A DNA stretch of 29,077 bases from a virus. The notes under the pieces were generated by a model that was not told the DNA's origin, did no database searches, and was given only the letters and a program-made list of their open reading frames with translations. Where the stretch lies: IMG/VR virus record IMGVR_UViG_3300023180_000290, positions 1 to 29,077 of that record. One strand, written 5' to 3'. A program made the position numbers and the translations under genes. This document shows, piece by piece, positions 1 to 29,077 of the stretch (positions within the stretch are counted from its first letter, which is position 1; each line of letters begins with the position of its first letter).

Positions 1-22
1 AGCCTAGCATGGGGGTCTGACA
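1..22 (-). promoter_or_regulatory. Leftward promoter of the TGTCAGACC type
   Basis: Read on the minus strand this is TGTCAGACC, four bases, TGC, then the -10 hexamer TAGGCT, which ends at the first base of the window. The same arrangement with the same spacing is seen at 1705-1726, 1456-1477, 1863-1884, 2137-2158 and 5120-5141. There is no good -35 hexamer, so the TGTCAGACC box or the extended -10 must do the work. It would drive a gene to the left of the window. The promoter assignment is inferred from the shared architecture. Confidence 0.45.
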
Positions 23-94
23 TTGGGCCTCGCTAGAATACCTACAAACACTACCAATTCGGACATTTGCGAATGTCACAGTATTGTCGCAAAG

Positions 95-138
95 ATATCC
101 ACAAAGTTATCAACAGTTGTGGACAAGGTTGTGGATAA
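95..138. promoter_or_regulatory. Cluster of DnaA boxes (candidate origin or control site)
   Basis: Four DnaA-box-like 9-mers lie within 44 bases: ATATCCACA (95-103, one mismatch), TTATCAACA (107-115, one mismatch), TTGTCCACA on the minus strand (118-126, the form favoured in high-GC actinobacteria) and a perfect TTATCCACA on the minus strand (130-138). The cluster is intergenic and ends one base before a GC box. Such clusters are typical of replication origins or DnaA-regulated promoters. Which applies here is not shown. Confidence 0.5.
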
Positions 139-139
139 C

Positions 140-179
140 GCCGCGCCCCGTTTTTCACTCTTTTACGAAGGGTTACGAA
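140..179 (+). repeat. Degenerate copy of the GC-box/TTACGAA element
   Basis: GCCGCGCCCC (140-149) is followed 13 bases later by TTACGAA (163-169) and a second TTACGAA (173-179). The expected CTGGAA 15 bases downstream is not recognisable for either. The TTACGAA part overlaps the 3' end of the 53-residue minus-strand gene. It is treated as a diverged copy of the dispersed element described at 1809-1860. Confidence 0.5.
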
Positions 180-324
180 GTTCCCGAAGTTTCCAAATAC
201 AATCTGAAAGGTCTGACATGATTGCAATTGTTTCGTGGTCATGCATTTCGAACAACGCTTTGATTGCTTCATCAACGTGATTGATTGCTAATCTTATATT
301 TGCGTCCCTGTTTATTTCTTTCAT
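163..324 (-). CDS. Small hypothetical protein (53 aa)
   Basis: A 53-residue ORF beginning MKEINRDANIRL and ending LRELRNPS. It looks soluble and helical, with no recognised domain. Its start overlaps the stop of the upstream 32-residue gene in an ATGA arrangement, indicating translational coupling. GGAGGC lies 13-14 bases upstream, a long spacing. The 3' end encodes two TTCGTAA heptamers that on the other strand are the TTACGAA motif. Function unknown. Confidence 0.55.
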   Translation of the reverse strand: MKEINRDANIRLAINHVDEAIKALFEMHDHETIAIMSDLSDCIWKLRELRNPS

Positions 325-419
325 AGTTGACTAATCGCCTCCACAAAAAACAAAATAAAAATAATGCTAGACGGTATCGCAACAAGCGCGTAGATAAAAA
401 AGTTTGGATCGTTGTTCAT
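321..419 (-). CDS. Single-pass membrane peptide (32 aa)
   Basis: A 32-residue protein with a charged start (MNNDPN) and one continuous hydrophobic stretch, roughly residues 7-26 (FFIYALVAIP...ILFF), so probably one transmembrane helix. AAGGTGAAC before the ATG is the likely ribosome-binding site. It overlaps both neighbours by four bases (ATGA/TGA), so it belongs to the same minus-strand operon of tiny genes. Function unknown. Confidence 0.5.
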   Translation of the reverse strand: MNNDPNFFIYALVAIPSSIIFILFFVEAISQL

Positions 420-565
420 GTGTTCACCTTATACATACATTGGAGGGCTTCTGCTAAACAATTTTCTACCCTGTTGTAATCCCCGTCATAGATTGCAAGT
501 GCAGCACGCTTGATGTTGTTCATTGCAATAAACTCATAGTCGTTTAGTTCTAGGTTAGATCTCAT
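416..565 (-). CDS. Small hypothetical protein (49 aa)
   Basis: The start at 565 is chosen because AGGAGGAATTACCAG directly precedes it; a longer upstream reading is the out-of-frame shadow of the preceding gene. The protein begins MRSNLELNDYEF and ends LAEALQCMYKVNT. It is helical and soluble with no motif I recognise. It overlaps the upstream gene by 11 bases and the downstream gene by four. Confidence 0.55.
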   Translation of the reverse strand: MRSNLELNDYEFIAMNNIKRAALAIYDGDYNRVENCLAEALQCMYKVNT

Positions 566-677
566 CTGGTAATTCCTCCTGACACTTTGAGCAATACACG
601 TTGTCCCCTTGCCAATACGCTGGCCTTCCGCAATGTTGCCATGAAACATCGCCGTCAATCATTTGCCATTTAGTCAT
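555..677 (-). CDS. Small Cys/His protein, zinc-finger-like (40 aa)
   Basis: A 40-residue ORF preceded by a strong GGAGGGGAC site. It contains HC at residues 15-16 and CxxC at residues 29-32 (YCSKC), a spacing compatible with a small zinc-binding knuckle, and two Trp-containing segments. It overlaps the neighbouring genes by four and 11 bases. It is one of about ten tiny CxxC proteins in this window. No specific function can be assigned. Confidence 0.55.
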   Translation of the reverse strand: MTKWQMIDGDVSWQHCGRPAYWQGDNVYCSKCQEELPDEI

Positions 678-787
678 GCGTCCCCTCCACATTCGATACA
701 AACTTTCACTTCACATTCTACCCCATGCTCCTGACAGTCAAGGAACCTAACGGGTGCGTCATGACACCATGACAGATAATCTAACAT
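674..787 (-). CDS. Small cysteine-rich protein (37 aa)
   Basis: A 37-residue ORF with Cys at residues 8, 18, 25, 30 and 33; the last pair forms CIEC. TGGAGGACTA before the ATG is the ribosome-binding site. The ATG overlaps the stop of the upstream 64-residue gene (TAATG). It may bind zinc, but the pattern matches no family I can name. Confidence 0.5.
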   Translation of the reverse strand: MLDYLSWCHDAPVRFLDCQEHGVECEVKVCIECGGDA

Positions 788-981
788 TAGTCCTCCAGAA
801 AGTTGGTCATGTTGTCGTTGTCTAGCATGTAGCCCTTGTGAAACTGTGGTGCTACTTGTACCCCTTGCTCAAGTTCATCTAGGGTTTCCTCATCAAGAAC
901 ATCAACATCAACAAGGTAGACGGGATCACGCAAACTAATAACTGTGCCCGTGCCAGGGTGGTAGATAAGTAGATCTTTCAT
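787..981 (-). CDS. Acidic hypothetical protein (64 aa)
   Basis: A 64-residue acidic protein starting MKDLLIYHPGTGTV, with a run of Asp, Glu and Val in the middle (VDVDVLDEETLDELEQ). GAGGGATAACTA precedes the ATG. It shares one base with the next gene (TAATG). No motif is recognised. The acidic composition could suit a protein-protein or DNA-mimic role, but nothing in the sequence shows that. Confidence 0.6.
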   Translation of the reverse strand: MKDLLIYHPGTGTVISLRDPVYLVDVDVLDEETLDELEQGVQVAPQFHKGYMLDNDNMTNFLED

Positions 982-984
982 TAG

Positions 985-1101
985 TTATCCCTCACAATCG
1001 TTACAGAGTGGCCCTGTTTCACCAAAGCCTAGGTCAAAGTGTTCCTGGTCTTGCAGCAGGGGGTAGTTGCAGGACTCGCAGCGGTCAAGTGTGTAGATCA
1101 T
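985..1101 (-). CDS. Small zinc-ribbon-like protein (38 aa)
   Basis: The start at 1101 is chosen because GGAGGTTCC lies upstream and the ATG overlaps the previous stop (TAATG). The 38 residues contain two CxxC knuckles, CESC near residue 8 and CNDC near the C-terminus, separated by about 24 residues, as in minimal zinc ribbons. The longer in-frame reading begins inside the neighbouring gene and is rejected. Function unknown. Confidence 0.6.
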   Translation of the reverse strand: MIYTLDRCESCNYPLLQDQEHFDLGFGETGPLCNDCEG

Positions 1102-1253
1102 TAGAACGGAACCTCCGCATAGGTGACCATCTTGGAACCATTCCACAGTTGGATAGTTCCATCGTTGTCGTTGTAGAACGGCGCACCCACATAGTCGAAT
1201 GCATTGTCCTGAAATGTAGAATAAACAGACAGCCAAACATCGGTGAGAGTCAT
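1101..1253 (-). CDS. Small hypothetical protein (50 aa)
   Basis: A 50-residue protein, MTLTDVWLSV at the start and WNGSKMVTYAEVPF at the end, likely beta-rich. GGAGATGGGCTA precedes the ATG, which overlaps the stop of the upstream gene by one base. No motif is recognised. It lies mid-operon among the CxxC proteins. Confidence 0.55.
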   Translation of the reverse strand: MTLTDVWLSVYSTFQDNAFDYVGAPFYNDNDGTIQLWNGSKMVTYAEVPF

Positions 1254-1426
1254 TAGCCCATCTCCATCATTCGCTCGTAGTTGCACTCACCACAGAGGGG
1301 TTGCCCTGCGGTAGAAACTGACCATGCCTTGCGGCCCTCCGCACGCATACGCTCGCGGGTGTCACACACAATGCAGTCATTGACCAGCACCGTGTCGGTG
1401 GTGAGAGTGTCAGCCATTTTAGCCAT
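1253..1426 (-). CDS. Small CxxC protein (57 aa)
   Basis: Two CxxC motifs (CIVC and CGEC) separated by about 29 residues suggest a zinc-binding fold. The start at 1426 (MAKMADTL) follows GCGAGGCTCAAC and lies downstream of the predicted transcription start of the promoter at 1456-1477. The reading frame is open further upstream, but that part would overlap the promoter. Function unknown. Confidence 0.55.
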   Translation of the reverse strand: MAKMADTLTTDTVLVNDCIVCDTRERMRAEGRKAWSVSTAGQPLCGECNYERMMEMG

Positions 1427-1547
1427 GTTGAGCCTCGCTTTCATCTGATGAGGAAACATTAGCACAGGGGTCTGACACTAGGCCAAACGTGTTGTCCACG
1501 GTGCGAACGTAGTTCGCCATGGCAAGGGCGATGGGGTTAGACCGCAT
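1419..1547 (-). CDS. Possible small protein (42 aa)
   Basis: A 42-residue reading starting MRSNPIALAMANYV with a GGGGGAGGC site nine bases upstream, overlapping both neighbours. It contains the TGTCAGACC promoter box of the next gene inside its coding sequence (LVSDPC). It has little intrinsic support beyond the ribosome-binding site and its fit in a tightly packed operon, so it could be spurious. Confidence 0.35.
   Translation of the reverse strand: MRSNPIALAMANYVRTVDNTFGLVSDPCANVSSSDESEAQHG
1456..1477 (-). promoter_or_regulatory. TGTCAGACC-type promoter inside a small gene
   Basis: On the minus strand: TGTCAGACC, four bases, TGC, TAATGT as -10. The predicted transcription start would be near 1449, upstream of the 57-residue gene starting at 1426. 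No clear -35 is seen. The spacing matches the other copies exactly. It overlaps the coding sequence of the tentative 42-residue gene. Confidence 0.4.
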
Positions 1548-1677
1548 GAAGATCAGCCTCCCCCAAGGTCTGAACGTCAAGGACGCGACCAGCAAAGGCA
1601 GGGTGATCGGTAGGATCGCCTGCGGTAGTGACACGGGTTTCGTACCCGTCTGTCGTGGTAACGAGGTAAACAAACAT
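1537..1677 (-). CDS. Small hypothetical protein (46 aa)
   Basis: First gene of the leftmost minus-strand operon. The 46-residue protein begins MFVYLVTTTDGYET and ends TLGEADLHAV. AAGGAGTAACGAA before the ATG is a strong ribosome-binding site, and the promoter at 1705-1726 lies directly upstream. The N-terminus looks like a beta hairpin similar in style to small phage proteins that begin with a short hydrophobic strand. Function unknown. Confidence 0.6.
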   Translation of the reverse strand: MFVYLVTTTDGYETRVTTAGDPTDHPAFAGRVLDVQTLGEADLHAV

Positions 1678-1704
1678 TTCGTTACTCCTTTCTAACTTGC
1701 CCCA

Positions 1705-1726
1705 AGGCTATCATGGGGGTCTGACA
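1705..1726 (-). promoter_or_regulatory. TGTCAGACC-type promoter for the leftmost minus operon
   Basis: On the minus strand: TGTCAGACC (1726-1718), four bases, TGA, then TAGCCT (1710-1705) as an extended -10. It lies 28 bases upstream of the 46-residue gene, with a ribosome-binding site between. It is nearly identical to the copy at 1-22, sharing TGTCAGACCCCCATG. No convincing -35 hexamer is present. Confidence 0.5.
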
Positions 1727-1785
1727 TTCGGGGGTCTGGAAATGTGGGCAAATCGGACAGGTTTTATAACGAATATGTCACGAAG

Positions 1786-1805
1786 ATATTCACAAGTTAT
1801 CCACA
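1786..1805 (+). promoter_or_regulatory. DnaA boxes in the divergent intergenic region
   Basis: A perfect TTATCCACA (1797-1805) with an ATATTCACA near-match (1786-1794) just upstream. The perfect box ends three bases before the GC box of the element at 1809. The same DnaA-box next to GC-box pairing occurs at 130-149. The site lies between divergent promoters at 1705-1726 and 1863-1884. Confidence 0.5.
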
Positions 1806-1808
1806 GGC

Positions 1809-1860
1809 GGGGCGCGGCCTGAAGCTCTTGCGTTACGAACCTTACGAAGAAACCCTGGAA
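1809..1860 (+). repeat. Dispersed element: GC box, TTACGAA-N15-CTGGAA
   Basis: GGGGCGCGGC (1809-1818), 14 bases, TTACGAA (1833-1839), exactly 15 bases, CTGGAA (1855-1860). An extra TTACGAA sits at 1842-1848. CTGGAA ends two bases before the TGTCAGACC box of the plus-strand promoter. It is one of eleven units with identical internal spacing between 1809 and 12115. Confidence 0.8.
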
Positions 1861-1862
1861 AT

Positions 1863-1884
1863 TGTCAGACCCATATGGTATGTT
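1863..1884 (+). promoter_or_regulatory. TGTCAGACC-type promoter with extended -10
   Basis: TGTCAGACC (1863-1871), CATA, TGG, TATGTT (1879-1884). The predicted transcript starts near 1891, giving a 22-base leader with GAAGGGAA before the GTG at 1913. The -35 position is occupied by CTGGAA of the dispersed element rather than TTGACA. Confidence 0.5.
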
Positions 1885-1912
1885 CATGGCATCAACCAAC
1901 GAAGGGAACAAA

Positions 1913-2080
1913 GTGAACTACAACGTCACCACCACGCTAGACCGCAAGTACGGGCACGCCCCACACTTCATGGAAGACCCCTACACCGAAGAGCGTCATG
2001 GGTGCCTGTACCTCGTGTCCCGGGGTGAGTTTAAAACCGCTATCCGCCTTGACGGTATCGTAGACGTAGAGGAGGCATAG
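1913..2080 (+). CDS. Small hypothetical protein (55 aa)
   Basis: The GTG at 1913 is chosen because GAAGGGAAC precedes it and because the region aligns with the leader of the next gene, which has the same promoter-to-start layout. The protein starts MNYNVTTTLDRKYGHAP and ends GIVDVEEA. No motif is recognised. An ATG at 1886 in the same frame would lie upstream of the predicted transcription start. It is followed after five bases by the next GC box. Confidence 0.5.
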   Translation: MNYNVTTTLDRKYGHAPHFMEDPYTEERHGCLYLVSRGEFKTAIRLDGIVDVEEA

Positions 2081-2085
2081 GCAGC

Positions 2086-2136
2086 GGGGCGCGGCCCTTC
2101 AGCTCGTGTTACGAAGCTTTAAGAATTACCCTGGAA
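2086..2136 (+). repeat. Dispersed element: GC box, TTACGAA-N15-CTGGAA
   Basis: GGGGCGCGGC (2086-2095), 13 bases, TTACGAA (2109-2115), 15 bases, CTGGAA (2131-2136). CTGGAA directly abuts the TGTCAGAGG box of the following promoter. The whole element fits between the stop of one small gene and the promoter of the next. Confidence 0.8.
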
Positions 2137-2158
2137 TGTCAGAGGGGTGTGGTATGGT
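2137..2158 (+). promoter_or_regulatory. TGTCAGA-type promoter with extended -10
   Basis: TGTCAGAGG, GGTG, TGG, TATGGT (2153-2158). Spacing is identical to 1863-1884. The predicted start near 2165 leaves a short leader with GAGAGGAC ahead of the ATG at 2187. Confidence 0.45.
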
Positions 2159-2186
2159 TTGGCTACCAACAACGAGAGGACACCTC

Positions 2187-2318
2187 ATGGCCCGATGCGA
2201 AGACTACCCCTGCTGCGGTCACACCGATGGCCTTGGCTGCAACTACGTCCCTGACATGGACTACTACTATGCCCGTGCTGCTCGCATGGACTATGACGAC
2301 TACTATGACGAGCCGTGA
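2187..2318 (+). CDS. Small Cys/Tyr/Asp-rich protein (43 aa)
   Basis: A 43-residue protein beginning MARCEDYPCCGHTDGLGC, with four Cys and one His in the first 18 residues, followed by a Tyr/Asp-rich tail (DYYYARAARMDYDDYYDEP). The Cys/His cluster suggests a metal-binding knuckle. CxDYPCCGH-type short proteins occur in many actinobacteriophages, but their role is unknown. GAGAGGAC supports the start; longer in-frame readings would overlap the upstream promoter. Confidence 0.65.
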   Translation: MARCEDYPCCGHTDGLGCNYVPDMDYYYARAARMDYDDYYDEP

Positions 2319-2321
2319 GGG

Positions 2322-2372
2322 GCCGCGCCCCCGTTACCACCTTGTTACGAACCTTTAAGAATTACCCTGGAA
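2322..2372 (+). repeat. Dispersed element: GC box, TTACGAA-N15-CTGGAA
   Basis: GCCGCGCCCC (2322-2331; the box is inverted relative to 1809), 13 bases, TTACGAA (2345-2351), 15 bases, CTGGAA (2367-2372). The stretch from TTACGAA to CTGGAA is almost identical to the copy at 2109-2136. Unlike the others, no clear gene follows: 2373-2517 contains only ORFs under 20 codons and an inverted pair TAGCACT/AGTGCTA (2444-2450, 2474-2480). Confidence 0.75.
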
Positions 2373-2496
2373 TATTCCAAGAAAAAATGAGCAGTTTGTT
2401 CTCATGCTCAGGAGATGTGGTAGCAGTTTATCTTGTCAAGACGTAGCACTCTGATTCGATTCTGCTTTTACCTAGTGCTAGACCACGCAAAACCCC

Positions 2497-2508
2497 TATT
2501 TATTTATT
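2497..2508. repeat. TATTTATTTATT at a convergent gene junction
   Basis: The tetranucleotide repeat TATTTATTTATT lies ten bases from the end of the minus-strand gene at 2518. A similar TTTATTTATTTATTTTAT lies at the other plus/minus convergent junction (12236-12253). The shared position suggests a role in transcription termination, but no stem accompanies it. This is inference from position only. Confidence 0.35.
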
Positions 2509-2517
2509 GTGAGAGTG

Positions 2518-2655
2518 TTAGACGGTTGTAAACCTTTCCATACCGTCCACATCAAGCCGAAGGACGTAGCCGAACGGCTTTTCGATAATCTCCTGCACAA
2601 CTCCCGTCACGCCAGACTTGGCGGTGGTGTAGGTGTCTCCAACTGTGATCTGCAT
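2518..2655 (-). CDS. Small beta-rich hypothetical protein (45 aa)
   Basis: The start at 2655 (MQITVGDTYTTAKSG) follows AAAGGTAACATT and a good promoter at 2684-2712. The sequence VGDTYTT..SGVTGVVQEI resembles the opening strands of small SH3/KOW-like barrels that recur in phage proteins, but it is too short to be sure. It ends near the convergent junction. Confidence 0.6.
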   Translation of the reverse strand: MQITVGDTYTTAKSGVTGVVQEIIEKPFGYVLRLDVDGMERFTTV

Positions 2656-2683
2656 AATGTTACCTTTCGTTGTTGTTATTAGA

Positions 2684-2712
2684 ACCTTATCATGGTGGGG
2701 GCACAGAGTCAA
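2684..2712 (-). promoter_or_regulatory. Sigma-70-like promoter
   Basis: On the minus strand TTGACT (2712-2707), a 17-base spacer ending in TGA, and TAAGGT (2689-2684), an extended -10. The predicted start is near 2677, giving a leader of about 22 bases with AAAGG before the ATG at 2655. Confidence 0.6.
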
Positions 2713-2740
2713 GTCATATACCCCCACCGTTATCAAACTG

Positions 2741-3256
2741 TTACCAGGAAGAAGAGTAATAAAATGAAGTAAAGTTACCGTCGTGCGTATCTTGGGGGTA
2801 CAGGGTGAGAATATTGTTGATCATATAAACTGTCTTTTTGATATCTGCCATGTACCAATCATCATAGTCATAGGAGCCAAAGAAGAAACCCTGCGTGGGT
2901 GCTAGACCTTCCCTCTCTGCCACATCTTCCAAAACATGACCCACAGGAAGCATGAGCACGCTATTACATGCGGCACGCAACGCAATCAGTTTCTCACGGG
3001 ACACAAAGTATTGCCCACAATCATCTACGCCATTTTGCACATTCTCAACGAACCAACCATGAATGGCATTAGCCTTACGCCAATACCCTACGGGAAAGAC
3101 TAACTGAATACCCGCAAAGTCTGAGTAGTCATCAAAGCCCTCGGGGGCGTACTTGGCAATCGCGGCATATCTGTCTGTCACGACAGGCTCATGATCTGGG
3201 GTGTAAGAATACTTACTTACATATTGGCGTGCTTCTAAATACTGATCTAGTCCCAT
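2741..3256 (-). CDS. Conserved phage protein of the MGLDxYL family (171 aa)
   Basis: Starts MGLDQYLEARQYVSK after GGAGAGATGGAATA; an upstream in-frame ATG lacks a ribosome-binding site and overlaps the previous gene. The protein has the recognisable pattern GYWRKANAIHGWFV...GVDDCGQYFVS...L..AC..VL that recurs in many phage hypothetical proteins. The conserved Trp, His, Asp and Cys residues suggest a folded enzyme or binding domain, but no activity is established to my knowledge. The C-terminus is Tyr/Ser-rich (FYYSSSW). Confidence 0.8.
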   Translation of the reverse strand: MGLDQYLEARQYVSKYSYTPDHEPVVTDRYAAIAKYAPEGFDDYSDFAGIQLVFPVGYWRKANAIHGWFVENVQNGVDDCGQYFVSREKLIALRAACNSVLMLPVGHVLEDVAEREGLAPTQGFFFGSYDYDDWYMADIKKTVYMINNILTLYPQDTHDGNFTSFYYSSSW

Positions 3257-3408
3257 TATTCCATCTCTCCAGCGTAGGTTACTGATTTGATTACACATTC
3301 TGTTAGGACAACATTGGCGGTATCCAATGCGTCATCCTCTGTTTCTGCATACACCCCGAACTCAATGCCAGGGATGTTAGTTTTGATCACCCATTCTTTG
3401 TCAACCAT
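3256..3408 (-). CDS. Small DpnD/PcfM-like protein (50 aa)
   Basis: The start at 3408 (MVDKEWVIKT) follows GGGAGGGTGG. The pattern of a strand, then AETEDDALDTANVVL, resembles small proteins of the DpnD/PcfM style, where a two-strand beta unit is followed by an ExxALxxA helix. Two further genes in the window, at 6963-7151 and 10253-10459, have the same pattern. Its start overlaps the stop of the next gene by one base. Function unknown. Confidence 0.6.
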   Translation of the reverse strand: MVDKEWVIKTNIPGIEFGVYAETEDDALDTANVVLTECVIKSVTYAGEME

Positions 3409-3437
3409 TGTTCCACCCTCCCTTTGATCAAAACCTA

Positions 3438-3650
3438 TCACACTTCGGCAAGATTGTCAACAACCACGAGAGGAATTTTTTTATCCTCCTGTACCTCAAT
3501 CTTTGCCCGATCTCCATTCTTATCTACAAGGTAGAAGAAAAAGCTATCGGGAGCCTGATCAGAGATATCGTAGATCTTGTAGATCTCGCCCTGAAGCATG
3601 ATCTCATCGTGAACCTCCAGGCAGTACGCCTCCATGAGAACAGTCTTCAT
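3438..3650 (-). CDS. Hypothetical protein (70 aa)
   Basis: The start at 3650 (MKTVLMEAYCLEVHDEIML) overlaps the upstream stop as ATGA, indicating coupling. The sequence LEVHDEIMLQGEIYKIYDI...FFFYLVDKNGDRAKIEV is beta-rich, like a small SH3-type or transcription-elongation-like barrel. No catalytic motif is seen. Confidence 0.6.
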   Translation of the reverse strand: MKTVLMEAYCLEVHDEIMLQGEIYKIYDISDQAPDSFFFYLVDKNGDRAKIEVQEDKKIPLVVVDNLAEV

Positions 3651-3841
3651 GCTACATTCACCCATTCCATGCAAGTACGCAGAAGATTGTCATAGTCGCC
3701 AGACATGGCCTCATCTTGGAAGGCAATAACGTCTGACTTTTCGCCCCCTGCCTCACGGATGCCCTTTGACACCTTGCTCATGATAGCAAAGGCATTGCCG
3801 TCTGTGCCCGTCAGTTGCACATTCACATCGAACTTAGCCAT
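3647..3841 (-). CDS. Conserved small phage protein (64 aa)
   Basis: Begins MAKFDVNVQLTGTDGNAFAI after GGGAGGTCAGAA. The layout VQLTGxDGNAFAI..V......AG, then EAMSGDYDNLLRTCMEWV, is a pattern I recognise from many phage genomes, annotated as hypothetical. Beta strand then helix, soluble. It overlaps the leaderless basic gene upstream by eight bases. Confidence 0.75.
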   Translation of the reverse strand: MAKFDVNVQLTGTDGNAFAIMSKVSKGIREAGGEKSDVIAFQDEAMSGDYDNLLRTCMEWVNVA

Positions 3842-3965
3842 TTCTGACCTCCCTTTTCCATTCCCGCTTTTCACGGGTTCGAATAATCTTAGCAGACTCA
3901 CGGGGGTAGCAGCAATAGCATCCCCTGTGTCCATTTCTTGCAATGTTTCTATTTGATCTAATCAT
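3834..3965 (-). CDS. Leaderless small basic protein with a CxxC-like knuckle (43 aa)
   Basis: A 43-residue, very basic protein: MIRSNRNIARNGHRG, then CYCCYP, then an Arg/Lys-rich helix (TREKREWKREV). Similar short basic proteins with a CxCC motif are common near early promoters in actinobacteriophages. The ATG coincides with the predicted transcription start (the -10 TAGAGT ends six bases upstream), so the mRNA is probably leaderless and no ribosome-binding site is visible. It may bind nucleic acid; this is inferred from charge. Confidence 0.6.
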   Translation of the reverse strand: MIRSNRNIARNGHRGCYCCYPRESAKIIRTREKREWKREVRNG

Positions 3966-3971
3966 GGCTTG

Positions 3972-4000
3972 ACTCTAGCATACCACTATGACATTGTAAA
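3972..4000 (-). promoter_or_regulatory. Leaderless-type promoter
   Basis: On the minus strand TTTACA (4000-3995), a 17-base spacer containing TGTCATAGT and ending in TGC, then TAGAGT (3977-3972). Six bases separate the -10 from the ATG at 3965, so the transcript should start on the A of the ATG. The TGTCA...N4-TGN-TANNNT spacing matches the TGTCAGACC promoters. Confidence 0.65.
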
Positions 4001-4008
4001 GCCCACTT

Positions 4009-4048
4009 GATAACAGAATGATAACAGGATGGTTACAGGATGGTTGCA
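4009..4048. repeat. Three to four tandem 11-bp iterons between divergent promoters
   Basis: GATAACAGAAT (4009-4019), GATAACAGGAT (4020-4030), GGTTACAGGAT (4031-4041), followed by a partial GGTTGCAG (4042-4049). The 11-base period places each copy on the same face of the helix. They lie between the minus promoter at 3972-4000 and the plus promoter at 4087-4115, and end at the GC box at 4049. A cooperative regulator binding site is likely by position; the protein is unknown. Confidence 0.6.
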
Positions 4049-4101
4049 GCCGCGCCCCGCCGTTATCATATCGTTACGAACACCCCTTGACATTCCTGGA
4101 A
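4049..4101 (+). repeat. Dispersed element: GC box, TTACGAA-N15-CTGGAA
   Basis: GCCGCGCCCC (4049-4058), 15 bases, TTACGAA (4074-4080), 15 bases, CTGGAA (4096-4101). Here CTGGAA is part of the palindrome TTCCTGGAA and lies inside the -35/-10 spacer of the promoter at 4087-4115, where a bound protein would block polymerase. Confidence 0.8.
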
Positions 4102-4115
4102 TATTAGGATAGATT
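4087..4115 (+). promoter_or_regulatory. Leaderless-type sigma-70 promoter
   Basis: TTGACA (4087-4092), a 17-base spacer, TAGATT (4110-4115). The ATG at 4122 is exactly six bases after the -10, so the transcript should begin at the start codon. The spacer holds the TTCCTGGAA palindrome of the dispersed element. Confidence 0.7.
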
Positions 4116-4121
4116 ATCATC

Positions 4122-4256
4122 ATGAATAGTTCACGACGTAGCAATGGTCATCAGCGTAGGGTCATGGACCTGCGACGCAGCAATGCTGCACAGCCTCACA
4201 AGAATAAGTCTAAGTATTCCCGCAAGCGCAAGCACGCTAGCAAGGGGTGGCAATGA
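4122..4256 (+). CDS. Leaderless small basic protein (44 aa)
   Basis: First gene of the long plus-strand block. The 44 residues are strongly basic: MNSSRRSNGHQRRVMDLRRS at the start and KNKSKYSRKRKHASKGWQ at the end, with no acidic residue except one Asp. No ribosome-binding site precedes the ATG, consistent with the promoter placing the transcription start on it. Possibly a nucleic-acid-binding or charge-neutralising peptide. It overlaps the next gene (ATGA). Confidence 0.6.
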   Translation: MNSSRRSNGHQRRVMDLRRSNAAQPHKNKSKYSRKRKHASKGWQ

Positions 4257-4327
4257 TGGAATTTCTTACTTATGTAGGGGTAGTTATATTTCTATTCCTT
4301 GGCCTCATGTTTATTCTTGACAAATAA
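4253..4327 (+). CDS. Single-pass membrane peptide (24 aa)
   Basis: A 24-residue peptide, MMEFLTYVGVVIFLFLGLMF followed by ILDK: nearly all hydrophobic, one transmembrane helix. It overlaps the basic gene by four bases, and its last codons contain the -35 of the next promoter (TTGACA at 4317-4322). Short hydrophobic peptides in this position may be accessory lysis or regulatory proteins, but there is no evidence of that here. Confidence 0.5.
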   Translation: MMEFLTYVGVVIFLFLGLMFILDK

Positions 4328-4345
4328 TCTCTACTCTGATAGGTT
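4317..4345 (+). promoter_or_regulatory. Leaderless-type promoter with extended -10
   Basis: TTGACA (4317-4322), a 17-base spacer ending in TGA, TAGGTT (4340-4345). Six bases then lead to the ATG at 4352. The -35 is inside the coding sequence of the 24-residue membrane peptide. No dispersed element accompanies it. Confidence 0.7.
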
Positions 4346-4351
4346 TCTCTC

Positions 4352-4906
4352 ATGACAAATATTACTGACACCCTTACCCCCGCCACCGACACCATCGCCG
4401 CCTACAACTTCTTTGTGTTGCAAGCCACGCTAGGTCAAGTAGAGCAAGCCTCTGTGTGGTATCACGAGGCACAAGAGGTAGCCGAAGATGTTGCAGAGTT
4501 GCTAGAAAAGTCATTAGAGGTCGGTGCGTCTGTCGTTAGCGCATTCTCTCCCCGTGAGCGTTGGTCATCTAATGTTGCTAAGGCTTTCGCATTTGCTAGT
4601 GGCAAGCCTGTCACGGGTCTGACTAACAATCTCAAAATGGCAAACAAGGCACTAGAACTAGGCTTTGACGCACTGAAAGGTGACAAGACTAACGCCTTTG
4701 CTCGTGCTATTGCAGGCGATACTAACGCGGTAGTCATAGATACATGGATGATAAAGGCCGCAGGCATGGACTCATCTAAGGGTGTAAATAAAACACAATA
4801 CCGTGAACTCACTGACGCGGTTCGCGTTGTTTCATTTGACCACGGTCTAACTCCCCGTACATGTCAAGCCCTTATCTGGATTGTGAAGCGAGGTAGTGCA
4901 CAATAA
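4352..4906 (+). CDS. Conserved actinophage protein, helical (184 aa)
   Basis: A 184-residue protein with the conserved core VSAFSPRERWSSNVAKAFAF...KPVTGLTNNLKMANKAL..GFDALKGDKTNAFARAIAGD..AVVIDTWM...AGM...QYRELTDAVR...GLTPRTCQALIWI. I recognise this pattern from many actinobacteriophage proteins of unknown function. The order of small helices, the K-x-NAFA segment and a following Asp are reminiscent of helix-hairpin-helix DNA glycosylases, but that resemblance is speculative. The ATG coincides with the predicted transcription start. It overlaps the next gene by one base. Confidence 0.8.
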   Translation: MTNITDTLTPATDTIAAYNFFVLQATLGQVEQASVWYHEAQEVAEDVAELLEKSLEVGASVVSAFSPRERWSSNVAKAFAFASGKPVTGLTNNLKMANKALELGFDALKGDKTNAFARAIAGDTNAVVIDTWMIKAAGMDSSKGVNKTQYRELTDAVRVVSFDHGLTPRTCQALIWIVKRGSAQ

Positions 4907-5037
4907 TGGAACACATTGATCAAGCACCTATCAAACCACTATTGCAATATAAATACCTATGTCAAGAGTGTGGCGACATAGTTACCCTGACAGAATCTAA
5001 ATACCTTTTTGATGTTCGATGTAAATGGTGTGGGTGA
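4906..5037 (+). CDS. Zinc-ribbon protein (43 aa)
   Basis: A 43-residue protein starting on the overlapping TAATG of the previous gene. Two knuckles, CQEC (about residue 19) and CKWC (about residue 39), separated by 17 residues, make a classical minimal zinc ribbon. The last residues are CG. Likely nucleic-acid or protein binding; partner unknown. Confidence 0.65.
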   Translation: MEHIDQAPIKPLLQYKYLCQECGDIVTLTESKYLFDVRCKWCG

Positions 5038-5043
5038 GCTAGG

Positions 5044-5093
5044 GCCGCGCCCCGCGACCCCTCTTTTACGAAGCGAAGTAGGAATTCCTGGAA
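5044..5093 (+). repeat. Dispersed element: GC box, TTACGAA-N15-CTGGAA
   Basis: GCCGCGCCCC (5044-5053), 12 bases, TTACGAA (5066-5072), 15 bases, CTGGAA (5088-5093) within TTCCTGGAA. It begins seven bases after a stop codon and ends 18 bases before the -35 of the DUF932 promoter. Confidence 0.8.
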
Positions 5094-5111
5094 ATTTCTG
5101 TCTTAAAACTC

Positions 5112-5141
5112 TTGACAAGTGTCAGACCTAACTGATAAAGT
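5112..5141 (+). promoter_or_regulatory. Promoter with both TTGACA and TGTCAGACC
   Basis: TTGACA (5112-5117), AG, TGTCAGACC (5120-5128), TAAC, TGA, TAAAGT (5136-5141). This copy combines a perfect -35 with the TGTCAGACC box and extended -10, so it is probably the strongest of the family. It drives the DUF932 gene through a leader of about 27 bases with TTAGGAGAA. Confidence 0.7.
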
Positions 5142-5174
5142 AGGCACATCAAATCAACTAGTTAGGAGAAACAC

Positions 5175-6170
5175 ATGGGTCACATGTTGGAACAGTACGG
5201 CGACATGGCTTCCTTTGCCTCCCTGCGGGAACCCGCTTGGCATGGCTTGGGTACAGTCATTGACGAGGAAGTTAGCACGCAAGAGATGTTGGAACTTGCA
5301 CACCTCGCAAATTGGGACGTTCGCCTAGAGGCTGTAGACCTTCCCGCCCGTTCGCATAAGGAGTTCTTTGCAACGGTTCGCACTAACCCCTTTGATGGTG
5401 AGTCCGATGTTCTGGGCATTGTCGGTGAGCGTTACCGCCCACTTCAGAACGAGGAACTGTTCACCTTTGGCGACAACCTTCTTGACGGTGGTCGTTGGGA
5501 GACTGCTGGCTCTATCAAGAACGGCACCGTGGTTTTCGGCTCTCTTGCCCTCAACCGCACTAGCGAGTTCGACCCCAAGGGCCGACAGGACAAGGTGAAC
5601 AACTACCTTCTGGTTCACACTTCACACGACGGTTCGCTTGCTATTCAGGCTAGCGTTACCCCTGTCCGTGTTGTTTGCCAGAACACCCTCAACGCCGCTG
5701 TTGGTCGTAAGGGTCGTGGTGCAAAGCAGTCATTCCGTATTCGTCACACGCAGACTTTGCAGGGCAAGGTTTCTGCTGCTCGTGAGGCTCTGGGTCTTGC
5801 AAGCAAGTACCTTGACGAGTTCGACAAAATGGCTAATGAAATGATCTCTAAGGAAATCAACGATAAGCAATTCTTTGAGATTATCACCGCCGTCTACCCC
5901 AAGCCTGAGCAGGACGCGAAGGGTGCAATGACCAAGTGGGAGAACAAGATTGACGTTCTCAACGATATCTACAACGGCCCTACCTGCGAGAACATCAAGG
6001 GTACTGCGTGGGGTGCATACAACGCACTTACTGAGCGTCTGGATTGGTACCGCAACCCTCGCGGTGGCAATGCTGAGTCTGTGCTCGCTGCTGCTAGTGG
6101 CCTTGACGCTACTACCACAACCGCAAAGAATAACATTCTAAGTGTTGTGCGTACTGCCACTGTCGCATAA
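5175..6170 (+). CDS. DUF932 / phage-plasmid-like protein (331 aa)
   Basis: Matches the DUF932 (TIGR03299, phage/plasmid-like) family in length and pattern: start MGHMLEQYGDMASFASLREPAWHG style, then LGIVGERYRPLQNEELFTF, GSIKNGTVVFGSLALN, the NNYLLVHTSHDGSLAI segment and VRVVCQNTLNAAV near residue 165. Proteins of this family occur in many actinobacteriophages and plasmids; their biochemical role is not established, and a DNA-metabolism role is often assumed from context. It has a strong promoter and ribosome-binding site, and its codon use is cleaner (mostly C-ending) than that of its neighbours, so it is probably highly expressed. It is followed by a hairpin and tRNA-Asp. Confidence 0.9.
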   Translation: MGHMLEQYGDMASFASLREPAWHGLGTVIDEEVSTQEMLELAHLANWDVRLEAVDLPARSHKEFFATVRTNPFDGESDVLGIVGERYRPLQNEELFTFGDNLLDGGRWETAGSIKNGTVVFGSLALNRTSEFDPKGRQDKVNNYLLVHTSHDGSLAIQASVTPVRVVCQNTLNAAVGRKGRGAKQSFRIRHTQTLQGKVSAAREALGLASKYLDEFDKMANEMISKEINDKQFFEIITAVYPKPEQDAKGAMTKWENKIDVLNDIYNGPTCENIKGTAWGAYNALTERLDWYRNPRGGNAESVLAAASGLDATTTTAKNNILSVVRTATVA

Positions 6171-6178
6171 TAAAATAT

Positions 6179-6202
6179 CCTGGGCATGATATAAAACTGC
6201 CC
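6179..6202. repeat. Hairpin repeat upstream of tRNA-Asp
   Basis: CCTGGGCATGATATAAAACT then GCCC: GGGCA (6182-6186) can pair with TGCCC (6198-6202), followed by TTT. A second copy with three differences lies at 6329-6352, so the pair flanks the tRNA. Possible terminators or processing sites. Confidence 0.5.
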
Positions 6203-6205
6203 TTT

Positions 6206-6278
6206 GGCCCTGTAGAGCAGCGGAGTGCTCGCCACCCTGTCACGGTGGAGGCCGTGGGTTCAAATCCCATCAGGGTCG
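6206..6278 (+). tRNA. tRNA-Asp(GTC)
   Basis: A complete cloverleaf: acceptor GGCCCTG pairs with CAGGGTC (one G-T), D arm, anticodon stem CCACC/GGTGG with loop CTGTCAC giving anticodon GTC, and T arm GTGGG-TTCAAAT-CCCAT. The discriminator base is G and no CCA is encoded. Flanked by two copies of a GGGCA/TGCCC hairpin. Confidence 0.93.
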
Positions 6279-6328
6279 CGGTTAGTGGAAGGAGGCATCT
6301 AGGCAGATGCGATCACCAAAACCACAGT

Positions 6329-6352
6329 CCTGGGCATGACACTAAACTGCCC
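6329..6352. repeat. Second copy of the tRNA-flanking hairpin
   Basis: CCTGGGCATGACACTAAACT then GCCC, 21 of 24 bases identical to 6179-6202, with the same GGGCA/TGCCC stem. The gap between the tRNA and this copy also contains a small GCATCT-AGGC-AGATGC hairpin (6295-6310). Confidence 0.5.
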
Positions 6353-6361
6353 AACCCCTGC

Positions 6362-6440
6362 GGGGCGCGGTGAAGGAAGCTCTTTTACGAACGCGCCCCC
6401 AAATTCCTGGATTTACGAAGGACCAAAAATATTCCTGGAA
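6362..6440 (+). repeat. Two tandem copies of the dispersed element
   Basis: First unit: GGGGCGCGG (6362-6370), TTACGAA (6385-6391), 15 bases, CTGGAT (6407-6412). Second unit: CGCGCCCC (6392-6399), TTACGAA (6413-6419), 15 bases, CTGGAA (6435-6440) within TTCCTGGAA. The second GC box starts immediately after the first TTACGAA, so the two units interlock with a 28-base offset. The promoter -35 follows four bases later. Confidence 0.8.
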
Positions 6441-6444
6441 ACTC

Positions 6445-6473
6445 TTGACACCTTTTACATTCTGTTATAGGAT
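6445..6473 (+). promoter_or_regulatory. Sigma-70-like promoter
   Basis: TTGACA (6445-6450), a 17-base spacer, TAGGAT (6468-6473). The predicted start is near 6480, with GAAGGG before the ATG at 6503. It probably drives the whole 6503-9417 gene run, which contains no other clear promoter. Confidence 0.7.
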
Positions 6474-6502
6474 CAGGTCTATCAACTAGTGAAGGGTATG
6501 TC

Positions 6503-6961
6503 ATGGAAACAACTGATTATATTTCTACCCCCGATCTTACCACCAAGCCCAATGCTAATTATGGCGAACTGGTAGATTTTTGGAATAAGGGTAATGCCAA
6601 GATTTCTCAACTGGAGGAATCTGCACAAATCCGTGAGAATATTCTTTCTAAGTCTTTAGAGAAGAGTAGATTACAGGAAGCATATATTGATAACTTCATG
6701 GAAGCCCTTGTCGAATACATCAGGAGTAATGATATAGATAAAGAGGTTGCCGCTGATCTTGCTGGTTGCTTTAATCGTGATCTGACTCGCAAGGTATATG
6801 GTCGTATTCGTATTGAGGGTGATGTGGAACTTGTTATCCCCCTTGATCTTGACCTAGATAACATTGCCCAGGAACTTGACATTCACATTGGCGAAGCATA
6901 TACTTCCGATGTAAAGGTAGAATACAGCGACGTTTCTGAGGTAGAGGTAAAGGAGAACTAA
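6503..6961 (+). CDS. Hypothetical protein with a helical N-terminal half (152 aa)
   Basis: A 152-residue acidic protein. Residues about 20-70 are helix-forming and may make a short coiled coil (KISQLEESAQIRENILSKSL); the C-terminal half is beta-like and acidic (GDVELVIPLDLDLDN, then EVEVKEN). It is the first gene of a ten-gene run. I do not recognise the family. Confidence 0.75.
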   Translation: METTDYISTPDLTTKPNANYGELVDFWNKGNAKISQLEESAQIRENILSKSLEKSRLQEAYIDNFMEALVEYIRSNDIDKEVAADLAGCFNRDLTRKVYGRIRIEGDVELVIPLDLDLDNIAQELDIHIGEAYTSDVKVEYSDVSEVEVKEN

Positions 6962-6962
6962 G

Positions 6963-7151
6963 ATGAATACATATGAGGTAGAGGTACAAGGTCATTACTG
7001 TGCCGTGATGGTGGTGGAAGCGTCTTCCCCCGAAGAGGCAGAGAATGAGGCTATCAGGGCTTTTGAGTCTGACTATGATGTTTGCGACCGCTCGGGTGCC
7101 GACTCCTGGGATCACACTTCTATCGTTTCTTCTGAATTGGTGGTGGACTAA
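6963..7151 (+). CDS. Small DpnD/PcfM-like protein (62 aa)
   Basis: MNTYEVEVQGHYCAVMVVEA is followed by SSPEEAENEAIRAF: a two-strand unit and then an S-x-EEAxxxA helix, as in small DpnD/PcfM-type domains. It is similar in layout to the genes at 3256-3408 and 10253-10459. It starts one base after the previous stop. Function unknown. Confidence 0.65.
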   Translation: MNTYEVEVQGHYCAVMVVEASSPEEAENEAIRAFESDYDVCDRSGADSWDHTSIVSSELVVD

Positions 7152-7153
7152 AG

Positions 7154-7375
7154 ATGGAGTTTCACTATACAGTTATGTATAACACCGACAGCAAAGCATG
7201 GTCGGTAGAACCTGATTCTTACATGTATTATCCAGATGGTCATATGTATGACGAGGGAGTATGGCCTGGTTGGTCTGTACCCATGGAGGGTAGTCCAGAG
7301 GAAGCACTTGACGTAGACTTGCTTCATACACTAAAATCCATTGTTTGTACCTTTCCCGTACCCCAGGAGGAATAA
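7154..7375 (+). CDS. Hypothetical protein (73 aa)
   Basis: A 73-residue protein rich in Tyr, Trp, Met and Pro (MEFHYTVMYNTDSKAWSVEP, then YYPDGHMYDEGVWPGW). The opening strand plus a Trp/Pro-rich loop is typical of small phage beta proteins. Its stop overlaps the next ATG (TAATG), and GGAGG near its end serves the next gene. Confidence 0.6.
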   Translation: MEFHYTVMYNTDSKAWSVEPDSYMYYPDGHMYDEGVWPGWSVPMEGSPEEALDVDLLHTLKSIVCTFPVPQEE

Positions 7376-7662
7376 TGCATAACGGTAGAGTTCTAGACCA
7401 TGATGGTGAGATGTATGTGTCCATGGAGGACTATCTGAACATGATGATTGACAAGGTTACTGCTCTTGGCATGGAACTAGATGTTTACATGGATGACTTC
7501 ACACCCGAACAGTATCAAACTAATGTAGACTTCATCAAGGGGTTTACTGCTGCAACACGAATGCTGGCGGTTGATCTTGCGTCCTTGACAGATGACCCTA
7601 ATCGTAGTAGATTCTTCCATGCACTTGCAGACAAGATGGTAGATATCCAGGAGGCATCATGA
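7375..7662 (+). CDS. Hypothetical helical protein (95 aa)
   Basis: The start at 7375 follows CAGGAGGAATA and overlaps the previous stop, preferable to an in-frame upstream ATG at 7345 inside that gene. The protein is mostly helical: MHNGRVLDHDGEMYVSMEDY, then a long Met-rich segment, then GFTAATRMLAVDLASL. No motif is recognised. It overlaps the next gene by four bases. Confidence 0.65.
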   Translation: MHNGRVLDHDGEMYVSMEDYLNMMIDKVTALGMELDVYMDDFTPEQYQTNVDFIKGFTAATRMLAVDLASLTDDPNRSRFFHALADKMVDIQEAS

Positions 7663-7874
7663 CCCAACTACCCGAACGTATCAACGTTATTAGGACTGTT
7701 ACTTATCATGTACCGTCGATTATTCAGGACATGAATCAGAATAATATAGAATGGTTGCCACAAGATGTGAACGATGTTCTAGAATTCATTGAGGATTGGG
7801 TGTATGAGGATATGTCTGCACCACCTTCCCGTCATGATCTTGTTTATCAAGATGAGAATGGGAATGAACTGTGA
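7659..7874 (+). CDS. Hypothetical protein (71 aa)
   Basis: A 71-residue acidic protein beginning MTQLPERINVIRTVTYHVPS, with NNIEWLPQDVNDVLEFIEDWV in the middle. Coupled to the previous gene by ATGA and to the next by GTGA. Unknown function. Confidence 0.6.
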   Translation: MTQLPERINVIRTVTYHVPSIIQDMNQNNIEWLPQDVNDVLEFIEDWVYEDMSAPPSRHDLVYQDENGNEL

Positions 7875-8074
7875 TCAAACTATATGAGATTGATTGGGGA
7901 GCAGAGCCTTTCTATTGGGACGTATATGATTCACAAGATGAATTCTTGATGGTAGTTGAGGCAGATGAATTTGATGACTACCTTGACACCCTGCGGTATG
8001 ATGGTGTAGACTTCCTGGTCTACACGCAAGACTGGTATCAACACAATCTAGCCCTAGGAGGCGCAGTATCGTGA
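7871..8074 (+). CDS. Acidic hypothetical protein (67 aa)
   Basis: Starts with GTG overlapping the previous stop by four bases. The 67 residues are acidic and aromatic (MIKLYEIDWGAEPFYWDVYD). GGAGGCGC near its end is the ribosome-binding site of the next gene. No domain is recognised. Confidence 0.6.
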   Translation: MIKLYEIDWGAEPFYWDVYDSQDEFLMVVEADEFDDYLDTLRYDGVDFLVYTQDWYQHNLALGGAVS

Positions 8075-8415
8075 AGTCTCATGTTTACTGGAATCTGCAC
8101 AAGAATATCTGGTCTATTAGACAGGATGGAAGGGTGACACAACACAGAGACTTTGTGGTTCTGGAAGATGTTTCCTTTCATGTGCAGCCAGCAGGCCGTG
8201 AGCGTGTCAGGAAAGAGGGCAAAAAGAATGTCCATGCCTACGCCTCTGGTAACTTTACCTATGATAAGCCCAAGGGTTGGTCAAAGGGTAGGCAGATAAC
8301 CTACAACCCATACAAGTTTGATTCGTTTGTCTATGCAGATGACTTGACTCCCGTTCATCACTCTGGTAGGGTTGCTATGTTTGATCGTAAGGTCTATGAA
8401 TTGGAGAAAGCATGA
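8071..8415 (+). CDS. Conserved phage protein of unknown function (114 aa)
   Basis: Starts with GTG (MKSHVYWNLHKNIWSIRQ) after AGGAGGC. The pattern HVYWNLHKxxWSIR...V..HRDFVVLEDVSFHVQPAGRERV..EGKKNVHAYASG recurs across many bacteriophages and plasmids as a hypothetical protein. The positively charged, aromatic N-terminal half suggests a nucleic-acid-binding beta domain, but this is only inference. Confidence 0.8.
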   Translation: MKSHVYWNLHKNIWSIRQDGRVTQHRDFVVLEDVSFHVQPAGRERVRKEGKKNVHAYASGNFTYDKPKGWSKGRQITYNPYKFDSFVYADDLTPVHHSGRVAMFDRKVYELEKA

Positions 8416-8855
8416 GTGCATGGGAAGTGCCACACGCCACTATTCATACCCTGGCGTATTGGATCACTAAAGAAGGAATTAGCAAGCAGTCACCGCAAGC
8501 CGTGGGGCAGCAGTTGGTTGCAGAGAACTTTCGCAGTCTGCGTGCTCGCTATGGAGTAAAGCCGTGGGGTGATATTCCCAGGAAGGCTCCAAGGTACAAG
8601 TACCGTGACCCGCAGCCGTTCAAGACTATTCGCAGCAACTATGACCCCTACAACCCTGAACAAGTTTATTTAGATACTCGCTTCCATGACTATCAGTCTT
8701 GTGAGCACAGAGAATACATGGGTGCGCCTGACAAGAATTGGACGGTAGAGAACTGGGTCAATAAGTTGGGTGAAGTCATGGTTGACAAATATGGTGTAGA
8801 CAAGGATAATGTATCTAGCATTGACAACTCAGAACTATGCTGGGGAGCGTACTAA
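8412..8855 (+). CDS. Hypothetical protein (147 aa)
   Basis: A 147-residue protein rich in Trp, Tyr and Pro, with a helical N-terminus (HTLAYWITKEGISKQSPQAV), a basic middle (RKAPRYKYRDPQPFKT) and a region with YQSCEHREYMG. I recognise no catalytic motif. It overlaps its neighbours by four bases and one base. Confidence 0.7.
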   Translation: MSAWEVPHATIHTLAYWITKEGISKQSPQAVGQQLVAENFRSLRARYGVKPWGDIPRKAPRYKYRDPQPFKTIRSNYDPYNPEQVYLDTRFHDYQSCEHREYMGAPDKNWTVENWVNKLGEVMVDKYGVDKDNVSSIDNSELCWGAY

Positions 8856-9133
8856 TGACTACTGACTATTGGACATTCCGACCCGCCAAGCGGCCCAAGG
8901 TTGCACAGGTTAGCCGTTGGGACAAGTTGTATGAGAATTGGAACACTACCTGGAAGGGTCAAGAGGTGTGGGCCATGGTGGAGGGTGGCTATCCCTTCCC
9001 TGACTTTTTCCGTGTTACCTATGCAATAGATGGAATAAGAAAGTCTAAACTATTTTATGGCGAGACTGCCCACAATGATGTTGAGCGTTTCGTCTATGAT
9101 GTAGGACTATTTGATGTATTGGGGAAGATATAA
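8855..9133 (+). CDS. Hypothetical protein (92 aa)
   Basis: The start at 8855 (MTTDYWTFRPAKRPK) overlaps the previous stop as TAATG and is preferred to an upstream TTG-type start inside the previous gene. The protein is aromatic and basic at the N-terminus, with WDKLYENWNTTWKGQEVWAM. No family is recognised. It shares one base with the next gene. Confidence 0.65.
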   Translation: MTTDYWTFRPAKRPKVAQVSRWDKLYENWNTTWKGQEVWAMVEGGYPFPDFFRVTYAIDGIRKSKLFYGETAHNDVERFVYDVGLFDVLGKI

Positions 9134-9417
9134 TGATTGATGATATCAAGCAGGGCAAGTATGACAATGATCTGGACACGATTGCTAAGGCTGTTCAGGC
9201 TCGCAAGCAGGCTCTACTCCCTCAGATTTGGGAGTTTTCTGTTGGTGATCTTGTTCAACTAAATGGGAATACCCGACCTAAGTACCTACAAGGCAAGCAG
9301 GCAAAGGTAGTCAAGGTAAACAGGACAAAGATTGTTGTCGATATAGATGGTATAGAATATCCTTCCAAGTATTCAGGGAATGTCACTGTCCCCCTTGAAT
9401 TGGTAGACAAGATTTAG
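9133..9417 (+). CDS. KOW/SH3-like small protein (94 aa)
   Basis: Residues 1-35 are helical; residues about 36-94 contain FSVGDLVQLNGNTRPKYLQG, then QAKVVKVNRTKIVVDI. The pattern of GDxV, RPKYLxGxxAxVxKVNxxKxxV is shared by many phage small proteins and resembles a KOW or SH3-like barrel that binds nucleic acid. It ends eight bases before tRNA-Ile. Confidence 0.75.
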   Translation: MIDDIKQGKYDNDLDTIAKAVQARKQALLPQIWEFSVGDLVQLNGNTRPKYLQGKQAKVVKVNRTKIVVDIDGIEYPSKYSGNVTVPLELVDKI

Positions 9418-9424
9418 ACAGTGG

Positions 9425-9498
9425 TGGGAGGTAGCTCAGACGGTTAGAGCACCAGTCTTATAAGCTGGCGGTCGTGGGTTCAAGTCCCACCCTCCCAA
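9425..9498 (+). tRNA. tRNA-Ile(TAT)
   Basis: A complete cloverleaf: acceptor TGGGAGG pairs with CCTCCCA, T at position 8, D arm AGCTCAGACGGTTAGAGC, anticodon stem CCAGT/GCTGG (one T-G) with loop CTTATAA giving anticodon TAT, T arm GTGGG-TTCAAGT-CCCAC, discriminator A, no encoded CCA. It reads ATA, a rare codon in high-GC actinobacteria but frequent in the nearby gene at 11549-12076. Confidence 0.93.
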
Positions 9499-9503
9499 CG
9501 GCA

Positions 9504-9554
9504 GCCGCGCCCCCCAAATCCCTCTTTTACGAACACTTGATATTTTTCCTGGGA
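9504..9554 (+). repeat. Dispersed element: GC box, TTACGAA-N15-CTGGGA
   Basis: GCCGCGCCCC (9504-9513), 13 bases, TTACGAA (9527-9533), 15 bases, CTGGGA (9549-9554, one change). The last part sits in the spacer of the promoter at 9537-9565, as at 4049-4101. Confidence 0.75.
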
Positions 9555-9565
9555 TCTGATAGGGT
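9537..9565 (+). promoter_or_regulatory. Promoter with extended -10
   Basis: TTGATA (9537-9542), a 17-base spacer ending in TGA, TAGGGT (9560-9565). The predicted start is near 9572, and GGATGGAG precedes the ATG at 9595. CTGGGA of the dispersed element lies in the spacer. Confidence 0.6.
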
Positions 9566-9594
9566 ATGTCTAACAACTAATGGATGGAGTGGTT

Positions 9595-10260
9595 ATGCCT
9601 AACTGGGTCTACAACAGTTTACATGCCTACGGCAGCGACGCTGACCTTGACAGGTTGCAAGAGTTCCTGCGTGTGGAAATCAGGATCAACAAATGGGATA
9701 AAGAGACAAGGACTGATTACTATGAGATTGAGCCTGTTGAGTTTACATACATGGCTATTCGTAATCCCTTTCTTCCCCCCTACAATGTTAGTCAAGATGA
9801 ATACTATGGCACTAATGGAACTATCAACGGTGAGCGTGTTGGTGATACCGCTGGCAACTGGTACAACTGGAACGTTACTCATTGGGGCGTGAAGTGGGAC
9901 GCTTGTAGGGTAGACATGGAGAGGTGTCCAGACGGAGAGGGCAGAGGGCAACTCACTTATCATTTTGAGTCCCCGTGGGGGCCACCGTGGGTTGAGATGT
10001 TGTTGGAATTGTCAGAGAAGTTCCCTGAACTTGGCTTTAGTCATCGCTACGATGAAGAGCAGGGCTGGGGTGGAGACTATGAATTCCGCAACGGAGAAGT
10101 AACTGCCTGGGAAGAATGGGATATTCCAGAAAGCCATGCAGAGCACAAGGCAGTAGATCAAAGTTGTCCGTGTGAAATGTGGACAGATGAGCCGGAAACG
10201 TGGTATGATGACTGCCCTCCAAAGATTGAGCACAATGCTAAGGAGTTAGCAAATGCATAA
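9595..10260 (+). CDS. YubB/Api92-like (DUF1281) protein (221 aa)
   Basis: The start at 9595 (MPNWVYNSLHAYG) is chosen because the family characteristically begins MPNWxxN and GGATGGAG precedes it. The protein has L..L..FL early, then NWYNWNVTHWGVKWDACRV and SPWGPPWVEMLLELSEKFPEL, the ferredoxin-like pattern of YubB/Api92 proteins from phages and plasmids. Their function is unknown. The C-terminus contains CPCEMW and a Trp/Asp-rich stretch. It overlaps the next gene by eight bases. Confidence 0.85.
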   Translation: MPNWVYNSLHAYGSDADLDRLQEFLRVEIRINKWDKETRTDYYEIEPVEFTYMAIRNPFLPPYNVSQDEYYGTNGTINGERVGDTAGNWYNWNVTHWGVKWDACRVDMERCPDGEGRGQLTYHFESPWGPPWVEMLLELSEKFPELGFSHRYDEEQGWGGDYEFRNGEVTAWEEWDIPESHAEHKAVDQSCPCEMWTDEPETWYDDCPPKIEHNAKELANA

Positions 10261-10459
10261 CTATTTAGTTAATTATCGTACATACTCTGAGTGGCAAGTA
10301 TCTATTGCTGCTGAAAGTGAAGAGCAAGCCAAGGAACTAATTGGAAACTCTGCTACCCCGACTTCCTACATAACAGATGGGGAAGGTTTCGATTCCGAGC
10401 CTCATTGGTTCCTGTCCGATGTTGATTGGGATTCCATTGATGTTTTAGAAACCGAATAA
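10253..10459 (+). CDS. Small DpnD/PcfM-like protein (68 aa)
   Basis: Starts MHNYLVNYRTYSEWQVSIAA, then ESEEQAKELI: strand, strand, S/E-EEAK helix, the same layout as the 62-residue protein at 6963 and the 50-residue protein at 3256. It overlaps the upstream gene by eight bases. Probably a small beta-beta-alpha domain of unknown role. Confidence 0.65.
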   Translation: MHNYLVNYRTYSEWQVSIAAESEEQAKELIGNSATPTSYITDGEGFDSEPHWFLSDVDWDSIDVLETE

Positions 10460-10476
10460 GTTTCTACCCGAAACAC

Positions 10477-10506
10477 TTGACAAGCGGGTAGACAATACAA
10501 TAGAAT
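10477..10506 (+). promoter_or_regulatory. Sigma-70-like promoter
   Basis: TTGACA (10477-10482), an 18-base spacer, TAGAAT (10501-10506). The predicted start is near 10513, with AAAGGAGAAAG before the ATG at 10544. No TTACGAA element is present here. Confidence 0.65.
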
Positions 10507-10543
10507 ATCACCTGTAAGTAATTACTACACAAAGGAGAAAGAT

Positions 10544-10702
10544 ATGTCAAAGCGCAACAACAAGAACACCTACGCCTACCTGGAGAAGTGGGACACCCGC
10601 TTCGGTTCGTCTGATCGCGTTGTGATCCGCAGCCAGGGACGCTTCGTGGACAATGTTTCGCTTACTGCTCTGCGGAAGGCTCCCAAGATCTCTTCCAAGT
10701 AG
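10544..10702 (+). CDS. Small basic protein (52 aa)
   Basis: A 52-residue basic protein, MSKRNNKNTYAYLEKWDTRF at the start and LRKAPKISSK at the end, with a strong AAAGGAGAAAG site. Codon use is G/C-ending and resembles that of the DUF932 gene, suggesting high expression. It has its own promoter and a downstream hairpin. Function unknown. Confidence 0.65.
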   Translation: MSKRNNKNTYAYLEKWDTRFGSSDRVVIRSQGRFVDNVSLTALRKAPKISSK

Positions 10703-10716
10703 GAGAGGCATCATCT

Positions 10717-10744
10717 GGGGGTCGGCCTTGATGGTTCGGCCCCC
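10717..10744 (+). terminator. Hairpin after the 52-residue gene
   Basis: GGGGGTCGG pairs with TCGGCCCCC-type sequence (10717-10725 with 10736-10744; two G-T pairs). The stem is strong but is not followed by a run of T, so it could be a terminator that needs no U tract, as is common in actinobacteria, or an mRNA-stabilising hairpin. Confidence 0.45.
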
Positions 10745-10775
10745 TTGGTGTATCATCTACTTAGGAGGTGGGTCT

Positions 10776-11024
10776 ATGGCAACATGGATAAATGCCAAGT
10801 CTATTGCATACAAGTTGATAGACATATTCGCAGACAATCGGGTAATGCCAAGTGAATGGAAATATCAGATACCGCTATTCATTGTGCAGCAACCCCAGCA
10901 GGTAGTATGGAATGCAAGAAACCTAGCAGACGGGATAGATCACAACATGGAACTCTATGATGTGGAAATACCTGCCGACAAGGTAGCGTTCGACCCATAC
11001 AGCAAAGACTATCTGCTAGACTAA
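10776..11024 (+). CDS. Hypothetical protein (82 aa)
   Basis: The start at 10776 follows TTAGGAGGTGGG. The 82-residue protein reads MATWINAKSIAYKLIDIFAD, then YQIPLFIVQQPQQVVWNARN and a C-terminal DYLLD. No motif is recognised. It lies between two strong hairpins. Confidence 0.65.
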   Translation: MATWINAKSIAYKLIDIFADNRVMPSEWKYQIPLFIVQQPQQVVWNARNLADGIDHNMELYDVEIPADKVAFDPYSKDYLLD

Positions 11025-11033
11025 CAATAGAGT

Positions 11034-11063
11034 GTCCCCCACGGAGTATGGGCCGTGGGGGGC
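11034..11063 (+). terminator. Perfect GC-rich hairpin
   Basis: CCCCCACGG (11036-11044) pairs perfectly with CCGTGGGGG (11053-11061) around an 8-base loop, with extra pairs outside. The next gene's ribosome-binding site follows within 10 bases, so it could be an intrinsic terminator without a U tract or a structure that modulates that gene's translation. Confidence 0.5.
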
Positions 11064-11082
11064 ATTCACCAGGGGAGTAATA

Positions 11083-11295
11083 ATGGTGATGGTAACAGCA
11101 AGAGGAACAGCAGGGGTGTCAGTAGAAATTGGCCCCATAGATCTAGATATGCTCAACAAGCAATACATACAACTAATCAAGTTGATAGAGCATGATGAAG
11201 ATCATGAATTGTGGGGAGTGGCTATGATGATTAATGATATTCTGTGGGAGTCAAATTTGGACTCGTCTTGCTCTTGTGGATTCCCCTTCGGGTGA
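11083..11295 (+). CDS. Hypothetical protein (70 aa)
   Basis: The ATG at 11083 follows AGGGGAGTAATA; a longer in-frame reading would run through the hairpin. The 70-residue protein starts MVMVTARGTAGVSVEIGPID and ends DSSCSCGFPFG, an unusual Cys/Phe/Gly tail. The last codons overlap a small TTCCCCTTCGGG-type hairpin. Function unknown. Confidence 0.55.
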   Translation: MVMVTARGTAGVSVEIGPIDLDMLNKQYIQLIKLIEHDEDHELWGVAMMINDILWESNLDSSCSCGFPFG

Positions 11296-11306
11296 GGCTG
11301 AAGGGC

Positions 11307-11419
11307 GGGGCGCGGCACCCCAAATAGAACTATTACGAAGAATGTTCAAAATTCCTGGAAAGTTCTACGCGCCCCAATATACAAAAGGGTATTACGAAGG
11401 ACTTGTAAAAATGCTGGAA
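11307..11419 (+). repeat. Two tandem copies of the dispersed element
   Basis: First unit: GGGGCGCGGC (11307-11316), 16 bases, TTACGAA (11333-11339), 15 bases, CTGGAA (11355-11360) within TTCCTGGAA. Second unit: CGCGCCCC (11368-11375), 16 bases, TTACGAA (11392-11398), 15 bases, CTGGAA (11414-11419). The second CTGGAA lies in the spacer of the promoter at 11403-11431. Confidence 0.8.
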
Positions 11420-11431
11420 AGCTGGTAGAAT
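11403..11431 (+). promoter_or_regulatory. Promoter with extended -10
   Basis: TTGTAA (11403-11408), a 17-base spacer ending in TGG, TAGAAT (11426-11431). The predicted start is near 11438, giving a leader of about ten bases containing GGGAGG before the ATG at 11448. CTGGAA occupies the spacer. Confidence 0.6.
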
Positions 11432-11447
11432 TTGCTAGGGAGGATAT

Positions 11448-11552
11448 ATGCAAAAAGGCGATGATATTATTACTACATTTATAGCAGGCGCGTTATTCTT
11501 TTTTCTATTTATTATTACGATGGTGCTTAGTTTATCCTGGGCCTTTTCATGA
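11448..11552 (+). CDS. Single-pass membrane peptide (34 aa)
   Basis: A 34-residue protein, MQKGDDIITTFIAG followed by about 18 hydrophobic residues, probably one transmembrane helix with a short cytoplasmic N-terminus. It has a GGGAGG site and overlaps the following Ntn-hydrolase gene by four bases (ATGA). The pairing suggests co-expression, but no role is known. Confidence 0.55.
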   Translation: MQKGDDIITTFIAGALFFFLFIITMVLSLSWAFS

Positions 11553-12076
11553 CTTGTATAGTAGCTATAGTATCAGAGGGTAAGGTATATATAGGAGGGG
11601 AAAGAGGACATAGTGATAGTCATACTATTGTTTCTTCTACCCGCCCAAAAATATTTGAATGTGGTCCATACCTTGTAGGATATGCTGGTAATAGTGGTAT
11701 AGGTCAAGCTGTTGTATATAATTTTGAATTCCCCGCCGTTGGCAAAACTAATAATATAGATAGACATATGGGCCAGGTATTTATACCAAGACTAAGATCA
11801 TTCTTTATAGATAATAATATAAAACTACCAGAAGATGATGATCAAAATGCATCATTTATTGTAGGGGTAAGAGGCAGGGTATACGAAGTAGACCTCTCTG
11901 ATTTCCAATGTATAGAATATAGTGAAATAGCAATAGGATCAGGGTCTTCATATGCCTATGGTGCTCTATATATTAATAAGGATTACGAACCCCTTGATAG
12001 AATTCGCCAGGGTATAGAAGCAGCCATACTATATTCCCCTACATGTACTGGCCCTATAGATGTATTATCAAAATAG
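11549..12076 (+). CDS. Proteasome-like Ntn hydrolase (175 aa)
   Basis: Starts MTCIVAIVSEGKVYIGGERG, the characteristic opening of phage and bacterial proteasome-subunit-like (HslV/20S beta-type) Ntn hydrolases. After Met removal Thr1 would be the N-terminal nucleophile, Glu17 sits where Asp17 is usual and Lys33 (in TRPKIF) matches the catalytic lysine. Further family features are the GYAGNSGIGQ segment, near residue 45, and AIGSGSSYAYGALY, near residue 131. The substrate is unknown. The gene is AT-rich with most Ile codons ATA, unlike the DUF932 gene, pointing to a separate origin. Confidence 0.85.
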   Translation: MTCIVAIVSEGKVYIGGERGHSDSHTIVSSTRPKIFECGPYLVGYAGNSGIGQAVVYNFEFPAVGKTNNIDRHMGQVFIPRLRSFFIDNNIKLPEDDDQNASFIVGVRGRVYEVDLSDFQCIEYSEIAIGSGSSYAYGALYINKDYEPLDRIRQGIEAAILYSPTCTGPIDVLSK

Positions 12077-12087
12077 CTCAAAAAGTA

Positions 12088-12115
12088 TTACGAATGAGCT
12101 AAAAACATGCTGGAA
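12088..12115 (+). repeat. TTACGAA-N15-CTGGAA without a GC box
   Basis: TTACGAA (12088-12094), 15 bases, CTGGAA (12110-12115), eleven bases after the Ntn-hydrolase stop. No GC box precedes it and no plus-strand gene follows; the 12116-12244 gap shows no ORF I support. A relic or a terminal copy of the dispersed element. Confidence 0.6.
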
Positions 12116-12235
12116 TATATGACAAAATAGGACAAATGGGCCACAATAATGTATTATGAATTAGTTTTAAATCCACAATCACCCATTTCCCTCCACACTA
12201 AACCATTGATGCAAATAAATCAGTCTCAATAAACA

Positions 12236-12253
12236 TTTATTTATTTATTTTAT
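12236..12253. repeat. TTTATTTATTTATTTTAT at a convergent junction
   Basis: The TTTA tetranucleotide repeat spans the stop codon of the 89-residue minus gene where plus and minus gene blocks converge. It resembles the TATTTATTTATT at 2497-2508, also at a convergent junction. It may help termination in both directions. Confidence 0.35.
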
Positions 12254-12514
12254 CTTTTTCAAAGGTGAATCTGACTTATCTGAATAATAAACATAAGGAC
12301 TATCTCTATATATGCTTATGTCTTTATCTACTGGGAATAGTGATTTACTTTTATCTACCCCGTGGTTTTGTCTGGCATGATCCATGACCTGATCTTGTAT
12401 ATAGTCTAGTATTACTTGGTGGTCATCGAACTTATTCCAAACGGCTTTTTCTACATGCAAGGACCAGTCACATTCGGTACAATCATAATCTTCTACTTCA
12501 GTATAATCATCCAT
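12245..12514 (-). CDS. Hypothetical protein with CxxC and His residues (89 aa)
   Basis: The start at 12514 (MDDYTEVEDYDCTECDWSLHV) overlaps the upstream stop. The N-terminal CTEC followed by histidines (LHVEKAVW...DDHQ...DHARQNHG) resembles phage zinc-finger-like proteins with CxxC...H...H. The C-terminus is Ser/Lys/Asp-rich. It is the last gene of the minus block. Function unknown. Confidence 0.65.
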   Translation of the reverse strand: MDDYTEVEDYDCTECDWSLHVEKAVWNKFDDHQVILDYIQDQVMDHARQNHGVDKSKSLFPVDKDISIYRDSPYVYYSDKSDSPLKKIK

Positions 12515-12686
12515 CAAAGTTCTCAATCAAATAGATAATATCTTCATAGGCACTTGCCCTATAGTTATCTCCCACGGTAGAAAATACTTCTTCTAGTTTT
12601 CTTACATTAGCTAGTAATGAGGCTTTGTATTCCTCTACCCCGCGTTTTTCCATTTCGGTTCCACAGTTCCAACACTTCACCATCAT
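12507..12686 (-). CDS. Small CxxC protein (59 aa)
   Basis: Too short for most ORF cut-offs. Starts MMVKCWNCGTEMEKRGVEEY, a CWNC knuckle followed by an amphipathic helix. The ATG overlaps the previous stop (ATGATGG), and the stop overlaps the next gene by eight bases. One CxxC alone may act in a dimer or bind metal with His residues elsewhere. Function unknown. Confidence 0.6.
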   Translation of the reverse strand: MMVKCWNCGTEMEKRGVEEYKASLLANVRKLEEVFSTVGDNYRASAYEDIIYLIENFDG

Positions 12687-12952
12687 AGTAAATCATCCCC
12701 TATCCATTCAACAAGATCATCGTGGTACTTTCCAGAACGTGTAGCACCATCATAATAGCCCTTCATATAGGAATCACCATATCCATCTTTATACCCATTA
12801 TTATAGGCTCGCATAGCATTATCTTCCCATTCTTTTTCTAATACACCACGCCAATATTTCTCCGTTTGCTTGCGTATTCCATCTTGCCATGCGATTCGCA
12901 TGTGTGCAATGAAAGGTTCGCTAGAAAGGTCGGAGAAGATGTTGAGGTTCAT
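12683..12952 (-). CDS. Hypothetical protein with GY-D repeats (89 aa)
   Basis: An 89-residue protein, helical N-terminus (MNLNIFSDLSSEPFIAHM) and a repeated GYxDGY/KGYYDG stretch (YNNGYKDGYGDSYMKGYYDG) near residues 50-70. A similar YASGYEDGYEDA motif ends the 61-residue protein at 13458. GGGTGAAC before the ATG may be the ribosome-binding site; translation could also couple to the 15-codon leader ORF. Confidence 0.65.
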   Translation of the reverse strand: MNLNIFSDLSSEPFIAHMRIAWQDGIRKQTEKYWRGVLEKEWEDNAMRAYNNGYKDGYGDSYMKGYYDGATRSGKYHDDLVEWIGDDLL

Positions 12953-12996
12953 ACTAGTTCACCCGCCGCCGAATTTTGCGACAATTCAAAAGACAT
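12949..12996 (-). CDS. Possible leaderless 15-codon upstream ORF
   Basis: MSFELSQNSAAGELV, with the ATG six bases after a TAGAAT hexamer (13008-13003) and a stop that overlaps the ATG of the 89-residue gene (ATGA). A TTGCTT -35 is spaced 17 bases away. The layout fits a leaderless ORF that feeds translation into the next gene. It is too short to be sure. Confidence 0.35.
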   Translation of the reverse strand: MSFELSQNSAAGELV

Positions 12997-13002
12997 AGGA
13001 AC

Positions 13003-13031
13003 ATTCTACCCTATTGTGGATATGAAAGCAA
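13003..13031 (-). promoter_or_regulatory. Leaderless-type promoter
   Basis: On the minus strand TTGCTT (13031-13026), 17 bases, TAGAAT (13008-13003), then six bases to the ATG at 12996. It overlaps the 3' end of the 30-residue membrane gene. Confidence 0.45.
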
Positions 13032-13098
13032 TAGCAAATAGACAGCCAACAAAAACAATAAATGGGTAGAATAGCCACCTATCATTAGGATCAAACAT
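13006..13098 (-). CDS. Single-pass membrane peptide (30 aa)
   Basis: A 30-residue peptide, MFDPNDRWLFYPFIVFVGCL then FAIAFISTIG, one transmembrane helix. The ATG overlaps the stop of the upstream membrane protein (TAATG), so it is probably made with it. No ribosome-binding site of its own is visible. Confidence 0.5.
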   Translation of the reverse strand: MFDPNDRWLFYPFIVFVGCLFAIAFISTIG

Positions 13099-13346
13099 TA
13101 CATTACTACCTGCCCGTCGTGCTGCTTTTTAATTGTTTTCCATTTATACGCATTACGCAAATAAACAGCACCAAAGATAAGGGCAAAGAAGCTAAAGCCC
13201 CATTGTTGTGTTTGCCAACCATAGGCAAGCCACATGCACTCAGCAGATACGCCAACAAGCCACGCCCACCACAACTTTCTGCCTGCCAAAATCATAGCGG
13301 TAAGATTGACAGACATAAGAATCCATGACCAATACCAAGCGATCAT
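13098..13346 (-). CDS. Membrane protein with two to three helices (82 aa)
   Basis: The start at 13346 (MIAWYWSWILMSVN) follows AAGAGGATCT and overlaps the previous stop. Two or three hydrophobic helices (WILMSVNLTAMILAG; WLVGVSAECMWLAYG; GFSFFALIFGAVYLRNA) are followed by a basic tail (YKWKTIKKQHDG). Trp/Gly spacing resembles the core of PnuC-like transporters and small phage membrane proteins of that type, but it is much shorter than PnuC. Function unknown. Confidence 0.65.
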   Translation of the reverse strand: MIAWYWSWILMSVNLTAMILAGRKLWWAWLVGVSAECMWLAYGWQTQQWGFSFFALIFGAVYLRNAYKWKTIKKQHDGQVVM

Positions 13347-13465
13347 AGATCCTCTTCTTGTAGAATAAGAAAGCCCTCGTAATCCCCGACTTCTCCGTGA
13401 CCCTGGCAATAATCTATGGGATCAAGGCAAACGGGACATTGATCGTAAGGAACAGGATCATCCAT
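13343..13465 (-). CDS. Small zinc-finger-like protein (40 aa)
   Basis: A 40-residue protein with CPVC then DYCQGHG: Cys10, Cys13, Cys20 and His23 could bind one zinc ion (CxxC...CxxH). The start MDDPVPYDQ overlaps the upstream stop by eight bases, and the stop overlaps the membrane gene by four. Acidic tail (LILQEEDL). Below usual ORF length cut-offs. Function unknown. Confidence 0.6.
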   Translation of the reverse strand: MDDPVPYDQCPVCLDPIDYCQGHGEVGDYEGFLILQEEDL

Positions 13466-13643
13466 CATAATCTTCCCTTGCATCCTCGTATCCATCTTCA
13501 TATCCACTTGCGTAGGCATTACGAATGTCCTTGCAATGTTCGCAGGTACAAATCTCTACTTTATGTCTGTTGTTCTCCACATTTTTCACAAACATACCAG
13601 GAACGCCAAAAAGCCCAAACGTGTTCGCAATCTTCTTCAACAT
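13458..13643 (-). CDS. Small Cys/Gly/Asp protein (61 aa)
   Basis: A 61-residue protein: a short hydrophobic N-terminus (MLKKIANTFGLFGVPGMF), a CTCEHC knuckle, and a C-terminal repeat YASGYEDGYEDAREDYDG similar to the GY-D repeat in the 89-residue protein at 12683. The ATG overlaps the upstream stop (TAATG). Function unknown. Confidence 0.6.
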   Translation of the reverse strand: MLKKIANTFGLFGVPGMFVKNVENNRHKVEICTCEHCKDIRNAYASGYEDGYEDAREDYDG

Positions 13644-13789
13644 TATTCTCGCTCACCTTCTATTGCCTTCCGTAGATTCTTTATTTCCTCAATGAGTACC
13701 ATAGTAGCATAATAACTAGCATGGTCCATAAATCCTATGGAAGCAAAGTGTGCAGCTTTTTCTTCATTGTTTTGTACTATTACGCTCAT
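13643..13789 (-). CDS. Small helical protein (48 aa)
   Basis: A 48-residue protein, MSVIVQNNEEKAAHFASIGF at the start and KNLRKAIEGERE at the end, likely two helices. It starts eight bases after the 24-residue gene and ends on the next ATG (TAATG). No motif is recognised. Confidence 0.55.
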   Translation of the reverse strand: MSVIVQNNEEKAAHFASIGFMDHASYYATMVLIEEIKNLRKAIEGERE

Positions 13790-13796
13790 GCCAAAG

Positions 13797-13871
13797 TCAC
13801 TTCAAGTCCTGAAACTTCTGCTCAAAGTAATCGTCAATACTGTCAGTGTAATCCTTCACATCAAACTCCAT
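13797..13871 (-). CDS. Short acidic peptide (24 aa)
   Basis: A 24-codon ORF, MEFDVKDYTDSIDDYFEQKF then QDLK, with a strong TTAGGAGATACA ribosome-binding site and an 11-base overlap with the upstream gene. The good ribosome-binding site is the main support. Function unknown. Confidence 0.45.
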   Translation of the reverse strand: MEFDVKDYTDSIDDYFEQKFQDLK

Positions 13872-14076
13872 TGTATCTCCTAACAATGTCTAGTATTTTT
13901 TGCTTACGAGTAAAAGTATAGTCGAAAAGCGTGCGAGAGTCAAGAGCTTTTTCTAATTCTTTTGCTATTTTATTCCGCCATTTATATTCATTAATACGAC
14001 ACTCTCTACATAAGTCATAGTTTTCTTCTGGGGCCATTGCAATATATTTATCACATACGGTACAGGGCTTTAACAT
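13861..14076 (-). CDS. Zinc-finger-like small protein (71 aa)
   Basis: A 71-residue protein with CTVC (residues 5-8) and CREC (residues 23-26), one treble-clef or ribbon-like zinc site, followed by a basic helix (EYKWRNKIAKELEKAL) and a C-terminal helix. The spacing of 14 between knuckles is typical of small zinc proteins. Possible nucleic-acid-binding role, inferred. Confidence 0.65.
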   Translation of the reverse strand: MLKPCTVCDKYIAMAPEENYDLCRECRINEYKWRNKIAKELEKALDSRTLFDYTFTRKQKILDIVRRYNGV

Positions 14077-14093
14077 TGTTTTAGCACCATATA

Positions 14094-14588
14094 TTAATTA
14101 TAGTCCCGTTTTTCTTCTGTCAATTCTGTCCGATAAGATTCAACTAGTATTTTTATCAAATGGTGTGTCTTGTCAAACGGGTAAATGTTGCGACCAAAAT
14201 TTGCAAATCTACAACATATAACAAGATTATCTCTCGTATAGTTTCCTGCTTCATCTATCTTGTCTACTGATGGTGCGAGTGGATGTTTTGGATACCAATC
14301 TGGGTGATCCTTATATAGAAGGTTTAGGTCAAGTGGTATGTTAAACCAGTAACATCTTCCGCCCTGCAAGTCCCATATTTCTTTTAGATCTGTTTCATCA
14401 ATCATTAATTTTGAAGGGTTCCATGGCCTTGATTGTGGACCCGCCGCACCACCAACAGATGATCCAGTCTTTTCTAATCTTCTTCTGTTTGTTGATGAAT
14501 TAATTTTTGTCCATTGTCCATTCCCGTCTTGACTAACGGCATTCATTTTGCAATTAGACAAAAGTTTTTTGAATGGATCTCTAGCCAT
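14094..14588 (-). CDS. HNH-type endonuclease-like protein (164 aa)
   Basis: The central part reads LKEIWDLQGGRCYWFNIPLD, then HPLAPSVDKIDEAGNYTRDNLVICCRFANFGRN. This is the pattern of a phage HNH-family endonuclease variant: GRCYW..IPLD, then a His-Pro-Leu-Ala-Pro-Ser-xD-Ile-Asp unit and an Asn of the DNLVI segment, with Asn-x-GRN. The second Cys of the usual CxxC is missing, so the zinc site is incomplete. The N-terminus is basic. Such enzymes cut DNA as free-standing homing or packaging nucleases; its target is unknown. Confidence 0.75.
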   Translation of the reverse strand: MARDPFKKLLSNCKMNAVSQDGNGQWTKINSSTNRRRLEKTGSSVGGAAGPQSRPWNPSKLMIDETDLKEIWDLQGGRCYWFNIPLDLNLLYKDHPDWYPKHPLAPSVDKIDEAGNYTRDNLVICCRFANFGRNIYPFDKTHHLIKILVESYRTELTEEKRDYN

Positions 14589-14590
14589 GG

Positions 14591-14812
14591 CTACCTTGTG
14601 GTTTTACACCAATACAATTTATACTGCTTAAGACCCATTCGATAACACTTCTGATATGCCTCTGCATACTTGGCTTCTAAAGATTCGCCAGCCTTACCGC
14701 CAGCACCTTTACGAATATTTTCTATCGCCTTTTCAAGATCACGAACGGCACGCTTATCTTCTTCGGTGTAGTCTTCTACCTTTTTCACTCTGTTGGAACT
14801 CCTATTCCCCAT
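14591..14812 (-). CDS. Charged helical protein (73 aa)
   Basis: A 73-residue highly charged, helical protein: MGNRSSNRVKKVEDYTEEDK, then a coiled-coil-prone middle and GGKAGESLEAKYAEAYQKCY. It overlaps the upstream 46-residue gene by 28 bases in a different frame. No domain is recognised. Weak ribosome-binding site. Confidence 0.55.
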   Translation of the reverse strand: MGNRSSNRVKKVEDYTEEDKRAVRDLEKAIENIRKGAGGKAGESLEAKYAEAYQKCYRMGLKQYKLYWCKTTR

Positions 14813-14925
14813 AGATTCATTTCTACTTCTTCAAAACAGTCTTTGCAAATGTCAATTGTAGAGGTGTGTTTTGCGAACATTTGATCACACTGCAAACACA
14901 TATCAAAGTACGGAAACTTGCTCAT
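14785..14925 (-). CDS. Zinc-ribbon-like protein (46 aa)
   Basis: The start at 14925 (MSKFPYFDMCLQCDQMF) follows GGAGGATGTTCTGC. The 46 residues carry CLQC and CKDC knuckles separated by 15 residues. A longer reading of the frame upstream overlaps the glycosylase-like gene and is rejected. It overlaps that gene by 23 bases. Function unknown. Confidence 0.6.
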   Translation of the reverse strand: MSKFPYFDMCLQCDQMFAKHTSTIDICKDCFEEVEMNLWGIGVPTE

Positions 14926-15409
14926 GCAGAACATCCTCCATTTCAAGATTATAGTATAGCGTATGTGTGGGCCAAAAGTAGTTGCAGTCTTTACAACAGG
15001 TAATGCGATTGGCATTACGAAACTCTGCATAAAACTCTGGATCTTTGACATACAGGTTGTTGCGATGTGATTCGTGAACTCTTTCATCACCCCACCATGG
15101 AGGCATTATGACGTTGCTCCCACGATCCCAATTCCAATCATGCATTTCAGAGATGGCATTCCAGTTTTTCTCAGTTGAGATACCACGCTCATCACAAGCA
15201 TTCTTGACTGCAACAAGGTACTCATAAAGTGCATTGTCATGATTGCGCCACATCTTTACTGCTGGATGATTGACCCAACCACCAGTGGTTCTGTTGCTGC
15301 TGATAATAGAATAAACTTGACGGCCCTCTAGCAATTGTTTGTTAAGTCTTTTAGTATCTAGAATAGTTGCAGACTCTGCAAGGTCGGGCCAGGGCACAAA
15401 TGTTTGCAT
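14903..15409 (-). CDS. Pyrimidine-dimer DNA glycosylase-like protein (168 aa)
   Basis: The N-terminal 100 residues follow the Pyr_excise-type family (PF03013): MQTFVPWPDLAESATILDTK, RLNKQLLEGRQVYS, then GGWVNHPAVKMWRNHDNALY and LVAVKNACDERG. In this family the residues after RLxKQ and NHPAVxMW are the hallmarks. The protein would excise UV-induced dimers or related lesions from phage or host DNA. The C-terminus has CCKDCNYFWPTH, a possible zinc knuckle not typical of the family. Confidence is from motif recognition. Confidence 0.8.
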   Translation of the reverse strand: MQTFVPWPDLAESATILDTKRLNKQLLEGRQVYSIISSNRTTGGWVNHPAVKMWRNHDNALYEYLVAVKNACDERGISTEKNWNAISEMHDWNWDRGSNVIMPPWWGDERVHESHRNNLYVKDPEFYAEFRNANRITCCKDCNYFWPTHTLYYNLEMEDVLHEQVSVL

Positions 15410-15410
15410 A

Positions 15411-15593
15411 TTAATCCATTTCTATAAGGTCCAACGGTGTTGGAGCAGTTAGCTTAGTATGACAGTAAGCGCACTCACAGTCAAGTAGATAAGAGGTAAT
15501 TTCGTATGCCTCATCAAACTGTACTTGCACAGTAAAAAGGCTAGAGCCACAATTTATACATTCCCTGGTTGGAATACCCCTGCAATCAAGCAT
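15411..15593 (-). CDS. Zinc-ribbon protein (60 aa)
   Basis: A 60-residue protein with CINC (residues 12-15) and CECAYC near residues 39-44, separated by about 25 residues, consistent with a zinc ribbon. AAGGAGAATAA before the ATG. Its stop lies one base before the glycosylase-like ATG. Possibly DNA or RNA binding. Confidence 0.65.
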   Translation of the reverse strand: MLDCRGIPTRECINCGSSLFTVQVQFDEAYEITSYLLDCECAYCHTKLTAPTPLDLIEMD

Positions 15594-15614
15594 TTATTCT
15601 CCTTAGATATGACT

Positions 15615-15648
15615 TATCCACGCCCCAATAATACAGGAAGCGTGGATA
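15615..15648. terminator. Inverted repeat between two minus-strand genes
   Basis: TATCCACG (15615-15622) and CGTGGATA (15641-15648) are perfect inverted repeats around an 18-base loop, in the gap after the 57-residue gene and before the zinc-ribbon gene. It could be a transcription attenuator or terminator, or a protein site (the left arm reads TTATCCACG, one mismatch from a DnaA box). Confidence 0.4.
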
Positions 15649-15659
15649 GCTGTCAAGGA

Positions 15660-15833
15660 CTAGAGTCCATTGCGAGAAAAGATTGCATCAATCTCCTGGA
15701 CATGGTGAGGGCCAAATCTTGCTGCGGCCTCTCTCTGCTTTGTCCATTCGCGGTTCATTGCACGGATAGCCTTTTCTTCTTCGCTTGTGGCGTTTGTGAA
15801 AAGATTCTCAATCTTACGCATGAGTGTTTTCAT
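15660..15833 (-). CDS. Small helical protein (57 aa)
   Basis: A 57-residue charged, helical protein: MKTLMRKIENLFTNATSEEE at the start, FGPHHVQEIDAIFSRNGL at the end. It has a strong AAAGGAGGAATTTAC site and the TCGACA/TATAAT promoter at 15870-15898. First gene of the minus block that runs to 12245. Function unknown. Confidence 0.65.
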   Translation of the reverse strand: MKTLMRKIENLFTNATSEEEKAIRAMNREWTKQREAAARFGPHHVQEIDAIFSRNGL

Positions 15834-15869
15834 GTAAATTCCTCCTTTTGGGATTGTTGGGATATCTCA

Positions 15870-15898
15870 ATTATATCAGGACTTTGTATTGTTGTCGA
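15870..15898 (-). promoter_or_regulatory. Strong promoter of the 15833-12245 minus block
   Basis: On the minus strand TCGACA (15898-15893), a 17-base spacer ending in TGA, TATAAT (15875-15870), an extended consensus -10. The predicted start is near 15863, with AGGAGGA before the ATG at 15833. It is divergent from the endolysin promoter 40 bases to the right. Confidence 0.65.
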
Positions 15899-15937
15899 AC
15901 AAATGTGTCGTGATAGTCATCACAAAGAGTTGTGGTG

Positions 15938-15943
15938 TATAAT
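15938..15943 (+). promoter_or_regulatory. Leaderless -10 of the endolysin gene
   Basis: A perfect TATAAT followed after six bases by the ATG at 15950. No convincing -35 hexamer is visible. The geometry implies that the endolysin transcript starts at its ATG. Confidence 0.55.
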
Positions 15944-15949
15944 ATTCGT

Positions 15950-16477
15950 ATGGCAAAATCACTAAATGGCTGGCCCGTTATTAAAAAGTGGGCAGACCCA
16001 AGACTAAGAGCAATAAAAATTCCAGGAACAAAAAGAACAGTTAGGTTGCGACGGGGAGCTGCCCCTGTTTTTGCTGCCTTTCTCGCAGATTGGAATGCTG
16101 AAATGCCAGAAAGACTTAAATTAAACGAGGGTCCAGTAGACGGTTGGACCTTTAGGAAGTCTCGCTTTGTAAACAAGTATTCTAATCATGCGTCTGGAAC
16201 AGCAGTAGATCTTAGGTACGACGTTCTTAAACCAGACGGCAAGCCACATATGAATCAAAGAGAAAAGAAAATTCTAAACAAAATCCTTGATCGTTATAAG
16301 ACAAAAGATGGTCACAGAATTTTTGCAAATGGTGAATGGTGGAGAAAGCCAGACGGTATGCACACAGAGCTTTCTCAGTCATGGGATCGTGGTGCTAAAA
16401 GAAATACTACCTTTAAAGATGTTAAGGAAGTACAAAGGCTACTTGGCATTAAAAAGAATGGCAAGAGAACTAAATAA
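15950..16477 (+). CDS. Endolysin, peptidase M15 family (175 aa)
   Basis: Contains the M15 (D-Ala-D-Ala carboxypeptidase / L-alanoyl-D-glutamate peptidase) metal motif SNHASGTAVD, with His80 and Asp87, and the downstream GMHTE with His138 as third zinc ligand and Glu140 nearby. The C-terminal VKEVQRLLGIKKNGK resembles a truncated peptidoglycan-binding repeat. There is no signal peptide, so a holin or other export route is expected; none is obvious here. The start is the ATG at 15950, leaderless from the TATAAT at 15938; the upstream GTG reading would start before the transcript. It overlaps the convergent glycosyltransferase gene by eight bases. Confidence 0.85.
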   Translation: MAKSLNGWPVIKKWADPRLRAIKIPGTKRTVRLRRGAAPVFAAFLADWNAEMPERLKLNEGPVDGWTFRKSRFVNKYSNHASGTAVDLRYDVLKPDGKPHMNQREKKILNKILDRYKTKDGHRIFANGEWWRKPDGMHTELSQSWDRGAKRNTTFKDVKEVQRLLGIKKNGKRTK

Positions 16478-17261
16478 TTCTATTAGGTATTTTTCTTTTC
16501 TCTACCCCTACCAACTGTCCCTTGTGATCTGACTTTATATCTTTTCTTACCCAGGTCATTCCATAGGTATTAAATAGATTACCTTCAGCATCACGTTCTG
16601 GCAATCTTTCTGCCAATGATTGGAAGGTTGGATCATCACTAAGATTTAAGTATGCATTATGATACCAGGGCAGATCATAATAGGCTGGAGAATTAACCAA
16701 CAACATACCAGCAGTTGTCCAATGTTCTTGTATCTTAGGATTATTAGATATTTCTTTGCCTTGTAATCCATAAGCAGGAACATCTACACCAACAAGTGGT
16801 CTATCAATTTCAAACATCTTTTCTATAATCTCTGCAGTTAATGTAGTATCGGAATCAACGTATAATACAGCATCATAATTTACAACTTCATCTTGTGAAG
16901 TCTGCTCTCCCCAATGATGCCCCGACATTGCTCTTCTTCTTTGTGCAAACTCTCTAACTAGATTACGACCAGTTTCAATTCTTATCCATCTATTTGATGA
17001 TGTAACCTCTTGTTCGTAATCATTTATTGTGTAGGTCCAATACTTTCCGTGTACCTCGTTTAGTGCATCAATAACCTTGGCAAAAGGATCTAGACCACGA
17101 TGATCTAATTCTAATGCTGCAAAAAAGGTAGCATTATTAAACCTATTCATAATGTCAATTCTATTTTGCAACCATGTCATATCTTCATTACGATCACACT
17201 TCCAGCCAACCAGCGGTGTTCCAATAACAAAGTGCTTGCTGTAATCAACTTCTTTAAACAT
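16470..17261 (-). CDS. Glycosyltransferase, GT-A type (263 aa)
   Basis: Starts MFKEVDYSKHFVIGTPLVGW; the first third alternates strands and helices as in GT-A folds. The DxD-like metal-binding site is LYVDSDTTLT near residues 153-162, followed by ILIV-type strands and VGVDVPAYGLQG. It resembles phage and viral GT2-like enzymes that transfer a sugar from a nucleotide donor. It is the last gene of the glycan cassette and overlaps its upstream neighbour by eight bases. The acceptor could be host wall polymer, phage DNA or virion protein; the sequence does not decide. Confidence 0.75.
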   Translation of the reverse strand: MFKEVDYSKHFVIGTPLVGWKCDRNEDMTWLQNRIDIMNRFNNATFFAALELDHRGLDPFAKVIDALNEVHGKYWTYTINDYEQEVTSSNRWIRIETGRNLVREFAQRRRAMSGHHWGEQTSQDEVVNYDAVLYVDSDTTLTAEIIEKMFEIDRPLVGVDVPAYGLQGKEISNNPKIQEHWTTAGMLLVNSPAYYDLPWYHNAYLNLSDDPTFQSLAERLPERDAEGNLFNTYGMTWVRKDIKSDHKGQLVGVEKRKIPNRII

Positions 17262-17691
17262 AATTCCTCACATAATCTGAACATATACCTGCAACGCCTG
17301 AAAAGCTAGTAACATTATCCCACTCTGGCATTACACTTATAAAGTCTTGACCCACTATATCAGATCCTGGATACCCCCAGACATACCCAGAACTGGTTAG
17401 TGTGTATTCGTCTGACACATGAAAAAAGCAATGCATTTCAAGATGTAGGCAAGTCTCAAGAGCCTTTCCATTTTTACAATGAACCCACAAATAATTTTCT
17501 CTATCTAGCAAATAGTCTTTAGTAATCAAATAATCAGGGCTATCATGCCCAAGATATAATTTATTTTTTTGTACCCAAAGATCTACTTCAACATCAAATC
17601 CTGATTCTATTGCAGCATCGACATACTCTGGAGAGTTTTCTAAATCTAAATTTGGTCCATCAATATTTCCGCGATGTGCAATAAGAATCAT
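17254..17691 (-). CDS. Glycerophosphodiester phosphodiesterase-like protein (145 aa)
   Basis: Starts MILIAHRGNIDGPNLDLENS with the HRG...N/EN...A...GFDVEVDLW and YLGHDSPDY features of the GDPD family: His6, Arg7, Glu35 and Asp37 match the usual metal and catalytic positions, and LGHD holds a further His. At 145 residues it is shorter than typical GDPDs (about 240), so the barrel looks truncated. Similar short GDPD-like proteins occur in polysaccharide gene clusters. Overlaps the neighbours by eight and four bases. Confidence 0.75.
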   Translation of the reverse strand: MILIAHRGNIDGPNLDLENSPEYVDAAIESGFDVEVDLWVQKNKLYLGHDSPDYLITKDYLLDRENYLWVHCKNGKALETCLHLEMHCFFHVSDEYTLTSSGYVWGYPGSDIVGQDFISVMPEWDNVTSFSGVAGICSDYVRNYV

Positions 17692-18284
17692 TTATGCCTC
17701 TTAAAATGAACATCTGCTTCCTTGCCAACATTGTCTGGAACTATTTTGCAGGTAAAACCACGTTCACAAAGCCAATCACATATGTCATTAACATTGTTGC
17801 TTGTATTTTGATAGAGATCAACCGTATAAGATCCCTCGCACTTTCCTTCTTGGACAATATCTATTTTATCTCCAAGACTTTTGAGAACTCTAAAGTCGTT
17901 GCCTTGTGCATCTATCCATATATAATCTATAGAATCAATTTCATTATCAATAATAAAATTATCTAATCTAACCTTGTTTACAATACAGGTTTCAGTAACA
18001 TGAAAGTCTGGCCTATCTAACCATTTTTCATGAATATCATCTGTAAAATCATATAAAGATGAGCATCCCCAATCTCTTGTGCCTGCTATATTAAACTTAG
18101 CTTCGCCCTCTTCTTCATCAACTGCGGCATCAACAATATGTACATTAGTATTATTTTTAAACTTATCTTTTAGGTGATCAACCAGTTGTGGTGTAGGCTC
18201 AAATGCATAAACCGTTGTGTTTTTGGTTGCAAGTCTTTCTGTATCTGTGCCCCAATTTGCTCCTACTTCTATAACCGTTCTCAT
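17688..18284 (-). CDS. FkbM-family methyltransferase (198 aa)
   Basis: The SAM-binding motif VIEVGANWGTDT (residues 4-15), AFEPTP, IDAAV-type segment and the FkbM signature YIWIDAQGNDFRVLKSLG (about residues 121-138) are clear. The enzyme would O-methylate a sugar or other hydroxyl. Four-base ATGA overlaps with both neighbours indicate coupled translation in the glycan cassette. Substrate unknown; a sugar built by the adjacent transferases is the natural guess. Confidence 0.85.
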   Translation of the reverse strand: MRTVIEVGANWGTDTERLATKNTTVYAFEPTPQLVDHLKDKFKNNTNVHIVDAAVDEEEGEAKFNIAGTRDWGCSSLYDFTDDIHEKWLDRPDFHVTETCIVNKVRLDNFIIDNEIDSIDYIWIDAQGNDFRVLKSLGDKIDIVQEGKCEGSYTVDLYQNTSNNVNDICDWLCERGFTCKIVPDNVGKEADVHFKRHK

Positions 18285-19642
18285 TTATAATTCTCCAGGT
18301 AGTAATTTAAATCTTCGGGCGTTCCCATGCCCCACATTTTATCAATGTTTTTAATCCTTATTCTTTTATTATCAAGCACCGCTTCATTGAAAACGGGGCA
18401 TACATAAAACTCGTTATTAGTTCTAATATTCTTGTCAATCATTTGCTCTGCGTACTTTACATAGTCAGATCCGTGCTTCCAATAGTAAACTCCAACGGTA
18501 GCAATATCTGAAATAGGATTCTTTTCTGCCACCTCAATAACAAATCCATCATCTCCTAGCTTTGCATAAGACCACTTAGGATGAGTAGACTTAAATGTCA
18601 TTATTCCACCGTCAACTTCCGATGCTGTAAAAGCATACATAGCCTCATTAGCATCCCATTCCATAACCTGATCAGAGTTAGCAATCATGAGAGGTTTGTC
18701 ATCATTAATAAGTTCTTTTGCAAGAAGTGTTGTACATGCTGCACCTTCTGTTACACCCTCAACCTGAATGATATCGCAACCTGGGGCTATAAGATTAAGA
18801 ACCTGTTTTAGATTGTATTTCTCATAGTGTTCTTTCTGCACCAAGAAAATATAATGTGCATCTATGTTAAGATTTTCTACAACAACCTGAATCATTGGCT
18901 TACCATGAGCCTCAATCAAGGGCTTGGGGAATGTGTACCCTGCCTGTGCGAATCTTGAGCCTGCACCAGCCATTGGAATAAGGACATTCATTTCTTTATT
19001 AATCCATGGTATGGTCATGTGACCGTCTACCTCATCTATCATAGCCATAAACCTTTCATATTTAAGATCGTGAGAATCTTTTACTGGATATAGTGTAGCA
19101 CCAGATGACTTCGCTGCCTCTCTTCCAACATGCGAATCCTCAACTATAATTGTATCTCTGGGATATGCATCAAGTGCCACCATGCATTTCCAATACATTT
19201 CTGGAAAAGGCTTAGGATATTTTACATCTTCATTGCTAACAACATAATCGACCATATGTAAAACTCCGATAGCATTAAGAGCCGTTCTTACTGTATCTCT
19301 AATGCTATTGCTTGCTACCGCTACTTTGTATCCTCGTATTTTTAATTCTGAAATAATAGCGATTGCAGTTTTGTTATATGGAAAGTCTTCTACAAGTCTG
19401 AGCGTTTCTCTTTGCTTTTCTTGCCAGATAGTTTCATGAGTAGTCTCTGGTAAACCCTTATGATCTGTTAGCATTTGTAACTTTTTGTTTGTGCTTAGAC
19501 CGTCGTATTTAGAATGATGCTCTTCTGTAGATATACAATATTTTTTATCTATCATAGCAAGAGCGTTATTCAGAGCATCAAAATGAAGTTCCCTGGAATC
19601 TAAAAGAACACCATCTAAGTCAAATATAACTAGCTTATTCAT
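18281..19642 (-). CDS. Fused HAD phosphatase - sugar nucleotidyltransferase (453 aa)
   Basis: Residues 1-210 form a HAD hydrolase: FDLDGVLLDS (nucleophile Asp8 and Asp10), VASNS (motif II), KPFPEMY (motif III Lys), and IIVEDSHVG (motif IV). Residues about 220-453 form a nucleotidyltransferase: LIPMAGAGSRFAQAGYTFPK, then PLIEAHGKPM, IANSDQVMEW and the G-x-Y-Y segment of NTP-transferases that make NDP-sugars. One chain could dephosphorylate and activate a sugar phosphate. Its place in the cassette supports donor-sugar synthesis. Which sugar is unknown. Confidence 0.85.
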   Translation of the reverse strand: MNKLVIFDLDGVLLDSRELHFDALNNALAMIDKKYCISTEEHHSKYDGLSTNKKLQMLTDHKGLPETTHETIWQEKQRETLRLVEDFPYNKTAIAIISELKIRGYKVAVASNSIRDTVRTALNAIGVLHMVDYVVSNEDVKYPKPFPEMYWKCMVALDAYPRDTIIVEDSHVGREAAKSSGATLYPVKDSHDLKYERFMAMIDEVDGHMTIPWINKEMNVLIPMAGAGSRFAQAGYTFPKPLIEAHGKPMIQVVVENLNIDAHYIFLVQKEHYEKYNLKQVLNLIAPGCDIIQVEGVTEGAACTTLLAKELINDDKPLMIANSDQVMEWDANEAMYAFTASEVDGGIMTFKSTHPKWSYAKLGDDGFVIEVAEKNPISDIATVGVYYWKHGSDYVKYAEQMIDKNIRTNNEFYVCPVFNEAVLDNKRIRIKNIDKMWGMGTPEDLNYYLENYK

Positions 19643-20286
19643 CTTTGTGGCCCCGCATGTCTATGCCATTTATTATGTCTAACAATAGCTTTGCCGTTAC
19701 ACTTCATTTCATACTTATTACGAACCCGCATTGACCATTCAACATCTTCTTCTTCATTCCAAACCCGTGACTCGTCTAATGGTTCTTCTAACATCACATG
19801 ACGCTTAACAATAAAAAATCCTCCAGAAATATACATATACTGTGTCTGTGACCAGTCATCGTATTTTAATGACCATGCTCTGCCATAACCAGGCTTATCC
19901 CACAAAGACCAGTCCATAGGATTACGAGATCCAGTAATTAAGTATTGTGGACAAGAACAAATATCCCAATCTGTTCCAAAGGATTTAAAAGATTCGTACC
20001 AATTTGGATCAAAGATATGATAATCATGCATCAAAACGATATTGTCGTACTTGGCATTTTGAACAAGAATATTCTTTTTACGAGTAATCCACTTGGGCTT
20101 TACCTCTTCATCAAAATCTATTTTACGAATGTTGTCGCCTTCAATTCCCTGGCTGTCTCCACCACCAACAAAAAGAATTTCATATTCTGGAATATTGAGA
20201 TTACGAATAGACTGAATTATTTCTTGAAGACGGTTTTTGTCTTCATATACTGTGATAATGCCAAAGGTAAAGGGTATGTCAGTCAT
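19639..20286 (-). CDS. Glycosyltransferase, GT2-like (215 aa)
   Basis: Starts MTDIPFTFGIITVYEDKNRL; FGIITVYED and LFVGGGDSQGI are GT2-like strand motifs, VLMHDYHIF takes the place of a DxD, and GGFFIVKRHVM plus NEEEDVEWSMRV match the acceptor side. First gene of the glycan cassette. It overlaps the following HAD-nucleotidyltransferase by four bases and the upstream acidic gene by eight. DxH instead of DxD suggests an altered metal site. Confidence 0.75.
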   Translation of the reverse strand: MTDIPFTFGIITVYEDKNRLQEIIQSIRNLNIPEYEILFVGGGDSQGIEGDNIRKIDFDEEVKPKWITRKKNILVQNAKYDNIVLMHDYHIFDPNWYESFKSFGTDWDICSCPQYLITGSRNPMDWSLWDKPGYGRAWSLKYDDWSQTQYMYISGGFFIVKRHVMLEEPLDESRVWNEEEDVEWSMRVRNKYEMKCNGKAIVRHNKWHRHAGPQR

Positions 20287-20569
20287 CGTCTTCCGAATCT
20301 AATTCATATATGTCTATCATTTCATCAAGAGATAGGTATTCTTCTAGTGGATCAAGATCTAGTAGATCACATAGGTTATGCCATGTTTCTTCAATTACTC
20401 TTGTGCCCTCTTCTGTAAGATCAGCTAATTTGTATACTACTGACTGCGCTAATGGCAACCCTAAGTCATTATAAATTACAAGGTCAGAGAAGAATTCTCT
20501 ATCTAGTTCTCCAACTGTAAAGTCTCTAGAAAACTCTTCCAATATCATGCACTTAAGTTCAAGATCCAT
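20279..20569 (-). CDS. Acidic hypothetical protein (96 aa)
   Basis: A 96-residue, strongly acidic helical protein (MDLELKCMILEEFSRDFTVG; end IYELDSEDDD). No motif. It starts within the 3' end of the upstream gene and ends inside the glycosyltransferase start, so it belongs to the same operon. The charge pattern could suit a DNA mimic or chaperone, without direct evidence. Confidence 0.6.
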   Translation of the reverse strand: MDLELKCMILEEFSRDFTVGELDREFFSDLVIYNDLGLPLAQSVVYKLADLTEEGTRVIEETWHNLCDLLDLDPLEEYLSLDEMIDIYELDSEDDD

Positions 20570-20912
20570 TTTTTATCTCCCTGTCTATTCTACCAAGTAA
20601 TTCAGAGAATATTACCACAAATTCTTCTTTTGTGAGGAATCCATCTAATGGGTCCCCGACTGGCCCTACTTCATAAAAGTCTTTATTTGCTACTGGATCT
20701 TCTTTAGATAAAGATAGGGAGGCGGTTCCCCATCTATACCTAAAATAAAAATTGTAATCTTTGTATTTACCTTCCGCTTGTACAGGACAAGCACCGCCTG
20801 CGGAAAAAAATGAAACGCCAGGAACAGAAACATCGTCTACTCCCCAAGAAATAAATTCTCTAAGAGAAAAGATATTAATAAGGTCTTTTATTGCTTCCTC
20901 GCGTTCAGACAT
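20559..20912 (-). CDS. Hypothetical protein (117 aa)
   Basis: A 117-residue protein: helix (MSEREEAIKDLINIFSLREF), beta-rich middle (GKYKDYNFYFRYRWGTASLS), helix near the C-terminus (EEFVVIFSELLGRIDREI). The helix-beta-helix layout resembles small immunity-like or SUKH-like folds, but there is no specific match. The ATG overlaps the SSB stop (TAAAATG). Confidence 0.6.
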   Translation of the reverse strand: MSEREEAIKDLINIFSLREFISWGVDDVSVPGVSFFSAGGACPVQAEGKYKDYNFYFRYRWGTASLSLSKEDPVANKDFYEVGPVGDPLDGFLTKEEFVVIFSELLGRIDREIKNGS

Positions 20913-20913
20913 T

Positions 20914-21282
20914 TTACCAAGGGTTGTCTAGGTCTGGCTCTACTTTTGTAGAATTGCTGCCATTAAACATAATTGATGCACCAATATCAGATGCTTCAAT
21001 CTCGTAGGCATAGCCCTTAGAGCCGTCATTACGCTCAAAAGAGCGTCCCTTGAGCTTTCCATGGACAATTACCTTCTGACCCTTCTTAAGAGACTCAGAT
21101 CCCTCTGCAAGCCTACGCCAGCAGGCAACGTCAATGTAGGTGGTGTCTCCGTCCTTCCATTGACCACTACCATCCTTGATGCGTTCATTACTAGCAATAC
21201 GCAACTTAGATAGCTTGTGTCCAGCAACTGTCTTAAGTTCTGGATCAGCAACCAAATTTCCAACTACCGTAATCATACTCAT
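20914..21282 (-). CDS. ssb: Single-stranded DNA-binding protein (122 aa)
   Basis: A complete OB-fold SSB: MSMITVVGNLVADPELKTVA, FRIA-type strand (LSKLRIASNERI), WKDGDTTYIDVACWRRLAEG, LKKGQKVIVHGKLKGRSFER and the Y-AYEIEASDIGASI strand. The last residues DLDNPW replace the usual DDDIPF tip, which recruits replication proteins, so partner choice may be altered. The protein would coat phage single-stranded DNA during replication and recombination. AAAGGAATAAC precedes the start; it overlaps the upstream gene by four bases. Confidence 0.9.
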   Translation of the reverse strand: MSMITVVGNLVADPELKTVAGHKLSKLRIASNERIKDGSGQWKDGDTTYIDVACWRRLAEGSESLKKGQKVIVHGKLKGRSFERNDGSKGYAYEIEASDIGASIMFNGSNSTKVEPDLDNPW

Positions 21283-21572
21283 GTTATTCCTTTTCCTCGT
21301 ACTTTCTTATTAGTGGGCAGGTTGTTACCCGTATCAATGACAGGATCAAGTGTGACCCTGACACCAAACCTTTCTATTATAGACTTAATCTTGTCTAAAT
21401 GCAAGATGCAATCAAGTCTTTCTTTTTCATTGTAGTACTCCCATTGGCTTTCATAGAATCTAATGCCAATGAATTGGTGACCACCCATATCATATTCAAC
21501 AATGTCTATTACAAACTCATGCGGTGGCTTTATTGACTTTACCGCAGACTTCATTTGTGGGGTATATATCAT
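21279..21572 (-). CDS. Hypothetical protein (97 aa)
   Basis: The start at 21572 (MIYTPQMKSAVKSIKPPHEF) follows GGAGGTAGA and overlaps the WhiB stop. Beta-rich: FVIDIVEYDMGGHQFIGIRF, then a helix with CILHLDKIKSIIERFG. It lies between whiB and ssb. No motif is recognised. Confidence 0.65.
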   Translation of the reverse strand: MIYTPQMKSAVKSIKPPHEFVIDIVEYDMGGHQFIGIRFYESQWEYYNEKERLDCILHLDKIKSIIERFGVRVTLDPVIDTGNNLPTNKKVRGKGIT

Positions 21573-21853
21573 TCTACCTCCATTGTTAGGAATTTCCAAA
21601 TATCAAACCATTCTTCTTGTTTTTTGTGATTATTAAATTCTTTTGATATTTTTCCTTTTTCAAAGTACACCCCGCCCCAAACACCCCACTCTTGCCTGCT
21701 TACGCCAGAAGCTAGACACTCCCTTTGGACGGGGCAAGATTTACATAAGGAGTCTATACCATTACGAAACTCAATATCCTCTTCATATCTATCAAAGAAG
21801 TAGTTTGTGTTCATGTCTAGGCATCTAGCCCTATTTTGCCATTGCTTACTCAT
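21569..21853 (-). CDS. WhiB-family transcription factor (94 aa)
   Basis: Contains the four-cysteine iron-sulfur ligand set of WhiB proteins: Cys11, then CKSCPVQREC giving Cys37, Cys40 and Cys46, followed by the GVWGG turn (residues 57-61) that contacts sigma factor. A basic tail is weak (KISKEFNNHKKQ). The start at 21853 overlaps the upstream stop (ATGA). WhiB proteins occur only in Actinobacteria and their phages, which supports the host assignment. Phage copies are known to interfere with host whiB2 and promote exclusion in mycobacteriophage TM4. Confidence 0.88.
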   Translation of the reverse strand: MSKQWQNRARCLDMNTNYFFDRYEEDIEFRNGIDSLCKSCPVQRECLASGVSRQEWGVWGGVYFEKGKISKEFNNHKKQEEWFDIWKFLTMEVE

Positions 21854-22065
21854 GATACCATCGAATCTGGAATGTTCCATCCATCAGGTTCACAAGCAAA
21901 AATAAGTCTTTTATACCATTTTTGAGTTGTTTGATCAAAAACCCCTATATGTAAAAACTCTGCATAATCGTCTTGAACAAGACACTGTATGTCCCATCCA
22001 TCCCAGGATAGGTGGGAACTTTCTTCTACTATTCTTTCTGCTTCACTTAGGCTCGTTACTATCAT
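21850..22065 (-). CDS. Hypothetical protein (71 aa)
   Basis: A 71-residue protein starting MIVTSLSEAERIVEESSHLS, with a WDGWDIQCLV strand and WYKRLIFACEPDGWNIPDS. Helix followed by a beta sheet; no known motif. GGAAAGATG precedes the ATG. Its stop overlaps the whiB start. Confidence 0.6.
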   Translation of the reverse strand: MIVTSLSEAERIVEESSHLSWDGWDIQCLVQDDYAEFLHIGVFDQTTQKWYKRLIFACEPDGWNIPDSMVS

Positions 22066-22318
22066 AATATTTCATCTTTCCTGTTACTGTGTATACGAAC
22101 ATTATCATTGCTATTTCAAGAAAGAATATCAAAACAAAGCCTATCTGCCCTGTAGACATTCCATATATTAAAGTTACAAACAATTGAACAAACCATAAAA
22201 ATGTAGCAAAAATAAACTTCAGCATATTTGGAGGGGTGCTAAACATTGCAAAATAAATACTAAGATAAAGTAGGGCTTGAGAACCAAAAAATATTAAAGA
22301 CCATGAATTTAGTGACAT
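22043..22318 (-). CDS. Membrane protein with about three helices (91 aa)
   Basis: The start at 22318 (MSLNSWSLIFFGSQALLYLS) follows GGAGGAAAC. Hydrophobic segments lie near residues 8-26, 34-52 and 58-78, and the tail is polar (GKMKYYDSNEPK). It could be a holin candidate by size and topology, but it is not next to the endolysin. It overlaps the next gene by 23 bases. Confidence 0.6.
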   Translation of the reverse strand: MSLNSWSLIFFGSQALLYLSIYFAMFSTPPNMLKFIFATFLWFVQLFVTLIYGMSTGQIGFVLIFFLEIAMIMFVYTVTGKMKYYDSNEPK

Positions 22319-22677
22319 GTTTCCTCCACAGTATAAATAACCTTTTTTATCCCAGAATTCTTTATGATATCTGCACATATTTTGCAGGGCTTGCTATTCC
22401 TATCTATTCCTTGCCTATTTACTCTTGCAACATAAAGAATCGCTCCCTTTGCATTTTGTCCAGCGGTTTTAATTGCAACTTCTTCTGCATGTCGTGAACA
22501 ATGAATCTTAATTAGTTCCTCTGGAAACAGGTCTGTATGATTTTTAAACTTATTAAAACCATAGCCAACGACCCTTCCAGATTTGATTACGACAGCACCA
22601 TGCCTTTTATTTTCCTCAGATCTTTCTGCCAAGGATCGTGCAAGATTAAGATAAGAAACATCTTTATTGCTCAACAT
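22309..22677 (-). CDS. Cytidine/dCMP deaminase-family protein (122 aa)
   Basis: Carries the zinc-dependent deaminase signature: HAE at residues 63-65 (His63, catalytic Glu65) and PCxxC at residues 97-101 (Cys98, Cys101). The preceding RHGAVVIKSGRVVGYGFN is typical of dCMP/riboflavin-type deaminases. The start at 22677 follows CAGGGATTA and overlaps the previous stop (TAATATG). It would feed dUMP/dTTP synthesis if it is a dCMP deaminase; substrate not proven. Confidence 0.8.
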   Translation of the reverse strand: MLSNKDVSYLNLARSLAERSEENKRHGAVVIKSGRVVGYGFNKFKNHTDLFPEELIKIHCSRHAEEVAIKTAGQNAKGAILYVARVNRQGIDRNSKPCKICADIIKNSGIKKVIYTVEETCH

Positions 22678-22678
22678 A

Positions 22679-23026
22679 TTAATCCCTGTAAATTCCAACT
22701 TCAATGTCTGCCAGTTCTGCAATGCTCACAAGCTTAGATTGATTCTCATTCTTTTTACTAAAGAAGGCAAGGTAAGAAACATAGTCGATATTTTCTTCTA
22801 TGTAATCTTCTGGCAACTTTTTAAATAGCACTCTATATCCCTTTTGCTTGAGATAATTTTCTGCAGAATTACAAAAGGCAGCAGTAAAGGAATTAATCTT
22901 GTATGGGCCAGCAGACCAGACCTCAATTATGTCCTCATTGTTTGGTTGAGATAATGCTACGCCCATAGCACGCATAAAAGTATCATAATCTTGAAATCTT
23001 TTTGTACCCTGAACCGCAATAATCAT
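22679..23026 (-). CDS. SLOG/DprA-like nucleotide-binding protein (115 aa)
   Basis: Begins MIIAVQGTKRFQDYDTFMRA and continues with IIEVWSAGPYKINSFTAAFC, NYLKQKGYRVLFKKLPE. The GTKRFxDY start and the W-S-x-GPY segment resemble the Rossmann-like SLOG/YspA (DUF2493) domains that bind nucleotide-derived ligands. Such proteins occur in many phages without assigned function. It overlaps its upstream neighbour by four bases. Confidence 0.6.
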   Translation of the reverse strand: MIIAVQGTKRFQDYDTFMRAMGVALSQPNNEDIIEVWSAGPYKINSFTAAFCNSAENYLKQKGYRVLFKKLPEDYIEENIDYVSYLAFFSKKNENQSKLVSIAELADIEVGIYRD

Positions 23027-23325
23027 TTTTGTTCCCTTATAGTTTCTACTATGTAGATAACCTCTACTGGAGATAGATCTTTTGTATTCACCTGATCTAT
23101 TCTTTCAGCAGATTTTTTATCTATTTTATTATTTTCTTGCAATCTATATAGACCAGTTTCTTCTAGCCAATAGTTGTATCCATTATAGTTACAAATGGGA
23201 ATTATGTCAATAGATTCTTCAATTATTTTTTGATCATGTTTTGATAATTTCCCAAGGTAGAATGAAAATAAAACTACTTGGACAATAGCAATAGCAACCC
23301 AAATAAAAAACATATAGTCGTTCAT
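23023..23325 (-). CDS. Membrane-anchored hypothetical protein (100 aa)
   Basis: An N-terminal transmembrane helix (residues about 5-27: MFFIWVAIAIVQVVLFSFYL) followed by a soluble charged domain of about 70 residues (YWLEETGLYRLQENNKIDKK). Nothing identifies its function. Four-base overlap with the next gene. Confidence 0.6.
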   Translation of the reverse strand: MNDYMFFIWVAIAIVQVVLFSFYLGKLSKHDQKIIEESIDIIPICNYNGYNYWLEETGLYRLQENNKIDKKSAERIDQVNTKDLSPVEVIYIVETIREQK

Positions 23326-23329
23326 GATA

Positions 23330-23542
23330 TTAAGAAATGCTATCTAATATCTCAAGCAACTCATTGAATTGCTTTCTTGAAAGATTGTGGGCATCAATTG
23401 GTCGTGCAGAGTCTCTATCAATCTCTCCATCAACAACGTCAGTTTCATAAAAAATATTTTGATGAACCCAATATGCTTTTTCGCCTACAATAGCAATGGT
23501 CACAGTATTATTTTTTCTAATCTTCTGAGACTGAGTTTCCAT
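23330..23542 (-). CDS. Hypothetical protein (70 aa)
   Basis: The start at 23542 (METQSQKIRKNNTVTIAIVG) lies after CGGAAGAATCAA and overlaps the upstream coiled-coil gene by 26 bases; a longer in-frame reading overlaps that gene almost entirely and is rejected. Mixed beta start and C-terminal helix (LSRKQFNELLEILDSIS). It shares a tail motif style with the neighbouring 100-residue protein. Function unknown. Confidence 0.55.
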   Translation of the reverse strand: METQSQKIRKNNTVTIAIVGEKAYWVHQNIFYETDVVDGEIDRDSARPIDAHNLSRKQFNELLEILDSIS

Positions 23543-23708
23543 TTGATTCTTCCGTGGAATCCTGGTCAGACCTTGGCGAATTTGTATTGATTGATTTAAT
23601 GATTTTCTCAGCGTTGATTTTATAGATAAGAAAATCATGCTCAAGTTTATTACATTTGTTACGATAATACTCAACCATAGTCTGTAGAGCTTGTTCATTC
23701 TCATTCAT
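23517..23708 (-). CDS. Coiled-coil protein (63 aa)
   Basis: A 63-residue protein whose first 45 residues form a coiled-coil-like helix (MNENEQALQTMVEYYRNKCN, KLEHDFLIYKINAEKII), followed by a polar tail (NTNSPRSDQDSTEESNGN). GGAGAGATAATGAATGAGAA-type sequence supports the start. Function unknown. Confidence 0.55.
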   Translation of the reverse strand: MNENEQALQTMVEYYRNKCNKLEHDFLIYKINAEKIIKSINTNSPRSDQDSTEESNGNSVSED

Positions 23709-23746
23709 TATCTCTCCTTCTTTAGAGGTAAAGAATACACCATGCT

Positions 23747-24121
23747 TTATTCGTTGTCAATTGTTTTTTGAAAAGAAAATGGTGAGTCTGTCCAAATGTG
23801 CTTCTTTGCTTCTCTTTGTACGATCTTTCTTGACCATGAAAAGCCAGCGTCACCGCCCCATGCGTCCCACATAATTCTTCCGTTTGAAGGGTTAGATGTG
23901 TTATAGAAGTCCTTACCCTTCTTGTCAACTTCGTGCCTTGAAAAAAATGAATACATGCGCTTTACAACAGACAAAGACATTGATCTTCCTGCCACAATAT
24001 CGGATGCTCTGCCCCAACCAACGGGAGTTCCAGCACCCTTTGCCTTGCCCTCTTCTTTCCATCTAAGGGCACGCTTAGCAGCAGTCACCATGCCAGCAGT
24101 TGGCTTATATGTTTCTGCCAT
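23747..24121 (-). CDS. Phage structural-accessory domain protein (124 aa)
   Basis: Shows a pattern I know from actinophage capsid-protease and portal neighbours: KPTAGMVTAAKRALRWKEEG, GRASDIVAGRSMSLSVVKRM, FSRHEVDKKGKDF and NPSNGRIMWDAWGGDAGFSW. This module is often fused to or located beside prohead proteases and is of unknown function. It is coupled to the upstream 409-residue gene (TAATGG overlap). A role in head assembly is inferred from that association. Confidence 0.7.
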   Translation of the reverse strand: MAETYKPTAGMVTAAKRALRWKEEGKAKGAGTPVGWGRASDIVAGRSMSLSVVKRMYSFFSRHEVDKKGKDFYNTSNPSNGRIMWDAWGGDAGFSWSRKIVQREAKKHIWTDSPFSFQKTIDNE

Positions 24122-25350
24122 TATTTATCTCCTTGCAAAAATGTAAAGTCTACTTTTTCTCTTCCAGTCCTATTGGCCTTATTAGCAGTTTTTGGCATAT
24201 TTGAGAAGATTGCAGATAGGTCTGCTGGTACTTCGCCCTGAATTGAACTATCATAGTCAATAGCGGCATCTACAGACTTTTCTTTCTTCTTGTCGTGCAT
24301 TGCCTTCTCTTCGTCTTCTTCGTCTTCATACATTGCCTTTTCCTTCTTCTTGCCGTTATAGCTCTTCTCCTCTTCTTCCTCGTCCATGTTGTGGGCCTTT
24401 GCCTCTTCCTTCATGTCGTGGTGAGCCTTCTCTAAAGACTTGAGAATTTCCTTTGCGTTTTCTAGATCTTCATTCATAGCTTTTCCTACCCTCCTCAATG
24501 TGCTCATTTTGTGACCAACAATTGTATCCGTTGGTTCTCCATCTCTGTAAACTCTAATGGCTACAGCGGGATCTTCTGAGGTTCCTGTGATTGTAAAATC
24601 AGAACCAGGGACGTTATATTTACCATTACGAATAATTCTCGTAACCTTTCCTGTCGCTCTTCCTCCGCTAGAATTCCAAGACACCATCTGCCCTACACGA
24701 ACATTTTCTGCCTTACCAATTCTTTCCATCATATCATCAACAAATTCTTGTTGCTCGTCTCTGTTCATAGTTGGTTGCTCCATTCCTGTATTTACTAACC
24801 CGTCTGGGATTGCCGCCAATCTACACTTAGCGTTTTCTTGTACCAAGTAGGATAGCAGCGAGCAACCCAACTTGTCATCATCCGTGTGATAATGAAAGAC
24901 ACAGTTTATACACTTTACACCAATAGCGGCATCTTCATTTTCTTGTGGTGGCTCATAGCCTACCCAAATTCCAGATCCTTGCTTATCAAAGGGTCCGTAT
25001 TCTTCTGCGATACCCGATAATGCATCTGCATATGCTTTTTCTTGCCTAGACAGCATGTCGTACAGTTGCTGTTGATGTTTTGTTATTTTTTGAGTGTCAA
25101 TAAACTGTCTCTTCTTTTTCTTCTTTTCATCTTCATATCCAGAACCAATAGACTGTGGATAAAGATTAGGGGTAGTTTCGCTTGTTACAACGTCCTTCTC
25201 CGCTGATTCCGATTCAGAGGCGTACAAGGCACGCAATTGCGCTCTAGCCGATTCTCTCGTTGTATGGCATCCAGAAACAGAGTTATCTGGTAGTTTAACA
25301 ACAGCGTAGCCACTACAGCCACCGTAATTGCGTCTAATTTCCCATGGCAT
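24121..25350 (-). CDS. Large acidic multi-domain protein with HVA1/tudor-like domain (409 aa)
   Basis: Residues 1-45 form the MPWEIRR...YAVVKLPDNS...GCHTTRESARAQLRALYAS domain often seen at ends of actinophage capsid-maturation proteases. Residues about 145-180 hold CINCVFHYH...GCSLL...AKCRLAAIPD, a four-Cys/His metal-like cluster. Residues about 220-295 resemble the HVA1/tudor (DUF2945) domain: VGQMVSWNSSGGRATGKVTR, then VAIRVYRDGEPTDTIVGHKM. Residues about 300-370 are Lys/Glu-rich. No catalytic Ser/His pair of a protease is visible, so it may be a scaffold or decoration protein. The ATG is six bases after TATAAT. Confidence 0.7.
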   Translation of the reverse strand: MPWEIRRNYGGCSGYAVVKLPDNSVSGCHTTRESARAQLRALYASESESAEKDVVTSETTPNLYPQSIGSGYEDEKKKKKRQFIDTQKITKHQQQLYDMLSRQEKAYADALSGIAEEYGPFDKQGSGIWVGYEPPQENEDAAIGVKCINCVFHYHTDDDKLGCSLLSYLVQENAKCRLAAIPDGLVNTGMEQPTMNRDEQQEFVDDMMERIGKAENVRVGQMVSWNSSGGRATGKVTRIIRNGKYNVPGSDFTITGTSEDPAVAIRVYRDGEPTDTIVGHKMSTLRRVGKAMNEDLENAKEILKSLEKAHHDMKEEAKAHNMDEEEEEKSYNGKKKEKAMYEDEEDEEKAMHDKKKEKSVDAAIDYDSSIQGEVPADLSAIFSNMPKTANKANRTGREKVDFTFLQGDK

Positions 25351-25356
25351 AGATAG

Positions 25357-25362
25357 ATTATA
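25357..25362 (-). promoter_or_regulatory. Leaderless -10 (TGG-TATAAT)
   Basis: On the minus strand TGGTATAAT then CTATCT then the ATG at 25350. The extended -10 TGG directly precedes TATAAT; no -35 is obvious. The position predicts transcription starting at the first base of the 409-residue gene. Confidence 0.55.
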
Positions 25363-25365
25363 CCA

Positions 25366-25728
25366 TTATTTGGTAGTTCCGCTACCCCCGAACTTCTCAC
25401 CAAATATTAAAAGTATGCCAAGCATGGCCTTTTTTAACTCTTCGTCCTCTATGTTGCCCACCTCATCTAGCTTTGTACTATTTTCATTTAAACCAACAAG
25501 AACTTGTCCGTCATCATTAAAAACTACCTCTAAAAAGCCCAATTGCCAAAGCTTAAATACCGCATCGTTTACAAACTTTTCTTGTTGTTCAAGTAATTGT
25601 GGAAAAGCCTCTTGTGCCTTATCTGTAACGTAAAACAATTCGTCCTGCGTTCCCTCGCCAATTCCCATTGGCTCTATGATTCCCATGTCTATTAAGAACT
25701 TTATTAGCTCGTCATCATCTTCATCCAT
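25366..25728 (-). CDS. Hypothetical protein (120 aa)
   Basis: A 120-residue acidic protein (MDEDDDELIKFLIDMGIIEP) with a helix-turn-helix-like first half and DDGQVLVGLNENSTK strands. It is of the size and composition of small phage adaptor or regulatory proteins with a winged-helix shape, but I see no specific match. The ATG lies six bases after TAAAAT, so it could also be leaderless; the 17-base -35 is poor. Confidence 0.6.
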   Translation of the reverse strand: MDEDDDELIKFLIDMGIIEPMGIGEGTQDELFYVTDKAQEAFPQLLEQQEKFVNDAVFKLWQLGFLEVVFNDDGQVLVGLNENSTKLDEVGNIEDEELKKAMLGILLIFGEKFGGSGTTK

Positions 25729-25737
25729 ATATCTATT

Positions 25738-26766
25738 TTAACCCTTATTAGTATGTGGATGTGATTCGGTAATTGATGCCTGAGAGACAATCCTGTATTC
25801 TGAACTATAGAAAAGCGTTGAAAGTTCCTCTACTCCAGAATACGAGCAACCGCTGCCAAGACCTCCACGAATATCAGAAAGTAGGTTTCTTATTGGTCCA
25901 GTCCCTTGAACAAAAGTAGAAATGCCCTCTGCCACAGAAACCTTTCCATTAGCGTCCTTTTGTGCAGATGCTGATGCCATTCCTCTTACAACCTTCCAAG
26001 GCTGCCCATTCCTGGTTGTCCACTTTCCTGGTGCCTCTTTTGATCCCGCAATCATAGATCCAACCATTACTGCATCTGCTCCTGCGGCAAAGCATTTAAC
26101 CATGTCTCCGCTATTACGAATGCCACCATCAGCGATTATGGAGCAGTCTGTAAAGTTTCTTTCGGAAACATCCAATATTGATTGCAAAGTTGGCACGCCA
26201 TGACCACTAACAATCCTAGTTGTACAAAGACCACCACCGCCGATTCCAACCCTAATTGAGTCAGCACCAGCTTCAGCGAGTCTAATAAATCCTTCGGATG
26301 TGGCAACATTTCCAGCCATAATATGTACATCACTAAAGGACAGCCGTAATTGATCCACTGCCCGTACTGCATAGTCACCGTGACCATTTGCTGTATCGAC
26401 CAAAAACATTCTTACGCCAATATCGTAAAGTCTCTTTGCCTGTGCAAGATATCCATTGTTAGATGCAATGGCAACACCAAAATTAATTTTATTAGATATC
26501 AGATCTTTACACTTAGTTATTTGATCATCGTGAGACATATATCTATGAAGAATTCCAATTGCACCCTCTTCATGCAAAGCAATACACATTTCAGTATCAC
26601 ATACAGTGTCCATGGGGGCAGCGATTAGTGGAAGTTTTAAATCTATTTTTCTTTTTCCATGTCCTATGCTCATAGACAAATCTACATCGTGCCTTGAAGA
26701 TATCGAACTTCTTTGTGGAACAAGAAGAATGTCATCAAAACAAAGAGCCTTGCCGTTATATTTCAT
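25738..26766 (-). CDS. IMP dehydrogenase-type enzyme without CBS domains (342 aa)
   Basis: An IMPDH/GMP reductase TIM barrel: FDDILLVP (residues 10-17), APMDTV, VDTANGHG (NAD-site region), AGADSIRVGIGGGGLCTTR with catalytic Cys181, ADGGIRNSGDMVKCFAAGAD, VMVGSM and KVVRGMAS. VRGMAS matches IMP dehydrogenase better than GMP reductase. The length (342) shows that the usual CBS pair is absent. It would oxidise IMP to XMP for GTP supply. It sits directly after the large terminase in the same leftward operon, an unusual place for a purine enzyme. Confidence 0.85.
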   Translation of the reverse strand: MKYNGKALCFDDILLVPQRSSISSRHDVDLSMSIGHGKRKIDLKLPLIAAPMDTVCDTEMCIALHEEGAIGILHRYMSHDDQITKCKDLISNKINFGVAIASNNGYLAQAKRLYDIGVRMFLVDTANGHGDYAVRAVDQLRLSFSDVHIMAGNVATSEGFIRLAEAGADSIRVGIGGGGLCTTRIVSGHGVPTLQSILDVSERNFTDCSIIADGGIRNSGDMVKCFAAGADAVMVGSMIAGSKEAPGKWTTRNGQPWKVVRGMASASAQKDANGKVSVAEGISTFVQGTGPIRNLLSDIRGGLGSGCSYSGVEELSTLFYSSEYRIVSQASITESHPHTNKG

Positions 26767-26773
26767 TTTTCTC

Positions 26774-28555
26774 CTATATCAGTTTGTAATTAGAAAGATA
26801 GTCTTTTATGTCTGGTGTCATCTGAGGCTTTTCTTTTTCTTCTATCAACTCTCTGTTTCTATCTGCCTTAAATGATGACCAAGTATGTACCTCTATCTCT
26901 CCAAAGGTATCTTTCTTGGAATGAGATATAGCATTATAAACTGAACCACACATAGCATCTGCTAGATCCTTAGATTTTTTTCTAGGGTGATCAACTTTAT
27001 TATTAGAAACAATTCTAAGTTCTAAAAGCTCTTCTAAAAGTATTTCAATATGTGGGGCAACTACACGTTCTTCATAAAAAAGCATGGCTAAGTCTTCATA
27101 GTGTTTCTTAGCAACAGAAAGAGTCTCTGTGTTAATCCCTACACTCTTTAGATCCCGCTGAATATCAAATGATTGCCAGCGGTCGAATGTCACTAGGCCA
27201 AGATTAAATCCGTTTCTTCTCAGATCAATAATCCAGTTTTTTACTTCAGAGAGGTCTACTGGGCCTTCTCTGTGAGGCTCCCACCATGCAATCATATCTA
27301 CAACAACAAATGGAACTACTTGAGTATAATCATTAAATGTTTGTACCTCTACCCATTTCTCAACGTGACTTAATGCTACCGCACACTTGTCGTGCTTCTG
27401 TGCTAAATCTGCATGAACAAAGTATGATGTATCTGGGTCTGGTTTGAAACTAGGATCTATCCTTCTAAAATTATCAAGCGGGTTACGAATACTTAGTGAC
27501 TTTTCTATCTTGTCCCGCGATTTAAAAAATGCATCTGAAGATACACTAGGCATACAGGCAAAGCGCATCATTGCGTCTGCTGGATCTGTATAAAATGCAA
27601 GCTTAAAGTCTTCAATACTTCTTGTTGGGTTTACTTCCCATGTAGGTCTTTTGAGTGCATAAACTCCAGGGAACTTATAGGACTCTATCCTATCTTCTTC
27701 CCACTCAATATCAAAGGTATTTCCCGGATCATCTTCTGGTAAAGCAGGATTAAGAACAAAAGTATGTTTTTTAAATTCAGTTTCTTTATCAGCAACAACG
27801 TCGTCGTATCTTTTAGAAATAAAGTCTCCCTTGTAGCGTGGGAATGAAAGAAGAACTACTTTTCCATAGTCTGGGAAACGTGAATCTACTGAACCACGGA
27901 AAGCTTTATAAATAGCCTCGCCCGTCTTTGCATTTTCATTACCACTACTTGATTCTTGGGCAAAACCAGAAATCTCATCAAGGACGGCAAGCATAAGGTT
28001 TAGACCCTCATGGCTCTCTCTTTCTGAGTGACCAGAATAAACAGTAACAGCCTTATCAAACTCAACATTGTCTACTTTAGCATCATACTTTCCAGCAAAC
28101 CATGGAGATTTATCAATCTTGTTTTTGAATCCTTTAAAGAAAACATTCTTTGCTTGCTGTGCGTTTACAGCAATATTAATAATATCAATGGCATCACCAG
28201 GAGGTTTACCAAAATATGCAGCGGGATCTTTTAGGCAAAGAAGCTTATAAACAAGATAAGCACAGCCCACAGTAGAAGTGTGATCCTTACCTGATCCTTT
28301 GCCAAGTTGCAATATAACTTCTGACTTAGTATATTTCTTGTAGTGCTCACTACCCTCTTCCTTCCCCATAAATCTTTGCAGATCTTTTTCTTTGTATATC
28401 TGACTCATGCACTCTACAAGAACATACTGATAGTGAGACAACTCTGGCTGTCCTAAAAAGTCTGACGACTTTACAAAAGTTTCTACATCTACTGGCTCTT
28501 CCTGAAATGGATTGTCATCAAGAGCCTCCATAAAGTCAGAGAAATCAATTGTCAA
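26774..28555 (-). CDS. terL: Terminase large subunit (593 aa)
   Basis: The packaging ATPase-nuclease. Walker A is QLGKGSGKDH (Lys90 in GKGSGKD), Walker B LMLAVLDEIS with Asp193 and Glu194, and the coupling-type motif LLSFPRYKGD follows. The C-terminal RNase H-like nuclease has VHADLAQ, FDRWQSFD and KDLADAM acidic positions. The likely start is TTG at 28555 with GGAG upstream and an 11-base overlap with the upstream gene; an ATG at 28531 is an alternative. It cuts concatemers and drives DNA into the prohead. No portal or capsid gene follows within the next 5 kb. Confidence 0.9.
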   Translation of the reverse strand: MTIDFSDFMEALDDNPFQEEPVDVETFVKSSDFLGQPELSHYQYVLVECMSQIYKEKDLQRFMGKEEGSEHYKKYTKSEVILQLGKGSGKDHTSTVGCAYLVYKLLCLKDPAAYFGKPPGDAIDIINIAVNAQQAKNVFFKGFKNKIDKSPWFAGKYDAKVDNVEFDKAVTVYSGHSERESHEGLNLMLAVLDEISGFAQESSSGNENAKTGEAIYKAFRGSVDSRFPDYGKVVLLSFPRYKGDFISKRYDDVVADKETEFKKHTFVLNPALPEDDPGNTFDIEWEEDRIESYKFPGVYALKRPTWEVNPTRSIEDFKLAFYTDPADAMMRFACMPSVSSDAFFKSRDKIEKSLSIRNPLDNFRRIDPSFKPDPDTSYFVHADLAQKHDKCAVALSHVEKWVEVQTFNDYTQVVPFVVVDMIAWWEPHREGPVDLSEVKNWIIDLRRNGFNLGLVTFDRWQSFDIQRDLKSVGINTETLSVAKKHYEDLAMLFYEERVVAPHIEILLEELLELRIVSNNKVDHPRKKSKDLADAMCGSVYNAISHSKKDTFGEIEVHTWSSFKADRNRELIEEKEKPQMTPDIKDYLSNYKLI

Positions 28556-29066
28556 CTATGATCACTCCGTCAGTTGCTTCAGAAAGCCTTGACATAATTT
28601 CATTACGAATTTCTGGATGCTTTGTGGCAACATCTTTAAGAATGTTTATAAGAATTTGATGCTTTTCTTCCATGCGAGCAAGTTCTTCTGCTACTTCTTT
28701 ATTGTCAAGCAAGCCTGCTCTATGAAGCATGTCAAGTCTTTTTGCTTCAATGTCTGCAATAAGTTTGATTGATGTTGTTTTAGCATTAAGATTTGCCGTT
28801 TGATCTGCTGTTTCAATAACCTCATATGCTTTTTTAATTAGACTAGAATAATGTTGGTCTGCACCAGCCAATGCCTCTCTTGCCCTAGCATGAATAGCCT
28901 CATTATTGGCAGCCATTTTACGCCAGTCGTTAAGAAGGGCCATGACGCGAGTACGAGGTATGTCTAAATCTTTTGATATTTGTGCTGTGTCTGTTCCTTT
29001 AAGGTATTCAGATGCAACCTTGTTTACTTCATCAAGATGCTTGACTAGATCTATTTCTTTTGACAC
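28545..29066 (-). CDS. Probable terminase small subunit (173 aa)
   Basis: Starts with GTG (MSKEIDLVKHLDEVNKVASE) after GAGGAAAG. Residues about 20-55 have a helix-turn-helix (YLKGTDTAQISKDLDIPRTR) as in small terminases that recognise pac or cos, followed by a long helical region ending EEKHQILINILKDVATK. The position directly upstream of, and overlapping, the large terminase supports the call. It probably forms an oligomeric ring. The window ends 11 bases upstream. Confidence 0.75.
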   Translation of the reverse strand: MSKEIDLVKHLDEVNKVASEYLKGTDTAQISKDLDIPRTRVMALLNDWRKMAANNEAIHARAREALAGADQHYSSLIKKAYEVIETADQTANLNAKTTSIKLIADIEAKRLDMLHRAGLLDNKEVAEELARMEEKHQILINILKDVATKHPEIRNEIMSRLSEATDGVIIVDN

Positions 29067-29077
29067 GCTTTCCTCGT

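What the first reader, a model, noticed from the sequence alone, without database searches (positions are those of the whole stretch)
1809..12115. Rigid three-part intergenic element: GC box, TTACGAA-N15-CTGGAA
Eleven units with exactly 15 bases between TTACGAA and CTGGAA (TTACGAA starts at 1833, 2109, 2345, 4074, 5066, 6385, 6413, 9527, 11333, 11392, 12088; one ends CTGGAT and one CTGGGA). Ten have GGGGCGCGGC or its complement 12-16 bases upstream. All point the same way, all are intergenic, and the minus-strand block right of 12245 has none. Their distance to the -10 varies (5 to 42 bases), so they are not simply promoters. CTGGAA is often part of the palindrome TTCCTGGAA and in three cases lies in the promoter spacer, which suggests an operator or an activator site. 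It is functionally comparable to start-associated repeats of some mycobacteriophages but has a different sequence.
Basis: seen in the sequence. Interest (0 to 1): 0.8.

Follow-up and report, generated by a model that had tools for sequence, protein, structure and literature searches.

The report
Helix-phased early-gene control site in phages
A family of bacterial viruses carries a repeated three-part DNA signal in front of many of its small early genes, set close to whole turns of the DNA helix from the predicted promoter, which suggests a common, still unidentified regulator of early infection.

Summary
The element is real: nine exact TTACGAA-N15-CTGGAA copies lie on the + strand, none on the other. 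The window is a 29-kb uncultured phage record, distantly related to cultured Streptomyces phages.

In 74 relatives the generic site occurs 152 times forward and 0 reverse; Markov-resampled copies give 0-1. TTACGAA is the most strand-biased intergenic heptamer tested (345 vs 34). The second half and the upstream GC box differ by lineage; the GC box occurs in both orientations.

The distance to the predicted -35 is not free: it clusters near 11, 31, 44 and 54 bp, about one helical turn apart. Other upstream words are phased as well, so the site is one part of a phased region.

Best reading: binding site of a dedicated regulator, probably an activator, of early transcription units; repressor/stoperator action is the main rival. 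Copies in convergent gaps mostly lack a good promoter and are unexplained. The regulator is not identified; WhiB and a ~50-residue phage helix-turn-helix protein are leads.

The parts
140..190 (+). divergent unit: GC box (140-149, GCCGCGCCCC), TTACGAA at 163, tandem TTACGAA, then TTCCCGAA; DnaA-box-like 9-mer at 130; followed by minus-strand genes
1809..1860 (+). unit: GC box 1809-1818, TTACGAA 1833, CTGGAA; DnaA-box-like TTATCCACA at 1797; divergent junction
2086..2136 (+). unit: GC box 2086-2095, TTACGAA 2109, CTGGAA
2322..2372 (+). unit: GC box 2322-2331 (reverse orientation), TTACGAA 2345, CTGGAA; convergent junction
4049..4101 (+). unit: GC box 4049-4058 (reverse), TTACGAA 4074, TTCCTGGAA in the promoter spacer
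4087..4115 (+). predicted promoter TTGACA-N17-TAGATT, 13 bp from TTACGAA
5044..5093 (+). unit: GC box 5044-5053 (reverse), TTACGAA 5066, TTCCTGGAA; upstream of the DUF932 gene
5112..5141 (+). predicted promoter TTGACA-N18-TAAAGT, 46 bp from TTACGAA
5175..6170 (+). DUF932 gene (331 aa), used to find relatives
6362..6412 (+). unit: GC box core 6362-6369, TTACGAA 6385, CTGGAT
6392..6440 (+). unit: GC box core 6392-6399 (reverse), TTACGAA 6413, TTCCTGGAA
6445..6473 (+). predicted promoter TTGACA-N17-TAGGAT, 32 bp from the nearer TTACGAA; leads a run of closely packed predicted genes 6503-9417
9504..9554 (+). unit: GC box 9504-9513 (reverse), TTACGAA 9527, CTGGGA; just after tRNA-Ile; -35 TTGATA 10 bp from TTACGAA
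11307..11360 (+). unit: GC box 11307-11316, TTACGAA 11333, TTCCTGGAA
11368..11419 (+). unit: GC box core 11368-11375 (reverse), TTACGAA 11392, CTGGAA in the promoter spacer
11403..11431 (+). predicted promoter TTGTAA-N17-TAGAAT, 11 bp from TTACGAA
12088..12115 (+). unit without GC box: TTACGAA 12088, CTGGAA; after the last predicted rightward gene, before the minus-strand block

Best explanation
Each unit is an asymmetric, two-box binding site for one sequence-specific regulator of the phage's early transcription units. One box is the conserved TTACGAW. The other, about two helical turns downstream and so on the same face, is lineage-specific (TTCCTGGAA here). The site tends to be set a whole number of helical turns from the -35 of the gene it serves, so a bound protein would meet RNA polymerase on a fixed face: at about 11 bp the two boxes straddle the -35, at 31-56 bp the site lies upstream. 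I think it most likely activates these promoters. The GC box is a separate, orientation-independent, lineage-specific site 12-16 bp further upstream. Shown: the sequence pattern, its strand bias, conservation, lineage variation and the phasing to predicted promoters. Inferred: that one protein reads both boxes, that it activates, and what the GC box does. The protein is unknown.
For: Phasing: independent junction-by-distance sets give Rayleigh R at 10.5 bp of 0.381 (n 68), 0.489 (n 53) and 0.692 (n 34) as the promoter-score cut rises, 0 of 5000 uniform draws reaching each. Without the 11-bp class p is 0.0124, 0.001 and 0.0006 with one promoter per gene and 0.029 with all promoters. It holds separately in tandem gaps (n 65, R 0.643) and divergent gaps (n 10, R 0.754, p 0.001). 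DUF932 orthologues show 11, 31-33, 42-48 and 53-56 bp. Location: median 84 nt before the next same-direction gene in tandem gaps and 83 in divergent ones; best promoter scores there have medians 8.4 and 9.9 against 7.0 in convergent gaps. In the two large relatives profiled (G004, G016) sites concentrate in a block on its coding strand. The second box is kept in 36 of 44 sites even where it straddles the -35. In the cultured relative Karimac, 8 of 15 GC-box sites between 1.1 and 10.1 kb are followed by AAAARATCTT and then a promoter-like sequence read by eye.
Against: Convergent gaps carry the site at least as often as tandem gaps (42 of 73 vs 184 of 436), yet none of 27 has a promoter scoring 9 or more within 64 bp; an activator does not explain these. 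At the looser cut of 7 even the convergent set looks phased (n 10, R 0.572, p 0.035; above 15 bp n 8, R 0.936), so part of the phasing may not depend on real promoters. Other upstream hexamers are phased too: median R 0.34 for 70 of them with TTACGA 4th, median 0.29 for 76 with TTACGA about 6th. Some gene groups scatter (27, 31, 37; or 55-92). In the window the promoter at 46 bp fits a 10.5-bp ladder poorly. Promoters are predicted, none mapped. Sites overlapping the -35 (18-25 bp) are few (9), but the scan is biased against them. No trans factor is identified.
Confidence: 0.48

Rival explanations
1. Repressor operator or stoperator: a protein binds each site to shut off early promoters or block read-through between units, like the cluster A mycobacteriophage repressor.
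For: Sites are asymmetric, oriented with transcription and also occur after the last gene of a unit, mostly without a good promoter. At about 11 bp the two boxes straddle the -35. The cluster A repressor is a monomer with two DNA-binding domains on one face, its second domain the more variable (PMC9283540, passages), as the second box is here.
Against: Helical phasing out to five turns is not needed for a roadblock. No repressor family appears among the Pfam families shown for the scanned proteins (searches showed 25 of 72 and 25 of 50 families; two searches showed all), a limited test.
Confidence: 0.26
2. Genome-end, replication or packaging signal: arrays mark the end of the terminal repeat and the promoter-linked copies are secondary.
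For: Karimac's reverse-strand TTACGAW copies lie in the ~0.9-kb noncoding end of its terminal repeat. Convergent gaps in relatives carry several copies each (120 elements in 42 gaps). DnaA-box-like 9-mers flank two units in the window.
Against: More copies lie in tandem and divergent gaps (298 of 450 counted) than in convergent ones, with promoters in phase. DnaA-like boxes are at only two of twelve window units.
Confidence: 0.13
3. Shuffling cassette: a mobile promoter-bearing intergenic unit that lets genes recombine, like the PeSL cassettes of T4-type phages.
For: Units stand between changing small genes; Karimac adds a GC hairpin before the GC box, read by eye. At the junction of window unit 2109 the GC box is reversed in L001.
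Against: Spacer sequence varies between copies while box spacing is fixed, which points to binding rather than homology.
Confidence: 0.08
4. Chance or compositional artefact.
For: Individual boxes are short.
Against: 152 forward and 0 reverse generic matches in relatives against 0-1 in eight Markov resamplings of them.
Confidence: 0.01

Closest known systems
Cluster A mycobacteriophage stoperators (L5, TipsytheTRex; PMC9283540, passages seen)
   Same: Many asymmetric sites; the cluster O paper passages say they are oriented with transcription; one protein reads two parts on one face, one domain more variable.
   Different: 13-bp consensus in successive major grooves; here the boxes are about two turns apart, phased with predicted promoters, with a GC box; no repressor found in the limited scan.
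Start-associated sequences and extended SAS of cluster K (PMC3203893, passages)
   Same: Repeated sites, almost all in one orientation, before small genes of an actinophage.
   Different: Tied to translation starts, with 17-bp imperfect inverted repeats in the extended form; here far upstream and asymmetric.
17-bp repeats of cluster O (PMC4351075, passages)
   Same: More than 30 copies, many intergenic, function unknown.
   Different: Dyad-symmetric, about a third within genes, most not near promoters, no meaningful orientation.
PeSL promoter/stem-loop cassettes of T4-like phages (mentioned in PMC4503421, passages; original papers not read)
   Same: Intergenic unit with an early promoter in a gene-shuffling region.
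   Different: No stem-loop was tested systematically in the window family; the core here is a bipartite site.
Lambda CII and phage 186 CII activators (recalled, no call)
   Same: Two half-sites on one face flanking the -35, or two turns apart.
   Different: Few sites per genome; whether these phages encode a CII relative was not searched for specifically.

Membership tests
Start-associated sequence (cluster K) | site next to the translation start | tested here: not met
   median 84 nt (IQR 59-124) before the next gene in tandem gaps
Start-associated sequence (cluster K) | extended form is a 17-bp inverted repeat | tested here: not met
   302 non-redundant elements, aligned on TTACGAW, show an asymmetric two-box profile
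Cluster A stoperator | asymmetric, oriented with transcription, intergenic | tested here: met
   345 vs 34 strand bias in intergenic DNA; 152 forward, 0 reverse
Cluster A stoperator | 13-bp contiguous consensus | tested here: not met
   two boxes separated by N13-N15
Cluster A stoperator | two-domain immunity repressor encoded by the phage | tested here: inconclusive
   none among the Pfam families shown (two of these lists were cut at 25); the window is a fragment and only one relative's proteins were scanned widely
Cluster O 17-bp repeat | dyad symmetry TGTTCGG-N3-CCGAACA | tested here: not met
   profile is asymmetric
PeSL cassette | early promoter plus stem-loop in one unit | tested here: inconclusive
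   predicted promoter in tandem and divergent gaps; hairpin seen by eye in Karimac gaps, not scored in the window family
OmpR/MtrA-type direct-repeat site | 5-6-nt direct repeats about 11 bp apart | tested here: inconclusive
   35 occurrences of TTAHGA at +9 to +13 among 302 elements; MtrA consensus in PMC5650626 passages
Sigma-A promoter | the two boxes are the -35 and -10 themselves | tested here: not met
   separate -35/-10 pairs are predicted at varying phased distances; not mapped experimentally

The most novel reading that the evidence does not exclude
A family-wide early-gene code: one conserved anchor box plus two boxes that diverge lineage by lineage, read by a regulator that co-evolves with them (a small phage helix-turn-helix protein is one candidate), so that each lineage switches on its own early promoters and could discriminate against co-infecting relatives.
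Probability: 0.12. Interest if true: 0.82.

Novelty: new variant of a known kind. Interest (0 to 1): 0.6.

Why it matters
The early genes in the long terminal repeats of these actinophages are nearly all of unknown function, and I found nothing on how they are switched on. A site found before many of them, shared by dozens of uncultured phages and echoed in cultured Streptomyces phages, makes their control testable in the laboratory. The split between one frozen box and two drifting ones offers a natural experiment on how a regulator and its sites co-evolve. Ten searches of a 5.4-million-paper library showed no description of it in the titles and abstract openings listed, which are capped lists; most subscription papers are not in that library.

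Tried and rejected
Host factor: a relaxed pattern (one mismatch allowed) is not clearly in excess in the Actinomycetota MAG that holds a relative's contig (5 vs 2 control hits in 1.3 Mb), nor in a second MAG with a relative (19 vs 22) or a third (0 vs 0); the host itself is a guess, since such contigs may be misbinned. MtrA/OmpR direct repeats: some 11-bp repetition, too weak to file. Lsr2: PF11774 hits 0 of 15 records and misses Karimac's own annotated Lsr2-like gene, so the test is insensitive. WhiB: in 16 of 18 uncultured phage contigs, Karimac and one MAG; the two misses are contigs of 28 and 42 kb. It is common in actinophages at large (PMC8612146, passages), and I know of no WhiB acting several turns upstream of the -35 (recalled), so it is a candidate only. 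phrog_3636: 8 of 15. Rfam: only the two tRNAs.

Phage helix-turn-helix protein (about 50 aa): 16 of 20 records and 12 of 45 (six records are in both, many are fragments, three hits are weak). Its recognition helix varies by lineage. The link with the second box is loose: phages with VETIYVYLAK-type helices mostly have CCC-type boxes, but only 9 of the 20 boxes shown for the four VQLIYRQLKK phages are TCGCC; L019, with a divergent protein, has ATCGTGG six times. All this follows phylogeny, so it is a lead and not a test. No such protein was found for L001 or L002, the window's nearest relatives. A search with the window's DUF932 in genome contigs found no relative; the profile search did. The bare heptamer gave 1,505 papers, the 40 listed looking irrelevant.

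Rows dropped: one search used 500 of 505 elements (short flanks); one search used 302 of 500 after removing near-duplicates; one search used 169 of 1675 predicted promoters (235 had a site within 100 bp, 169 of them a downstream gene); one search aligned 96 of the 116 proteins listed; one search showed at most 12 boxes per phage and only those fitting its pattern. Relatives include near-identical contigs. Gene calls come from a home-made coding score and are approximate. On checking, I lowered the best explanation from 0.50 to 0.48 and the novel reading from 0.15 to 0.12 because of the phased convergent set and the looser box-helix link, and raised two rivals by 0.01 each.
Full report
OBSERVATION. 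Exact TTACGAA-N15-CTGGAA occurs nine times forward and never in reverse in 29 kb; spacing N15 accounts for 9 of the 10 TTACGAA...CTGGAA pairs at spacings 5-29. The 74 relatives have 10 exact and 152 generic matches, all forward; eight Markov resamplings of them have 0 exact and 0-1 generic. A further control, 78 mostly actinobacterial genome loci with none, is weak because of its 68% G+C and because the loci were fetched by distant DUF932 similarity. All 11 copies of the GC-box core in the window precede a TTACGAA. A twelfth, divergent unit is at 163. Two one-mismatch matches lie in the minus-strand block.

WHAT IT SITS IN. The window is a virus record of 29,077 bases. Among named phages the DUF932 protein finds Streptomyces phages such as BoomerJR and Yaboi best (55%), and the terminase finds Francob and Gilson (58%) and then others including Karimac (55%). 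Karimac and Yaboi are Stanwilliamsviridae. In the listed Streptomyces phages the DUF932 gene mostly occurs twice per record near the ends, that is, in a direct terminal repeat (about 11 kb in cluster BE1, PMC5764925, abstract and passages). That the window's rightward block is a terminal repeat is inference. Many of the conserved protein families listed around DUF932 are small and acidic; the domain scan showed 25 of 50 families.

THE FAMILY. A scan of viral contigs gave 74 relatives. In their DNA outside reading frames of 100 codons or more, TTACGAA is the most strand-asymmetric heptamer among those seen at least 60 times, 345 against 34. In 302 non-redundant elements the profile is TTACGAW, an A/T-rich spacer, C-rich positions 21-23 (62, 71 and 55% C) and R, A, A at 25-27. 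TTCCTGGAA is the window's version; relatives have TTCCCGAAA, ATCGCC, TTTCACCGGG, ATCGTGG and others. The GC box also changes: forms with GCGCCCC, CCGGCCC, CCCGAGC, GCCGACC or GCCCGCC; where it is frequent both orientations are about equally common (5/6 in L041, 4/4 in L042, 5/5 in L051), but L070 is 7/1 and several phages show no clear box. Nearest relative L001 keeps TTACGAW at 9 of 10 comparable window units and lacks it at 9527. At unit 2109 L001 has the GC box reversed although the DNA that follows is 96% identical.

PHASING. For each relative I predicted sigma-A-type promoters and measured TTACGAW to -35. Pooled, 196 distances give a best period of 10.7 bp. Grouping downstream genes by similarity and counting each distinct distance once gives R 0.381, 0.489 and 0.692 as promoter quality rises, none of 5000 uniform draws reaching these. 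With one promoter per gene and the 11-bp class left out, p is 0.0124, 0.001 and 0.0006; with all promoters 0.029. With a separate gene call, tandem gaps give R 0.643 (n 65) and divergent gaps R 0.754 (n 10, p 0.001). DUF932 orthologues fall at 11, 31-33, 42-48 and 53-56 bp; the proteasome-like gene at 11-12, 20, 29-30 and 39, a slightly shorter step; some other groups scatter. Cautions: 70 common hexamers have median R 0.34 and TTACGA ranks 4th; ATAACA and A/T-rich words are phased too, so the whole upstream region is phased and this site is one part of it. Weak promoter calls in convergent gaps also look phased in a small set (n 8). In the window the five clear distances are 10, 11, 13, 32 and 46; 46 fits poorly.

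TWO CLASSES OF SITE. Sites occur in 184 of 436 tandem, 18 of 53 divergent, 42 of 73 convergent and 25 of 130 leftward gaps in the stretch searched. Before same-direction genes the best promoter scores have medians 8.4 and 9.9; in convergent gaps 7.0, none of 27 reaching 9 within 64 bp. Window units 2345 and 12088 are of the convergent kind; Karimac's TTACGAW copies on its early strand lie in the noncoding genome end. They may be roadblocks, end signals or remnants; I cannot tell.

MECHANISM. Both boxes and the -35 fall on about one helical face. At 11 bp, the commonest class, the second box lies inside the promoter spacer and is kept in 36 of 44 cases, so the bipartite site seems to matter there as well. 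This resembles, from memory only, activators such as lambda CII whose half-sites flank the -35. A repressor could use the same geometry. I put activation at 0.48 and repression or stoperator action at 0.26.

TRANS FACTOR. Not identified. Widespread DNA-binding candidates are WhiB (16 of 18 uncultured phage contigs and Karimac) and a small helix-turn-helix protein (16 of 20 records). The latter's recognition helix varies by lineage and loosely follows the second box, but so might any protein, since the lineages differ throughout.

KNOWN KINDS. Compared with start-associated sequences, stoperators, cluster O repeats and PeSL cassettes, it shares orientation and intergenic repetition with some but fails or leaves open a defining feature of each (membership table; papers seen as passages). 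Two papers on the cultured relatives contain no occurrence of 'intergenic', 'promoter' or 'motif' (PMC5764925, PMC13191466, term searches). It is best called a new variant of a known kind: a phage early regulatory site.

Noticed in passing
window 25738-26766 (minus strand): IMP dehydrogenase/GMP reductase domain gene in a phage, matching the whole profile (Pfam PF00478, E 8.1e-92).
   Followed up: no
window 11549-12076: Proteasome/HslV-like peptidase gene at the end of the early block, its orthologues preceded by phased units.
   Followed up: partly
window 130 and 1797 (also 25154): DnaA-box-like TTATCCACA 9-mers immediately before the GC boxes of two units; similar pairing is visible in L001 and L002.
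   Followed up: no
intergenic DNA of L001-L074: A second strand-biased motif, ATGTCAG (342 vs 71), lies in the spacer of many of the listed predicted promoters.
   Followed up: partly
window 2388 and 6330: Short imperfect stem-loop repeats (TGAGCA...TGCTCA type) beside two units, also in L001.
   Followed up: no
L075 and L076 (Karimac, Yaboi terminal repeats): Cultured phages have a GC box CCGCCCCGG in either orientation (2 of 15 reversed in Karimac), often a GC hairpin before it, AAAARATCTT after 8 of 15, then promoter-like sequence before early genes.
   Followed up: partly
window 18281-19642 (minus strand): HAD hydrolase joined to a nucleotidyltransferase domain in one 453-residue protein.
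   Followed up: no
   Followed up: partly

Follow-up and report, generated by a model that had tools for sequence, protein, structure and literature searches.

One known system of phage-borne alteration of a surface glycan is that of the gtrABC serotype-conversion clusters, which encode glycosyltransferases and include a membrane flippase (GtrA) and a membrane-bound GtrB. In mycobacteriophages, which like the phage analyzed here belong to actinobacterial hosts, the virion is shielded by glycans attached to its capsid and tail-tube proteins, according to the account of Freeman et al. 2023 given in PMC12619734. Two components of the present locus also have relatives in T4-like cyanophages. S-PRM1, B23 and DSL-LC03 encode both a HAD-nucleotidyltransferase fusion (HAD-NTP, 60-62% identity) and a minimal GDPD-like protein among glycosyltransferases; this mini-GDPD (36-47% identity) is present in these three phages, S-SM2 and Bellamy. 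The cyanophage clusters are, however, much larger, contain epimerases, phosphoheptose isomerase and other such genes, and belong to phages of cyanobacterial hosts. In bacteria, GDPD and HAD-NTP genes are adjacent or near one another in polysaccharide loci of Pelagibacter, Marinimicrobia, Pseudomonas and Balneolaceae. A literature search returned no described substrate for these bacterial pairs and no paper describing the five-gene cassette reported here.

The window, meaning the whole 29,077-nucleotide stretch of IMG/VR virus record IMGVR_UViG_3300023180_000290 that was analyzed, carries this cassette on its minus strand. The first gene, GT1 (19639-20286), encodes a soluble GT-A (GT2-family-like) glycosyltransferase and is followed by HAD-NTP (18281-19642), an FkbM methyltransferase in the third slot (17688-18284), the GDPD-like gene (17254-17691) and a second glycosyltransferase, GT2 (16470-17261). 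The first-pass annotation had described a translationally coupled five-gene set linked by 4- or 8-base overlaps and convergent with the endolysin. Its coordinates are exact, the overlaps are 4, 4, 4 and 8 bases from GT1 to GT2, and the domains or folds match. The endolysin (15932-16477, plus strand), an M15-type peptidase (phrog_1512, 2.6e-13; PF13539 sub-threshold), overlaps the last gene, GT2, by 8 bases and is a neighbor of the cassette outside its pathway. Upstream in the same operon, most neighboring genes likewise overlap or stand only a few bases apart. Because the whole operon is packed in this way, the overlaps are nothing special to these five genes and were rejected as proof of a cassette; translational coupling stands as a plausible reading, not as evidence for the grouping.

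It is the conserved gene order that identifies the five genes as a cassette. The gene-order search proposed in the first-pass annotation recovered the order GT1, HAD-NTP, methyltransferase, GDPD, GT2 in at least 88 distinct IMG/VR cassettes, a count that is a lower bound. GDPD and GT2 are fused into one gene in 20 of these 88, and one relative (L141) has a fusion of GT8 to GT1. Purifying selection acts on each of the five genes (dN/dS 0.02-0.29). The phage itself is an actinophage of aquatic actinobacteria: an actinobacterial host is indicated by a WhiB-like regulator (21569-21880, minus strand; PF02467, 6.2e-13), a marker of such hosts, and by the large terminase (26774-28555, minus strand), which among the tblastn matches listed shows 55-58% identity to Streptomyces phages Gilson, StarPlatinum and others. 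Like the gtrABC clusters, the cassette encodes phage glycosyltransferases that probably alter a surface glycan, but it has neither GtrA nor GtrB. No cassette protein contains a membrane segment (no stretch of 19 residues exceeds a KD hydrophobicity of 1.2), and no flippase, membrane-bound transferase or polymerase is encoded within it.

Family matches and conserved catalytic residues characterize the individual proteins. GT1 scores 20.4 bits against Glycos_transf_2 (PF00535; E 5.4e-4), below the gathering score of 23.3, and its HDY, SGG and DVEWS motifs are invariant in 13 relatives. HAD-NTP joins a beta-phosphoglucomutase/phosphatase-like HAD domain (HAD_2, 2.6e-29; beta-PGM-like in NCBIfam) to a sugar nucleotidyltransferase (NTP_transferase, 1.4e-12). 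Both signatures are intact: D8, D10, S111, K144, E168 and D169 in the HAD half, and G226-x-G-S-R230, K240, D324 and E373-K374 in the nucleotidyltransferase half, are invariant in 22 sequences that include the cyanophage proteins. Named equivalogs (beta-PGM, RmlA, GlmU-like and others) fall far under their curated cut-offs. Only a general HAD subfamily scores above its threshold, and the substrate was accordingly left unassigned. The FkbM protein is a SAM methyltransferase whose Methyltransf_21 domain includes the SAM motif (PF05050, 4.8e-18, 66.3 bits versus a cut-off of 22.7; TIGR01444).

The last two proteins have no significant Pfam family and were placed by predicted fold. The 145-residue GDPD-like protein is modeled at a pLDDT of 95; its top VIA-align match is the GDPD 1o1z (Z 11.1, rmsd 3.0 Å, 138 residues aligned), the top of the list consists almost entirely of GDPDs, and unrelated barrels appear only at Z of about 7. 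Foldseek gave no match below 1e-3. H6, R7, E35, D37 and H49, corresponding to the HRG/HD histidine pair and the E-x-D metal site, are invariant in 35 sequences, and at the sequence level an invariant H71 seems to take the place of the usual 'EiK' strand glutamate. The TIM-barrel-type fold of the model and these catalytic residues place the protein in the GDPD superfamily, with glycerophosphodiester hydrolysis as a predicted activity. GT2 is modeled with moderate confidence, at a pLDDT of 74; four of the five GT2 models reached a mean of only 48-56. In fold comparison it comes closest to GT-A glycosyltransferases (Z 12-15). Such GT-A matches are non-specific, and among the many are TarS and TarP, soluble GT-A enzymes that act on wall teichoic acid. 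Its DxD motif (D136-S-D138) is invariant; a search of solved structures with its sequence returned nothing meaningful.

The exchangeable position of the cassette is the methyltransferase slot. Among the 88 distinct cassettes, slot 3 holds MTX, a class-I methyltransferase (Methyltransf_11/25) unrelated to FkbM, in 80 and FkbM in 8, and never both. Descent of FkbM and MTX from one gene as diverged copies was considered and rejected, as they share no BLASTP similarity. A sister phage (L004) shows the exchange directly: it is 96.8% identical to the window over 18287-21190 and 91.3% over 14933-17696, and between these blocks MTX replaces positions 17697-18286, the sole gene exchanged, at gene boundaries. 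In another relative (L005), FkbM has a dS of 0.19 versus 0.57-0.92 for the four neighboring genes, the mark of a separate recombination of slot 3. The slot-3 methyltransferase is thus an exchangeable module, with the methylating gene swapped alone for an unrelated one as though the viruses changed the finish of a surface coat. Larger changes also occur. In a sister phage with a 98% identical terminase (G007), GT2 is kept and the other four genes are replaced by a single inverted FkbM gene. GT1 (82%) and HAD-NTP (70%) are shared with a 172-kb record (L074) that has no match to the window's terminase.

Comparison beyond the actinophages singles out the GDPD/HAD-NTP pair as the deep core of the cassette. 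Of the 13 bacterial sequences most closely related to HAD-NTP, 11 have a GDPD gene beside or in the vicinity of the HAD-NTP gene, and the pair is linked, amid glycosyltransferases, in T4-like cyanophages, SAR11 and other bacteria. Bacterial GT1 relatives also occur near HAD-NTP genes; no GT2 homologue was found in the bacterial GDPD and HAD-NTP loci. None of the five cyanophages matched the cassette GT1, FkbM, MTX or GT2; annotated phage records held no relative of GT1 or GT2, and at the nucleotide level the only similarity to annotated phages was to the HAD-NTP gene of cyanophages. The Pseudomonas locus differs in having HAD and NTP as separate genes and a GDPD of about 204 residues, and what looks like an ABC export system lies next to it. 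The HAD-NTP gene of Legionella is paired with LicD, of a phosphotransferase family, so that the pathway might yield a CDP-alcohol and not an NDP-sugar. The cell-surface-polysaccharide-like setting of the bacterial and cyanophage relatives would suit an envelope target equally.

Taken together, the cassette very probably encodes a glycan pathway. The first-pass proposal that it makes and transfers a sugar is well supported by the families, catalytic residues, conserved order, GDPD-GT2 fusion and polysaccharide-cluster relatives, and its claim of sugar methylation is supported in a broader form: a methyltransferase always occupies slot 3 of complete cassettes, but it is of two unrelated kinds, not FkbM alone. 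What the analysis shows is the gene content, folds, catalytic residues, conserved order, fusions, selection and exchange at gene precision; we infer each chemical step and the acceptor as follows. A sugar phosphate (or polyol phosphate) would be trimmed or isomerized by the HAD half and then activated to an NDP derivative by the nucleotidyltransferase fused to it. The mini-GDPD, the least certain step, may act on a phosphodiester to provide the phosphorylated precursor, or may form or cut a phosphodiester within the glycan itself. GT1 and GT2, both soluble GT-A enzymes, would transfer sugars in succession, and the slot-3 methyltransferase would cap the glycan, most likely on a virion surface protein and secondly on a cell-envelope precursor. 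We give this whole statement, a cytoplasmic glycan decoration with its final chemistry varied by methyltransferase swap, acceptor included, a probability of roughly 0.5. Within the window the cassette has no head or tail gene beside it, and no gene for the acceptor could be recognized.

A bolder and only tentative extension is a widespread, horizontally moving 'coat-switch' cassette, with a constant activation and transfer core and one methyltransferase plug-in slot exchanged with gene precision, by which aquatic actinophages would vary, in the manner of serotypes, a glycan on their own virions that has not been described before and may contain a phosphodiester-linked or CDP-activated residue. 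If the glycan-decoration reading is right, aquatic viruses of actinobacteria would vary their surface-glycan finish by a single methyltransferase swap, analogous to serotype switching. Five specific genes would then offer a route to an unknown sugar that can be put to the test. The GDPD/HAD-NTP pair, which SAR11 bacteria and cyanophages have as well, would gain its first function, and the question of what recognizes phage coats in lakes would become approachable.

As to the target, a virion protein is likelier, the host envelope comes close behind and DNA is less likely. That the infecting phage instead modifies wall or membrane glycans of its actinobacterial host, so as to exclude superinfecting phages or mask receptors, is a serious if less favored possibility. 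It is consistent with the polysaccharide-like setting of the relatives, with TarS and TarP among the GT2 matches, with the Legionella LicD partner and with cell-wall modification as one proposed role of freshwater actinophage glycosyltransferases (PMC10202952); the missing membrane functions and the non-specificity of GT-A fold matches argue against it. Glycosylation of a modified base in phage DNA, as protection against restriction, is improbable. Some phage glycosyltransferases are known to act in this way, and such a role has been proposed for isolated freshwater actinophages (PMC10202952), but no thymidylate-synthase-family (hydroxymethylase-like) gene was found in ten records (the window and nine relatives, including records of 101 and 172 kb, all possibly fragments), and HAD-NTP and GDPD would be superfluous given a host sugar donor. 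Phosphate or lipid scavenging by GDPD and HAD, as auxiliary metabolism beside glycosyltransferases by chance, is the least credible reading: GDPDs usually release glycerol-3-phosphate and aquatic phages often carry phosphate genes, as in S-SM2, where pstS and phoA lie some 6 kb downstream from the GDPD gene, but the fusions of HAD to a nucleotidyltransferase and of GDPD to GT2 make it unlikely, and the conserved order and the GDPD-nucleotidyltransferase linkage that persists in bacteria speak against it as well.

The window, a complete IMG/VR record (29,077 bases) that is probably a fragment of a phage genome, carries five minus-strand open reading frames at 16470-20286. In transcription order, they encode the glycosyltransferase GT1 (215 aa), a HAD-nucleotidyltransferase fusion (HAD-NTP, 453 aa), an FkbM methyltransferase (198 aa), a GDPD-like protein (145 aa) and a second glycosyltransferase, GT2 (263 aa). 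The positions proposed in the first-pass annotation, which had read these genes as a translationally coupled glycan cassette, were confirmed, with successive overlaps of 4, 4, 4 and 8 bases. The convergent endolysin gene that it placed next to them is likewise present (15932-16477), directed towards the cassette and overlapping it by 8 bases. Pfam matches were obtained for HAD-NTP (HAD_2, 2.6e-29; NTP_transferase, 1.4e-12) and the methyltransferase (Methyltransf_21/FkbM, 4.8e-18); GT1 matched Glycos_transf_2 below the Pfam threshold, and neither the GDPD-like protein nor GT2 had a significant match in the same search. A UV-repair enzyme, pyrimidine dimer DNA glycosylase (PF03013, 2.9e-16; 14903-15409, minus strand), is encoded beside the endolysin.

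Because short overlaps or few-base gaps are the rule at the junctions of this operon, overlap is no argument for a cassette; conserved gene order is. The first-pass annotation had suggested a homolog search for the order, and viral contigs were collected with HAD-NTP and GT2 as queries. GT1, HAD-NTP, GDPD and GT2 occur together, always in the same order, in at least 114 viral loci, at least 88 of them distinct in sequence, counts that are lower bounds biased towards close relatives since they derive from the best 80 of 504 HAD-NTP relatives and the best 80 of 211 GT2 relatives. All five genes are under purifying selection (dN/dS 0.02-0.29 in the pairs compared). Among the matches listed, GDPD and GT2 form a single open reading frame in 20 of the 88 distinct cassettes, and GT1 carries a fused GT8 domain in one locus (L141); these fusions argue for a shared function. 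In another phage locus, L138, a full-length FtsZ homologue of 311 aa with both the Tubulin and the FtsZ_C domain is encoded directly upstream of GT1, overlapping it (2009-2944, plus strand). FtsZ relatives were found in 37 viral loci, this one included, and none in the window.

The HAD half of HAD-NTP retains D8, D10, S111, K144, E168 and D169, and the nucleotidyltransferase half retains G-A-G-S-R, PK, SDQ and EK. Because the closest named relatives of the HAD half are beta-phosphoglucomutases and related phosphatases, an attractive route would convert a sugar-6-phosphate to a sugar-1-phosphate and then to an NDP-sugar within one protein; a bisphosphatase role for the HAD half is equally possible. 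Since no membrane segment was found in GT1 or GT2, transfer would probably be cytoplasmic, onto protein, a lipid-linked precursor or DNA.

A structural model of the GDPD-like protein, built from 30 sequences, reached a mean pLDDT of 95. Foldseek returned weak matches only; VIA-align ranked GDPDs top (Z 11.1, 3.0 A over 138 residues), with unrelated barrels lower (Z about 7). The GDPD catalytic pattern H6-R7, E35-x-D37, H49 is invariant across 35 sequences. By this ranking and pattern it is a shortened GDPD; most GDPDs of solved structure are longer, this protein reaching about 60% of their length. For GT2, the best model (pLDDT 74; the other four, 48-56) matched GT-A glycosyltransferases best (Z 12-15), and D-S-D at 136-138 is invariant.

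T4-like cyanophages encode proteins with 60-62% identity to HAD-NTP, and in these phages a mini-GDPD (36-47%) adjoins the HAD-NTP gene or lies a few genes off among glycosyltransferases. Their glycan clusters share the core of the window cassette. For GT1, GT2, FkbM and the unrelated Methyltransf_11/25-type enzyme (MTX), no relative was found among 50,697 annotated phage records. A GDPD gene lies next to or near HAD-NTP in 11 of its 13 closest bacterial relatives (Pelagibacter, Prochlorococcus, Marinimicrobia, Balneolaceae and others), although some of these contigs, short or derived from single-cell or binned metagenome data, could be viral. From this linkage in cyanophages and bacteria, the GDPD/HAD-NTP pair is the deep core of an apparent surface-glycan pathway. 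In Pseudomonas, NTP, GDPD, HAD and NTP are separate genes accompanied by a GT1-like protein, adjoining what reads as an ABC polysaccharide exporter. Two Legionella genomes carry a LicD gene directly upstream of HAD-NTP, a partner hinting at a CDP compound as the activated product; this phosphotransferase gene overlaps the HAD-NTP start (L165:7132-9419, L166:2716-5060).

Among the matches listed, the third slot holds a methyltransferase in 88 of 88 complete distinct cassettes: FkbM in 8, MTX in 80, and both together in none. The two enzymes share no sequence similarity. In one locus, L004, identity to the window is 96.8% across 18287-21190 and 91.3% across 14933-17696, but MTX stands where the window has FkbM; the breakpoints lie at the final codons of HAD-NTP and at the opening bases of the GDPD gene. 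The reverse pattern is seen in L005, where FkbM has a dS of 0.19 against 0.57-0.92 in neighbouring genes. Together, these comparisons indicate that the slot recombines independently of its neighbours. A third state is found in the sister phage G007, whose terminase is 98% identical to that of the window and whose DNA matches it at 80% identity along 8.2 kb, as far as window position 20914: one inverted FkbM gene replaces GT1, HAD-NTP, slot 3 and GDPD, and GT2 is retained. Between its endolysin and pyrimidine-dimer glycosylase (L114:7131-9994), G007 also has genes for a cytochrome P450 (PF00067, 6e-53), an APH-type kinase and a methyltransferase-like protein, a possible small tailoring cluster absent from the window.

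As to the target, we lean by a small margin towards the virion over the envelope: no export or flipping gene accompanies the cassette, a terminal methyl swap would fit evasion of recognition, and mycobacteriophages are known to bear glycans on capsid and tail proteins (PMC12619734). The envelope would come a close second. Action on DNA is least likely, because a search of ten records turned up no enzyme of the thymidylate synthase family.

A WhiB gene, an accepted actinophage marker (PMC10202952, PMC6802176), and a terminase 55-58% identical to those of Streptomyces phages such as Gilson and StarPlatinum indicate that the window phage is an actinophage. The cassette, also present in unrelated large phages, moves as a unit; in a 172-kb record (L074), GT1 and HAD-NTP are 82% and 70% identical to those of the window, and no match to the window terminase was found. 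Phage glycosyltransferases, FkbM enzymes and sugar-activating genes are already known. The literature searched, most subscription journals lying outside it, yielded no account of the five-gene architecture or its spread among aquatic actinophages, of a transferase with a fused mini-GDPD, or of methyltransferase exchange at gene precision. Just downstream of the terminase, the window encodes an IMP dehydrogenase/GMP reductase (PF00478, 8e-92; 25738-26766, minus strand). It also encodes a protein of 409 aa in which Hva1_TUDOR (PF11160, 1e-7) is the only family matched (24121-25350, minus strand), and two plus-strand tRNA genes, Asp(gtc) at 6206-6279 and Ile(tat) at 9425-9499.
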